Assembly (NCBI GenBank): GCA_963855995.1
Contig: OY979730.1
Span: 2,170,501 to 2,234,500 of the forward strand
DNA length: 64,000 bases
Reading direction: 5' to 3'
From: Muricea muricata
Taxonomy: Eukaryota; Cnidaria; Anthozoa; Malacalcyonacea; Plexauridae
A program made the translations under genes and the position numbers. The notes under the pieces were generated by a model. That model made no database searches. It saw only the letters and a list, made by a program, of their open reading frames with translations, and was not told the origin of the DNA. Of the stretch, positions 1-64,000 are shown piece after piece. The number at the start of each line of letters is the position of its first letter. Position 1 is the first letter of the stretch.

Positions 1-296
1 GCATTTTGATATGAGTCACCAAGCTTTGAATAGAAATGACGGTAGTTATCAATCACAAGAATATCTTGTTCGCAAATGACTTCATCCCTCGAGTACATCA
101 GAACACTTCTGATGAAGACACCGAATTTGAAGTGTTGTAATGTTCGGTCGTCGCATTCATTGAAACATGACGAGAGTAGCAAGCGAAATATGATCAATAA
201 ACCTGGTTGCTGGGAACAAACAAGTTTCCATTCTTCATTATTTTCTACTTCAAAATATTGTTTAATAATGTAATAAACATACCACATCTATCGCAG

Positions 297-841
297 GAAG
301 CGAAGTTATCCTGAAGAGGAAGGTGTAGATGAAGTAAAAACAGAACCGATGGACGAAGATGACGCTAGCGCCAGTTGGACGGATGTTGAGACCAGGGTAA
401 GCTATCAAGAAGTTAGGAATTGAAAGGTTTTTCCTTTGCATACACTGTATGACCTACAATTTTAACAAGCCTCTCTTTCATGATTTTTAGTGTGCTTATG
501 GTATTGAAGGACGACCTGGTCAAGTTGACCCAAGCATTCATCACACTGCAAAGTAAGTGAAATGCAACTTAGTTGAGGAATTTGTGTTGTAAGAAGATAT
601 CTTAATGCCAATTTCCTCTAAATTATTACTTATGCACGGGGGGGGGGATTTTGTAATACCTCTTCGCAAGATAATTATTTTCATTGGCTCGTTTGAATTC
701 GTTTAACCAATCAACAACCAATTAGAAGAGCCTTCTGGCAGGTGCCACATTGCCCATCAATGTGTTTCGACCTCGACTTAACGTGCAATAACACGCGAAT
801 TTGCTTCTTTTTTTTTCAGGCGGCGAAAGTCAAACGAGTAA
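297..841 (+). CDS. 3' end of an unrecognised, probably nuclear protein (last three exons)
   Basis: Three exons keep one reading frame: 297-396 (acceptor cgcag, donor GTAAGC), 491-552 (acceptor ttttag, donor GTAAGT) and 820-841 (acceptor ttttcag), ending in TAA at 839-841. The decoded tail is about 60 residues. It starts KRSYPEEEG, has an acidic VKTEPMDEDD stretch whose KTEP resembles a SUMO acceptor site, and ends in a basic KRRKSNE segment that could be a nuclear localisation signal. Splice phases fit throughout: phase 0 after exon 1, and a split AA|G codon between exons 2 and 3. No domain is visible, so the family is not recognised. The rest of the gene lies left of the window, and positions 1-296 read as intron. 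The exon chain is well supported; nuclear location is inferred only from composition. Confidence 0.72.
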
Positions 842-1192
842 TTCCGGCCTTTTTTTGAAGCGTTAGAAAATCTCGTGGCAAAATGTGTATTAACGAGTAT
901 TTTATATTATTTTCTTTCGGATATATATAAAATGTACATAGTTAGAAACGTTCGTATTATTATATGATAGTATAGATAATGACAGCGCTCTGTGCATTAT
1001 TGACCCAATTATGATTTGATCGAAATCATGATAAGGGAAAAAACACGCAATCGTTGTCCGTAGCACTATAGTTAGTGGCGAGCTAGGGAAATTTTACAGG
1101 GATGTGTGAAGTGAGGGGGAGATGGTAGTATGGGGGGGGGGGTGTTGTGTATCTTGATGAGGCAAAAAATGTCACAGACATATTCAAATAAA
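842..1192 (+). terminator. 3' UTR with candidate poly(A) signal
   Basis: After the TAA at 839-841 the first AATAAA is at 1187-1192, giving a plausible 350-base 3' UTR. A G-run lies just before it (about 1132-1142). Cleavage position is not visible. Confidence 0.4.
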
Positions 1193-3165
1193 CAACATTA
1201 TTTTACTGCATTACTTTGAAATGCAGTAATTTGAAAAACACTAACGTGATAATAATCAAAGTATGTCGAGTACTCGAGATATGGTTATTAGAGGTGCAAG
1301 AGCATCCCCACACCCCATCATGCTTGATCCATCCCAAAAATTTTATATTAAAGCACGTTTGTTTTAAAGATTGTGAAAAGGGATGTTTATTGTGATCTTG
1401 TGTTTTTATTAATATTATATATTAAAAAACAGTACATTCTCTCACGTAGAGAGCATGGCATGTCAAAAACAAAAATTCAATTCTCTTCTATTTGACCATA
1501 CCTGGCGGAGTTTTAATAGCGTCTGCAAGGGCTTTTTGTGTTAAAAAGTCTATGGGAACACAATTACAATGTTTATCATCACATATAAAATTGTGGACGC
1601 TTTTGTTTATCTTTAAAATAATTATAGTATATTTTATAAACACATGATTTAAAGATAAGAACTATTTTTAGACTACAAGGGTTTAGACTAAGTCAAGGTT
1701 ATTGGATTTGAGATAAGATCATTTTAAATCTGATAATTTTTCTTGCAACTTGCAATGCGACTCTGGCATAGGTCGATGTTATTTGAAATGTAGTGGTTGA
1801 AATGTTGCAAGTGCCGTTTATACTTTATACTTTCGTGTTGCTATCTTTATCTTTTACCTTTTATACCTTGTTTGAGAATCGAAGTATAAGAGAAGGGATG
1901 TTAACGGAGCTGTGCAGTAGTTTCTTTCGACTACTATTTACACAGAACATTGGGATTCAGAATTGGATTTCAAGTTGCAGCAAAATTATCTTACGCAAGA
2001 CGACCTAAAAGATTATAATACAAAAGGATTCAGAAGTCTACAAATAGAAAATGCCCTAAAGTGTAATAGATATATGGGGTAAAAAATTATTAATCTTGAA
2101 AATTTAGATAAAATTTGCACAAAGGAACTTAGATAAGTTTTTTATAAATAAATCAACAGTTGTAAGAGCACCGTGTCACTTAAACAAGTCAGTGGATGCA
2201 CGTTGTTGCTCTCTTTATGTACTGAGTTTTAGTGATATGCAATCCTCATATTCCCTAAAAACGCTCAGAAAACAGCAAAGTAGATTGTCGATCATGTTTG
2301 AATATTGCATGTCCCCTTGCACGAATTCACTCCAATTATCTTTTTTAGGATGCCGAGAAGATAATTATTTTCATTGAATTTAGTTTATGTTTTGAAAACA
2401 AGGAATGTCCTCGTAATTATTGACAAGTCGCTCTTATAAATAACGGCAACTTTGCCTGCTGTTTTCATGCTGTTAAAATAGACGCACCATTACACCGCGA
2501 CCATAACACACACCGTTGCTTTGCAAACACATGCAACTCCAGCAGATTGCATTTAATATATCAATCAAGTTATCACAGGCAAGTCTCGGTTCTTTCTTTT
2601 ATAGTTGTGTTTTTCAGACGAGTACAGTTGCAGATGATAGAAGGAATGACAAAAGAAGTTGGCGGTCGCACGATCTTCGTCAGCCCCTGTGTTTGACGCT
2701 TTTTCAACGCAAACGTGCATTGACTATTGTATTGGAAAACACTACCAAAACATTTTTTGTGTAGCTTGTGGTTGTAAGCTTGTAATTGTCGCTTGTGAAA
2801 CTTAATGTCTTTCAGTTCTCAGTCTCGTTTGACCCGCCTCTGCCCTGATTATCGTTATCAGTATAATCTTGCAATTTTTTGTCCCCCGTTTGATGGGTGT
2901 GAAGAAGTGATCGTGTTAACTATGTTCCGATGTGTGGACAAAAATTGACAAGAATATTAATTTCTTTGCTCGTATATATTCGTCAAAAGAAGAATATGAA
3001 ATCTGAAATGTAGGTAAGCCTGCAAAACCCACCAAGAGCCAAGCTAACCTTCTCTAAAGCTCAGCTGAGGCTTAGGTGGTGCTCGGTTTGGTCTATTTTA
3101 GGTAAGGTTTTCGTGGAGGTTTGCCAGAAAAGCCTCTTAATGTCTTACTCTGCTTCTTTTCACAG
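1193..3165. other. Intergenic AT-rich stretch
   Basis: No exon chain, RNA gene or clear mobile element was found. The short open frames here lack splice context and protein-like composition. At 3165 an acceptor (cttttcacag) opens the 5' UTR of the next gene, so an untranslated first exon of that gene probably lies somewhere in this stretch. Confidence 0.4.
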
Positions 3166-3189
3166 TGTGCTTTCGATTGGTGCAGAAAA

Positions 3190-6100
3190 ATGGTTGCTCC
3201 CCAAACGAGAAAGCAAAGAAGGGCCTTGCTAGCGTCTGCTGTTATACTGCTCGTTCTTGGTTCTACTATAACCATCACCGGCTTTGTTTTCGAGTTCCAT
3301 GGTGTCTATGATGAAATATCTGATGCAAAGATTGCTAACGTGCAGCGAGTGGTGTTTCCACGTACGCAGTATTGGCTAGGATTGCCAGTAAGTGCACTCT
3401 TCCTTTGATATGACGTTTAAATCTATCGTCGGGCGCCGTCACTACGAAGTTTACCTTCGATATTAGCGGGAACAAACTCAGTTTAATTTACCTTTCCGGG
3501 GTGTTAGCTAGCCTATATCGTGTCCGTTTGACGGACACTTCCCAATTGAAATAATTAGGGAACTTTCCCAATCAGAGGTGGGAAGTTTCTATTTTATAAG
3601 ATAAATGTGGCTGTGTACATCTTTGTTTACTTTTATCGTTATCTATATTATAAAGAAAATACTGTAAATAAAAACAACATTTTCCTAATTTACCAAAAAC
3701 GGACTTAACTTTGGTTTTCCAGCTAACACCCTGCTATCGTGGCTTTATCTTCTAACTGCCTACCATGACCATTTGCTGATCAGTGAAGTAACGACATTGT
3801 TGTTAAGGAATATTAGACTCGTAACATTAAAAACTGCCCTGAATGATAACATAGAAGTTAAAGTGCATTAGATCCTTTTACTTCGTTATCGTTTATTGTC
3901 GCCAAACTGCAGGGGGTTAAGAAGTATTACTTAACCTTTGTGCTTTTAACAGTGTTAAAATCTCACAAAACTTTTCATTAATGCCGTGGAATTGGTTGAG
4001 GCAAGCGTGTACCCATTAAGCAACAAAGGGCCCTTGTGCATCCTCTTCAATTACTGCCCACCCAGGGATCCAAATGGAATTTCCCGCTGGAAGCTTCTTA
4101 TTAGTAAGGTTTAGATTTGAATACAACTGCAGTTTACTGACTAAGAATGTATACGATTGGTTAATCAGATGGGTTTTGCGCAACTGATTGAATAATGACT
4201 AGTAAATGGTAGTGCTATTAGAAGTCAAACCTGAACGTATTACCACTGATCTTTAGTTGGGGTGTCCAATGGAGGTGTCCCCAACTAGTGTCCACCGAAA
4301 CTTGCCAATCCTGTTTCTTTACTCCGTATAACGCTAGACGATTCGAAGAGCATCAACAATTAATATACTACAAGTATTTCCATATAGTATTCATCATGAC
4401 ATGATTAATTGAAATAATTTTGTGTTTCACAGCTATTTCTTTTGGCACTCTACGTCTCAGTAACCCGCTTCTATTCGTCGTCCACTTTGGTGAGTATTTC
4501 TCAGATAAGAAAAGACGATTTCGTGGAAGTCTCATAGGTTAGCTTCCTGCTGGAGGAATTATAGTTGATGATGAATTTTTTTGAGCTGTGAAAATTTTGA
4601 CATGAGTATGATTTGCGCTCGAATTAAGGCACATTAACCTTTTAGAAATTAGCATCGAGTGCCCCAAAGTCATAACAGATTTATACTTATGCCCTTTGAA
4701 AGTCAAGCTTCAAACTTGAGTTTTTTTTTTTTTTTAATTTCAACAGTATATCATCGGTTTGGTGCTCTGCAGTTTTGCTATGGTCGCATCACTGTGCGCT
4801 CTTGGTTTACAAAGTGTAATTTGGTACATCTCGTTGGATTTGGTCAATATAGTGAATACAGGGCAGTGTTATGACGTTCATGCGACTGTAAATGATGACC
4901 ATAGCTCAAATCCAAGATGCAACTGTAAACGTGAGCTCCACTACAGCAACGCGAGTGAAATGCAGGAATATGAATTATGTATGTACAGAAAAACCACCAA
5001 TCTTCTACCCCCGTGAAATATTTGTATCTCTTTGTAATAACCCCCCCCCTTCTTCCACCTCAAATATTAGAACTCTTCCCTGAAATTTTTCTTATAACCC
5101 CGACGCACTAGCCAGGAGGAACGTCCCTCTTACATATCCTTCTACCTCCTCCTAGTAGACTCCCTCAAAAAGGTTAGCGTTCTCTAATAACCCTCCTCCA
5201 AAAAGTAAACATTTTTCCTAAAATGATAATGATAGTAATAATAATGATAATAATAATGGTTTATTAACAGTTCCACAGAGTGGCTCTTCCCTGTCAATTG
5301 CTACTTAATATTATCATATTTACATCGGCTCTCGTCAAGTACCTATCAATGCAGTACCTCTTCCAGACACTTTGCAGTGCAAAAGACGAAATCTAGTTAG
5401 TCCCATTTCCTTTAAAACAAACAATTATTAACATATGTATTCCATAGTCATTATTTACTGTCTTAGTTCTCCCCTTTTCTGATGATCATATTTTCTCTTC
5501 GTACAGTGCTGACTCATATGACCTGTTCTGAGGTGAAGCGTTTTCCTTCTATCGTCAGTGTTTTGGTCATCTTGTCTATTTTGGCTTTTCTTACTTCTCA
5601 GGCGACATGCTTTGTGTACATTCAAATACTGCGCTTGTTTGAACCTGTAAGTATGAATGCAACAAGGAGCTTCTGTGGGGCAAGGGACTAAGCAGTCTAA
5701 CCTTTCTTGATATAAATTTCTAGGTGACTATTAATTATTCACTGTCACTGAAGTGATAGTCACTGGTCAGTGACTATAGGTTGCTACTTTTTGTCTTTTT
5801 ATACAGTAATAACGCCTTCAGCCCAGCGAATATAGGCTTGTAATCACCTCGCCTTCGGTGACTAATTGTTAAATATACCACAAGTCAGAACGACTTTCTT
5901 GCATTTAGGGATAAATTTCTTGCATTTAGAGATAAATAGGAGTAAATAAAGATAAATAGGAACAAAAATTGATGAATAATGATGATAACATAATAATTGA
6001 AAATACTATAAATATGGGATAAAACGCGATAAATGGGGGATAAATATCGATATAGTGATAAAAAAGACTCGATGTATTGTGACCACTGAACAATTGGAAA

Positions 6101-6490
6101 TTGTCTTGCCCTAAAATTTGTATATTTTATTGCAGAATTTATACATCCCCTGTCTATACAGTATTCGACTCTGTCAACAACAAATAAACCATTACAGTGG
6201 CGGATCTAGCGTAAGTCCAAATAAATTACAACAGCTCATTCTAGGATATATTTACATTTTAAAATACCTTCAAAGCAACATCATTGGTTAGATTTTATTC
6301 TTTTGAAATTCATAACCTATGACATTGTTATAAAGTTATTTTGAATTTAAAATTGAGCTGCTATAATTTATTTTGACTTACCCTGGATCCGCCACTGAAC
6401 CATTAATGTTGAATGGTTCTGTTTTAGGTTCATTCGGATGAGTTTCATGGCACGAACCAACACGTGTTGTTGAATGAGCAACAAATGTAG
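3190..6490 (+). CDS. Four-transmembrane protein, tandem copy A (MS4A/CD20-like, tentative)
   Basis: Five coding exons: 3190-3387, 4433-4489, 4747-4930, 5507-5646 and 6428-6490, phases 0, 0, 1, 0, giving 213 residues. Four hydrophobic spans are clear: near residues 13-33 (LGSTITITG), across the exon 1/2 junction (QYWLGLP then LFLLALYV), at the start of exon 3, and in exon 4 (SIVSVLVILSILAFLT). Between spans 3 and 4 is an extracellular-type loop with a Cys-x-Cys pair (RCNCK). The donor at 4930 (C|GTGAGC) was preferred to an alternative at GTATGT because it aligns with copy B and keeps phase. Exon 2 is exactly 19 codons in both copies. The C-terminal exon (VHSDEFHG... QQM) is short and polar. 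The spacing of spans recalls MS4A proteins, but no family-defining residue proves it. The function is unknown. The start ATG is the first after the 5' UTR acceptor. Confidence 0.72.
5224..5400 (-). repeat. Possible LINE 3' tail in intron 3 of copy A
   Basis: On the minus strand the sequence runs into ...GGAACTGTTAATAAACC followed by ATT/ATC trinucleotide repeats, the look of a 5'-truncated non-LTR retrotransposon tail. No coding part is present, so the call rests on tail form only. Confidence 0.3.
6195..6397. mobile_element. hAT-type MITE with exact 8-bp target duplication
   Basis: A 203-bp element with terminal inverted repeats of about 45 bp starting CAGTGGCGGAT, flanked on both sides by AACCATTA (6187-6194 and 6398-6405). 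CAG...CTG termini and an 8-bp duplication are hallmarks of the hAT superfamily. There is no coding capacity. It sits in the last intron of tetraspan copy A and ends 30 bp before the final exon at 6428, close to or over the branch-point region. Confidence 0.9.
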
Positions 6491-7956
6491 GAACCTTTTT
6501 GAAACAATGCAAGTTTTTGTATCCTTTAGTACGAGAGAAAGCAATGTTTCAAAGAAACGGGATTTATTAGTAATGTTGTTTGGGGGATCTCGGTAGTTAC
6601 GTGACTTGTATTATGCATGTCTATACTTTTCTTTAACTTGATGCGTATCGTAAGCTTTATTTTTTCAGAACATTTTCTTCATAAATTGTACGAAAACATC
6701 GATGTAAATATGTAGAATACAATGTTATTGGAAGGGTTAAAAAACGGTGCCATGAAGGGCAGATTTAGGAATTGTGTTGGGTCCACTCTTCTCCCTTCCC
6801 GCGGCCTGCATCAAATCTGTCAACCTGCAAACCTTCGTAACACACAATACACCCTAAAATAATGAGGCGGAAGCGAAAATGCACAACTAACGTTTACATC
6901 TATTCACTAGGCCTTATTTACTATCAGCCGGAAGAGGGTTTTTAAAATAATAATTGCCTTGTATATAGAAAAGAATATTCCAAAGCCGTTTCCTGATCGT
7001 ATATACAGTCCTAATATCCTTTTAGAGAAAAATCGTAAACAAAAACGCAAAGCAAGTTATTTTCAGATATCGACTGAAAGTGGTAAGATGCGTACAATTC
7101 GCTAAATATAGGTCATACCCTCCGTAACTCGACTGAATGTGTGCCCGACTTCCACTGCTGCCGCAATGTCCATATCGATTAAAAATATTGGCCTAATGCA
7201 ATCTTGCCGTTGGTGCTTGAGTCGATTTTTTTAAAACATTCCGAGCAGAGCTTCTATGTTGCGGTTGTATTTGAGGAGTTCCTTTAATCCATTGCTCGTC
7301 GGCCTGTTCAGCATTCGAAAAAGGGAACTGTCGTACCGCCTTACACTCTAAAAGGTAAGCATGCTCGTTTCCCTTTGTATGTACTGTTAGCTTCAACCAT
7401 GAAGCTTTTGTGGCTTCAGTGTGAGGCTTTCACAGGAAAAGACGCGCGAATTCAGTCCTTCTACATTAGATGTTTTATAAGATTTCTTTTCATTTGTTTG
7501 TGGTGATTGTGTTATCAGTTTTCCTGGCACGTTCACTTGACACAATGGGCGTGAACGTACGGTTGTCATTCTAGTGGATGGAAATAAGATATCAGGCCAA
7601 AATTTCTGCTCATTTCATCAATCGGACACTAAAAGGTGACTTCAATATGTGTGTACTATATTTCATAACAAATGTGCTAGAATAATTATAATTATTGTGT
7701 TTTGAGTACATTTCAACCTTCGCTCCATAAATAGAGAAAGTTCAGTTTGGCTTCATGCCTGAGGTTTGAACTAAATCCAAAATATTATATCCTCTTTGCC
7801 AACGCAGCACAAAGTATGCTGTGTATTTCTTTTGTAGCTTACAATCCACGCCTCCTCAGTATCCGGTGCACACGATGTTGCATGCCTACTGGCGTATAAT
7901 TATGTACCGTTTGAATATTCATACATTTCTTCTTGAAACGTCTTTCTTTTCATGCT
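6491..7956. other. Spacer between the two tetraspan genes
   Basis: Includes the 3' UTR of copy A (no close AATAAA seen) and AT-rich intergenic DNA. No supported exon or repeat was found. Confidence 0.4.
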
Positions 7957-7962
7957 TATAAA
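7957..7962 (+). promoter_or_regulatory. Candidate TATA box for tetraspan copy B
   Basis: TATAAA followed by G, 98 bases upstream of the copy B ATG. A start near 7987 would give an unspliced 5' UTR of about 70 bases with no earlier ATG. Position and match are good, but the motif is common in AT-rich DNA. Confidence 0.45.
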
Positions 7963-8059
7963 GACTGCACAAGCACTCGTGAACGCTTAAAGAAAAGCTT
8001 AACTTGGCACAGAACAGATCCGCTTTCGCGAAGACAACAACGGGCTTGAATATACAGCA

Positions 8060-11000
8060 ATGGTCAGCTCATCTGGACAGCACAAATGTGGTCTCGTCTT
8101 CTGTGGCATCATGATGCTGGTTCTCGGATCTGGCATAACAGTCACGGGGTTTTTAAATGATTTTTTGGACCCTTACGATGACCTATCGAAATTAGAAAGC
8201 CCCGAATACTTTACTCACACTCAATATTGGCTCGGAATTCCAGTGAGTTCAAATATGCTGTGTTTTCGCGTTTAAGCTCGTAGTTTGTCTTATTTTGTTC
8301 ATTCATCCCCCATATATAGTTGCAGCTTGGATACAGGGTATTCAGGATGCGATCTCATGTCACTTTTCTCTGACTCTTTAAAAGATGGAGTCGTTGTCTA
8401 CGTGCATGGCATTGGCACTTTATTCTAAAATCATTTATCAGTGAGCCAGCTGGAACCGTATAGTCTTAATTGCTGTCATACCATTATAGCGCAGTATCGA
8501 ACGACAAGAGCAAAAAATACTTGTAAAAATGAAAAAACGATAAGCAAACTGCATTAGGCGATGCTGTTTTGATTGTGAAGGCAATATATTGCGTGTTCAA
8601 CAACATCGACTGTCTTAGACTTTTAAGACTTCTCTTGAAGGACATTTTTTCATCAAGAGCTCATGCATGCCAACTTGTATTGTCTTCAAAACGTTCGTCC
8701 GTTAGATGGCTTGAAGTTAGAGCCATATAAATTAGGTCTTACATGCGGGAAATTGTCACCAACAATTTTTTGGCCACTTACAACGTCAAGGTCGAACAGA
8801 CCTGTCTCAATGTGACAAATTTTACACGTCGTAAATTTTACACACGATGTGACATTAGTTTTACACATGCTGGAAAGATGTGCGGTGCTTGTCTCGAGGA
8901 AGACAAAGAAATCGCTTTGGGTTTTTCTCATCTGGATGTAGTAAAAAGTGTATACTTAAAGTGTGGTTATATATATAAATCTGTATATGTCTAGATCTGT
9001 ACTACAAAAACTATTTTGCAACTATATTTCGCTGTTGTAACACAATTTTTGGCATACATTTCTTAATCTGATCTTTGTTGAAAGAGCTCCGTAAGGGGTA
9101 CTAATTAGTCAAATAGCAACTACGGAAAAAAATCACGATTGGGAGAATATCGGTAATTGATATAGGCACTAATTACACCATTCTCGTAATTATGTATTGT
9201 CGAATAAGAAATATTTATATTTGGTTTTCCTAACCGTTGTCTATGAACGGAAGAAATTTGAATAACGGGCTTCTGTGTAGGGTTTCCTAGGTGCATAGAC
9301 TTGGCAGCCAATATGTCGGCAAATTAGCGCGCAAGGGGTGGACATAGTCAAAAGCATGTGATACTTGCTGTCCGAGCAGGTTTGCAGCTTTTTAATTAAG
9401 CAACAAAAAACACTCTACGTAAATTACATTTTTGAATGCCAAAGACTTTAGTCATATTGCTAGAAGTCTTTCCGTTTCGACGATAAACTCAAAACATATA
9501 CTAAATATTTCGTCTCTAAGGAAATGAGTGGCTCTCTCAAACGTTTTTTGTGATCTAAATTTGGTGATTGTTTTGTTGACGTCGTGGTCAGAGGTATAAA
9601 AATGTAAACAATATGCTTTGAAAGAAACATTCTTTCTTTTTCAGCTGTTTTTACTTGGAGCCTATGTTGTCACAACGTCTTGTTGCAAAGTTAGTTGTCT
9701 GGTGAGTTTGTGCAACTTTAATGTTTTATAGAATAATTTTGTAATTGCTTGTTGATTGGTTTTGTGGTTTGTGGTTATTGGCGCCTCCCTATCGCTGTTG
9801 TTGTTGTTCTCGTGGGTGCGGGGGTTGATATGTTATTCAATTCTATGTGCTAATACCATGGCAGTTTTTTTGCGATGTTTATTTCCGGCTTGCTTAGGTG
9901 ATAACTAAAGTGTTGTCAATCAATCAATCAATCTTCAGAAGTGATTACGTCATACAGTTTTCTATCTTGGCAAACCAAGAGTAATTTTGTCTCACGTGTT
10001 TTCCGGATTGCATTGCAATTCATTGTTCGACACTGGCACAGCCTATGGCACAGTATAGGGAGTGGACGGTAGCTAGGGCCACGCAAATGAAGTTTGTGTG
10101 CATGCGCCACGTCGCATTACGCATACCATTGCCTTTCTCCTCCCAGTGTTTTTGAAAATACCTCTCTGCGGAAAATTAAAGGAATTCAGAGGAATTCCCA
10201 AAAATTCAGATGAATTTCAAAACCTCTGGGGAGGGGGGGGGTGTTATTGCCATTATCTAGGCAATTGCATTTCTGACCAATACGTGCACAAATAAACTTG
10301 TCGTAGCCAGTGAACTGCATAAAAATAGGGCACCACGTTCGCTACATGGTAGCTCTACTTGTCCATTCACACTAAGAATCGGTTGATTTTCTCCTCATCA
10401 CGTATGTGAATAAATGTGTGAACAAAATATAGTATAGGACAAAATATAGATTGCTTTTGCAATGTACAGAATTCATTCAGTCACATCGGCCAAAAGAAGC
10501 CGTCCCCGATTCTTACGACAAGTGTGGAACTGGTTTTCATCATCGCCGACAATAGAGACGACCATTGTCGGTTAATTACTTTTGAGTAAAATCCTTTCTG
10601 AATGTGCTCCTTGAATGACTGATGGCAATGAATCGTCGACCATCGGCGAGGCGGAAGATGAAAACCATGTTTTACTCTGTGATTTACATGGGATAATTCA
10701 AAGGCCTGCATCTTCCTTGTAGTACCCGTTGTTGTTGTTGTTGCCGTTGTTTTGTTGTTAATGATGCGGTAGTACTACTATTACAAAGCAAACACACGTA
10801 ATTTCAATTGCTCTATAAGTTAAACTAACTGTTATGTTTACAGTTCAATGACTGACGGAAAGGACAACAGAACATAAGTCCCAAATAAAGTCCTTCAGAA
10901 AAGTGATGTGTAATGGTTCTACTATACGGGACTAATGCTAACACTGTTTTTCTAGATGGCTTTTGGTTTAGTCATGGCCTCGTTGGTCTTGGTACTCTCA

Positions 11001-11956
11001 GTATTTGCGATGATTTTGGAAGGTCCTATGTGGCGAGTTACTCTCGGGCGTGCCCTTCTTATTTCCGAAAATGACTGCAGTGACGTACAAGAAAATTGTG
11101 TTTGCCCTGGAGGTGGATTGCAACCGATAATTATTTATAGAGAAATAAACTCTCCTTTCTCTGTATGCACAACATTGAAATGTGTCTTTATTTACTGATC
11201 AATTTTTTCAATCGTATTTCAGTCAGATCATTTTCATCGATCAAGTGTGAAGACGTGAAGTATCGCAGTGTTATTTATACTTTTACCGTGGCATTCTCGG
11301 CTATTGCTTCGCTCATTTGCGTTTTTTGTGCCTTCACTTACTTCAGGATCTTGGGATGGATGTTGCATGTAAGTTTAATAATGACAAACGAGTTTTCTCT
11401 TGTGACATTGGAATATTCCATATGTCGGTCAAAAGCTAGCTGGATTATCTTTAAATATGTTACTGCTATTATTGGCGACCGAAACATGGGAACTGGGAAG
11501 CCATCCTGAAAACAGACTGCTGGATAGTGTCATGTGTCTGCAAAACCAAAAAATATAAGTTGCTGAAAATATAACAGACATGTTCAACAACTTGTAAACC
11601 CATATTGAAGCTCAATGTTTTTGAGAATAGTCATTTTTTATCTCTTGCAAGTTCAATATCCTTGGTGACCTTGCTTTTTATGCCTTTCTGCAACACTTAA
11701 AAAATCAGTATCCGGTGGAAGTGCTATAATTATTCTATGTTTATTCACCCTAAAATTTTCTATAATAATTCTAATAATTCTATAATTATTCTATGTTTAT
11801 TCACCCTGTAATTATGTTTTAACTTCTTTCGTTTAGATAAGCTATGATGATCCGATCGATGATTATTACGCCAAGGCAGTCAACAGTCATTTCGTCAATG
11901 GCCACCACGGTCGAGGCCGGTCTAATGACGTAGCACTTGGGACATATACCCAATGA
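8060..11956 (+). CDS. Four-transmembrane protein, tandem copy B (MS4A/CD20-like, tentative)
   Basis: Five coding exons: 8060-8242, 9645-9701, 10956-11112, 11223-11368 and 11837-11956, phases 0, 0, 1, 0, giving 220 residues and TGA at 11954-11956. It shares with copy A the LGSGITVTGF first span, the TQYWLGIP|LFLLGAY exon 1/2 junction, a 19-codon exon 2, and the Cys-x-Cys loop (NCVCPG) just before the phase-1 intron. Span 3 is MASLVLVLSVFAMIL and span 4 FSAIASLICVFCAFTYF. The exon 3 donor (GGAG|GTGGAT) is weak by sequence but is the one that joins in phase. The C-terminal tail (39 residues, YDDPIDDYY then His/Gly/Arg-rich) differs fully from copy A, so the cytosolic tails have diverged or been replaced. 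Same strand and order as copy A point to tandem duplication. No biochemical role can be read. Confidence 0.78.
10360..10533. mobile_element. MITE family 1, copy 1 (intron 2 of tetraspan B)
   Basis: Imperfect inverted ends (about 28 bp, ...TAAGAATCGG / CCGATTCTTA...). The body is shared with a second copy at 48056-48239 (AGTATAGGACAA, TTTGCAATG, AATTCA and CACATC in the same order). No coding capacity. Confidence 0.7.
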
Positions 11957-12018
11957 TGACGTCATCGGCAATTAACTTCGACATGACGTCATCAGCAATT
12001 AACTTCGACATGACGTTA
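11957..12018. repeat. 27-bp tandem repeat carrying CRE-like TGACGTCA boxes
   Basis: TGACGTCA occurs at 11957-11964 and 11984-11991 and a variant TGACGTTA at 12011-12018, spaced exactly 27 bp, with GCAATTAACTTCGACA between them. The array begins immediately after the stop codon of tetraspan B. The 8-mer is the full cAMP-response (CREB/ATF) palindrome; regulatory use is an inference. Confidence 0.7.
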
Positions 12019-15000
12019 TCACACGAAATCTAGTATACTTCTTTGATTCGTAACCAAATTGACCGTACTGTTTATTGCATTCTTATCGCGATTAATTTTT
12101 TGCATTGTTTCCATAGACATTGTGATTATATTTCGCCGCTCAAAATATCAAAAGCAAACGTACATTTTGTACATAAAAGTTGGGATTTATATAAAGAACG
12201 AATGGCGAAGCTAGCTAATATTATAGTCGGCATTCAAACCTTTTCAGAAGCGGATTTATTGATATAGCGTATGACCCGTCTTCTCCCCATTAAGTGACTT
12301 TTGCTTAGAGCTGGGAAATAGGCAAACATTACAATTAACAGTGTGGTCTATATATGTTATGTTTAAAACAACAAATTGTTTATGTAGCTCAAGATACGTA
12401 TGCATGACCTAGTGGTGTAATCTTAAAAAGTAACTTTTTCATTAAAAAAAGAACTTGCGGTTCTGTACATTGTAAAATAACTTAATTTAACGTTATGTTA
12501 AAATGTGAAATAGAGGGTTTAGTTTAATGCGACGAGGTGGGGAATAACGAATTCTGGAATTAGTATTATGTTGAATTATAATGATTGTATAATGCTTAAA
12601 GTCCATATTAATTAATTATGATTAAAACAATTGATAGTCAATCTGCGTTCTTACCATTGAGTTCTATTACATCTGGAGAGAGCGCGCTAATCTCTGTTCA
12701 GTCAAGCAGTTGAAGCGAAAAACATGGCGGATTTCTGACGAATCATCACGCCATTTGACGCCATATCTATGGCAACGGCTAAAGGTAGTAACCTTTAATT
12801 AACCTAACCGTAAATCTTCTGGTAGTATCTACTTTCTACATAAGCAGCGTAGCCGAAAAGAGTTGCATAAAGATGCTGCTGAGTCCTGGAAAGTCTAGCT
12901 AACATATGCAACAGCCTTCAGCAAAACAAAACGAAGCTAGCAATAAAAGTACAATGCTCAGAAGAAGAAAAACTATGTCAATAATCTTTAAACGTTTGTA
13001 TATAAGATCTAACGGTTTGTGTGATCTAAAAACACTTTATTATCAAACAAGACAAACATCGAAGCGCGTTGCCGTATGTGTATTAAAATCGTACGCAAAA
13101 TACAAAGTATATGTTGTGTGAAACATACCTGAAAAAGGAATTCCCATGCATTTATAGTAGATTCTTGCTCCGACAAGTAAGGCAAACACCTTTTTTCACC
13201 GTTAAGCAAATATAGTATAAACATATAGTCAAAGAAATCAAAATATTTTAAGATTATTTCCTTTTTCTCGCTATCTCGTAAACAATTTTTTGTTAAAAAC
13301 CAGGGGGGCGAAGAGCTTTGTCGGACGTATAGCATCGCATTTTGGGCCAGTGGTAGCTACCTGTAGCCGGGAACCAATCGGGAACACTGAGCTTTACTAA
13401 TATATCTGGAGGAGCGGCTCCTATACCTGCTTCAGTAATCGGAGTGTCGCCAAAAACATGGCGGATTTCGGCCTCTGCTGACGCCAGATCCACGCCATAT
13501 GATTCCTCAGCCTAAAGGTATTTGCCACTGACTGGGCTCAATTGTAAAGCAGGCTCATCTTTCACACCCCCCTTTTGTTTTTTTCAAAAATTTTTTTGTC
13601 TTAGTTTTCGCTGTAAATTTTGGGGGTTTTAAAAGCTTTTTTCACGTTTGCTGGACGCTTCACCAACTTTTGAAAAACTTATGCGCAAGTTTTACAAGTT
13701 ATCGCGGACAGGAAAGGGCAAAAAACCTCGAAATATATTGGTAAAACCAATATTTCAAGGGACAATTGGGTTGGTATAAAACCGAAAAATTTTGCAGTTT
13801 ATATTCACAAGGAAAAAACAAAATATTTCCAGCTAAAATTGTTGAGTATAACGTATTTTTAGCAACGAGCTTTTGAAACGAGTGTTTTTGTCTTTAAAGC
13901 CGCTTTGTTGTACATCAGCATTAGTTATATGGCTATGTTTTTACCCGTTTTTTACAATCATGCTTTAATGTTTTTATTGAATGCCATCTTGTGACCGTTA
14001 TATAAATCAAGGCTTTTTGTTTCTTAACTGTTTTGAACATTTATAGTTTACTATAGATGGTAGAAAAGTCGTGCATTTCACAAAATGTTTTGCATTTTAC
14101 ATGCAAGTTTTTGCGTCTCGTAAAGTATTTTTTGCAAATTATATTGTGTATAATTTTGCTCACGAAGTTCAAGCATAGTTCAAGCATGCTTGCTTGAGAC
14201 AAGCTTTCTCTCTCATTTCCCCCTATGTTTAAGCTTAATATTTATGCTTGTTTGAATAGCCAGTATATAATCTGACTACCATACTTGTTCACCTCAGAAC
14301 TATTCCGCAACAATACTGCTGAGATGAATTATTTGTTTAATTACTTAAATAGGTAAGATATAATTTTTCACTACCAATACTCCACAGAGATAAATACTCC
14401 ACACAAAAATATAATATGATATGGATTAGAGGAATTGACTGCTGTCAATAAAAGTACAGTATTAAGATGCCTAATCCCCAATGAAGCTCTCATCTCTCCA
14501 CTATCCATCTTGTGCACCCCCCTCCTTTTCCCCTTATTATTCTACTGCTTTTGGCTTTTTTGAACAACTCTTTAAAAAATGTATTTTTGTTTACTACAAA
14601 ACCAATCCACAGTGATATAATTCTTAGTTATATTATCTAAAGTGAAAAAATTCAAAGTTAAGTAATTTAAACTAACAATGAGTCAATTTTGTAAATGAGT
14701 AACAATGAGTAAATTTTGTAAGTTGTAACTGTAGTAAGTTAAATCAGCAGTTGCTGTATGTATTTGTAAATTTTATATGTAGGATATACAAACCGAAGAA
14801 GCTACCTAAATCCTTTGGGGTGGCAAGCCCCTAGCTGACAACCTCTTACTGAGCTTTGTATCCGACTTACAACACGATCAAGAGTAGATTGGTAGTTCAT
14901 GAGCTAGCATGAATATTGGAACTGAAATAGGGTAATAATATGTATATAATAATAATAATTTGCGTAAAGAGGCGCGAGTGTAGCTATATTTAACGATTTA

Positions 15001-15533
15001 TTGAGAACACGACAAAATGCAGTGTTCTATATATATTTCCCTTCGCCACTCAAAGCACAGAGTTTGTGCACCTCGTAGGACAGGATCATTGGGCTATCGA
15101 AGTTTGCCTCGTTTTCTTCACGTGGGAAAATATCTGTGCCCGTATGGGCACCATTTTCAGTCTTACTTTGTATAATACGAGCGAGGGATCATAGCTCAAA
15201 TTTCATAGACAACCAACCCAAAGAAAGCTGAATGGATACACTTTTAAACGAGAATAAACACTAGCTTTATTGCTTAATTTTCTTTTCAAGATTTAAACTT
15301 GAATGCAGAACCCCTGCTTTTTTTGGGACACCCTGCATAGTTTAAATGTTGATGAAAGCTTATATTACACAAATAAGGTCCTTTGAAATTGACCTTCACA
15401 TCAGAGGAGTAGCCAGAGCTAGGGGGGGGGGGGCAACCCCCTGGGAGCATTGCTGGTCGTTCAGAGAAAAATGCCAATCTAATCCAGAACCAGGTCTGCC
15501 CCGAATCAGTGAACTCAATATAACTGGTGCCGG
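12019..15533. other. Gene-free AT-rich stretch with fragments of dispersed repeats
   Basis: No supported gene. At 12655-12704 there is a roughly 50-bp dispersed repeat (ATTACATCTGGAGAGAGC core) found inverted at 40134-40183. The 18-mer AAAAACATGGCGGATTTC occurs at about 12720 and again near 13454, 735 bp apart, both followed by similar ACGCCATAT text. At about 15396-15440 a CAGAGGAGTAGCCAG...G-run segment resembles a hAT terminus. Confidence 0.4.
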
Positions 15534-15710
15534 TTGTATAAAGCTCTTAACTGCTTTTTAACTACCCAAAAAGTAGTTAAATAGTGGTTAACTTTAATCA
15601 CGTAGTTAGGCCGGTTGTACAAAAAGGCAGTTAGCGTTAATTGCAGTTAAAAAGTAGTTAAAGTTAACTATCCTCAATGGCATAGTTAACTTCTCAAAAC
15701 CTAGTTAAAT

Positions 15711-16030
15711 ATGGCGGCTGTATTAAGAGTGATCAACTTTCATGAGCGAGATAATACTGAAAGGCAACTCTTACTTAGAGTTTTTAATCGTCAACTTCCC
15801 TGGGAAGATTTCTCAGATAAAGAACTCCTAAAACGCTATAGATTTGGCGGAGAATCTTTGCTTTTTATAGCGCGACTCATCGACGGCGAAGTGAGACCAC
15901 TAACAAAGCGAAACCAGGCTCATCACTAAAGACTTATAATTTTAGCAGTGGTAGTGGTTGGTGGTCTTGCTGCAGGACGTCCACCAGTTTTCCATTGAGA
16001 CTGCATTACCCCAGAATTTGTTTTTTTTGT
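15711..16030 (+). pseudogene. Harbinger transposase fragment (HARBI1-like N-terminus)
   Basis: The frame opens with MAAVLRVINF and reads 72 residues to a stop at 15927-15929. The segment DKELLKRYRFGGESLLFIAR followed by RPLTKRNQAHH resembles the N-terminal helical region of HARBI1/PIF transposases (y-RF-xx-sl-xx-l, then a TRRN-A-like patch). Past the stop, a shifted frame continues with RLIILAVVVVGGLAAGRPPV, so a small deletion or frameshift broke the gene. The DDE nuclease domain is absent. The start is chosen at the ATG in the ATATGGCGGC context, shared with the copy at 37754. It is non-functional as it stands. Confidence 0.68.
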
Positions 16031-16283
16031 CAATTTGGGCCATGTTTTGCAATTTTCCCGTATTTCTATTGGTGTACGTTTTTCATAGCTGTTAATCTGG
16101 GAAGTAAATAGTTTCACACAACTTTTGCTTTTAGGCATTTGTTATTGTGCTCGAAAATTGGCCCCGTAATGTGTCTAAATTTTGTTCAACTATATTAACC
16201 AGTAGGTTGCATTCTACTGAATTAAAATTTTGTTTTGGTTTTCTTCCCTTGTTTTGGATTAGTTGCTTTATGGGCAGACATTT
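15926..16283 (-). pseudogene. Harbinger Myb/SANT-like DNA-binding protein remnant
   Basis: Read on the minus strand from an ATG near 16283 (MSAHKATNPKQGKK), frame changes are needed to follow the similarity: a stretch like NFNSVECNLLVNIVEQNLDT, then from 16138 downward SQINSYEKRTPIEIRENC and KTWPKLTKK. Spaced Trp/aromatic residues and the RTP-EIR-CKTW pattern are those of the Myb/SANT-like second protein of Harbinger elements, which assists transposase nuclear import and DNA binding in known systems. At least two frameshifts make this a dead gene. It converges on the transposase fragment tail to tail, as in intact elements. Confidence 0.58.
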
Positions 16284-16332
16284 TGAATTTGTGTACATGT
16301 AATTAGTAATTCAACTTGAAAAATACCTGTAA

Positions 16333-16407
16333 GCTCGAGATTTCTATGCGGTGATAGTTGATGAGGGCAAAGCCCGAATCAACTATCACCGCATAGAAAT
16401 CTCGAGC
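16333..16407. repeat. Perfect foldback, 30-bp arms, GA-flanked mini-hairpin tip
   Basis: The arms 16333-16362 (GCTCGAGATTTCTATGCGGT...) and 16378-16407 are exact reverse complements. The 15-base tip is GA-GGGC-AAA-GCCC-GA, itself a small hairpin. The foldback is in Harbinger element A, in a segment that differs completely in element B, so it arrived or diverged after the copies split. Confidence 0.92.
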
Positions 16408-16520
16408 TCGTAATCTAATTGTTTTAGTAGAATCAGAGGTCAAACATGGAATATTCAACAAAAAATTTGATTTTCAGGCAATTTTTTAAAAGAAATCTCT
16501 ATAGGAAGATGATTGTTTCG

Positions 16521-16556
16521 CTACTCGCTATCTATCGAGGAATAGATAGCGAGTAG
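16521..16556. repeat. Perfect 15-bp hairpin
   Basis: CTACTCGCTATCTAT at 16521-16535 pairs with 16542-16556 over a six-base loop. It lies in the same segment of Harbinger A as the 16333 foldback; an 11-bp inverted pair (TAGTAGAATCA near 16425, TGATTCTACTA near 16594) encloses it. Confidence 0.85.
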
Positions 16557-17897
16557 AGTAACCAATCAAATTGCAGCATTTGCAATAGTATACTAGTATG
16601 ATTCTACTAATAGTGAATAAACTCATACAGATTGAAATATTTAAACTTTAACAACATTAGCCAAGTTGGTTTTAATCTAGGCTAACCCAGATTAGGTTTC
16701 ATGATGAAAATGACTTGAGTTTATTTATAAATTTATCCATACTGCAGAATTGAAGGCAACAAATTTGCAATTATATAGTGCAAATTTGATCATTTGAAAT
16801 TCATATATTCTTCATATATTTATATAAACTCGTATATTCTTCTTTTAGACAGATATTGCTTCGACAATTTGCCACACATTTGAATGATTTGTGCACATTT
16901 GATGCATTTGCATTTTGGCACCCAGGTGCAAATTTAATGTGAATCTGGTTTTTCATTTTATTTATGGGTTTCAAATAATCAAATTTGCACTGTAGCAAAT
17001 GTTTTGCTTTCACAGCATTTGCATTTTGGCACTGGGTTGAACATGTATTGCAAATCTAATTTTTCATCCTGTGATTCTGTAAGGGCCAGTCATTATTCAT
17101 GGTGGAGGTTTGCACCAAAGAGAAATGTCTCTTGCTAAAACCTTGCTGATTAAACCATTAAAATATTGAAGTAGTTTCTGTAACAAACTGCCACCTATAG
17201 CCAAAAACTTTACAAAAGGATACCATTAAGTTGTCACACGTGTATTTCATCACTTCTATGACCATGACATGAGTTTGATAACTGCTTGTTTTAATTATTA
17301 AATAGGTGACAGTGTAACCCCCACCATAAACAATGACCAGTATGACCAGTCCCAAAATATCCAGTAATCCATTTCCAGTACATGTCTTGACTTCGCTTTT
17401 CTTCATTAGCATATGTTTGCAAAATAAACATTTTAACATCTTTACACAAATCTGCTTGGCACTCCCGATACAGTCAGCGAGTCAGACAAACAAATTACAC
17501 AATTTAGCACATGTGACGTCCAGTGATCCAGACAAATCATTTGAAATTTACAAACCAACAAATTAGTACTTTCTTCAATAATGGTGAATGTTTGTATTTG
17601 TACGAAAAAAAGTACGATTGCTTTTATCACAGATCAGGCGCATTCTTCTGCAATTATTTGAATCGAATTTGTTAGCCACTGTTAAATAAACAAGACTTAA
17701 TTCATTTTAATTTATGTTAACTGCACCACGCGAGCCCCACACAAGTTAACTACGTGATTAGTTAACTATCCGACTAACTGCGTTTTGTGCAACGCAGTTA
17801 AGTCGTGCAGTTAACTAACTACGGTTAAGGATTTAACTAGGGTAGTTAACGCTAACTGCAGTTAACTTTAACTACTTTTTTATACAACCGGCCCCTG

Positions 17898-20529
17898 ATG
17901 CATAAATATTTGAATTTTATAGTTTCCATATTTATGTACGTGTATGATTTGAGAGCTGGACTGAATTTATAGCATCTACTTCAAAACCATGGACCTAGTT
18001 TATAAAATTAATTATAAAAATGAAAATTGTATACCAATGTCATATACCACCCAAGATCAATTTTAGCCACTAATCATTTGCTAAAATAATGTTCATTTTA
18101 TTCTAGCACCTTGAGCATGCATTAATGTGGAAAATTTGAAGATTAGAATTATGCTGAAGATATTAGTGAGACAGCATCGACCACAGAGATAGCCAAAGGT
18201 TTTAACTCTGCCTAACACGACAGCCTGTCTAACTACACTTATAGCAGATCCAGCCTACTACACCCTGTTGTTGAATAGGGATCAATTGATTTATTTAGTA
18301 TATGCTAATCATTGAAGATACAGATTTTAAACCTCGGAGATACATATATGTAGTGTGGATATTTCATGTATGACATTTCAAATACTACATTACTAATATC
18401 TACGACCCACTAATGCTTTATACTCTACATGTATAAAAATAAATTCTGTAGCATTTAATGTTTTTAACCGGTATATATAGTAATATATTTTACCTGCAGA
18501 GGAAATGTTGCAGATTTATTTCCAACATATCCATGTACAACATGGCTTTGAATAGATAATACACGGAAATCACACATTCTATGATATCGCCTTACAAAAT
18601 ACAATGCAATCTTGTAAAATCACAAATAAAAAAAAATACTGTATCACTGCATGCACTGGGCAACTGTGACTGTGCTATAAATTTCACCCCTCAAATCAAA
18701 GTCCAGCCCGCAAACGCCCGCATCTTCTTTGACCAATATATAAGATTTCCGCCAAAGCTAAATTTGACTTCAAAAAACCCACGGGTAAATGTCAATAAGG
18801 ATTATCTGCATAAAGACAAATGACTTATTAGATAGAAAATACTTAAACAAAATAGTTTCATATATTTCTTTTATAAGAACCATGCAAAATTATGCTACAT
18901 AAATTGAAGCTGACGTTTTCAGATTTTGACTGAAGTTTCTTTATCATTCATAGAATGGCTAAACCCGTCAAATCATCATCGAACAAACGTTGCTGAACTA
19001 TTTATAAAAAAAGTTATTAAATTAAACTTAGGAAATGTTAGCAGCACTATATGTATTGATATTTTCTTGTTATATAACATCATATATCATTGATAAATGA
19101 TAGGTGATAATTACACATTTTATGCTCCATCACCTCCACGTCAATATAATATTCTTGTCTTCAGGTGGACCAGGAATCTAACCAGGTAACCATTAAAACC
19201 TATTTGGTCACACGCTCATGGCTGCACAACTGCACAAGCATAAGAACTTTTACAGAAATGATAATCATTATGGCTTGATACGCAGGCTAAACAATAAATT
19301 AAGCCTGATGTGTAGATGTGGATGGTGAAATTGGAACCATTGATCACCATTCATCACTGATGCAAAGTTTTTATACTTAGGCCTGTCCAATGAGAATTCG
19401 TGTAATTTGTGAACTAAAATGCATGGTCCCAAACATGGCCACCCTTTTTTTTTAACGCGGGAAACCTAAACTAAGGCCTGATTTATATATACTGTACGTA
19501 CATTTCAGTCATGCGGAATGCAATTCAAACAATATACTAGCTAGACGATTTGCCTCGTTCTGTATTGTTTAAATTGTCAGGCCTTAATTACGGTAAAAAC
19601 CCTCGATACATGCAATTATTTATTTATTTATATAAATTTGCCAATGAAAAAACAACACATTACATACAGAAATAGTACATACGTATAGACCATTTACAGG
19701 GTACCTGGTATGAGGAGGTCTTGCATCGGTTTGTTAGACGATCAGGGTTGGGTCATATGGCTTCTCTTCTGTTGCTATTTGTTGTTGATGTCAGTAAATT
19801 TGTGTCATTTTTTTTCCATCCATTTTTTTTTCAAAGACAGTATGCCTGTATGGTGTAGCTTATACGCCGGATAAATAATAATTTTGTTTTTCTCAACAGC
19901 CTAAGAATGACGCAAGAAGTGCTCCTTACTTGGATTGAGTCGAAGATTAATGTTTGCCGAATTCTGAAAGTATATGTGAAGAATCACGGATTTCTTTTTT
20001 TCTATTTCTTTTTTATATTTTTTACATATAACTTTCAATAATACTATGTTGAGCTAACATTTAACTCAACATAGAAACATTCAGGCTCAGAAAACTGGTC
20101 TTAAACGAACACGCACATTCTATTTTATTGTTCTTTTTCCGGATTCGCCATTTTGTTTTTACTCTATATTTGTTTAATCCCAGAATTCCATATAGCCTGA
20201 TGGTCTGTATATCTGATCCGCGTTCTATAATACTATGGTCAGCACTTGTAGAGATACACACTACATATTACATTTATTATTATAATATTCCCCGAAGGGT
20301 GTTCCGGCAATATCTAATTTGTCTAATTACGTATTAATAAGCAAAAATTATCGATAATTTTCTAATTATACTAAAATAGTCTACATATTAAAATTATTTA
20401 CGCTAACTATCTACCAAATAGACGACACGGTCAGTTTGGACTTTGGTAGATGGAAAGAAGTGCTGACCATATATACTTGTTAGCATAAGCTCCATATATA
20501 CCATGAATAAGAACTCAAGCCAGTGCAAA
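17898..20529. other. Gene-free AT-rich stretch
   Basis: No exon chain found. Around 19611-19740 the minus strand has an (ATAA)n-type end following GGCAAATTTATA, compatible with a LINE 3' tail. Otherwise nothing stands out. Confidence 0.4.
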
Positions 20530-20670
20530 AGCCGAAGATGGTAGAAAGGAGCTATAAGACGTCAATCTTAATCCTCTGCGCGATCAAAATAGAGATATGT
20601 TGCTATGTTAACCGCGCAGAGGACTGAGATTGGCGCCCTATAGCTCCTTTAATTTCCGCCATCTTTGACT
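20530..20670. mobile_element. 141-bp MITE with about 53-bp inverted ends
   Basis: The left end (AGCCGAAGATGGTAGAAAGG...) and right end (...CCGCCATCTTTGACT) pair along about 53 bp, including GGAGCTATA and TCCTCTGCGCG. The loop is about 30 bp. No coding capacity. Confidence 0.78.
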
Positions 20671-21340
20671 TTACCTTTCTTAAGGCCGACTGACTAGAAT
20701 TCCTACTCCAGATATATATGGAGCTCTCTAATCTTGGTGGTGTGTGCAATGTAGCCTGGTTTCGATTTAGTTCTAACGGTCGCCGTAAACACGAAAGTTT
20801 CGACTAAATAGAAACCGACCATACATAGTTTTTTAAGTCATGTATTTTATAGTTATAAAAATCCTGACTGATCTCTTAGTATTTTTCGATTCTGATCACC
20901 TGACGATGAACTGTCGTTGTCGAAACCTGAAAGGCAATGTTAGTACCCGACCGAATTGGGACTTAAGGGTTGGGGCCCCCACCCGGGCCCATATACGTTA
21001 CCAAAAAAGACGTCCACCAATCCTTCTGTGTCCAACACTCGCGTACCTGAAACTTAACCTAGGTACCATTTGTACCGCTTACATTATAACATGCACTCCT
21101 AATTCATGCACTGCTAACATGCATTTTTGTTCAAAAATCAAAATAAGCTTAAGATTAAAGCTGAGTAACGTAATTTGTTCTTTCAAAATTGTTCATCAAC
21201 GAAATGGTATGCTCTTTGTAATTCTAATGAAAATTTGGTGGTAAAAATTGAACTGCTTAAGTCGTGTTGACATTACTCAGCTTTAACCCTCACCACCAAG
21301 ATTCTTCTGAAAGGTGTAATTAGCCGCAATAAAAAGAAAG

Positions 21341-21450
21341 CTATACTTGATTGAGAAACATACAACTACCTGTAACTTCCCGACAAAGGACCTTTTCTCA
21401 GAAGCTTTTACATTCATTTTCAGGTAGTTCCATTTTTCTCAATCAGAAGC
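21341..21450. mobile_element. Short inverted-repeat element (about 110 bp)
   Basis: TTGATTGAGAAACATACAAC...CTACCTG on the left pairs with CAGGTAGTTCCATTTTTCTC... on the right with a few mismatches. Non-coding. Confidence 0.6.
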
Positions 21451-22011
21451 TCCTCCATTCATTATTAAACTATTGATGTACACCTTTTTTCATGCACCTT
21501 GTTTTATGCCCATTCTACCCTTTCAGACCCTTGTTGTTCATCTTAATTTCAATTCCCTTTTTCCCTGTTGACCCCATACGTTCATTGAACGTACGCTTGC
21601 GTTTAATTTTTTTACCCTTTCAGCAATCCTGAAAGTCATTAGATATACAGACCGAACGCAAGTAATGATTTAAATTGTTCATCAGTCATTAACGTATGGA
21701 CATGTAAGTCAGTCAGTAACGTAGTCATGCTCAAGGAATTTTTCGGTTTGAGGAGATTTGTCTAATGAGGTCATATCATATGAGACATTGCTTGCCAAAG
21801 TAAAATGATATCATGCATTTCTAACTCTTTTTGTAACAAAATAAGGTTAGGTATCTTTCTTGTTGGGTTTTGTTGTTTCTGAATTTGTCAAGTTTGATTC
21901 GAATTTTCTCAAAAAGAATACAAAATGAATCAACTGGATTGAAATATAAGAGGTATTTCGTTAACGTTTTCTAAAATTATATACCAACAGCCAGTCTATG
22001 ACCTTATCTTC

Positions 22012-22206
22012 AACAAACCTTATAAACCCTTCATAAGTTTAATCCTACTATTTTTTTGCCAGTGATGGCGTTGATTTTTTAATCAGATTATAATGTCATG
22101 TTCATTTTAGTAATGCAATTTTTTCAGTTATAATCAAATTCATACAAGCAAGGAGAGCACAAAATCAAAATGATAGCTTAAACTTGTTTGAAGGGTTTAT
22201 AATGCC
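22012..22206. mobile_element. Inverted-repeat element (about 195 bp)
   Basis: TATAAACCCTTCATAAGTTT on the left pairs with AAACTTGTTTGAAGGGTTTA on the right. The interior is AT-rich and non-coding. Confidence 0.5.
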
Positions 22207-23243
22207 AAATATAAAAACCTACGACAGAATATCAGCATATATCAAATTCAATATAAGCAACCTCTGTCGTTATTGAAATGTTAATATATAGAAGTTCATG
22301 GATGCCGCGCAGTCATTGCTGTTTTACTTTTTTATTCATCAAAATCCGCCATGTTTGCCATTCACTCCTCTATATCATTTCAATAGTCCTTTCTGTTCTA
22401 CCAGGCTTGGTTTCTGCGCGTGCATTCTCATTTTGTTATTTCATTTTACATCATCACTATATGTTCTTGATACGTGCATTTTAAGAGTAGCAATGCATAT
22501 TTATGTGACTGTTTTTAACATGATTTATGCAAGAATGTACGTATGACGTGCATTTGAGGAGTAGCTTTGTGTATGAAGGTTATTAATTAACATTACGTCC
22601 TAGTGTTTAATGACCTAATTTGATGAGGAGTATAACTATGCATGTATTTCTCACATTTCTTATTTAATTTTTACCAAGCCTGAATTACTTCCATCTTATA
22701 TCACTCAAGACATTCCTGAGTAATGTTACTGAATGACTTCAACACATGTACATACTGTGGTAAATCATGCACTATAATTATAATAACCTATGTTAAAGCA
22801 GGCAATTCCTGGTGGTTGAGCACGGTTGCCTGGAAGAGAACCTTAGGAAATAGAGAAAAACTCTCTTTCCTCCAGTTGCTTCAAGCACAACCCCTAAATT
22901 TTGCCAATTGTCTGAACTAATATCTAATGAGCAGCATATATTAGTTTTGTAATCGAATATTATGCAACCTCCATAACATAAAACCTTTATACAACTCCGT
23001 TTCGAGCGCTTTAAGCGAAAGCCCTTCAAGGCCCTTTGTCGGAAAGTTAATAAATATCATGGACTTATATCCGATTCTTTAACCGGTTGCTCTCGACGAA
23101 AGACATTAATGACTAACTTAATCTAACCGTTTTCCAGACAAAATCCACTTAAATTCAGCTTAGTTATTCAACTTTAATTCTGACCACCAGGATTATATAC
23201 TAATTACCTTTTACCATTTGTGTCACCTTGTTGTCATTCGTCA

Positions 23244-23972
23244 GGCATCTGGTCATCTGGCACTGCTTATCTGGCATTTGGTCATCTGGTACTGTACGTC
23301 TGGCATCTAGTCGTCTGGTACTGGTCGTCTGACATCTGGTTATCTTCCCTGGTCGTCTGACATCTGGTACTTGCTGTCTGGAATCTGGTCATCTGGCACT
23401 GGTCGTCTTACATCTGGTCATCTGGCACTGGTCATCTGGCATCTGGTCATCTGGCACTGGTCGTCTGACAGCTGGCACTGGTCGTCTGGCATCGGTCTGG
23501 CACTGGTCGTCTGACATCTGGTCATCTGGCATCTGGCACTGGTCGTCTGGCCATCTGGCACTGGTCGTCTGACATCTGGTCATCTGCCCTGGTCGTCTGG
23601 CATCTGGTCATCTGGCACTGGTCGTCTGACATCTGGTCATCTGCCCTAGTTGTCTGGTATCTGGTCATCTGGCACTGGTCGTCTGGTCATCTGGCACTGG
23701 TCGTCTGACAGCTGGCACTGGTCGTCTGGAATCTGGAACTGGTCATCTGACATCTGGTCATCTGGCACTGGTCGTCTGACATCTGGTCATCTGGCACTGG
23801 TCGTCTGACAGCTGACACTGGTCGTCTGGAATCTGGAACTGGTCATCTGACATCTGGTCATCTGGAACTGGTCATCTGACATCTGGAACTGGTCATCTGA
23901 CATCTGGCACTGGTCGCCTGACATCTGGCACTAGTCGCTTGACATCTGGTCATCTGGCACTGGTGACCGGGC
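23244..23972. repeat. CTGG-rich minisatellite (about 730 bp)
   Basis: Scores of variant 9-11-bp blocks of the types CATCTGGTCAT, CTGGCACTGG and TCGTCTGACAT follow each other in shuffled order, with composite units near 20 and 30 bp. Purines and pyrimidines are unevenly split between strands. Open frames through it are artefacts of the repeat. Confidence 0.9.
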
Positions 23973-24119
23973 ATCTGGCTCTCGTTTTGACGATTTTCCT
24001 CCCCGTACACGTTTTAGATCATGCATGAAATCGAAATTATATATGCTAACTGAAAGCATTAAGCAACGGAAAGGCAAGAGCGATGGGATGGATGGCCTTA
24101 AAAACTGGTTTAATATATT

Positions 24120-26335
24120 TAATTTAATAATAAACTATAGAAAATTTATCAGCTGTCCGATTGCTGTTGTCTGTTCCACGGTTGCCATGTTATATAGAGT
24201 CATTTTGAAATGTCTCATTTTGATTGTCATTTTTTCGTTAATAATGTTCATCGAATATTATCTTCTCATGATATTAATTTTCTTCAAATGTTGTCCTCTT
24301 GCTATCAATCTTCCGTATTTGTAATTGTATTGCTCCATAGTAAGGGATAATCAACTCGAAATTCAAATAAACTCTAAAGCGGGTATTTAGAAGAAGAATT
24401 GTGCAAAGGAATATCGTGTTACACAGCTACCAACGAGATAAGAAAACGTAAATATTATGAGGAAAATAAAGAAAATAAAATCTAAATATTCATTTATAGT
24501 GGAGACTGGAGTACCAGTTTTAATTGACATTGCTTCATTAATGTTTCCAATGTTTAAACTGATTCTTCCCATGATATTAATTTTCTTCAAATGTTTTCCT
24601 CTCACAAACAGTCTTCCATAATTGTAATCGTTTTCCTCCATAGCTACGTTTGACAACCATTTCGAAGTACAAAGAAACTATACAGAAGGTACTTAGTACA
24701 GGAAAAATGGAATACCATGTCACGTAGTTACCAACGAGATAAGAAAGCGTAAATAACCAAAGGAAAATGAAAAAAAAAAGAAAATTTAGATATTCATTTA
24801 TACTGGAAGGCGCAGTACCCATTTTAATTGCAATCCTTCATTAATGTCTCCAATGTTCATCAGGCATTATCTTCAAATGGTCCAAATTTTCTTTAAATTT
24901 TCCCTCTCACAATCAATCTTCCATTATTAACGTTTGCTCCATAGTAATGTTTGATGCGTGGACTTCAAAACTTATTTACTATTTATTAAAATATTTACAT
25001 ATGTTTAATCATTATTATACTATCTAAAGTTTATCAGCTGTCCGCCGCTATTGTCTCTTCCACAATTTTAAAGTTCCGTAAAGAGTTAATATGAAATGGT
25101 CCACTTTTATTGTCATTCCTTCATTAGTATTTCCAATGTTCAATACACGCTCTTCTCATGATCCTAATTTTCTTCAAATGTTTTCCTCTCACAAACAGTC
25201 TTCCAAATTTTTAATCATTTTGCTCTATAGTTAAGTTTGAAAACCATTTCGAAGTACAAAGAAACTATACAGAAGGTACTTAGTAGATGAAAAATGGAAT
25301 AACATTTCACGTAGTTACCAACGAGATAAGAAAGCGTAAATAATCAAAGAGAAGTGAAGAAAGGAAGATTTAGATACTCATCTATGCTGGAATGCGCAGT
25401 ACCCATTTCAATTGCCATTCCGTCATTAATGTTTCCAATGTGCATCAGGCATTATCTTCTCACGATCCTTTTCCCTCTCAAAATCAATTTTCCATTATTA
25501 TCGTTTGTTCCATAGTAACGTTTGATGCGTGGACGTAACTGTTGACTATTATTATTACTTAACTATTTACTATTTATTAAAATATTTACATGTCTAAAAT
25601 TATCAGCTGTCCGATCGCTATTGTCTGTTACATGAAATGTTCCATCTTTATTGTCAATCATTCATTAGTATTTTCAATGTTCATGTAGCACCCTTTTCGT
25701 CATATTAATTTTCTTCAAATATTTTCCTCTCACAATCAATCTTCCACAATTGTTATCATTTTGCTCCGTAGTTGGGTTTGATAATCAGAATTTAAGAATG
25801 AAGTAAAGGAATATCATGTCATGTACTTACTAACGAGATAAGAAAACGTAAATAATCAAAGGCAAATGAAGAAAAGAAAATTTAGATATTCATTTATAAT
25901 GGAAGCCGGAGTACCCATTTTAATTGCCATTCCTCCATTAATGTTTCCATGTTCAACAGATTCATTTCATGATTCTAATTTTCTTCAAATGTTTTCCCTC
26001 TTTAAATCAATCTCCCATCTTGTTATCGTTTTGCTTAATTATCATTGATTATCAATTTGCTCATTATCACATTCCTTCACTAATGTTTCAAATGTTCATC
26101 AGACAGTATCTTCTTATGATCCTAATTTTCTTCAAATGTTTCCCTCTTACAATCAATCTTCCATCTTGTTATCTTCTTGCTTAATCATCACATTTGCTCA
26201 TTATCACATTCCTTCACTAATGTTTCCAATGTTTATCAGACATCTTCTCATAATCATATTTTTTTCCAATGTTTTCCCTCTCATAATCAACCTTCTATCA
26301 ACCAAGTTTGCTCCATAGCCAAGTTTGATAATTTT
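24120..26335. repeat. Degenerate satellite, about 300-bp units paired into a 587-bp period
   Basis: The block AATTTTCTTCAAATGTTTTC recurs near 24270, 24572, 24872 (diverged), 25160, 25703, 25970 and 26115. ACCAACGAGATAAGAAA (or a one-base variant) recurs at about 24429, 24729, 25316 and 25829. GAAGTACAAAGAAACTATAC recurs at 24664 and 25251, 587 bp apart. Units alternate between two subtypes, the mark of a higher-order repeat. No coding potential. Confidence 0.85.
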
Positions 26336-26714
26336 AAAGCAGACACGTACTAGAAGAGTTAAGTGAACAAAGATCATATAGATTGGAATACAACTGAAGG
26401 AAGGGCCCGAATTTGAAAGAACAAGGTATCAGTGACAGAATATCATCAAGGCTGCCAGTAAGACATGAAAACGTTCAAAAGAAAATGAAGGGAAGAACGG
26501 GAGGTCTGTGTTCTCTTAAGTTAATAAAGCAAGCCAGAGTACTCGAAGCAAACCTTTAAATTCCAAAAATAATTTTGTGCATATGATTGTATATGACAAA
26601 GTGCTGTAAAGGACAGTTACAATACGAAGACATGACAACACAACACAATACGATCGCAAGCGCGCGCAGGGTAAGTGTGAATCCGTGACGTCACCCCATC
26701 CACAACCTCATCCC

Positions 26715-26946
26715 TCATGTCTCGCTGTTTTATTATTAAAAACCTGCCTGCCTACCTGCCTGTCTAAGCTAGCTAAAGGCCATTTTCCATTACGATCGCT
26801 TTGCCGCATGTGCGGAGCGAGCTATGAATATCTGCCACGCCTAGTGCGGGCATCAAAACAACGCAGGCTTCGCCCGTACATGCAAATAGATCAAAATGGA
26901 AAATGGCCTGAATTCACGACCGTATCATTAAAACAGCGAGACATGA
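26715..26946. mobile_element. 232-bp MITE-like element
   Basis: TCATGTCTCGCTGTTTTA at the left end pairs with the reverse complement at the right end. An inner pair AGGCCATTTTCCATT / AATGGAAAATGGCCT follows. The centre has GC-rich partly paired text (GCCGCATGTGCGGAGC). No coding capacity. Confidence 0.72.
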
Positions 26947-28640
26947 AACCATAACCACACCAACCACCACACAAGCCAATGGAACGGTAGCGCAGACGCA
27001 GCGTAGCGCAATATACAATATACAACAACGATAAACAACAAAATATACTGCACATCACTTTTTCATATAACCATATGTAAAAATATTTTTGGTCCTATAA
27101 AAGATCTCGAAAATCGAAAATCTTAGAAGTAGAAGTGAGAATATATTGAAACATAAATTCATCAAGTTCTTTATTCTTAAAGAGAAAAAGCCAGGATGCA
27201 TTCAAACAATCAATACAACGATAATGACGGATGTAATCACAGGTAGATCATAGTACAACTGAGGAAGTACGAGTTTAGAGTTGAAAGAAACAAGGTGTCG
27301 GTGAAAGGATAATATGGGACGTTGTTGACAAATAGGACGCAGTAATAAAGAAGATAGTGAAACTGTGAAAGGATGATGAACCACTACTGAATTTAACGAA
27401 TTATTGGCAAAAAATGGGAAAATAAGTCATTATTGTCTGAGTATGGAAAACGCTGACTGACTGGTTTAAAATCGGGAAGAAAATGATAAATAAATAAGAT
27501 TGTATTTTAATTCAAGAACCATTGATCAGAATGAGAGACGAATTGCGGTAACAGATATGGTAACATGAAGTAATCCTTTGGTAACCTTTGGTAATCCTTT
27601 GGTCACCTTTGGTGTAGCGAAGATAATTTGACATCTTTCAATCATACCACAATAGAATTTGGAGAGTTATTGGTAAAGCAAATGGTAAAATAGGAGATGA
27701 TTGTCAAAGTATGGAAACTCTGACTGACCGCGGTTACAAAGAAAGGAATTCAGGAACCATCGATAGGGAAAATTAATTTTGGAATTTAGAGACAAATTGC
27801 GGTAATAAATGTGACAAGGTAAAGTAATCACTTGGTAACCAGATTACGTGTTGGTACATGGTAATTTCATGTGTTTAAGAGAAGAAAGCAGCCGTTCAGA
27901 AAGGAACAAGAAATTAACGAAAGGGTCAGGACGCGGCTAATACGGAAGAAAGGGAAAATGTTGTAAACCACTTTAGCGAATTATTGATACAGCAAAATAG
28001 CAGATGATTGTTTGCGTATGAAAATTCTGACTGACTTGTCCAAAATCAGGAAGAAAACGATGAATCCATAAGGAACTATTGATCATGCGGGAAACGTGTA
28101 CTTTAAATTATGACTTTAGAAACGACTTTCAGCAACAATAATGGTAACGTTAAGCAATCATTTGGTAATCAGATATACGTCTTGATGGATGGTAATTTCC
28201 AACGAGTAGCGAAGAAATTAATTGACATCTTCAAACCATTGATAAGAATCTTCTAAAGAATCGTATGTCTTTCTTTATTGTTCGCTGTCCGTTCATGATT
28301 AGCTATTATTTTATTATTATATCATGCATTTATGTTTTTTATTATTACCTCTAACCCTAAATATCTGACGAGCCCGGGACCCAGGGTTCCAGTACTTAAT
28401 GCCTTCAAAACATGCACTTATCTAAAATATTTTAGGACGAAAAATCAATGCGTACAGAGAAAGTAAACCTCCAAAACAATTGCTCAGCTAAATATTTGCA
28501 CCTGAAAGAAAAGTAACATAAGTTGGAGCGAAAGATGATGGAAAATGACACCCGTTTTCACTTGTTTTGTACTCGTTTTTAATGCTTTGAAAAATACCAG
28601 TTTTATTAGTTTTGTGGTAACAGCACGAAAACTTATTATT
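26947..28640. repeat. Gene-free stretch with a degenerate tandem repeat of about 280-300 bp
   Basis: Between about 27390 and 28270 three units share AATTATTGGCAAA / GGAAAA / GATTGT / GTATGGAAA / CTGACTGA in order (starts near 27395, 27665 and 27975). A short GGTAACCTTT array lies near 27580-27615. Text near 26410 and 27290 is similar (ACAAGGT-TC-GTGA), linking this region to the preceding satellite. Confidence 0.55.
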
Positions 28641-28678
28641 GCAAAGCTTTCGATCCCTAAGCTCAGATCTTCATCAGT
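28641..28678 (-). ncRNA. Hammerhead-ribozyme-like core motif
   Basis: On the minus strand CTGATGA (28671-28677) is followed by AGATCTGAGCTTAGGGATC and then GAAA (28648-28651), the order of the hammerhead core (CUGANGA, helix II, GAAA), then GCTTTGC which could form a tiny helix III. The base after that mini-helix is not the U a cleavage triplet needs, so activity is doubtful. A close relative lies at 52325-52363. Similar motifs are established in Penelope-like element termini. Confidence 0.35.
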
Positions 28679-28770
28679 ATACTAATACATTATTGCGACT
28701 AATAGATTTACGCAGTGTTTCCACAAAATTATGCTGTGACTTTTAATCAACATGCAAACAATTAGTATAG

Positions 28771-28929
28771 GTAATAGTATAATTTCGAGTGCAATTACGG
28801 ATAAACAAGCACGAGTGAGTTTTTAAAAACTGCAAAATAGCACGAGTCCGAAGGACGAGTGCTATTTGCGGTTTTTAAAAACTCACGAGTGCTTGTTTTC
28901 CGTAACTGCACGAGAAATTATACTATTAC
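28771..28929. mobile_element. 159-bp foldback with about 72-bp arms
   Basis: GTAATAGTATAATTTCGAGT...ATAGCAC pairs with GTGCTATTTGCGG...ACTATTAC with few mismatches. The tip is GA-GTCC-GAA-GGAC-GAG, again a mini-hairpin between GA dinucleotides. Non-coding; no clear target duplication. Confidence 0.9.
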
Positions 28930-29228
28930 TTATTAATAATATAAAAAGGAAATGTCCAAACAAACATTTTGTACCTACAACTTCGCATTATGCAAGTGCA
29001 CTCATTCTCGAATTTCTTCGCTTAAAAAATTCATGTTTACAAAAGCCACGGCTAAAAGTTTTATGTACAAAGTTCCAGCATACTTTAGAGTTTGTTTTGT
29101 GATCATAATTGTCAGAGAAGAATCCCAAGTTGTGTTGAAATTTCGACGAAATCTTTAAGCAAACGTGAAAATTCGGCCGCCATATTTTTGGTTTTTCAGC
29201 GAGTAAATCCCATCGCTCAAAGAGCTTA

Positions 29229-29352
29229 TTACAGATTTTTGCACGGTTGTTACAGATTTTTGCACTGTTGTTACAGATTTTTGCACTGTTGTTACAGATT
29301 TTTGCACTGTTGTTACAGATTTTTGCACTGTGTTACAGATTTTTGCACTGTT
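29229..29352. repeat. 21-bp minisatellite, about six units
   Basis: TTACAGATTTTTGCACTGTTG repeated head to tail; the fifth-to-sixth interval is shortened. The sequence reads open in several frames, which explains the overlapping open frames here. There are no spacers, so it is not a CRISPR-like array. Confidence 0.92.
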
Positions 29353-29495
29353 CTGGGTGATGTTTGGGATTAACTGCACTCGAATCAACTAATCACAGCC
29401 CAGAAACATTTCCTTGTATATTATTATTCACTTTATAGCTTTTATGAATATCATCTCCGCTAACTTTGGCACCGTCTTTTTACACATCAAACAAC

Positions 29496-29727
29496 AGACC
29501 TTACCCATAATGACGTCATTTAGTAGTTAAGCGAGTAAAACTACTTAAATATGGCAATATTGTTAATTTTTAGGTCCTTATTTGTCCAGGACATTAAATG
29601 AAACAAATAATTTAACATATTTGTTTCCCAAATAATCTTTTTGTTACTTAAACCATTCAATTATATTGGCACATTTAAATAGTTTTACATGCTTAACTAC
29701 TAAATGACGTCATTATGGGTATGGTCT
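29496..29727. mobile_element. 232-bp MITE with about 65-bp ends carrying TGACGTCA
   Basis: AGACC(T/A)TACCCATAATGACG... at both ends in inverted orientation, continuing through TTTAGTAGTTAAGC. Each end holds a CRE-type TGACGTCA octamer. The loop is AT-rich and non-coding. No target duplication is evident. Confidence 0.85.
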
Positions 29728-30721
29728 ATTGAAGTACTTTTTTCTTGGTATATTTTATCAATGCATAGCGCGACTTTCCGCATGAGGAGCTTGGTAAACG
29801 GTACAGTCACATTTTTAATAGGCAAATCACTAAGACGACCAGATTTTAAAAAACCCACTTCACACCACCCCCTCTATGTACACTAAAAAATATCGCCAAT
29901 TTTGACCTCGTTTTACCACAAGAATATTTAATTTCAACATGTCTCAGTTTCTTTTCATCTGTTATAGTTTTGATATTTGTAATAATAATAATGTCGATAT
30001 ACCTATAGTACTCAGGAGCCAAATCTGTCTTTTTATCAAAGGTTAGTAACATTTTACATAATTCCAAACACGTAAAAGACCTTTCTATTAATTACGTCAT
30101 CCCCAGGTAACAACAAGGCTGGCAGACCCACCAATAGTCAGCAGTACCACTGCCTCGCTTTCCACATAGTTGTGACGTAATTACAAGAAGGACCTATTAA
30201 GACACACTATATTCAGACTTCATACCTTTCTCGCTAGCAAGTTCCATTTTGTCAAGGTTTCTAATTTTAATTTCCTGAATTACGTACTTCGACATCATAT
30301 CGTGAGGTGCAAATGCTCTCATATCACTACAAAATATAACGATGAAAACAATTATTGCTTGTTTAATAACAAATACATTTCAATTTTTCATTCAGATTTC
30401 AGTTCATAGCGTGCCAAGATAAAAAAGGGTATTCTTTTACGTTTTGATCACCACAAATGTTCCGTTCTCTGATCCCAGTCCTAAATTCGTGATGAGATCA
30501 AATGTGGAAAATTCGTGACTCGTAAAATGAAAGAACAACTATAAGAAAGTACGCGCAAAAGAAGATATGGTGACTTTTTGCCCTTCGCAGACCATGACGT
30601 TTTCTGTAATCCATTACAGTACATAAACACAAAAAAAAAATGAAATCGATTTGATGGATATAATAAATAATTTGGATAAACGAGGATCGAGGGACCCCGA
30701 TATTTGTAACAATTTTCATTC
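29728..30721. other. Gene-free AT-rich stretch
   Basis: No supported gene. From about 30628 to 30718 it carries text duplicated at 31067-31155 (TGAAAT-GATTTGAT-GATATAATAAAT), part of a local direct repeat that also includes the SINE copies. Confidence 0.4.
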
Positions 30722-30832
30722 ACTATACTCTTTTCACATGAGGACTGGGTTCGAGTCCAACTAACTGGGGATCAAACTCGGAACCTTAGAGGTGAAAGCC
30801 GAGTGGTCGGACCACTTCACCACCGAAGCCCC
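30722..30832 (-). mobile_element. tRNA-derived SINE, head fragment (copy 1)
   Basis: On the minus strand the sequence starts GGGGCTTCGGTGGTGAAGTGG, matching the tRNA acceptor strand and RNA polymerase III A box (TGGTGAAGTGG), with a decayed B box (GAGTTTGATCC) about 45 bases on. Downstream it shares TTGGACTCGAACCCAGTCCT with copy 2, then stops. It lacks a tRNA fold with a CCA end, so it is not a tRNA gene. Confidence 0.65.
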
Positions 30833-30834
30833 AA

Positions 30835-31005
30835 TGTGATTATATCATGTGATATGACTAATAAATTATTGAAAGACAGATGCAGACCAGAAGTATTATT
30901 AAACTATGGTAGGTAAAAACTGACCTAACCACCCCCACCTGCCCACGCATCCAACCCAACACTCTCCATTCCACCCTATATTTCTCTGAATTACAGTACA
31001 TAAAC
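30835..31005. repeat. Direct repeat, copy 1 of two
   Basis: About 165 bp starting GTGATTATATCATGTGATAT recurs at 31680-31838 with few changes, about 845 bp downstream. Each copy follows a SINE, so the SINE plus flank was duplicated as one unit. Confidence 0.8.
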
Positions 31006-31420
31006 ACAAATTACAGTATTATAAATTAGTATTAAATTATAGTACAGTGAATTACAGTACATAAACACAAAAAAAATGAAATAGATTTGATTGATATAAT
31101 AAATAATTTGGATAAACGAGGATCGAGAGACCCCGATATTTGTAACAATTTTCATCTTGATATCCGTATTCTTTAATACTTTTTCTTACATCTTATATAA
31201 AAAAAGTGTTTACTGACAAATGGATTACTGAAAAGTTCCTGAAACCAGGATTCCTAGAATTCCAGTGAATTGCTCAAAACGGCAAATTCTGTTTATATAG
31301 TTTCAGATAGTGAAAGATCCCATTTTCCGCTTTTACCTGGACTAGCGACGCTGGTAAGCTAGCCCAGTTAGTTAGGTTTGCACTGCATACAAGCTTGTCA
31401 TAATATAATTGCTATTTCCT

Positions 31421-31678
31421 ATGTTTTTTTTATTAACTAAGCCACAAGGGCAGGGTCACCACAACAGCGTGAGCCAATTACTGTGGGCCCATATTACTTA
31501 TCCCACCCTGTCAACATTCCCTGTGGGAGGAAACCGGAGTACCCGAAGAAAACCCACGACTTTCGGCAGAGCGTTGACTATACTCTTTTCACATGAGGAC
31601 TGGGTTCGAGTCCAACTTACTGGGGATGACCTTAGAGGTGAAAGGCGAGTGGTCTGACCACTACACCACTGAAGCCCC
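31421..31678 (-). mobile_element. tRNA-derived SINE, near full length (copy 2)
   Basis: The minus strand reads GGGGCTTCAGTGGTGTAGTGG (A box TGGTGTAGTGG), a B-box region shortened by a deletion, then TTGGACTCGAACCCAGTCCT, then a core with GGGTACTCCGGTTTCCTCCC, ending in AATAAAAAAAACAT at about 31421-31437. The head, body and A-rich tail order is that of a tRNA-SINE. The core motif is of a type seen in SINEs of other aquatic animals; the family name is not assigned. Confidence 0.72.
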
Positions 31679-32349
31679 TATGTGATTATATCATGTGATA
31701 TGACTAATAAATTATTGAAAGACAGATGCAGACCAGAAGTATTATTAAACTATGGTAGGTAAAAACCTAACCACCCCTACCTGCCCATGCATACAACCCA
31801 ACACTCTCCATCCCACCCTATATTTCTCTGAATATGGGCCACAATTATCACAAACGTAGTAGGCAACATACTGAATGATTTCCCTTAAACAACCACTTGC
31901 CCCCCTTCCACCACTACCCCTTCTTACCTAAACCCACAGCCCTGGCTAGTCCCACTGCATCCTGCAGGATGGTTACTTGCCAGAATATGAATGGCTATTT
32001 TTGCCCACTTGATAGTATAATGCCATATGACTGATTGAATATTATGAGCTTAATAATAGCTTAATAAAAAACAATACAGCTTAATAAAAAACAATTTCCA
32101 GGGGGGGATTCCCTAAATGACCAAAGCTTGACAAGTTTAGTCAAACAACATTGAAAATAATATAGAAAAGAATATCCGCTCATACCATGAATATATATAC
32201 CCACATCTATGCCAGCACAATCATGGTCTCCGTCCATGTAACCTCACTGCCTCTCTGTCACTCCCTTTGCCCAACCTTATCTCTCCCATCCCAATCTCTA
32301 ACCTCTTGAATATGGGTCATCCTGACAATATATATACAACCCATCCTGA

Positions 32350-32459
<110 letters not shown>

Positions 32460-32462
32460 ATG

Positions 32463-32641
32463 TATCACAAACTAAACTTTGTAAATTCAAAATATTTTTT
32501 ATTATATTCACATCCCAACGTTTCGGGGCATGCCCCTTCTTCAAGGATGAATATCATCCTTGAAGAAGGGGCATGCCCCTAAACGTTGGGATGTGAATAT
32601 AATAAAAAATATTTTGAATTTACAAAGTTTAGTTTGTGATA
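32463..32641. mobile_element. Near-perfect 179-bp palindrome (foldback)
   Basis: The arms 32463-32550 and 32554-32641 (88 bp each) are reverse complements with one obvious mismatch (TTTCGGGG against TTTAGGGG), around a three-base centre ATA. Flanks are TA-rich on both sides, suggesting insertion into the (TA)n tract. Each arm holds GGGGCATGCCCC, itself a palindrome, next to AAACGTT. Read from the centre outward, CTTGAAGA / GGGGCATGCCCC / GAAACG is similar in layout to a hammerhead core, with one extra base. No protein is encoded. Confidence 0.93.
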
Positions 32642-32761
32642 TATTTATATTGATAATGGTATTAAACTTATTTGGAGAGGGGTTTGTGATATACTTATCT
32701 CATTCCTACCACCTCCTTCTCACCCCCCCCCAAAAAAAAAACACAAAAAAATTACAACTCT

Positions 32762-34770
32762 GTGCAAGGAATTTGGCACGAATATATTTTGTACACTGAA
32801 ATGCAACAACTTCAAATGCAGAACTTCAAAGACAAAGGCTCTAGTTTCAATTCTTCGCTAAAAATACCTTAATTGTACAAATTTGGTTGAATTTGACTAA
32901 ACAACCCCTTCCTAACCTTTGTAGTTAAAGTACAAAAATATTTGTTAAAGTCATTCTTAAAGTATGCATTAAAGTCAGTCGGCAAAGTTATAAACACATT
33001 TGGTCGTCTGTTTGCTTTCGGCCAGTTCTGCCGCTTCGGTTGCAGTCAAAAGCAAGCGGAATATTCATTATTGGCCAATATATTGTAAAAAAACCATCTA
33101 CAAATTTTCGTCAAATACATTAAATAACCATTTTCTAAACTTTGTAGTCCTTTAAAAAAGATACTAATTTAAAAAGTGCAAAATATTTGTTAAAATATGC
33201 TTACATGTAAACGTGCAATTTCGGTCTGTCAAAAGAAAAAACCCAGAAAAACTGAATTACTGAATGAATTGTATAAATTTTCGTTAATGTACGCTAAATA
33301 ACCATTTTCTAAGCCTTGTAGTCCTTGCAAATAAAGTAAAAGGCCAAAATATTTGTTATAAAGCATGCTTAAATCTCAGTTGTCAAAGTTATAAATAATA
33401 TACATCTGCGACCTTCGTATTCGATTTCGGGCTGTCAAAAACCAAAAATAACTCGCTAAAAATACCTCAATTGTACAAATTTTTGATAAAATACGCTAAG
33501 TAACCATTTCCTAAGCTTTTTAGCCGTTAGAAATAAAGTAAAAGGCCAATGTTGTTCAGGAATGCTTTAATATTCAGTTGTCAAAATTATAAAATTAATA
33601 CATTTGGCCTCCTTCGTGCATTCAACCAGTACTGGGTTGTGAAAAACCAGAAAATATTCGCTAAAAATACCCAAGTTATACAAAATTTCGCTAGGTTACG
33701 CTAAATAAGCATTCCCAACATCTTGTAGTCGATAAAAAGAAAGGAAAAAGTCGAAACCTTGTTGATAAACCTTGTTTAAAAAGTCTTCAAAGCGAACACA
33801 TGTGACCGTCTTCGTGAATTCGGTACCGCCGCTTTGGCGTGTAAAAATCGCAAAATTTGACAAAAAAAGAACAACTTTCATAAATTATTACCTGTAATGG
33901 GGGAACACCTGTTATACCACTTCTTTCTTGTTTTTTTCCGCCTTCTGTAAGATTGTTTTACCGGTTTTTTTTATGATTGAAGGCACAGATGGTTGAATTA
34001 GACGTGTGGCCATCAAAAATCTTATTTCTTGTTCCCGCTTCAGCGCTCAAATCGACCGTTGATTGGTTACTCACATTAATAACTTAATTAGCTATATTTT
34101 TCTATATTCGCTCATGTGAAATACGGTCAATTACGTCTAAATGATGAAATATTAATTATAATTGATTTATATTTTAAATTAATCAGTCAAATGTTACTTT
34201 GAACATTGCAAAATGAAGTTTGATAAACCTAGAAGTATTGAACTATGCTATGATTTTACCCAGCACCTACCCCCTACCCCTACCCTCATTCCAACCTCCT
34301 TTTCCCTGAATAGGTCTCATTTCATGAAAAAAAAATCAACCAATAAAATTAAAATTTTACCGATGTTCCCCTGTCTTCTCCAGACCAGATTTTACTACTA
34401 TCTAGCACCCCCCCCCTACCTCGACCCCTACCCATCTAGACTTCAATCCCTCTGGAAAGGTCTCCTTTCCTTTCATAAAAAATAACTCTGAGCACTTCAT
34501 CATAACTCTCCAAAATTTCATCTATTACAAGGCTATGATAAGCAACAAACTGACCATGAATAATTTACACCCTCACTGCTCCTCCCCTATACCAGTAAGT
34601 CTATGCACCCCTCATGTTGAATCACAAAACCTCTAAAATTTTACACTTTGCTTTAAATACAATATTTTCTGTCAAATATTTATTCGATATATCTATGAAA
34701 ACATCAAAACAGAGTGCTAAACACAATTATATGGCTGTCCCATCTCACCCTATATCTCTCTATATCAAAA

Positions 34771-34868
<98 letters not shown>

Positions 34869-35151
34869 TCCTTCCAAATTCCAATTACACTGCACGCCCC
34901 CCTCCAACCTCCTTCCTAACTAGAACTGCCACTACAAACCCACCACCTTTGCCCAACTTATTCAATACTGTATCTCCCAGCTAAACCTCTAATTCCTTGA
35001 ATATGGGTCAAAATTATTACAAAGCTATGTAGGCTACAAACTAAATTATTATCTCAACACCTATCTCCCCCTCCTACATAATCATCTCATTCCTGCCACC
35101 TCCCTCTCCTCCCCCCAAAAAAAAAACCCCACAAAAAATCAAAACAACACA
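32762..35151. repeat. 2.4-kb tandem repeat, unit 1
   Basis: Starts GTGCAAGGAATTTGGCACGA; the same text opens unit 2 at 35152 and a third, cut-off unit at 37509 (periods 2390 and 2357 bp). Landmarks in the same order include the CATTCCCAACATCTTGTAGT block, the ATGAAGTTTGATAAACCTAG block, C-rich text and a TA tract (34775-34867). The left third is built from five subrepeats of about 190-210 bp around AAATAACCATTTTCTAA...TTTGTAGTCCTT. No supported gene. Confidence 0.92.
34775..34867. repeat. (TA)n microsatellite in unit 1
   Basis: About 93 bp of pure TA. The matching site in unit 2 (37202-37221) has only about 20 bp, which accounts for most of the unit length difference and shows recent expansion or contraction. 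Confidence 0.97.
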
Positions 35152-37508
35152 GTGCAAGGAATTTGGCACGAATATATTTTGTACACTGAAATGCAACAAC
35201 TTCAAATGCAGAACTTCAAAGACAAAGGCTCTAGTTTCAATTCTTCCCTAAAAATACCTTAATTGTACAAATTTGGTTGAATTTGACTAAACAACCCCTT
35301 CCTAAGTCCTAACCTTTGTAGTTTTTTTTCAAATAGAGGTAAAAGTGCAAAAATATTTGTTAAAGTCATTCTTAAACTATGCATTAAAGTCAGTCGGCGA
35401 AGTTATAAATACATTTAGCCGTCTGTTTGCATTCGGCCAGTTCTGCCGCTTCGGTTGCAGTCAGAAGCAAGAATATTCATTATTGGCCAATATATTGTAA
35501 AAAAGCATCAAGAAATTCTCGTCAAATTACATTAAATAACCATTTTCTAAACTTTGTAGTCCTTTAAAAAAGACACTAAGTTAAAAAGTACAAAATATTT
35601 GTTAAAATATGCTTACATGTAAACGTGCAATTTCGGTCTGTCAAAAAACAAAACCCAGAAAAACTGACCGACTAAAATAACTGAATTACTCAATGAATTG
35701 TATAAATTTTCGTTAATGTACGCTAAATAACCATTTTCTAAGCTTTGTAGTCCTTGAAAATAAAGTAAAAGGCCAAAATATTTGTTATAAAGCATGCTTA
35801 AATCTCAGTTGTCAAAGTTATAAATAATATACATCTGCGACCTTCGTATTCGATTTCGGGCTGTCAAAAACCAAAAATAACTCGCTACAAATACCTCAAT
35901 TGTACAAATTTTTGATAAAATACGCTAAATAACCATTTCCTAAGCTTTTTAGCCGTTGGAAATAAAGTAAAAGGCCAATGTTGTTCAGGAAAGCTTTAAT
36001 ATTCAGTTGTCAAAATTATAAAATTAATACATTTGGCCTCCTTCGTGCATTCAACCAGTACTGGGTTGTGAAAAACCAGAAAATATTCGCTAAAAATACC
36101 CAAGTTATACAAAATTTCGCTAGGTTACGCTAAATAAGCATTCCCAACATCTTGTAGTCGATAAAAAGAAAGGAAAAAGTCGAAACCTTGTCGATAAACC
36201 TTGTTTAAAAAGTCTTCAAAGCGAACACATGTGACCGTCTTCGTGAATTCGGTACCGCCGCTTTGGCGTGTAAAAATCGCAAAATTTGACAAAAAAAGAA
36301 CAACTTTCATAAATTATTACCTGTAATGGGGGAACACCTGTTATACCACTTCTTTCTTGTTTTTTTCCGCCTTCTGTAAGATTGTTTTACCGGTTTTTTT
36401 TATGATTGAAGGCACAGATGGTTGAATTAGACGTGTGGCCATCAAAAATCTTATTTCTTGTTCCCGCTTCAGCGCTCAAATCGACCGTTGATTGGTTACT
36501 TACATTAATAACTTAATTAACTATATTTTTCTATATTCGCTCATGTGAAATACGATCAATTACGTGTAAATGATGAAATATTAATTATAATTGATTTATA
36601 TTTTAAATTAATCAGTCAAATGTTACTTTGAACATTGCAAAATGAAGTTTGATAAACCTAGAAGTATTGAACTATGCTATGATTTTACCCAGCACCTACC
36701 CCCTACCCCTACCCTATTCCAACCCCCTTCCCCCTGAATAGGTCTCATTTCATGAAAAAAATATCAACCAATAAAATTAAAATTTTACCAATGTTCCCCT
36801 GTCTTCTCTTGACCAGATTTTACTACTATCTAGCACCCCCCCCTACCTCCACCCCCACCCATCCAGACTTCAATCCCTCTGGAAAGGTCTCCTTTCCTTT
36901 CATAAAAAATAACTCTGAACACTTCATCATAACTCTCCAAAATTTCATCTATTACAAGGCTATGATAAGCAACAAACTGCCCATGAATAATTTACACCCT
37001 CACTGCTCCTCCCCTATACCAGTAAGTCTATGTACCCCTCATGTTGAATCACAAAACCTCTAAAATTTTACACTTTGCTTTAAATACAATATTTTCTGTC
37101 AAATATTTATCCGATATATCTATGAAAACATCAAAACAGAGTGCTAAACACAATTATATGGCTGTCCCATCTCACCCTATATCTCTCTATATCAAAATCT
37201 GATATATATATATATATATATACTCCTTCCAAATTCCAATTACACTGCACGCCTCCCTCCAACCTCCTTCCTAACTACAACTACCACTACAAACCCACCA
37301 CCTTTGCCCAACTTATTTAATACTGTATCTCCCATCTAAACCTCTAATTCCTTGAATATGGGTCAAAATTATTACAAAACTATGTAGGCTACAAACTAAA
37401 TTACTATCTCAACACCTATCTCCCCCTCCTACATAACCATCTTATTCCTGCCACCTCCCTCTCCCCCCCCCCCAAAAAAAAACCCCCACAAAAAATCAAA
37501 ACAACACA
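35152..37508. repeat. 2.4-kb tandem repeat, unit 2
   Basis: Aligns end to end with unit 1, with few substitutions and a short TA tract. The small open frames in it (for example at 36125-36310) are the same spurious frames seen in unit 1. Confidence 0.92.
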
Positions 37509-37568
37509 GTGCAAGGAATTTGGCACGAATATATTTTGTACACTGAAATGCAACAACTTCAAATGCAG
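37509..37568. repeat. 2.4-kb tandem repeat, unit 3 (truncated)
   Basis: Only the first 60 bases of the unit remain before Harbinger element B. The expected continuation (AACTTCAAAGACAAAGG) is not found on the far side of the element. Confidence 0.88.
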
Positions 37569-40123
37569 GGGCCCGTTGTATAAAGCTCTTAACTGCTTTT
37601 TAACTACCCAAAAAGTAGTTAAATAGTGGTTAACGTTAACCACGTAGTTAGGTTGGTTGTACAAAAAAGCAGTTAGTGTTAACTGCAGTTAAAAAGTAGT
37701 TAAAGTTAACTATCCTCAATGGCATAGTTAACTTCCCAAAACCTAGTTAAATATGGCAGCTGTATTAAGAGTGATCAACTTTCATGAGCGAGATAATACT
37801 GAAAGGCAACGCTTACCTAGAGTTTTTAATTGTCATCTTCCCTAGGAAGATTTCTCAGTTGAAGAACTCCTAAAACGCTATAGATTTGGCGGAAAATCCT
37901 TGCTTTTTATAGCGTGACTCATCGACCGGGAAGTGAGACCACTAACAAAGCAAAACCAGGCTCATCGCCTAAGACTTATAATTTTAGCAGTGGTAGTGGT
38001 TGGTGGTCTTGCTGCAGGTCGTCCACCTGTTTTCCTTTGAGACTGCATTATCCCAGAATTTGTTGGGTTTTTTTTGTCAATTTGGGCCATGCTTTGCTAT
38101 TTTCCCGAATTTCTATTGGTGTACGTTTTTCATAGCTGTTAATCTGGGAAGTAAATAGTTTCCCACAACTTTTGCTTTTTGGCATTGGTTATTGTGCTCG
38201 AAAATTGGCCCCGTAATGTGTCTAAATTTTGTTCAACTATATTAACCAGTAGGTTGCATTCTTCTGAATTAAAATTTTGTTTTCTTTTCTTTTCTTCCCT
38301 TATTTTAGAGTAGTTGCTTTTTGGGCAGACATTTTGAATTTGTGTGTATATGTAATTGAGTAATTCAACTTAATGTAACTGAGTAACTCAAAATACCTGT
38401 AAGCTTGGCAACTGTGGTTACATGGGAAAATATGACCTCAGACATGATACAAATACATACAGTGTGACATGAGTTGTATATTGACTTTTGTTACATCTGA
38501 CAACACATCAAATAAATATTGATTCTTGTGTATAACACAATATTGAAAAATATAGTGTACCATCTAATAGTGAATAAACTCATACAGATTGAAATATTTA
38601 AACTTTAACAACATTAGCCAAGTTGGTTTTAATCTAGGCCAACCCAGATTAGGTTTCATGATGAAAATGACTTGAGTTTATTTATAAATTTATCCACACT
38701 GCAGAATTTTCTACAAGATCTTGGGGGTGTAAAATCTAGGGGCAGGGGTGCAAAACAGTACAAAAGTAACCATGCAAATAGGTACCAAACACAGTAAAAT
38801 TTAGAGATTTGGGGCAGATTTAAGTTTTAATTGCTTAAATAATGAAGCACTTCCCAGGGGTACTAAAAACTTTTCCCCAAAAAATCTTGGGGGCAACTCT
38901 GACCAACTCTGCAGTCTGCTAACCAAGGATAGTACAATTCACAGGATGAAAAATCAGATTTACAATACATTTTCAACCCAGTGCCAAAATGCAAATGCCA
39001 TGCAGGCAACAAATTTGTTATTATATAGTGCAAATTTGATCATTTGAAAACTGATATATTCTTCTTTTAGACAGATATTGCTTCAACAATTTGCCACACA
39101 TTTGAATGATTTGTGCACATTTGATGCATGCATTTGCATTTTGGCACCCAGGTGCAAATTTTGTGTGAATCTGGTTTTTCATTTTATGTATGTGTTTCAA
39201 ATGATCAAATTTGCACTATATAGCAAATGTTTTGCCTTCACAGAATTTGCATTTTGGCACTGGGTTGAACATGTATTGCAAATCTGATTTTTCATCCTAT
39301 GACTCTGTAAGGGCCAGTCATTATTCATGGTGGAAGTTTGCACCAAACAGAAATGTCTTCTCTTGCTAAAAACTTGCTGATTAAACCATTAAAATATTGA
39401 AGTAGTTTCTGTAACAAACTGCCACCTATAGCCAAAAGCTTTACAAAAGGATACCATTAAGTTGTCACACATGTATTTCACCACTTCTATGACATGAGTT
39501 TGATAACTGCTTGTTTAATTAATTAATAGGTGACAGTGTAACCCACACTATAAACAATGACCAGTCCCCCAATATCTAGTAATCCATTTCCAGTACATGT
39601 CTTGACCTCGCTTTTCTTCATTAGCATATGTTTGCAAACTAAACATTTTAATATCTTTACACAAATCTGCTTGGCACTCTCGATACAGTCAGTGAGTCAC
39701 ACAAATTACACAATTTAGCACATGTGACGTCCAGTGATCCAGACAAGTTTTGGCCAGTTTTAAGGTCGAAATTTACAAACCAACGAAATAGTACTTTCTT
39801 CAATAATGGTGAATGTTTGTATTTGTACGAAAAAATGTATAACGGTTGCTTTTATCACAGATGAGGCGCATTCTTCTGGCAATTATTTGAATCGAATTTG
39901 TTAGCCATTTTTAAACAAACAATACTTAATTTATTTTAATTTATGTCAACTGCCCCACGCGAGCCACACGCAAGTTAACTACGTGATTAGTTAACTATCC
40001 GACTAACTGCGTTTTGTGCAACGCAGTTAAGTCGTGCAGTTAACTAACTACGGTTAGGGATTTAACTAGGGTAGTTAACGCTAACTGCAATTAACTTTAA
40101 CTACTTTTTTATACAACCGGCCC
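37569..40123 (+). mobile_element. Harbinger element B (2.56 kb, degenerate)
   Basis: Inverted ends GGGCCCGTTGTATAAA / TTTATACAACCGGCCC with CAG on both sides (37566-37568 and 40124-40126). It is collinear with element A over most of its length. The transposase start at 37754 is broken by a TAG where element A has Trp (LPW in A), and by further stops. B differs from A in a replaced segment (about 38400-38570) and in an extra block of about 290 bp at 38709-39000. That block completes a nested inverted repeat: 38940-39002 pairs with 39240-39300 (CATTTGCATTTTGGCACTGG). Confidence 0.85.
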
Positions 40124-40133
40124 CAGATCTGTG

Positions 40134-40262
40134 ACTGAACAGAGATTGGCGTGCTCTCTCCAGATGTAATAGAACTCAATGTCGGGAACCAATTTTGCAA
40201 ATCGCCGCCATCTTTTTTGCTTCAACTGATGGCGGCGCGTGCTCTCTCCAGATGTAATAGAA
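40134..40262. repeat. Dispersed 40-50-bp repeat, two direct copies
   Basis: GTGCTCTCTCCAGATGTAAT occurs at about 40152 and again about 40239, each followed by AGAAC, and inverted at 12655-12704. The second copy is split by the hAT element that follows. Confidence 0.75.
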
Positions 40263-40263
40263 C

Positions 40264-41233
40264 CAGTGAACTCTAATACAACCATTGAATTATAATAGAT
40301 CTATCACAGTTCAATGAATACAACTGGAACGATAACTTGGCCGCCATCTTTAAAGCCAAATTGAAGGCCGCCATGTACGTCACGCCGCGAAAATATGACC
40401 TATTTTCAAAAGCTCTTTTCGACCCTTTAACTTCGTGTTTTAGAGCCAGTTAGGTGCTAAATATTTTCTAGATAGATTGAAATTTCATGTACTTCAACTT
40501 TCTAGGACGTCCAGTAAGGTTTTAAAATATTTTTTGGCTGCCAAAAATGAAAAACAGTTTCGGCGAAAACTTTGTCACGAAATATCTTTTTTAAACAACT
40601 GTTACCTCTCGAGTTTTAACAGTTGGATGGAAGAGGCTGCCAAGAACTATCCGTAACCGAAGTTCAAAGCTTTAAAACTAATGCTATCTGACGAAAAATG
40701 TTAGTTTTGTACGTATTTTTAAATCAACCATACAAATACACCACTTTGAAAACCTCGATTCACTCACGTTTTAGAAGGGCTACAGCAAAGACCAAAAGCT
40801 CAAAATAAACAACGATACCTGGACTTTAGCACAAGATACGTTTTGGAAGAGTTGACATGTTTTAAAGCAATATATTCGTGAGTTGAAGAGTGAGTTTGCT
40901 TCGTAGTTTGCTTCGGCACGTTGAAACTTTCGTCATTTTCCAGAGTAAAAAACTGATAGCCCTCAATTTTTTCCGTAACCAAGTGTAGAACAGTCAAGAC
41001 TATCCAGAAAACCAGGATCGAATCTTTAAAATTGAAGTCTTGCGATAAAAATTCTCATTTTTTAAGCATATTTTCGCTCAAAAACAAACTTTTCACTCCT
41101 CGTAACTTTCCCCAGTCCTTTCGAACAAGCCATTTTCCCCGCGCGGTTCCCGCCTTTTGCTTCAAATTTGGCTTCATCCAATCATAGGACGAAAACATAG
41201 GAGTTATCGTTCCAGTTGTATCAGAGTTCACTG
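40264..41233. mobile_element. 970-bp non-autonomous hAT element with exact 8-bp target duplication
   Basis: It begins CAGTGAACTCTAATACAAC and ends GTTGTATCAGAGTTCACTG, with AATAGAAC on both sides (40256-40263 and 41234-41241). Inverted CAG...CTG ends and the 8-bp duplication identify a hAT-type insertion. Subterminal CAACTGGAACGATAAC / GTTATCGTTCCAGTTG pair as well. No transposase is encoded, and the longest minus frame runs out of the element, so it is spurious. Confidence 0.9.
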
Positions 41234-41241
41234 AATAGAAC

Positions 41242-43231
41242 TCAGTGGTTCTTACATGGATTTCTTTCATTATGCGGACACTGCTGTGCGTTGATATTGC
41301 AGGCACCAATGGCGGGCCATTTAAAAATTTTAAGATAGAAATAAATTGTTCAAGAATGTTACGAAATATTTGCAACGAGAGCATGGTTTTTGCCGCAGCT
41401 TGTTAAAATGTTCAAAGAATTTAAGTGTGTCTACGTAAAATGTGGAAAGGAACCGAAAGAGGCGATCGAAACACCATTAACTAAACTGCTAAATGTTGGG
41501 ATATGGAGATATGTTTTTTCCAAACTATAAGCGTTAAAGTTTTGGAAATTAAAATGGGTGAAGCTGTTCAAGTTGGCTGTGAGAGTGTGGGTGTCTTAAC
41601 AGGTCAGTACATGTGTACAAACATCGTTTTTAGTCCGTGGTCAGGGTAGCCCCTTCATGTTGAGAATGTCTTACGTTCTTGATCTGAGTAGGAGCCTCAT
41701 TTCATTTGTGGATTTTCCTTGAAAAAGACCATTACTTTAGTTATAATATAACCTATAATATAATTGTTCAATTGCCTGTTTGCAGGTTATGTGCTGGGTG
41801 CAGCAGCCTGACATTCAGCCAAGGTTCATGGCATGAAATTTATTCAGCTGCGCTATGATATTTTTTTCCCAAAAATCAACCTTTGATAACCTTCGGAAGC
41901 CTGCCTATAAATAGAAAAAAGTCGGCTTTGTTTGCTAAATGCTTAATCTGTTTAATTTAGACTATGTTTCCCCAGCACTATAAGAGATTTATTCATGCCT
42001 ACTTCAAACATTAAATCAACCTGTATCTGATAATTTAGATTATAGCCTACTTTACGAGTTTCATATGTGTTTCCGCTAGTGGACAATTTTGTGTACTTTA
42101 TTTTGTCTGAGGACCAAGTACTGTGTAATTTGAATGTTTTCAAAAATGCAAGTCAATATTTGATGATTTCTTCTAAGACAAGCTTTACGCAAATTTAATA
42201 CCATTTTTGGTTTAACATCACCTTATCTGTGTATTATCAAGCCATTTCTTATCATGTGTGTGTGACATTCTTTCTTGAGTTTCTAGAAAAATCATCTAGG
42301 TTTCTGAGGACTGCGTGCGTTATTGTGTCTGATCTCAATATTAAATGGTTACTGAATAATGTAACTGTCTTAAGTATTAAAACACTCAGACAATTATAAC
42401 CTCCTGGATTTAGAGTCTCGAAAGTAAGCGCCCCCTTCGAAGATAAGAGCCCCCCCCCCCCTTATATGCAATGTAACAGAAAAGAAACTCTCTAAACCAT
42501 GGATATGTATACCAAATAATTACTCTAGCATAGATTTAATTGAAAAGTAAGCGCGCCCTTGAAAGTAAGCGCCTCCTGAGGCCACTAATTACGAAAACTT
42601 GCGAAACACTGCCGTATAAAAAACTAGATTCATATAAATCGAATTTTTCGTTGTTCTCTGCAGTGTCAGATTAATATGAATCTAGTTTTTCATATCTCTG
42701 AGGATGGTTCTGAAATAGAACTGCGGTAAAAAACTGCGACTTTGGAGTGTCGAATTCTACGCTACTTTCAATGAAGGTCCTTCACTCGAAATGTAGAAAT
42801 TTTGTTTGCGTCGTTCAGGTAGTGAAAGATCGTATGATTTTGTGCCATTACTTTCACTACCCTGTTGAACTATCCTGCCCAGCTACACTGGTCATATACT
42901 GTGTTAGTTCGAAGTCTGAAACGATCCTAGCAACGCATAACACCATCTTTCACTACCCAAGTCATTCCATGGAGAACTTCAACGTTTAAGCAAAGGCAAG
43001 CCCTGGTTAAGACGCTAACAGTAACTGATGACTATTAACTCTTTGGTAGTAGAAGAGCCCATGATTTTGTGTGGACTGCACTGCTGAGTATTCAGCTAGG
43101 ACCTTGTCAACATCCAAAACATCAGGCATATCGATAACTCGGTTTCATATTTCACTCGTCAAACAGAGACATTGTCAATCAGTTCTCTGCCTCCTGTTGC
43201 CTCAGCTGTAAGCAAACACGCGCAAAACGTG
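41242..43231. other. Gene-free stretch before the SLC6 gene
   Basis: Holds a C-run near 42450; an inverted pair around 42620-42690 (AACTAGATTCATAT / ATATGAATCTAGTT) whose right part recurs inverted at 63242-63291; and a repeat at 42778-42830 related to 31271-31320 and 45450-45495. No exon chain. Confidence 0.4.
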
Positions 43232-43240
43232 TATAATAAA
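43232..43240 (+). promoter_or_regulatory. Possible TATA-like element of the SLC6 gene
   Basis: TATAATAAA about 100 bases upstream of the ATG at 43335. Position is plausible; the match is loose. Confidence 0.25.
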
Positions 43241-43334
43241 CAGTCAGGGTTCACACATAGCCGGAGGACGTAGAGGTATAGCGAGCAAATTTTAGTTTTA
43301 AACGACCTAGCTTTGATTCTGAGAAAAGCTAGCG

Positions 43335-46300
43335 ATGAGTGGAGCACATACGAACGGAATCGTGAACGAAGGACAAGACAAAGATGAAACCGTCCCGAGT
43401 AAAATAGCTAGCAATAATTCATCTGCGCCGGTACAAGAGAAGTCAGTGACACTAGATATCATTGACAAGACTGAAAATCGTGACTCATGGGGCAACAAGC
43501 TAGAGTTTCTTTTGGCAACGATTGGTTTTGCTGTCGGCCTAGGAAACGTATGGCGCTTCCCGTATCTTTGCCAGAAGAATGGTGGCGGTAAGTCTTTTCT
43601 TGCACTTTACCTGTAGTAAACAAAACTGTCATCCGGCGAGCGTTTTTCGACAATAAGCAGTCATTGTGTTCTCTAACCGGTAACAGCGGCCGTGACGTGT
43701 TTCGCAATGATCGAAAAAAGAACAACAGATTTCTGTCTTCAGCCTGGAAAGCCGCGATGAAGGAATTTATTGCAAAATTTTGTAATGTTTTGCCTGAATT
43801 ATTGTGTACATACACGCTAGAAATCGTCAGTTCAACTTGCAAATCTAAATAAAGTACAGGGCGGGAACTACCTAAAATAGTAAAATAAGGAAGAGGCCAC
43901 GATGTTTCAATCGAAAGTTCTTATTTAGGATGCTTGTTGGCATGTCAACACACTAAGGAGGGACTCTGAAAAGAAACTTAGGCACTTACTCTAGTCACCG
44001 GTATGGTAAAAAGCAGAAGCATTTAAATGATCGTACACATATTCCGGGGCTTTATATTTCTTCTATATCATGAATTCGTATTCCCTCGATAAGACAACGT
44101 ATAACCTGGCATATGACACACAGTTTGCTGTAATCCGTGATACCAAATGGACACACAGATGCCAAAGTTTTTCGGAAGGGTTTGCGGGGTTTTTGCGATT
44201 GTGAAATAATATTTATATCGCAAAGGTCAAGCACACCACACGAGGATTTAACGAGGTCAACATGAACAGAGATTTTAATGCCCCAGGTCTATTCGAAGCG
44301 CGATACGATACCAGTTCTACCGCGAATTGTTCTTCATCTGATCAATGTGAACGAGCGAATTTATACAAATATTCCGAGTGTTACTCCTCGCCCGAAAATT
44401 CCTGCTCCGTATTGGTTTACTCGTTTACATCTGTTACAAAGAGAAATTCGCAGTAAAAATTGCGGGGTAAAATATCAAGTGTACACGGGCCTTGAAAAGA
44501 TTCTGAGAGTGTTTCACGAGTGATCATTCGAAGCATAACACTGAACACAGCTGAAGAGTGGTCGTTTTAAAAAATGTCTTTCGCAGGAAACGTCACTTCT
44601 TCTGCTCTGCGTCATTTGTAATGAATCCGTCGCAGTTCAATTACTTTGAGACATGATTAATTTTGTGGTGTTCTTAAATTTAGCATGATGCAATCTATCT
44701 AAATCAAACATCTTCCAAATTTTATCATTGCTTTCTCACGCAAACGAATTTTATATACAAAATAGCTGACGTAAAAGCATATAAATACCGTATACCGTAC
44801 TTATCTCAACTAGAAGTCTGCAGAACCAGACCGAATTCTAGGTTTTGTCGCGCTAGCTGTAGCTTTGGCTGTCGCCAACTTTTTTGCCCTATGACTGTGA
44901 CAAATGCTGACAATGATAATAAAGCAATGTTAACTAACGATGTAATAAGTTGGTCCACAGCTATTAATGATGTTGATGAAAACTGACTTTAAAACAACGA
45001 CTCTTTCCAGATTAAATGTAATAATATATAGAATAAACACAGTCCCGAAAAAATGCAACTTGAAAATAGCAGGGATTAGAATCGGTGCAAGAATCTACCA
45101 TCGAGAAAAGTTGGAACGTTTCTCTCATGAAGCTGACACTGAACCACCTACCTCCAGTGTTTGCAATTTCAACAGGAAGTTATTGTATTTTAAAGGACTC
45201 TCTAGAATTTTATTTTGATATTGGAGATTGGATAAAATTAATTTGCAAACCTCTTAATGCTTAGATTTGCGGTGTAATCTTATCTGCACCACATTCTCCC
45301 GCAGAAAAAAGCCCTTTACGGTAATTGCTCAATATCAATATTGTAGAACACGACAAATATTTACTATCTTTCCCTACCTGGAACGATGTAGGCAGAATTT
45401 GACGTTTTGTGCCAAGGATCTTCACCTAATCTCCCTGCGGAAGGGCTTCGCACGAAACGTCGAATTCTGTTTATATCGTTGCAGGTAATGAAAGGTTCTA
45501 TCTTTTTGTGTGCTTTTAACACTGCACTCTGACACTGGCAAAGTTAAATTGAGGTTGTTGAATACCACTTTTACAGTTTAAAATCACTTATAGACCCCCA
45601 CAGCTAAGATATCATGTTTTAAGTTGGCTTAGACGCGCACGAATGATCTTCCTGCAGGACCCTGCTACAATTACGTTTCATATTTTTTCATGTATTTCGA
45701 CACAAAATGCATTGCAGATTGTTGAAGGAAACCGAACAAGGTCACTGTTAAGGTATCAGCTTATAGACACTTGAGTAAACTGACAAACAATAGCTTGAGA
45801 TCCATGTAAGGTATGAAAGCATAGACTAGGAGTTTCTATTGTAGAGTTAAGTATCACCTCACTACTAGGCAACCACATTTAAGATATCTATTTTAGAATA
45901 TTACCTACACCGGACCACCACGTTTGAGATGTTTTGTCAGGCAGTTCACAAACAAACCACGACAGCTTCTTGACAATGGACCACAGCGTTTGACAGACAA
46001 ACTACGACAGCCTATTATGCCTTATGGGATACTTAAAATTTACCATCACGTTTAAGATATCTTTTTTCAGAAAGTAGTTCAGACACAAACCACAACAGTA
46101 TATTGTGTAAAAATATTTGCCCTCGAAAGAGTGTGAGATTACCCGCGGCAATTTTGTTGACTGTAATTCAACAGAGTTATGTTTGACAAGAGATTAAATC
46201 GGCGGTAATAAATGTAAGCATTTCCAGTTCATCTTTATCATTACAATGACAAGTTATGGCGCGGACTATGTTTCTATTGCGAAATAGCAAAGATTCGTTA

Positions 46301-49300
46301 ATAGGATTAAACTGTCTGAACAATTAATTAACCACAATCACAATAATGGTAACAAGACTGGACACTCACTCATATAAAACGAAATATGCTCAAAGATAAA
46401 TTTTTACACAATATACTGTTGTGGTTTGTGTCTGAACTACTTACTGAAGAAAGATATCTTAAACGTGATGATAAATTTTAAGTATCCCATAAGGATTTAA
46501 TAGGCTGTCGTGGCTTGTCTGTCAAACGTTGTGGTCCATTGTAAAAAAGCTACGACGGTTTGTTTGTGAACTGCCTGCATGACAAAAACATCTCAAACGT
46601 GGTGGTCCAGTGTAGGTAATATTCTAAAATAGATATCTTAAATGTGGTTGCCTAGTAGTGAGGTGATACTTAACTCCACAATAGAAACTTCTAGTCTATG
46701 CTTTCATACCTTACATGGATCTCAAGCTATTGTTTGTCAGTTTACTCAAGTGTTGCTTATCGTGCAAATGCGTTTCGCATAAACTTGAATGGTTGTGATG
46801 CAATTTTAGGACCGATCCTCAAGGGGAACTCATTTTATTTTAAAGTACTATTTAAAATATGAGCAGCTGTGTTAAATTGGATAGGCAAACTCGGGCTGAA
46901 GGCGAGAGTTGTATGTCTGGTACAACACAGACGCGAATATTGTAAATGGTCTTGAAACTTCTTAATTTTATGGATTTATTGGCAAAGTAATTTTGAGAAT
47001 AAATCTTAAATAAGACGAGAAGTTGAAGTTTATGTAAATCGAGAGAAATCTGTATCACACCTACAGACTCCTTCACACTCGTCATTTCTTTTCTGTTTTC
47101 ATCATGAGTTTCAAAACTTAATTAATTTGTCAAACAGTCAGTCCTAACCTATCGATATTGTTGCCTTGTCCACTGGGCACTCGAACAGTACACTCCTTAT
47201 ATGTAACTGGACTGTCGCTTTTTGCTTCACCTTCAAGGAACTGACCTTTGTTATGTTTGCCTAGATGTAGATTTAGCTTTTATCTATTCACACATACGTA
47301 AAACTAATCGCCCAATGTTTACATTGAAAGGTGGTGCTTTATGAGAATGTTTGTTCAGTCTTTTAACAGGAGCAGTTTATGAGGGTTCAAAATATTGGTT
47401 TAACATCATCGCTTTACGTGTCTTTAGACTCAGTTCCGACATATCGCGTCCTTGAACCGACATTGGGCTAGACTTCCACAGGTTCTATTCCCGCCTTGGT
47501 CAGGCATATTTTTCTCCTTGTTCCACCTGGATATAAACTCAGTGTAATACCACAAAAATTATTTTTACATATTGTGATAGAAGTAGTTAGACGATTCTAT
47601 CTACCGACGACCAAGCGTTTCTATAAATATGCAAATAAAACGCGTTCATTTTCGTTACATTTCAGCTGTCTTTCCTGCTGCTAGATTAGTCCATAACTCT
47701 CTATTCCCGCCTTCTTGGTTAAGACATGATATATGTCTTCAAGTGGAGCGCCTGTTCGACCTAAAGGAGGAACCCGGCCCCGGATATTTGAGAGTCTTGT
47801 TATGAGGTCATCTGCTGACTAGCGATGCATTTGTCATGGGCGTATTGAGACTCCGTTTAAGTGGGGGAGGGGGTGGGAGTGGGTTGCCCACCATAGACTT
47901 TTCATTTTACCGACTATATCAATTATATTGATAAATTTACCGACAATTTTGAATCAATATGACGACAAGTTTTTCAAGCACTTTGTTTTTACAGAAGTAG
48001 TTCACACTTTGCGGAATATATGCAAATACAATCCCAATAAACTACTTGAATTGTTAAAGCCTGCTCCACATTTGTCGTAAGAATCGGGGATTTTCTCCTT
48101 CTCACGTATGCGAAAGAGTATGTGAACAAACTATTGTATAGGACAAGTATTTGTTTGCGTTTGCAATGGTAAGGAATTCACTCAATCACATCAGCCAGAA
48201 GTCGTTTCCGATTCTTACGACAAGTGTGAATCAGGCTTTAACGTTGTCACCACTAATCTTATTGGATTACAACGTTCGGATAGAGGTGCCTTAATTTGGC
48301 AAATGTAAGCAACTTCAAGCATATTCATCTAAAAATGATTTTCTCAATTCAATTTTCAGGGGCCTTCCTTATACCATACTTCATATCCTTATTCGCGCTT
48401 GGAATCCCGTTGTTTCTAATTGAATTAGGCATGGGACAGCGGTTACGGAAAGGCTCAATCGGAGTGTGGAATCAAGTTAGTCCATATTTGGGCGGAATCG
48501 GCGTGACGTCATTGATTGCATCAACATTCATTAGCATATACTACACCATGATAGTGGCGTGGTGTTTCTATTATCTCTTCATATCCTTTCAAGATCCTCT
48601 ACCGTACCAAGATTGCCCTACTGTTGATGGTAATAGATCTGAGCCGGAATGCCAGGCGGCTGGGACGACTTCGTACTATTGGTACAGGAAAACTTTAGAT
48701 CTGTCGCCATCAATCGATGACCCAGGCAAAGTGCAGTGGCACTTGGCGCTTGTTTTACTTTTAACTTGGCTCATCAACTTTTTGTGTACCATGAAAGGCG
48801 TGAAGTCCACAGGAAAGGTACATGTCCAGTCTAATTGAGTTCAATCAGTTTACTACTCTAAAGGATTTCTAGCCCTGTCTTCTTCTGAATGAATGTGAAC
48901 GAGTTGATTAATCTGAACGGGTGTTCTGAATGTATGTCTTGTGAGCTCCATATATCTCTGGAGTGAGAACCTCAGAGATTTTCTGCTTCACTTTTGGCAT
49001 TTAAGTTCTCAATCCAGATATATATGGAGCTCACTGATAATTTGTTACATTTCTTACTAGTTCACTCGTTCACATCTATTAAAACGAGGGAGTCACAGGA
49101 ATAATAGTAAAATGTTTCCAATCTTACTCTCTTTCAGGCTGTTTACGTTACTGCATTATTTCCGTACATTGTTCTTGTGATTTTCTTCTTCCGCGCTGTG
49201 ACATTGGACGGAGCCGGTGATGGCCTCAAACGGATGTTCACGCCTAAGGTAAGGCTGTTCACGTGATTCCAGCATGATCAACTTACCTCTGTAACCTCAC

Positions 49301-52300
49301 TAAGCTTCAGCTTGTGGCATAACGTATGTGCTGAGTTTTGGCAACACGCCTGTATTTATGAGGCCAATATTGGTGTCGTGTCGACATTTCTGTTGTTATC
49401 ATCATGATAAAGTAGAAAAAGATTAGAAACATAATGAAATATACATTATACATTTTGGTAAACTTGAACATTTTGAAATGTAATTTGAAACATTAAGAGC
49501 GTTGACACACATGACTAAGACTCTGACACAACTCAAGTACTCAACATATAGTCATTGGAACTGGCAGAGCATCCCCACTTCCTCCCTCCTCCTACCAGAT
49601 CACGCTAGATCCATTCCTGAAAAATAGCACCCCTGCACCTCATCTGACCAGGGCTAGGAACCCAAACACACACACGCCCATGACTACACCAGTAGAGCAC
49701 CCGAGGGGAATGGGTCGCCTTTACATTGACCTCAGTAGATGCTAAGACCTTCGCGTTTTCTCGGGTCCTAGAAGTCCTTACGTCACGCCAGAGTTCAACA
49801 ATGAATTGCAATGCAATGTGGGAAACATGTGCGAAAAAATTACCTTGCATTTATATGCATTGAACACTGCGTGACGTAAGCACTTCTAAGGTCTATTGGG
49901 CTATATCCTGTTGCGGCAAAATCCTCTCACCCAAAAGTGAAAAAAATACACTCAATTCACTTGTCTCATGTGAGATAGCTATTACTTAAAATGGCTCTCA
50001 TCCGTTTCACGGCAACTTGTCAACAAAATACTTAAAAATGTGACATTTGGACAAACAAATACCACAGTCATATGTTCAGTTGCCACGATAAACATGACAC
50101 TATTTACAAATCATCGAAATAATCTTAAATTCTACGAATGAAAAGCGTGTCAAGTCAATACCACGGACAGACGCTCGGTGACATTAAGGAAGATTATACG
50201 CGTTTTCAAGCTTTCAGTATTCAGTTTTTGTCAAAATTTGATATTTGGTGGCGGAATTGATTGACTGGGTAAATTTCGCAAGATGGTGTGTTAGCATATG
50301 GTATGTTAGCAATCCAGATCCAGAATCGAACTCCTACCAAAGCTGTGAAGTCGATATTCAAGTCTTAGCAATCGAAAACGCAAGATGGTCGCTGGATTGA
50401 ATTTTTCCTTCGTTGCAAATTTTTCGACGGCGTTCAATGTTGGTCAAGTGCCCATCAATGGCTTCATTATATCTGAAATAGTTCTGGCTGCATTGGCTAT
50501 ACTACTTAATACCACGCTGCTTTTTGTCTTGTATAAAAATCCGCTAAAACGATTCCGTTCTCCATTCAACGTTTTCATAACAAGCATGGCGCTTGCGGAT
50601 ACTCTTACCGCGATATCGTTACTTTTATCGAAAGTTTTATCGTTCGTAACGTACCCGCTTCCGACCGTTGCCGAAGTCTTGCTCGGCTGCTTTCTCGTCT
50701 CTGGCACGCAGTCGTCGTTCCTGGTCGCCACGTGTCTGACGCTTGATCGTTTCATGGCCGTCACGTGTCCGTTTCGTCACAAAGTGTTCATGAGCACGCG
50801 TCGCGCTTGTTTCGCGAATCTCGCGATCTGGATGGTGTCGTTGTCGCTCGATCCACTTGTAAACATCGAGCCGAAATTCCTTGTCTTGTGGTTTCAAATA
50901 TACGCCGCGGAAATACTCTGTCTCTGTGTAACCAGCATCGTCATCTATCCTGCGATACTCATGAAGTTTCGCAAGGCCGAAGCCCGCAGGACAACAAGCA
51001 TAACATGTGAGCCGAGGCAGAAATGGCGGGATAACAGAATGAGATTGAAAAAGAATCTGACGTGTACAGTTCTATTAATAACCGTTGCTATGGTGATATT
51101 TACCGTCCCGTATTTCTTGTCAAGCCTGTTTGTCTGGTTCAGCTGTAATCGTTGCCTCTTGTCCCCAGTCTTCCTACAACTACTCGTCTTTTATCGGATA
51201 TTTTATGTCATTTATTTTGGGATCAATCCCATAATCTACGCCTGGAGGCTCAGAGAGTATAGACGAGCACTGTCAATCTTGCTTTGCGGCCGTCGAATCG
51301 GATCAAACCGTTGATCAAACTAGCGCGAAAATATCGACATCAGCTAACGAGGCGAAGCCAAGGAAATATTTCCATCTTTATAGCTATGGAAACGATTAGT
51401 TCCTAAAGAAACGAATAATGATAATGATTTAAAATTTGCATGACCAAATTATTAAACTGCATTCCCCACTGCTTGGTGGTTGATCTGTTTGCATAAAAAT
51501 CAGAATATTCCATTATATTTAAACACATTTTGTATAGTATTTTAGATGATCTGAAAACATGGAAAAGTACTGGTACTGGTTGTCAAATAGAAATCCATTT
51601 TTCGAGCCAAACTACCAAAGGATAATTTACTTCGGTTCCAAATTTCTGGTAGACTTATTTGCTTTACTAAACATAATTACTAAGTTTGAACAAATTTCAA
51701 TTAAGGAAAATAAAAGATATGAATGATTAAAAACAGCAAAATGGATTTCTATTTGGTAGCTAGTTCCAGGCGTTCCACTCGCGGTCAGATCAGCTATATG
51801 GTATGAAAATAGTAAACACAGTAAAGGGTTAATGAGTAAAAGGGGTCAAATCTGCAGTGTAAACGCCATTACCTTTGTAGAAAACTAAATATAATAATAT
51901 ACATGTAAACAAAACTGCAAACAAGGCGTAGTTATTTTTTCTGTATATCGGCTAGACCACTATCACTTTTGCTATTTGAGCTGAAGATGGAGACTTACAG
52001 GTAGTATAGTTTAGGTAAATGTTTTAAAATCTATTTTTTAGTTCGAAAGTCTTGGTAAAGCAAGAGTATGGCTGGAAGCTGCTACCCAGATATTCTTTTC
52101 GCTCAGTCTGTCATTCGGTGGTCTCATTGCCATGTCAAGTTTCAACCCAGTAAAAAACAACTGTATGAAGGACGCGATCATGGTTTCCCTGATCAACTGT
52201 GGGACATCAGTGTTTGCTAGCATTGTTGTTTTCAGTGTTCTTGGATTCAAGGTAAGGCTTAACCCTGGGTTAACGTAATTTAAAATATAATTTTGTGGAA

Positions 52301-55300
52301 ATACCACGTAAGTTTATCATCGCAAAGCTTTCGATCCGTAAGCTCGGATCTTTATCAGTGCTTGCAATAATGCGACTAATTTAAATGTAAAAATGTTATG
52401 TGGTGCACAACACATGCATGATTTAATCTTTCTAATCATTTCTATTTTTTATTTCTCTGGCTAATCTCTTCAAAAATGTCGTGGATGCTATTAACCCTCA
52501 CGTGTTCAGAATACGGATATTTTTAATCATGATCATGTCGCAGATAGGCAGGCATCTTTAGAAACACGTGCCAGTTTATATATAGTTATTTTTCTCAGCT
52601 GTGTTCCCAGTCCCAGATCTTGAACGTTTATCTTTCGTTACAGGCGAAGACAGCACGAGATGATTGTGTGGCTGCATTGGATGCCAAAAATCTCACGGGC
52701 TCAAACGAAACATGTAGAAGTTTAGATGAATATTTAAGTGACGTAAGTAATGTAACAAGTTTCACCAAGTCCAACATTTTGCCCCCAACAAAGGCAATGA
52801 CCAATAGCGTGCACATTTAAGATAGACAATTTTTGAGAAGACAACATGACAACCTTTTTCTATTGTCTATATATATCAGAGACTCGTTTAAAAACGCCCT
52901 AAATTTTGACCAGCGATTGCTCTAAGCTGGTTTTGTTACCATTTTTTGAATTGGGAACATATTTGAACAACATTTCAAATGTTGTCGTTAACTTAACGTG
53001 AGCGGTCTTGTTGCATTAAAATGAAATCCTTCGCCTTCTCCTCCGCAATATTCAACACAACGAAGCCTCTCGTATTGTTAGCCTTACACAAAAATCAAGA
53101 CTCCCAACTCTAGAAAAGCTTTTCCAATGGATCTTTAACGTTTTGAGCGAAATTTTGAAAAAATCGAAATAGGAAAAAATGTTACCACAGCTTGAAAGAG
53201 CATCCTAAACTTAGTAAAATTGCAAAGTTTGGTTGTAAAATGTTGTGAACTATAGAAAATATAGCCTTGCGAGGTTGGCAAATTTCCTGTAGTTAAAGTA
53301 TTATCCGTGAGAAATGAATACCCAAGGGTATCAACTGGGTATTATTTTCCACCCGTAATACAAATTTATACAAAATTTGCCAAATTCGCAAGGCTGCATT
53401 TTCCATATTTTTCACAGAACATTTCACAACCAAACTTAGCAATTTTACTAAGTTTAGGATGCTCTTTCAAGATGTGTTAATATTTTTGCCTGTTTCGAAT
53501 TTTTTCAAAATTTGTCTAAAAGGTTAAAGGTCCGTTCGAAGAAGTGGCGGCAACTTCAGCTTATGCTGCGATGTCGTTTCCGAGCGTTTTCATTTTGAAT
53601 TACTTCTAAAAGTTGTCGACTTGTTGACATAATTTAATGAAAACTAGTGTGTACCTCGTCTAAGGACAAAAACGAAACACTCATGCGATGAGAATTTTTA
53701 TAGTTCATGTTTTCATTTTGGCTGTTGTGAAAACGCTCGGAAACGACTTCGTGTGCGCATAAGAGTGGTTCAGATTTGGCTTTCAATACCTCTGCCGCTA
53801 CCTTAATCTAGCTTTCAGCCAATCAGATGTGTCGGACCTATCCGATTAACCAATCAAATTGTTTAAAAATGGGAAGCGGTAGGGGTAGAGGAAGTCAAAT
53901 CTGAACCTCTCTAGAGTCTTGAATAATGTTTGTTAGGTTGCCTCCGGAACCGGATTGTCATTTATCGCATTCACCGAGGCGATAACGAAGATGCCTGCTC
54001 CGCAAGTCTGGTCTGTGCTGTTCTTCTGTATGTTGATCACATTAGGATTGGGTAGCATGTTTGGAAATATCTCCGGAGTCCTTACACCGATACTTGACAT
54101 GGGTTTAGTAAAGATAAGAAAAGAATATCTCAATGGTGGGTAACGGTTTTTAATATTTCATATAATTTATTTATATAATATTTACATATTAAAGAAACAG
54201 ACTATTTACAAAAAATGGGCTGGCAGTCCACTAGAACCTTATGGCTTTTGTTTTAGACCCCTGGGTTATAACTATTTTAAATAGTTTTGTTATTGTATAG
54301 TGTCAGTGTGAGTGCTTTTAGATTATAAATCTAGTACAAGATAGTAGACATAAGATGATAAGATGTTTAATTGATAAACTCATGACTGGCTACGTTTTTT
54401 TCGGATACTTGCTAACTTGGGACGCAATGATATTGACAATGGCAAATTGTGTCGAGGATGTCAAACGTTTGCAATTTCTTTGTAGTTATCGGGATTTTCT
54501 CCCGTTAGTGAACAAAAATTTGCTTGCGCCCAAACGTTTGAAGTAGGCGTTGTTCGTCATGGGATGCTCTCGAATTTGCAAGACAAGTTACAAAAGCCAT
54601 GTTACGAAAACAATCTCTTCAGCCACGTTGCGAAAAGTTGATTGAAATTCAACATTATTGCGACTTGCCTTGTCATGTTGGTAGCAAGATCGTAGAAACT
54701 CTGTAAACACAATTGGTTGTAAGACAAGAACAGGATATTTCCATTTATTGACGGAAATTTTAAATCTTTCTTCATTCTATAGCTATCGTTTCTGCAGCAT
54801 TGTTCCTAATTGGTCTGTTGTTGTGTCAGAATTCCGGGGAATACTGGCTACAACTCTTTGACTCGTATTCCTTGAACCTCGCACTTCTCTGGATTGCCCT
54901 CTTCCATCTCATTGGCATGAATTTCTTCTATGGAACAGAGAGGTATTTATACTGATAGTTTCTCCTGTATGAAACATTGTTGCGTATAATAGATCTATGC
55001 TGACCATTTTGTTCGTATTCTTTAGGTTTAGGGATGACGTGGAATACATGACTGGTAGGAGACCTGGATTGTATTGGCTGATCACGTGGCGATATCTCGG
55101 TCCAGTTCTTGCATTATTGCTCTTCATTGCTGGTCTCTATGACTTGGGCGCAGATGGGATAAGCTATACTGTGTGGCGTAAGGAGGAGGTATGAGAGAAG
55201 CCTGGGACTAGGACTAGTATATAGATATAGAATGCGTACTAGGGCACAAATCATGTTCCACTTTTTGCCCAGCATGCCCTTCGAAATTTGCTATATTTGA

Positions 55301-55877
55301 TTTGCTCCTCGTGCAATGAGCTCTTGGCCGCGCGAGATTCCTTGGCACAAGAGATTGGGACGAGCCAAAATTCCGTTCGAAATTTGAGAAAACATAGAAG
55401 TACGCGTTCTATGCATGTCGACGATTTCCATGACCCTGTCTCTCAGCTCTAACTCAGGGACATCGTGAGACATGTATAGAAAAAATTTTGGCTATCAAAA
55501 CTTGTTAGCCACAGGCTTGCTACAAGTTCTTTCAACACTTTTTGTACCTTTCATGAAGAAGTTGACAATTTGGAACAAGCCTAGTAAAATCTGTGCCGCT
55601 TTTGGCTGTTTAGTTTTGCCACATGTACGTCAATTTTTAGGGAAAGACGGCAGCAGGTGTTGAATTTCCAGGCTGGGGCGAGGCGTTGGTCATTATATTT
55701 ATATGTGCAGCACTAATTTGGATCCCCCTCTTGGCGATTCTTCGCTACTTCGGATTATGTGCACATGAAGGCAAAACGACAGACACCAATTTCCAGAAAA
55801 CTACGTCGAGACTCGAGCTGACGGATTACACCGACGGAAAACCAATCCCGAACGAGCAAATGGACTGCAAATTTTAA
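43335..55877 (+). CDS. Sodium-dependent neutral amino acid transporter, SLC6 family (SLC6A18/19/20-like)
   Basis: Nine coding exons join in frame to 629 residues: 43335-43587, 48360-48817, 49138-49248, 52042-52251, 52644-52742, 53937-54135, 54783-54942, 55026-55188, 55641-55877. TM1 carries the family signature NVWRFPY (71-77) after GFAVGLG; Gly rather than Asp at the substrate position (68) excludes a monoamine type. [49 protein letters not shown] and [13 protein letters not shown] point to the B0AT/XTRP branch, which imports neutral amino acids or imino acids with Na+ (and Cl-) at the plasma membrane. N-glycosylation sites lie in the large second external loop (NRS) and exon 5 (NLT, NET). 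TM8 reads LGLGSMFG (413-420), where relatives usually have Ser-Thr or Asp-Ser at the Gly-Ser of the Na2 site. The exon 5 loop is only about 33 residues. Introns hold several MITEs and a nested GPCR. Confidence 0.93.
45367..45495 (+). repeat. Inverted-repeat element with hammerhead-like centre (SLC6 intron 1)
   Basis: CTTTCCCTACCTGGAACGAT... (45368-45417) pairs with the text ending GGTAATGAAAGG (45450-45495). Near the centre of the + strand are CTGCGGA (45435-45441), AGGGCTTCGCAC, and GAAACGTC (45454-45461), a decayed CUGANGA / helix II / GAAAC-GUC order. The right arm recurs at 42778-42830 and 31271-31320. Confidence 0.5.
45766..46753. mobile_element. 988-bp foldback element with about 350-bp arms (SLC6 intron 1)
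   Basis: The left arm 45766-46115 and right arm 46400-46753 are reverse complements over nearly their whole length, starting ACACTTGAGTAAACTGACAA. The arms contain internal repeats of ACCAC(G)-CGTTTGA(G/C)A type. The 284-bp loop is non-coding. It resembles a long-TIR MITE or foldback; no target duplication could be fixed. Confidence 0.9.
48056..48239. mobile_element. MITE family 1, copy 2 (SLC6 intron 1)
   Basis: AAAGCCTG...CAGGCTTT ends with TIRs of about 29 bp (TTGTCGTAAGAATCGG / CCGATTCTTACGACAA). The body matches the copy at 10360-10533 in the same orientation. It ends 120 bp before exon 2. Confidence 0.85.
48941..49034. mobile_element. 94-bp MITE (SLC6 intron 2)
   Basis: GTGAGCTCCATATATCTCTG... 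pairs with ...CAGATATATATGGAGCTCAC over about 32 bp. A related end (CCAGATATATATGGAGCTC) is at about 20709-20727. Confidence 0.82.
49764..49893. mobile_element. 130-bp MITE (SLC6 intron 3)
   Basis: Ends of about 45 bp pair: TAGAAGTCCTTACGTCACGC on the left, GCGTGACGTAAGCACTTCTA on the right, plus inner GAATTGCAATGCAA / TTGCATTTATATGCATTG. Non-coding. It lies about 500 bp upstream of the nested GPCR. Confidence 0.78.
50385..51314 (+). CDS. Intronless orphan class A (rhodopsin-like) GPCR nested in SLC6 intron 3
   Basis: Single exon, 309 residues. N-terminus with two N-glycosylation sites (NFS at 6 and 12). TM1 has the conserved Asn (42); TM2 LAD with Asp 72; TM3 ends with DRF (121-123), a DRY variant; TM6 has TVP in place of CWxP; TM7 has canonical NPIIY (281-285), followed by helix 8 [10 protein letters not shown] and a short tail. 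The family couples extracellular ligands to heterotrimeric G proteins at the plasma membrane; the ligand is not predictable. GC content is visibly higher than the flanking intron. It lies wholly in the 2.8-kb intron 3 of the SLC6 gene, on the same strand, and has an AATAAA at 51709-51714 that would end its own transcript inside the host intron. Intronless receptors are common in cnidarians and consistent with origin by retroposition, but no poly(A) trace or target duplication was seen. Confidence 0.92.
   Translation: MVAGLNFSFVANFSTAFNVGQVPINGFIISEIVLAALAILLNTTLLFVLYKNPLKRFRSPFNVFITSMALADTLTAISLLLSKVLSFVTYPLPTVAEVLLGCFLVSGTQSSFLVATCLTLDRFMAVTCPFRHKVFMSTRRACFANLAIWMVSLSLDPLVNIEPKFLVLWFQIYAAEILCLCVTSIVIYPAILMKFRKAEARRTTSITCEPRQKWRDNRMRLKKNLTCTVLLITVAMVIFTVPYFLSSLFVWFSCNRCLLSPVFLQLLVFYRIFYVIYFGINPIIYAWRLREYRRALSILLCGRRIGSNR
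51709..51714 (+). terminator. Candidate poly(A) signal of the nested GPCR
   Basis: AATAAA 395 bases after the receptor stop codon, before exon 4 of the host gene at 52042. Confidence 0.4.
52319..52363 (-). ncRNA. Hammerhead-ribozyme-like motif (SLC6 intron 4)
   Basis: The minus strand reads CTGATAA, A, then GATCCG-AGCTTA-CGGATC (a perfect 6-bp stem), then GAAA-GC-TTT-GC. It is a sibling of the 28641-28678 motif, with similar text beyond the GAAA side (ATAA(A/G)TTT, TTTGTGG). CTGATAA deviates from CUGANGA at the invariant G, so this copy is probably inactive. Confidence 0.35.
53129..53533. mobile_element. 405-bp inverted-repeat element (SLC6 intron 5)
   Basis: Arms of roughly 150-160 bp pair: GAAAGAGCATCCTAAACTTA on the left, TAAGTTTAGGATGCTCTTTC on the right, with matching text on both sides including AATTTTGAAAAAAT and GCCTTGCGA. 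The loop near 53285-53370 is AT-rich. Non-coding. Confidence 0.87.
53557..53763. mobile_element. Inverted-repeat element (SLC6 intron 5)
   Basis: GTCGTTTCCGAGCGTTTTCA on the left pairs with TGAAAACGCTCGGAAACGAC on the right, extended by CTTATG / CATAAG. It abuts the next element. Confidence 0.75.
53763..53911. mobile_element. 149-bp MITE, ends 25 bp before SLC6 exon 6
   Basis: GAGTGGTTCAGATTTGGCTT... pairs with ...AAGTCAAATCTGAACCTCTC over about 40 bp, including CTCTGCCGCTACC / GGTAGGGGTAGAG. Only 25 bp separate it from the exon 6 acceptor, so it must contain or displace the branch-point region. Confidence 0.82.
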
Positions 55878-58800
55878 AGTATGTATTTTCCTTGAAATGC
55901 CGGCCTAATTCCTCGAAAATTGGAGTGAATGTAGTCAACAAAGGAATTCTTGAAATTTTACGACGACTTCCTGAAATTTCCAAAAATCTTTTCAAACGGG
56001 ACAGTTTCTAACAGGCTGTATAATGTAAATAGTTTTGATTCTGCATAAAATAGAAAATGCTGTTAAAATGTCTTAATTTTTAAACGTTTTGTTAAGATTT
56101 TTGAAAATGTATAGGCAAGATATATTAAACGATGCTTTCCATGCATAGTAACGTTTTGTCGTGCACTCATGAAGTACAAGTCCTATGAATATTAGCATCT
56201 TCCACCATCTGAAGCGATATAAGAAGAATTTAAGAGACCATCAAGTTGATGGAAAATAGAAATGACTTTTTTAGTAATTCTTTATTTGCCTTATATTGGA
56301 AATGCGAGTAATCGCTTAATTTGGCGATAAATTCCAAAACTGGTCTTTTTTCACAATCAGATAACGCCCTTCTCCCTAACAATTTTCTACCCGGATTTCA
56401 ACGTTTTGAAAAATGTTTCTTGGACGAATGGTGGGGGGGGGGTCAACCGCCCCCTTGCCCCCCCCCCCTTGCTACGCCCCTGATTGCAGTGAAATGTTTG
56501 CTGAAATCGATTGTAAGTGGGCATACAATGCAAGCAACAAAATGAATGACGAAATTTAGTTTAATAGGCACTTTAAGAGCGTATCGGCCGGAACAATTAT
56601 AACTATAAGATTGGAATTGTATTCATCTGTTGTGAAATCGGTTCATTAATTTGGTGGCAATATAAAATATGCATGACAAAGCGGAAATAAAACGTTTCTG
56701 CGGCGGTGAAAAGCACTAATAGCGGCCCATTGTAGCAAGATTTTACAGCTGGCCATTGCAGCAACTAAATATGAGTTTCCTGCTATGTATAAAACGTTTT
56801 AAATCAGTTTTAAATTTCCTGCCGATTGCATGGTAGTAGAATTCATCCATCACACAAAGCTACTTGTTCTAACACTAAATAATGCAATAACATCAGAGCA
56901 TGCATTTGAGCTTGTCGTTATATAATATAAATGCTTTTTTACATCAAACAGAAATGTTAACGTGCAAATTGCAGGAAGTCTGATGCAGGCTTTTTTACTT
57001 AAACCGCGTATATCAGCACGTTTCGCAGGCTTGCATCGCCGGTTTGATAACAAGACTGCATTTTTATGATAAATTTGGGAAAGTGAAAAACGTAAAATTT
57101 GGCGTCAAATTACTTCGAAGTAAGCAATTAAGTTAGAAGTTTCCAGTTGACTTTCTTTCTCATATAAACATAGAGTTGCAAAAAGCGTTCAACCTTCCTC
57201 CAGGCAAAATTTTCAAATTTTACAAACCTTCTTCAAAATGTTGGGCGTTCCAAACTGAAGATCAGAATGAATCTTGGAAATGTATACCTATTTTTTTCAG
57301 ATAGAAGACATGATTTCTGGACTAGATCATCATTTATCATTTTTTTTGTTATGTTAGTGTTCAGGATACATTATGTCGTGTGTCGTCATAAAACCTTTTT
57401 TTTGCAACTCTGTATAAACACAATGTTATACTGTCATCTGTCGGCTTGATATTAGTTTATAATTATCAAAATGTTTATAATAGAAGAGTTGCGATAAAGG
57501 TAAGCGACTGGAAACACTCCAGCATTGAAGAAATGAACAAATATTTGTCAAAATTTTCTTTTTTTTGAGAAATTCTTTGGAATTGTTTGAAATGTAACCT
57601 TGATGACAATATGCATTCTGCCATTGAAATATTGATTCTGCAATGTACGAATCGTATTTTTTTAGAGTTCCAACTACATATATGTAATTATACCAAACAC
57701 TAGGTTCATCATTGCCGATCGTTACCTCACTAATTACCTCAATAATTGTCAAATGGTGAACCAATTCCGGTCTAGCCAGGTCCAAACCTACCAGAAAAGC
57801 GCATTTGATAGATAACTGCTATTAAACAGCAAAAAGGGTATCTTAATAATATTTATATGGAGTTTTGTGCCTGCGTCCGCCCAGCGCTGTCAATTTGCAA
57901 GAGAAAACAAATCAAATTCAATTTCCTAATGATAGGACGAATTTACCAAGCCCACATCCTGATCCTAATTGCTCCCATCTTAATTTTCTTCGTGCTTAGT
58001 GCGAAAATATCATTAAAATCATGTCTGATTGAATTTTAATATTCAATTTATAGACAAGATGATATAATAAAGTTCCGGCTCATTTAGTTCATTATCTCTT
58101 ATAGGTCTTATAGGTCGGTTTAGGCTGTCTCAGTAAATAGGAACATTGCGCATGTAAATCTAATTTGTGTTGTTTTGAATGAACTTTAAAAGTCAAGTTA
58201 GTTAAGTATACCTCGTGTTTCGTCAAATGTAATACAAACAATAGTTAATGCAGACAATTCGTCTTATGATCTTTGTATAGAATACACTATAAAAATATTG
58301 CAAAATATTATAGGTTGCCTGCAGTAATTATATGTGACCGAGTCTTCGAAAAAAGCCTACCATATCAAAAGTTTATGTATTTATAATTATTGAACAACTA
58401 TAATATTTCAACCAGAAAAGAACACTAATGGACACATCTACGAGTTAAACTATAACGGCCCCTTTGGTCTGTATAGAAGTATGGAATAAATTAATTTTAT
58501 AGTTTTGAGTTTATAAATAAATTTAACAATGTTGCAATAAACAGCTGTGTGCCATGCATGAGTTTCGGTAGTTTCCTTGTAAAACGAACTGAACAATATT
58601 GTAGACCACATATTCAAGAAACCCTCATGTAATTTCAGTCGATCATACGACTAAGCATGCTAATGTATGTAAAAATCTATAATTTCGTGTATGTACAATT
58701 GTACCCGTGTATATTAAATTAAAAACATTTTCGTCCGTCGCGACCATGTCGCGACCTGTCGTAAAAAACGAATTACGTAGTCATAGCAAATATAGAAATA

Positions 58801-60642
58801 TGAACGCAATCAGGACCAGTTGACGATGTAGATAACCGAGCTTCTTTGTCGAAAAAACACAAAAACGCGCATTTCTATATTTCAAGATTGTAGATATAGC
58901 ACCTGCCCACTCCAATTAGAGATAATGTTGTTGAGGTGTGGGATAGATCAAACGTAATCTACCCAAGTGTTATCGATGAATAATTCATACAGGCAGTAGA
59001 AAACAGTGTGTTTTTTCGGCACAGCTAGATAGCAAACAAAAATTTGCCAACAACGAGTCGAATTCATTTCGAGCACCCCAACTGTGCGAAAGCAAAGGAA
59101 GGTGGCCGAATCGATAGAGCGCGACGGTGGATCGATAAACCTTGGTTCATGAGTGAAATTAGCGATGTAATTGCAACGATTTGTTGGTATTAAGCCTCAA
59201 GGTAAGAATCTACAGATGTATAGTATACTCTCAAACGAAACTTTGACCCACACGGGTTGTTTTAGGTTTAGAAATGCACCTTCAAAAGAGCAGGTGGGAA
59301 GTTCAATGTTTCGTTGTCTAAAATTACCGGCGACAAATTGTTATTATTGAGCATATATCCAGAAGTGAGCCCCTTTTTCGAAGTAAATGTATACATGAAA
59401 TCGTATTCATTGGTATCCCAAATGGAAAACTACTATAGCTTCCAATTTTATACAGGAAAATTGTCGTTGGCCTTGTCCTCTCTTGAGGAGCTAAATGGCA
59501 TCTCGCCAGTTTAATTTAGCAGTTGCTTGATGCAATTGTTCAATCTCTGATTCTGAAAACATGCTAGAAGGGATTAGGAAAACTAGCTCACGTATTACTC
59601 GACTTTTACACCAGTGTGTATGATTAAAAAATTCCTTTAACGGCAATAGAAAACGTTGATGTTTCGGGAAAAGAGATTAGTTTGCAACTCAATTGTCGAC
59701 GAAGAACCTTGCATTATAATATCGGCTTTCCGGCGTAATCAACGATTGCCCGTCCTATACAATCAGAACGATCAAAAAGCATCTTAACTGGTATGCTATG
59801 CTCAAATTAAAAACCAGCAGCTCACAAGCTAGCTTACAAAATGCTTGTGCTTTTTGAGGGCGAAATGTTCGCGAAATTCTGTTAATATCTTAGGACCACA
59901 GTACCAAAGGTTTGCATTATTGCGATTTGTAATTAAGATAGCGTAGGCATACATTGAATATTTTGGGAAGAAAAGTATTTTTTGCAATTAATTTGTGATA
60001 TATTGCATAAGTAAATAGTCATTATCAAAAATATAAAGGTTTTGGCACGTTTCACGAACACATTACCATTGTTGACATGATAAATCAACAAGGGACAGAA
60101 AGACGCAAATTGAAATTACAGAAATTGAAATATGAATGATTTATAGACTGTATAGCAGAAGGTAATCAAGATTTTATTGGGAGTTATATATGTCTTACTT
60201 GGCAACAAAATCTTCTTTTCTTTGCAAGAAAGAATTTAATAATATTTGAGTACTGTATTTGTCTATTTGACAAGCATTGGAAAAAACGTCAAGGTTGTAT
60301 TTTAATATAAAATGATTATCTAAGACTCATTTTCTTCTCTCATGATCTCATCAATTTGAAAGACACGTTCCGCGAGCACCTTCACTGGCACAGGTAGTTC
60401 GCTTAACGTTGGTAGTACATGCTAATATATTGGCACTGCGTCAGTGCCTAGAGGCGCTTAAGAATGTTTAAAACGGTATTATGTGCACAGTGCGGCAATG
60501 AATTGACCATTTACAAGCAAGCGAATATTTGACAGAAACTTAAGTCAATTATAATCGCTTTAGTTGCCAAACACGCTATATAGTATACAAATAATGAATG
60601 TTTATGAGTGCAATGGTAAGAATACTTTCATGAGGTGGACGA

Positions 60643-60691
60643 TTGATTGTTCCATTCAACTCGGCTTCGCCTCGTTGAATGGAACAATCAA
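60643..60691. repeat. Perfect 18-bp foldback with mini-hairpin tip
   Basis: TTGATTGTTCCATTCAAC (60643-60660) pairs exactly with 60674-60691. The 13-base tip is TC-GGC-TTC-GCC-TC; on the minus strand it reads GA-GGC-GAA-GCC-GA. Confidence 0.9.
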
Positions 60692-60924
60692 GCTTTTACC
60701 GAATGACAATATTTTTACTACTGCACGAATAAAAACATTCATTATTTGTTTTATATAATACCAGACTATTGCTTTTCAAAACCAATTTATTCGACATTTA
60801 AAACAACACGCATTTGAGCCGTCGTATTTTAGTATTTGGATTATTTCGCATTCATCGCAAGACCGAAACCAGTCTAAAGTAAACTACGAAGACCGTACGA
60901 AGAGCTTTTTGACGGATGCGAATT

Positions 60925-60995
60925 GTGAGAGTGCAATGGAAAAAAACTATTGCACTCCTAGGAGTGCAATGGAACATTTTCCATTGCACTCTTGG
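60925..60995. repeat. Alternating inverted GAGTGCAAT array
   Basis: GAGTGCAATGGAA and ATTGCACTC alternate four times (GAGTGCAAT, ATTGCACTC, GAGTGCAAT, ATTGCACTC), allowing two adjacent or one long hairpin. Confidence 0.8.
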
Positions 60996-61089
60996 AAAAT
61001 GGAACTTTTTATTTGATATCACGTGACCATAATCAACCAATTAGACGACCAGAATTGATAAGGTATTATATAATGCTGCATAAAAAATG

Positions 61090-61375
61090 GTTTTAAATAT
61101 GTCAGTTAAAACACTGCGTGACATTTGCATATGGTTTAGATATAGCATTTATACTTTTTCAATAATTCGGATGATGGTTTAGACATAGTATTTATAATTT
61201 TTCAATAATTTGTATGATGTCTTGGAGAAATGGTTAAAAAATGGTTTAAATATGTCAGTTAACACTGCGTGACATTTACATGTGGTTTAGATATAGTATT
61301 TATACTTTTTCAATAATCTGTATGATGGTTTAGATATAGTATTTATACTTTTTCAATAATCTGTACGATACTTTA
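61090..61375. repeat. Tandem repeat of about 45-bp units
   Basis: ATGGTTTAGATATAGTATTT followed by ATACTTTTTCAATAATCTGT recurs four times. A longer block (AAATATGTCAGTTAA...CACTGCGTGACATTT) recurs twice about 150 bp apart, giving a higher-order unit. It ends about 280 bp before the receptor ATG. Confidence 0.88.
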
Positions 61376-61652
61376 TTTGTGTCAACTAACCGTGTACGAA
61401 GCCGAACTTTTACTATATTACTAAAACGTGTCCGTGCCTTTTCTCTCAAAGTCCCATACTCAAAAATGAGGTTTGTCCCGAGAGCACGACGATTTAATCA
61501 ACATAACACAACAAATCTGCCGCGGGGACTTTCTGCGCTAATTTTTTTATCGTTATCCTGATATCAAAATTTTGTTGCTCTCTTGTAGTTAAAGATGTGA
61601 AACTTGATGTGAATGAATTTCTGGAAGAAGCATGTTGCCACGTTATTGAGCA

Positions 61653-62612
61653 ATGAGCTCTGCTGGAGTAATAGTTATAGAGGCCATCTTACTAATTCTA
61701 CTGTGTGCAGGTGCTTTTACGGGAAATGTTATGTTATTCGTGCTCATTGCTAAAACTCCTGCCCTTCGAACCAAAGGGAACGTGTTTATCCTTAATCTCG
61801 CCGCGGCAGACTTGCTCGTCGCTGTCTTCAACATGCCCATTACAATAGTAACGGTTGTAGCGGATGGCTGGATACTCGGGGAAAGCGTCTGTTTGACATC
61901 CGGCTTTTTTACCCTGCTGACGTTCGTCGCTTCGTGTATGTCGTTGACCATGATCAGTGTAAATCGATATCACGCGATATGCCATTGGACAAAATATCAC
62001 GACATGTACACGCGTGGAAAGTGTGTCATGTTTCTTTGCCTGGTATGGGGAATAACTACAGGTCTTTCTTTACCACCGTTTTTTGGCTGGGCCAAATTCG
62101 ATTTCGACGAAGGACAAAGTTACTGCTTTGCCGAATGGAACTTGAGCAAGTCCTACACACTATTCATGATCGGGGCCTGTTTATTGTGTCCGATAATAAT
62201 CATGTCTTATTGTTACATGAAAATTTATAGATTTAAGAAAGCGAGTGGGATTCGCGTCCAAGTTGCGGCCACTTCAAGCGAACTACATGAAGTAAATGCG
62301 ACTGGAAGAGTGGTCTCCACAGCTTCGTCGCGTAATGATCGCAAGCTCACTCGAACTATAATGTCACTGATCGTTGTCTTTGCACTGTGCTGGTCGCCGT
62401 TTGCAATAATCATGTTGCTTCAAGTTTTCTTCCAAGTCAGAGTACCGCGCTGGGCCGACTTCGGGTCGCTCGTGCTCGGTTACATGAACAGTTTTTGCAA
62501 TGTATTTGTATATAATGCTACAAATAAGACAATAAGACATGGCTACAGAAAATTATTAGGATGTAAAGAAAATAGAGTAGATATTGGTGCTATACAAACG
62601 ACAAGCTCTTAA
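61653..62612 (+). CDS. Intronless melatonin-receptor-like class A GPCR
   Basis: Single exon, 319 residues, with an in-frame stop (TGA at 61647) just before the ATG, so the start is firm. TM1 GN at 24-25, TM2 Asp 53, TM3 Cys 80 paired with the Cys in ECL2 (QSYCFAEW), NRY at 104-106 in place of DRY, TM6 CWSP (246-249), TM7 NVFVY (283-287) in place of NPxxY. NRYxxICH after TM3, NRY itself, and the non-Pro NxxxY are shared with vertebrate melatonin receptors. TM7 has no retinal-binding Lys in NMNSFCNVFVY context, so it is not an opsin. The role is G-protein signalling at the plasma membrane; the ligand could be melatonin or another small indole or amine, but cnidarian members of this group are mostly orphans. 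The third intracellular loop is about 50 residues and Ser/Thr-rich. Confidence 0.92.
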   Translation: MSSAGVIVIEAILLILLCAGAFTGNVMLFVLIAKTPALRTKGNVFILNLAAADLLVAVFNMPITIVTVVADGWILGESVCLTSGFFTLLTFVASCMSLTMISVNRYHAICHWTKYHDMYTRGKCVMFLCLVWGITTGLSLPPFFGWAKFDFDEGQSYCFAEWNLSKSYTLFMIGACLLCPIIIMSYCYMKIYRFKKASGIRVQVAATSSELHEVNATGRVVSTASSRNDRKLTRTIMSLIVVFALCWSPFAIIMLLQVFFQVRVPRWADFGSLVLGYMNSFCNVFVYNATNKTIRHGYRKLLGCKENRVDIGAIQTTSS

Positions 62613-62631
62613 CAGAGGAATAGAACGGAAA

Positions 62632-62637
62632 AATAAA
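62632..62637 (+). terminator. Poly(A) signal of the melatonin-receptor-like GPCR
   Basis: AATAAA 20 bases after the stop codon, implying a very short 3' UTR. Confidence 0.55.
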
Positions 62638-63310
62638 AACATGACTTGATTGTACATTTTATTCTTTTCGCCGAATTTTTTCTAGACTGTAGATACAGTC
62701 GTTCTAGGAAACTGCGCAAGTCATTTGATGAATTACCCTGTTCAGTCTTCATTCTCGTTTTTCACTTTATTTTCGCCTATGATACATCCTATATCACTGA
62801 CGTTCGGTCATTTCGGATGCATGTTCTGTCGAATTTAATTCATTAAGGTCTGTCTTCTTCATGAAAAAATAATTTTGAATCACTCAGAACACATATCACG
62901 TGTGTTCTTTCACAAAGGCATGTTCCTCATTCCATCTGGGTGATGTTTAGCTACTTCTTCATACACTAGATGATTGAATACGTGTTATTTCGTGAGAAAA
63001 GTTATCTCGATCGGTCCTTTATTCGCAATCCCACGACATTTCTACTTCAATTAAACAATGTTATTCGCACAGTATAGCGAATGAACGGTATAGTCACTCA
63101 GCAGTGCAACATATCCCCCTATTTTTATGCAGTTTCAAATTTCTAACTTAAACATGCACAAATACAAACACCTCTCCAAATTTCCCACCTCCCCGTCTGT
63201 AAGCCCGAAGCCCATCACATCTCGTGAAAGCATTGATTTCTGTTTCAGAACCATCCTCAGAGATATGAAAAACTGGATTCATATTAATCCAGATTAATAT
63301 GAAAAGTTGA
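62638..63310. other. Intergenic stretch
   Basis: No gene seen. 63242-63291 is an inverted copy of a repeat at 42668-42718 (CATATCTCTGAGGATGGTTC core). Confidence 0.45.
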
Positions 63311-64000
63311 GAACAACTACAACAACAATCTTTATTAGCATTCCCATTTAACACTGGTATTGCCCACCTTAAAATAACTATAACAATAATACATAATATA
63401 ACTTTTCTCTATCTGCATAAGTTTGTTTTTTCTAAAAAAATAATAACAATTTAACATGTTTTTGTTTATCAGTTTTGACTTTTGGTCATGGCATCTCTTA
63501 TTCTAAAACTTTCATAAATAAAATATGCACGTTCTTACAAACAAAAGGATCAACGTTATTGGATAAGAATAACACTACGTCCTTTGTGTTCATTTTCGTG
63601 AAACTTCGGTATCTACTCTCGATGTTTTTGTGTAATGTATTTCTAATTTGGTTGTATAGTTTACATCGAAATAAGAAATGAGATTCGTTTTCTATATTTC
63701 CTGTTTCACAATGGTCACAGGTTCGTTGGTTTTCTGGTATTTTTGGGTAGCTATGTCTCCCTGTTTCGATTTTTAAATTATGATTTCCCATTCGAAATTT
63801 CGCTGCAGCTTTACGATGATCCTCATTCGTAATTAATTCCAGAAATGACGAATATTTGGAATCATGTTTAAAAGTTGAATAGAAAACAAGTTTTCTGTTT
63901 GAATTTATAAGTTTGATTTGATGTACTTTTGATTGGTGTTCTATATTTTGTTTCATGTCAATTAACCATTTTCTAACGCTAGAATGAATTATTAATGCTA
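63311..64000 (-). mobile_element. 3' end of a LINE (non-LTR retrotransposon), runs off the window
   Basis: The minus strand carries the C-terminal part of the retrotransposon protein, then an untranslated stretch ending GCTAATAAAGATTGTTGTTG and a GTT-rich tail at about 63311-63335. The 5' part lies to the right of the window. Confidence 0.75.
63498..64000 (-). CDS. LINE reverse-transcriptase protein, C-terminal fragment
   Basis: The frame is open from the window edge to a stop at 63498, about 165 residues. It contains a KFRMGNHNLKIETGRHSYPK segment, then CDHCETG and ESHFLFRCKLYNQIR: a Cys-x2-Cys ... His-x4-Cys arrangement that is the zinc-binding C-terminal domain found after the reverse transcriptase in several animal LINE groups. 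The polymerase domain itself is outside the window. The ATG at 63956 is internal; codons before it remain open (SVRKWLID). No stop or frameshift is seen in the visible part, so the copy may be fairly young. Clade cannot be decided from this domain. Confidence 0.75.
   Translation of the reverse strand, partial: ALIIHSSVRKWLIDMKQNIEHQSKVHQIKLINSNRKLVFYSTFKHDSKYSSFLELITNEDHRKAAAKFRMGNHNLKIETGRHSYPKIPENQRTCDHCETGNIENESHFLFRCKLYNQIRNTLHKNIESRYRSFTKMNTKDVVLFLSNNVDPFVCKNVHILFMKVLE

Follow-up and report, generated by a model that had tools for sequence, protein, structure and literature searches.

The three foldbacks (A, B and C) in the 64-kb window, i.e. the whole stretch of DNA analysed here, may be palindromic MITE-like elements; their tips and, in B and C, also their arms are punctuated by GA/GA, i.e. 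by a GA facing a second GA (Table 1). GA faces GA at the tips of all three foldbacks and at two further levels in B and C. In each case the inverted repeats fill most of a short non-coding element, as in MITEs and foldback elements. Perfect palindromes are unstable and without strand information, and to our knowledge the persistence and spread of palindromic elements in eukaryotes are poorly understood. A sequence-constant mismatch that spares the fold on one strand, while weakening it on the other, would, if true, be a simple answer to the problems of both instability and strand identity.

Table 1. Positions in the window of the three foldbacks, their tips and their GA/GA loops
Feature	Position	Strand	Make-up
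Foldback A	16332..16408	+	arms of 31 perfect pairs ending in GA/GA, a stem of 4 pairs and an AAA loop
Tip of A	16363..16377	+	T-GA-GGGC-AAA-GCCC-GA-A
Foldback B	28771..28929	+	arms bearing three nested GA/GA loops, a single A.C, a single T.G and two bulges of one base
Outer GA/GA loop of B	28787..28913	+	GA at 28787 and 28912; C-GA-G both sides
Middle GA/GA loop of B	28813..28888	+	GA at 28813 and 28887; C-GA-G both sides
Tip of B	28844..28858	+	C-GA-GTCC-GAA-GGAC-GA-G
Foldback C	60577..60757	+	extent from gapped arm alignment; clean core inside decayed outer arms
Outer GA/GA loop of C	60606..60728	+	GA at 60606 and 60727; T-GA-G / C-GA-A
Middle GA/GA loop of C	60632..60702	+	GA at 60632 and 60701; T-GA-G / C-GA-A
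Core of C	60643..60691	-	18 perfect pairs and tip C-GA-GGC-GAA-GCC-GA-G

A preliminary description of this DNA had reported three tips of common design, all of which are present letter for letter where it placed them, those of A and B on the plus strand and that of C on the minus strand (GA-GGC-GAA-GCC-GA, 60661-60673), opposite to the outer GA loops of C. The third foldback, however, which it had placed at 60643-60691, extends further (~60577-60757), 60643-60691 being just its core. The flanks of A, B and C are AT-rich, with no clear target-site duplication seen, and there is no second copy of any of them within the 64-kb window. No transposase, including of the Y1 HUH type, was found among the 15 open frames of the window tested using Pfam.

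GA/GA accounts for seven of the nine two-base mismatch runs across A, B and C, compared with none of the 14 found in the eight inverted repeats used as controls (Fisher p 1.5e-4, the runs being non-independent if the elements share descent). The controls were hand-picked, with AT microsatellites and unpicked pairs left out, and one source of them comprised 25 listed of 308 pairs. All seven GA/GA loops have a pyrimidine-GA-purine context, which in DNA structures favours tandem sheared G.A pairs, and their spacing is alike in B (26/31) and C (26/29). To derive GA/GA from a perfect arm takes two transversions per loop; the remaining mismatches are of mixed type. The feature goes beyond the tip, in that GA/GA also punctuates the arms of B and C, a recurrence that the preliminary description does not mention. 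It is not obligatory, because the hairpins adjoining C at 60929 and 60962, which begin with GAGTGCAAT, pair GA with TC perfectly. The core of C has no mismatch in 21 pairs, as against 10 in ~60 outer columns (60 as counted by eye, p 0.057; p 0.028 with 50 outer columns instead), and there is a weak indication that it is a later nested element.

A small palindrome flipping locally (CACTCGTG to CACGAGTG) is a plausible origin, from reading the sequence, for the middle loop of B alone; it was rejected as a general source of GA/GA, since three complementary bases are not present in the flanks of the other loops. A general excess of GA/GA in hairpins was likewise rejected, on counts of 2 in 54 distinct loops and of 2 in 117 distinct 2x2 loops, the latter two both from one element, in 4.87 Mb of phage/bacterial DNA, the searched cores being masked and the loci being chosen by pattern rather than at random. 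On these counts GA/GA is a rare loop in hairpins at large, and not the most frequent one.

The tip design itself (a GAA or AAA loop closed by a stem of 3-6, with GA on either side) is present four times in the window, once without arms, compared with a mean of 0.73 and a maximum of 3 in 60 dinucleotide shuffles. When arms of at least 3 pairs are included, there are three cases in the window and none in all 60 shuffles. With any triloop, GA/GA flanks are present in 16 window tips, four of which have arms of at least 3 pairs; by contrast, the flanks AG, AA, GG, CA, AC, TG and GT together give one tip (AA) with such arms, and none in the window with arms of at least 5 pairs. Two of the three tips (B and C) have C-GAA-G, a very stable DNA mini-hairpin loop, and A has C-AAA-G.

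We tentatively favour the view that A, B and C are palindromic MITE-like foldbacks of which one folded strand is functional, with GA/GA aiding its stability and recognition. The GA/GA strand would fold as a nearly continuous helix, its complement carrying TC/TC mismatches, and the GA/GA loops would thereby give the strands an identity that a perfect palindrome does not. When replication, repair or transposition left the region single-stranded, folding of the GA strand would either offer a target to an enzyme of the element that reads structure or confer resistance to hairpin-cutting, such that copies with GA/GA loops would spread and last. The GA/GA excess, the pyrimidine-GA-purine context, the loop spacing, the plus strand energies and the occurrence of similar tips outside this genome count in favour of a functional folded strand; against it are that there are three foldbacks in one window, the absence of a transposase from the 15 window frames tested and of a second copy from the window, and the opposite orientation of the tip of C. 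The proposal is also weakened by the outside tips being mostly without long arms, by the rarity of GA/GA in hairpins at large and by adverse results with REPs (PMC8266576).

The predicted energies favour the plus strand over the minus strand by 7.0 (B), 6.0 (C) and 0.7 (A) kcal/mol when folded as RNA, and by 2.7 (B), 3.0 (C) and 0.3 (A) kcal/mol when folded as DNA. For the core of C alone, the RNA energies favour the minus strand by 2.1 kcal/mol and the DNA energies the plus strand by 0.1 kcal/mol; given these values and the tip lying opposite to the outer GA loops, C has no single 'good strand' unless its core was nested later. The ViennaRNA DNA energies do not pick out GA/GA, which ranks 14 of 144 (AG/AG ranks 11 and TC/TC 101), and in our judgement they model sheared pairs poorly.

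Similar tips occur in other sequence collections. Among matches to the pattern CACGAG-N4-GAA-N4-CGAGTG, N4 is self-complementary in 5/24 from viruses (0.09 expected) and in 15 among the 120 listed from prokaryotic genomes (0.47 expected), the controls for both counts coming from the viral collection. A viral GA-flanked GAA tip with AA/TT closing has free stem pairs in 3/39 matches. The three viral controls together give a pairing stem in 2/264 matches, the AG/AG part being the matches listed: AG/AG gives 0 among the 120 listed, AA/AA gives 2/100 (both in one tandem repeat) and a CTT loop 0/44 fully paired, with three of the four pairs formed in 14/44. On family counts p is 0.001, with family collapsing applied to the pairing cases alone. 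The tip patterns themselves fixed three closing pairs; beyond these, 7 of the 15 prokaryotic cases, which are spread over 5 genomes, have 3-5 more adjacent pairs, all seven being from one genome, and the other 8 have none, while the 8 viral pairing cases have 0 or 1 more. A shared tip carried by long free arms is thus well shown in this window alone. In viral contigs, 9 of the 123 matches to GAGGGCGAAGCCCGA in the 120 stretches listed have at least 4 further perfect pairs, some being near-identical copies; ACTCGGCTTCGCCTCGT (24 stretches) and ATGAGGGCNAAGCCCGAAT (1 stretch) have no window-like arms, with at most 2 further perfect pairs. No Rfam family was found at the gathering score in eight viral loci.

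Some of the outside matches are REP- or MITE-like repeats. A Rhodopseudomonas repeat with the stem ATTCCGGG/CCCGGAAT bears the tip GA-GCAGC-GAA-GCTGC-GA; its stem is varied in one of four copies, and CGTC precedes one copy. The suggestion in the preliminary description that some mechanism makes or recognises such tips, or else one that keeps them, is consistent with their being well above chance elsewhere when the viral controls are not, but is tempered by the general absence of long arms there. The presence of a similar tip in some bacterial/phage hairpins hints that one folded strand is marked or protected. A broader proposal, which we regard as quite unlikely, is that GA/GA at intervals of ~26-31 bases, together with a GNA-looped tip, constitutes a single-stranded-DNA code that has arisen repeatedly in animals, bacteria and phages, and that gives a palindrome strand identity, so enabling a hairpin-reading enzyme or hairpin-sparing repair to act on one strand only. 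The reader of such a strand code might perhaps be an unrecognised eukaryotic relative of TnpA-REP.

It is possible, though somewhat unlikely, that A, B and C are instead members of one diverged MITE family, in which GA/GA was fixed by accident in an ancestor, then inherited, and is now functionless. There is modest support for an outer arm module common to B and C (GA-GTGCAAT...CTGCAC-GA, 24 nt in length except at the right of B, where it has 23), which includes the same A.C mismatch and for which the ungapped identity is 12/24 on the left (permutation p 0.010) and 11/23 on the right (permutation p 0.017), the two sides not being independent. The similar loop spacing and the opening of the hairpins at 60929 and 60962 with GAGTGCAAT also fit with common descent. 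Alignment of the whole elements does not settle the kinship of B and C, with 9/200 shuffles scoring as high in a comparison of ten element pairs; the same value (9/200) is obtained for C with a hairpin at 16515. By contrast, A has no similarity to B or C (122/200 and 41/200 shuffles score as high, respectively), B and C are unlike in their inner arms and in their tips, which lie on opposite strands, the pyrimidine-GA-purine context is kept in all seven loops, and bacterial repeats of other sequence also bear GA-flanked GAA tips. The arms had been described as unrelated, and as not deriving from one repeat family; this holds for A relative to B and C, but perhaps not for B relative to C, which may in part represent one diverged family.

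The common tips on unlike arms, and the perfect arms beside the tips of A (31 pairs) and of the core of C (18 pairs), could also be accounted for by snap-back synthesis, in which a 3' end folds at a very stable mini-hairpin and extends on itself with no dedicated enzyme, the arms then being whatever lay upstream. Precedents are described for hairpin-mediated foldback inversions in yeast (PMC7467729) and for extension by Pol theta of stem-loops begun by two terminal base pairs (PMC11292364). Such copying, however, yields a perfect arm, leaving the middle and outer GA/GA of B and C unexplained, and we consider this route unlikely. The simple hairpin-terminated replication intermediate that had been proposed as an example fails similarly: an arm copied from a hairpin primer cannot itself yield GA/GA loops 26-31 bases out, so B is not explained.

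A feature acting at the RNA level, with transcription of the foldbacks and stabilisation of the resulting RNA hairpin by tandem G.A pairs, seems improbable. In its favour, the GA strand of B and of C is the more stable by the RNA energies, and a tip of the same kind adjoins the coat gene of contig L143, which by Pfam encodes coat and maturation proteins; since L143 is an RNA phage contig, that tip can act as RNA alone. For the foldbacks, however, no Rfam family was found at the gathering score; at E values up to 5 the matches are mostly to miRNA models, in part with low E values (mir-36, 1e-5; MIR6288, 3.7e-6), as occurs with long hairpins, but below the cut-offs of these models. Further, on the plus strand of B and C, G.T (5) is not clearly more frequent than A.C (3) by manual count, and each strand of C has GA loops. 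Hammerhead stem II likewise opens and closes as T-GA-G...C-GA-A, but a hammerhead ribozyme was rejected, there being no Rfam hammerhead match to A, B or C even at E up to 5, as was a microRNA precursor of a known family, on the lack of a gathering-score match. Chance, or the picking out of striking cases in the preliminary description, is very improbable, despite there being three cases only, two of them possibly related, given the absence of armed tips (at least 3 pairs) from the 60 shuffles and the independent excess of GA-flanked GAA tips in other collections.

With respect to known systems, the Drosophila dodeca-satellite fold-back uses tandem G.A pairs. The folding back of a DNA strand of this satellite is described in work cited in PMC4542561; it is, however, a tandem satellite rather than a dispersed palindrome with a GAA tip. 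The likeness to the d(GCGAAGC) mini-hairpin, the subject of a study cited in PMC11292364, covers the loop alone, B and C sharing its C-GAA-G and A differing. The left-end hairpin of the parvovirus MVM has a GA doublet opposite GAA in a terminal palindrome, which is copied to a duplex in which the doublet copy is an active origin and the triplet copy is inactive, the sequence of the doublet being described as unimportant (PMC1185569). MVM thus has one asymmetric GA/GAA bubble in a terminal hairpin; by contrast, the GA/GA of the window foldbacks is symmetric, repeated and sequence-constant, and A, B and C lie in the interior of a 64-kb window that holds animal-type genes. Eukaryotic foldback elements and palindromic MITEs resemble A, B and C in lacking coding sequence and in consisting of near-perfect inverted repeats with a short spacer or none between them; GA/GA punctuation of such elements did not turn up in searches of the open-licence literature.

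The REPs and their TnpA-REP (RAYT) enzymes are similar in that REPs are short palindromes that are worked on as folded single strands in a strand-specific manner. REPs are bacterial with stems of 5-13 pairs, whereas the window foldbacks are in an animal-like genome, have longer arms (31 perfect pairs in A, ~75-80 bases per side in B) and have GA/GA loops recurring every 26-31 nt. The REP foot GTAG/CGTC is absent from both strands within 12 nt either side of A, B and the full-length C, whether their limits are set narrowly or widely; for the core of C alone, CGTC is present on the minus strand of the left flank. The stems of Pseudomonas aeruginosa GTAG-24 elements are described as broken by unpaired GA (PMC3733652). 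In Escherichia coli, the mismatch is AA/GC rather than GA/GA, a second REP group comprises perfect palindromes, and SELEX picked the mismatch bases just moderately (PMC8266576). An imperfect hairpin with an internal mismatch, a trait of group 2 REPs only, is present in the window foldbacks. The nearest working model is E. coli TnpA-REP, an HUH transposase that is reported to act on an imperfect single-stranded hairpin, the two-base mismatch of which (A12A13-G26C27) is needed for its activity (PMC8266576).

When each foldback's left arm is aligned to its right arm in reverse complement, GA facing GA (GA/GA) is found to be the main two-base interruption, accounting for seven of the nine two-base mismatch runs in foldbacks A, B and C versus none of 14 in eight other inverted repeats, hand-chosen from the window (Fisher p = 1.5e-4, the runs not being fully independent). 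This feature is absent from the preliminary description, whose observation of GA at the tips is confirmed and enlarged, in that GA/GA is also nested within the arms of B and C. All seven loops have a pyrimidine-GA-purine context (C-GA-G/C-GA-G or T-GA-G/C-GA-A), a context that favours tandem sheared G.A pairs. Successive loops are spaced by 26 and 31 (B) and 26 and 29 (C) on the left side, and by 30 and 25 (B) and 29 and 26 (C) on the right.

Positions of the features (window positions, except for the L loci, which lie on viral or phage contigs outside the window)
Feature	Position	Strand	Basis
Foldback A	16332-16408	plus (tip)	
Foldback B	28771-28929	plus (tip)	
B GA/GA, three levels	28787/28912; 28813/28887; 28844/28857		arm alignment
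Foldback C	60577-60757	minus (tip)	
Core of C	60643-60691		
C GA/GA, two outer levels	60606/60727; 60632/60701		arm alignment
C tip GA/GA	60661/60672	minus	arm alignment
Hairpin past A	16515-16562		
Two adjacent hairpins	60929-60991 (starts 60929, 60962)		
Near-perfect palindrome	32449-32655		
200-base repeat	17700-17899; 39929-40128		
L573 foldback	11125-11187		
L575 foldback	2098-2160		
L143 hairpin	~2110-2132		
L132 hairpin chain	~7690-7755		

The three tips are exactly as first described. Four tips in the window consist of GA, a 3-6 pair stem, a GAA or AAA triloop, the stem and GA; arm length is 9, 18 and at least 20 pairs in three of them (the scan counted no further than 20; a separate arm count gives 31), and the fourth is without arms. 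Sixty dinucleotide shuffles gave a mean of 0.73 such tips, and none of the 60 gave one with arms of at least 3 pairs. With any triloop allowed, GA/GA flanks yield 16 tips in the window, four with arms of at least 3 pairs; seven alternative flanking dinucleotides together yield one, and none with at least 5 pairs.

Beyond this genome, matches to CACGAG-N4-GAA-N4-CGAGTG were scored for pairing of the free four-base stem, the scan patterns themselves fixing three closing pairs. In viral contigs the stem pairs in 5/24 matches (0.09 expected), and with AACGAG/CGAGTT closing in 3/39 (0.15 expected at 1 in 256). The viral controls gave 0/120 among the matches listed with AG/AG flanks, 2/100 with AA/AA flanks (both one tandem repeat) and 0/44 with a CTT loop, i.e. 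8/63 for the two GA patterns versus 2/264 for the three controls among the matches listed (p = 4e-5), or 5 versus 1 with pairing cases among those matches counted per family (p = 0.001). In prokaryotic genomes pairing occurs in 15 of the 120 matches listed (0.47 expected), the 15 coming from five genomes (Rhodopseudomonas rhenobacensis, four; a Deferrisomatales bacterium, seven; a Clostridia bacterium, two; and two singles). Adjacent pairs beyond the fixed three number 3-5 in the seven Deferrisomatales cases, none in the other eight genome cases and 0 or 1 in the eight viral cases. GA/GA made up just 2 of 117 distinct two-base loops, both in one element, in 4.87 Mb of these phage and bacterial sequences with the searched cores masked, which counts against a universal rule.

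The Rhodopseudomonas matches look, from their sequence, like REP elements; the stem outside the tip (ATTCCGGG/CCCGGAAT) is interrupted and is varied in one copy, and CGTC precedes one copy. At one Deferrisomatales locus the tip is enclosed by 19-base terminal inverted repeats, in a MITE-like manner. Two viral contigs (L573, L575), alike at this place, carry a foldback with a GA-GCCAC-GAA-GTGGC-GA tip and 15-pair outer arms (GATATTAAACTACAT) outside an asymmetric interruption. In L143, an RNA phage contig with coat and maturation proteins, a GA-flanked hairpin adjoins the coat gene, and thus the motif also serves as RNA. The GC-rich viral contig L132 has a chain of three hairpins with GNA loops throughout (GTCC-GGA-GGAC, CGGC-GGA-GCCG and GGAGC-GAA-GCTCC, the last with GA flanks). 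A 29-base hairpin, ACTGACCACGAGTACTGAAAGTACGAGTG, occurs in phage contigs once (L135) and twice (L142); at two of these three sites a second GA tip, AGC-GA-GCCCC-GAA-GGGGC-GA-GCT, comes after it.

The arms had been described as unrelated. This holds for A, which is unlike B or C, but perhaps not for B and C: GA-GTGCAAT...CTGCAC-GA forms the outer module of both, and an A.C mismatch falls in the same position in each. Permutation lends this sharing modest support (p = 0.010 and 0.017 for two sides that are not independent). That B and C are one diverged family is a serious rival explanation; against it, their inner arms and tips differ, and the tips are on opposite strands. Whole-element alignment does not discriminate: for B with C, 9/200 shuffles score equally high, and likewise 9/200 for C with the hairpin ~100 bases past A (arms CTACTCGCTATCTAT, loop CGAGGA). 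Two adjacent hairpins near C, GAGTGCAATGG...ATTGCACTC and GAGTGCAATGGAA-CATT-TTCCATTGCACTC, are joined by CTAG. Both start with GAGTGCAAT, as does the outer module of B and C, and end in a perfectly paired TC, so the module can exist without the mismatch. Within C, mismatches number 0 in 21 core pairs versus 10 in ~60 outer-arm columns (p = 0.057; the 60 columns were counted by eye, and with 50 p = 0.028), with which a later foldback nested inside an older one would weakly fit.

The window is eukaryotic and animal-like, with 36.5% GC and genes for two rhodopsin-type receptors and, in two pieces, for a sodium:neurotransmitter symporter; a tRNA search of it found none. It also holds a near-perfect palindrome (96%; 102-nt arms, 3-nt centre) directly adjoining a long (TA)n run, and two copies, 96% identical, of a GTTAACT-rich repeat containing TCGTGCAGT.

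The favoured reading, a tentative one, is that A, B and C are palindromic, MITE-like elements that function as the folded GA strand. With GA/GA, that strand would be able to form a near-continuous helix while leaving the complementary strand mismatched, so giving a palindrome strand identity. Predicted RNA energies favour the GA strand by 7.0 kcal/mol in B and 6.0 in C, hardly in A (0.7), and are opposite in direction for the core of C alone (2.1 kcal/mol); predicted DNA energies differ less between strands. The proposal that a mechanism makes or recognises such tips is partly supported, since GA-flanked tips pair above expectation elsewhere, but B and C are possibly one family, and snap-back copying, which would account for the tips, is unlikely, as it leaves the nested GA/GA loops unexplained.

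No GTAG or CGTC foot lies beside A, B or full-length C, which argues against placing the foldbacks among REP/RAYT elements; a Pfam search of 15 open frames in the window found no REP/RAYT-type enzyme. Escherichia coli TnpA-REP acts on such a hairpin, needs the mismatch and picks one strand, and the palindromes of another REP group are perfect (PMC8266576). A GA bubble inside the palindrome of a parvovirus telomere can accompany origin activity (PMC1185569). The likeness of foldbacks A, B and C to TnpA-REP hairpins and the parvovirus telomere is one of analogy.
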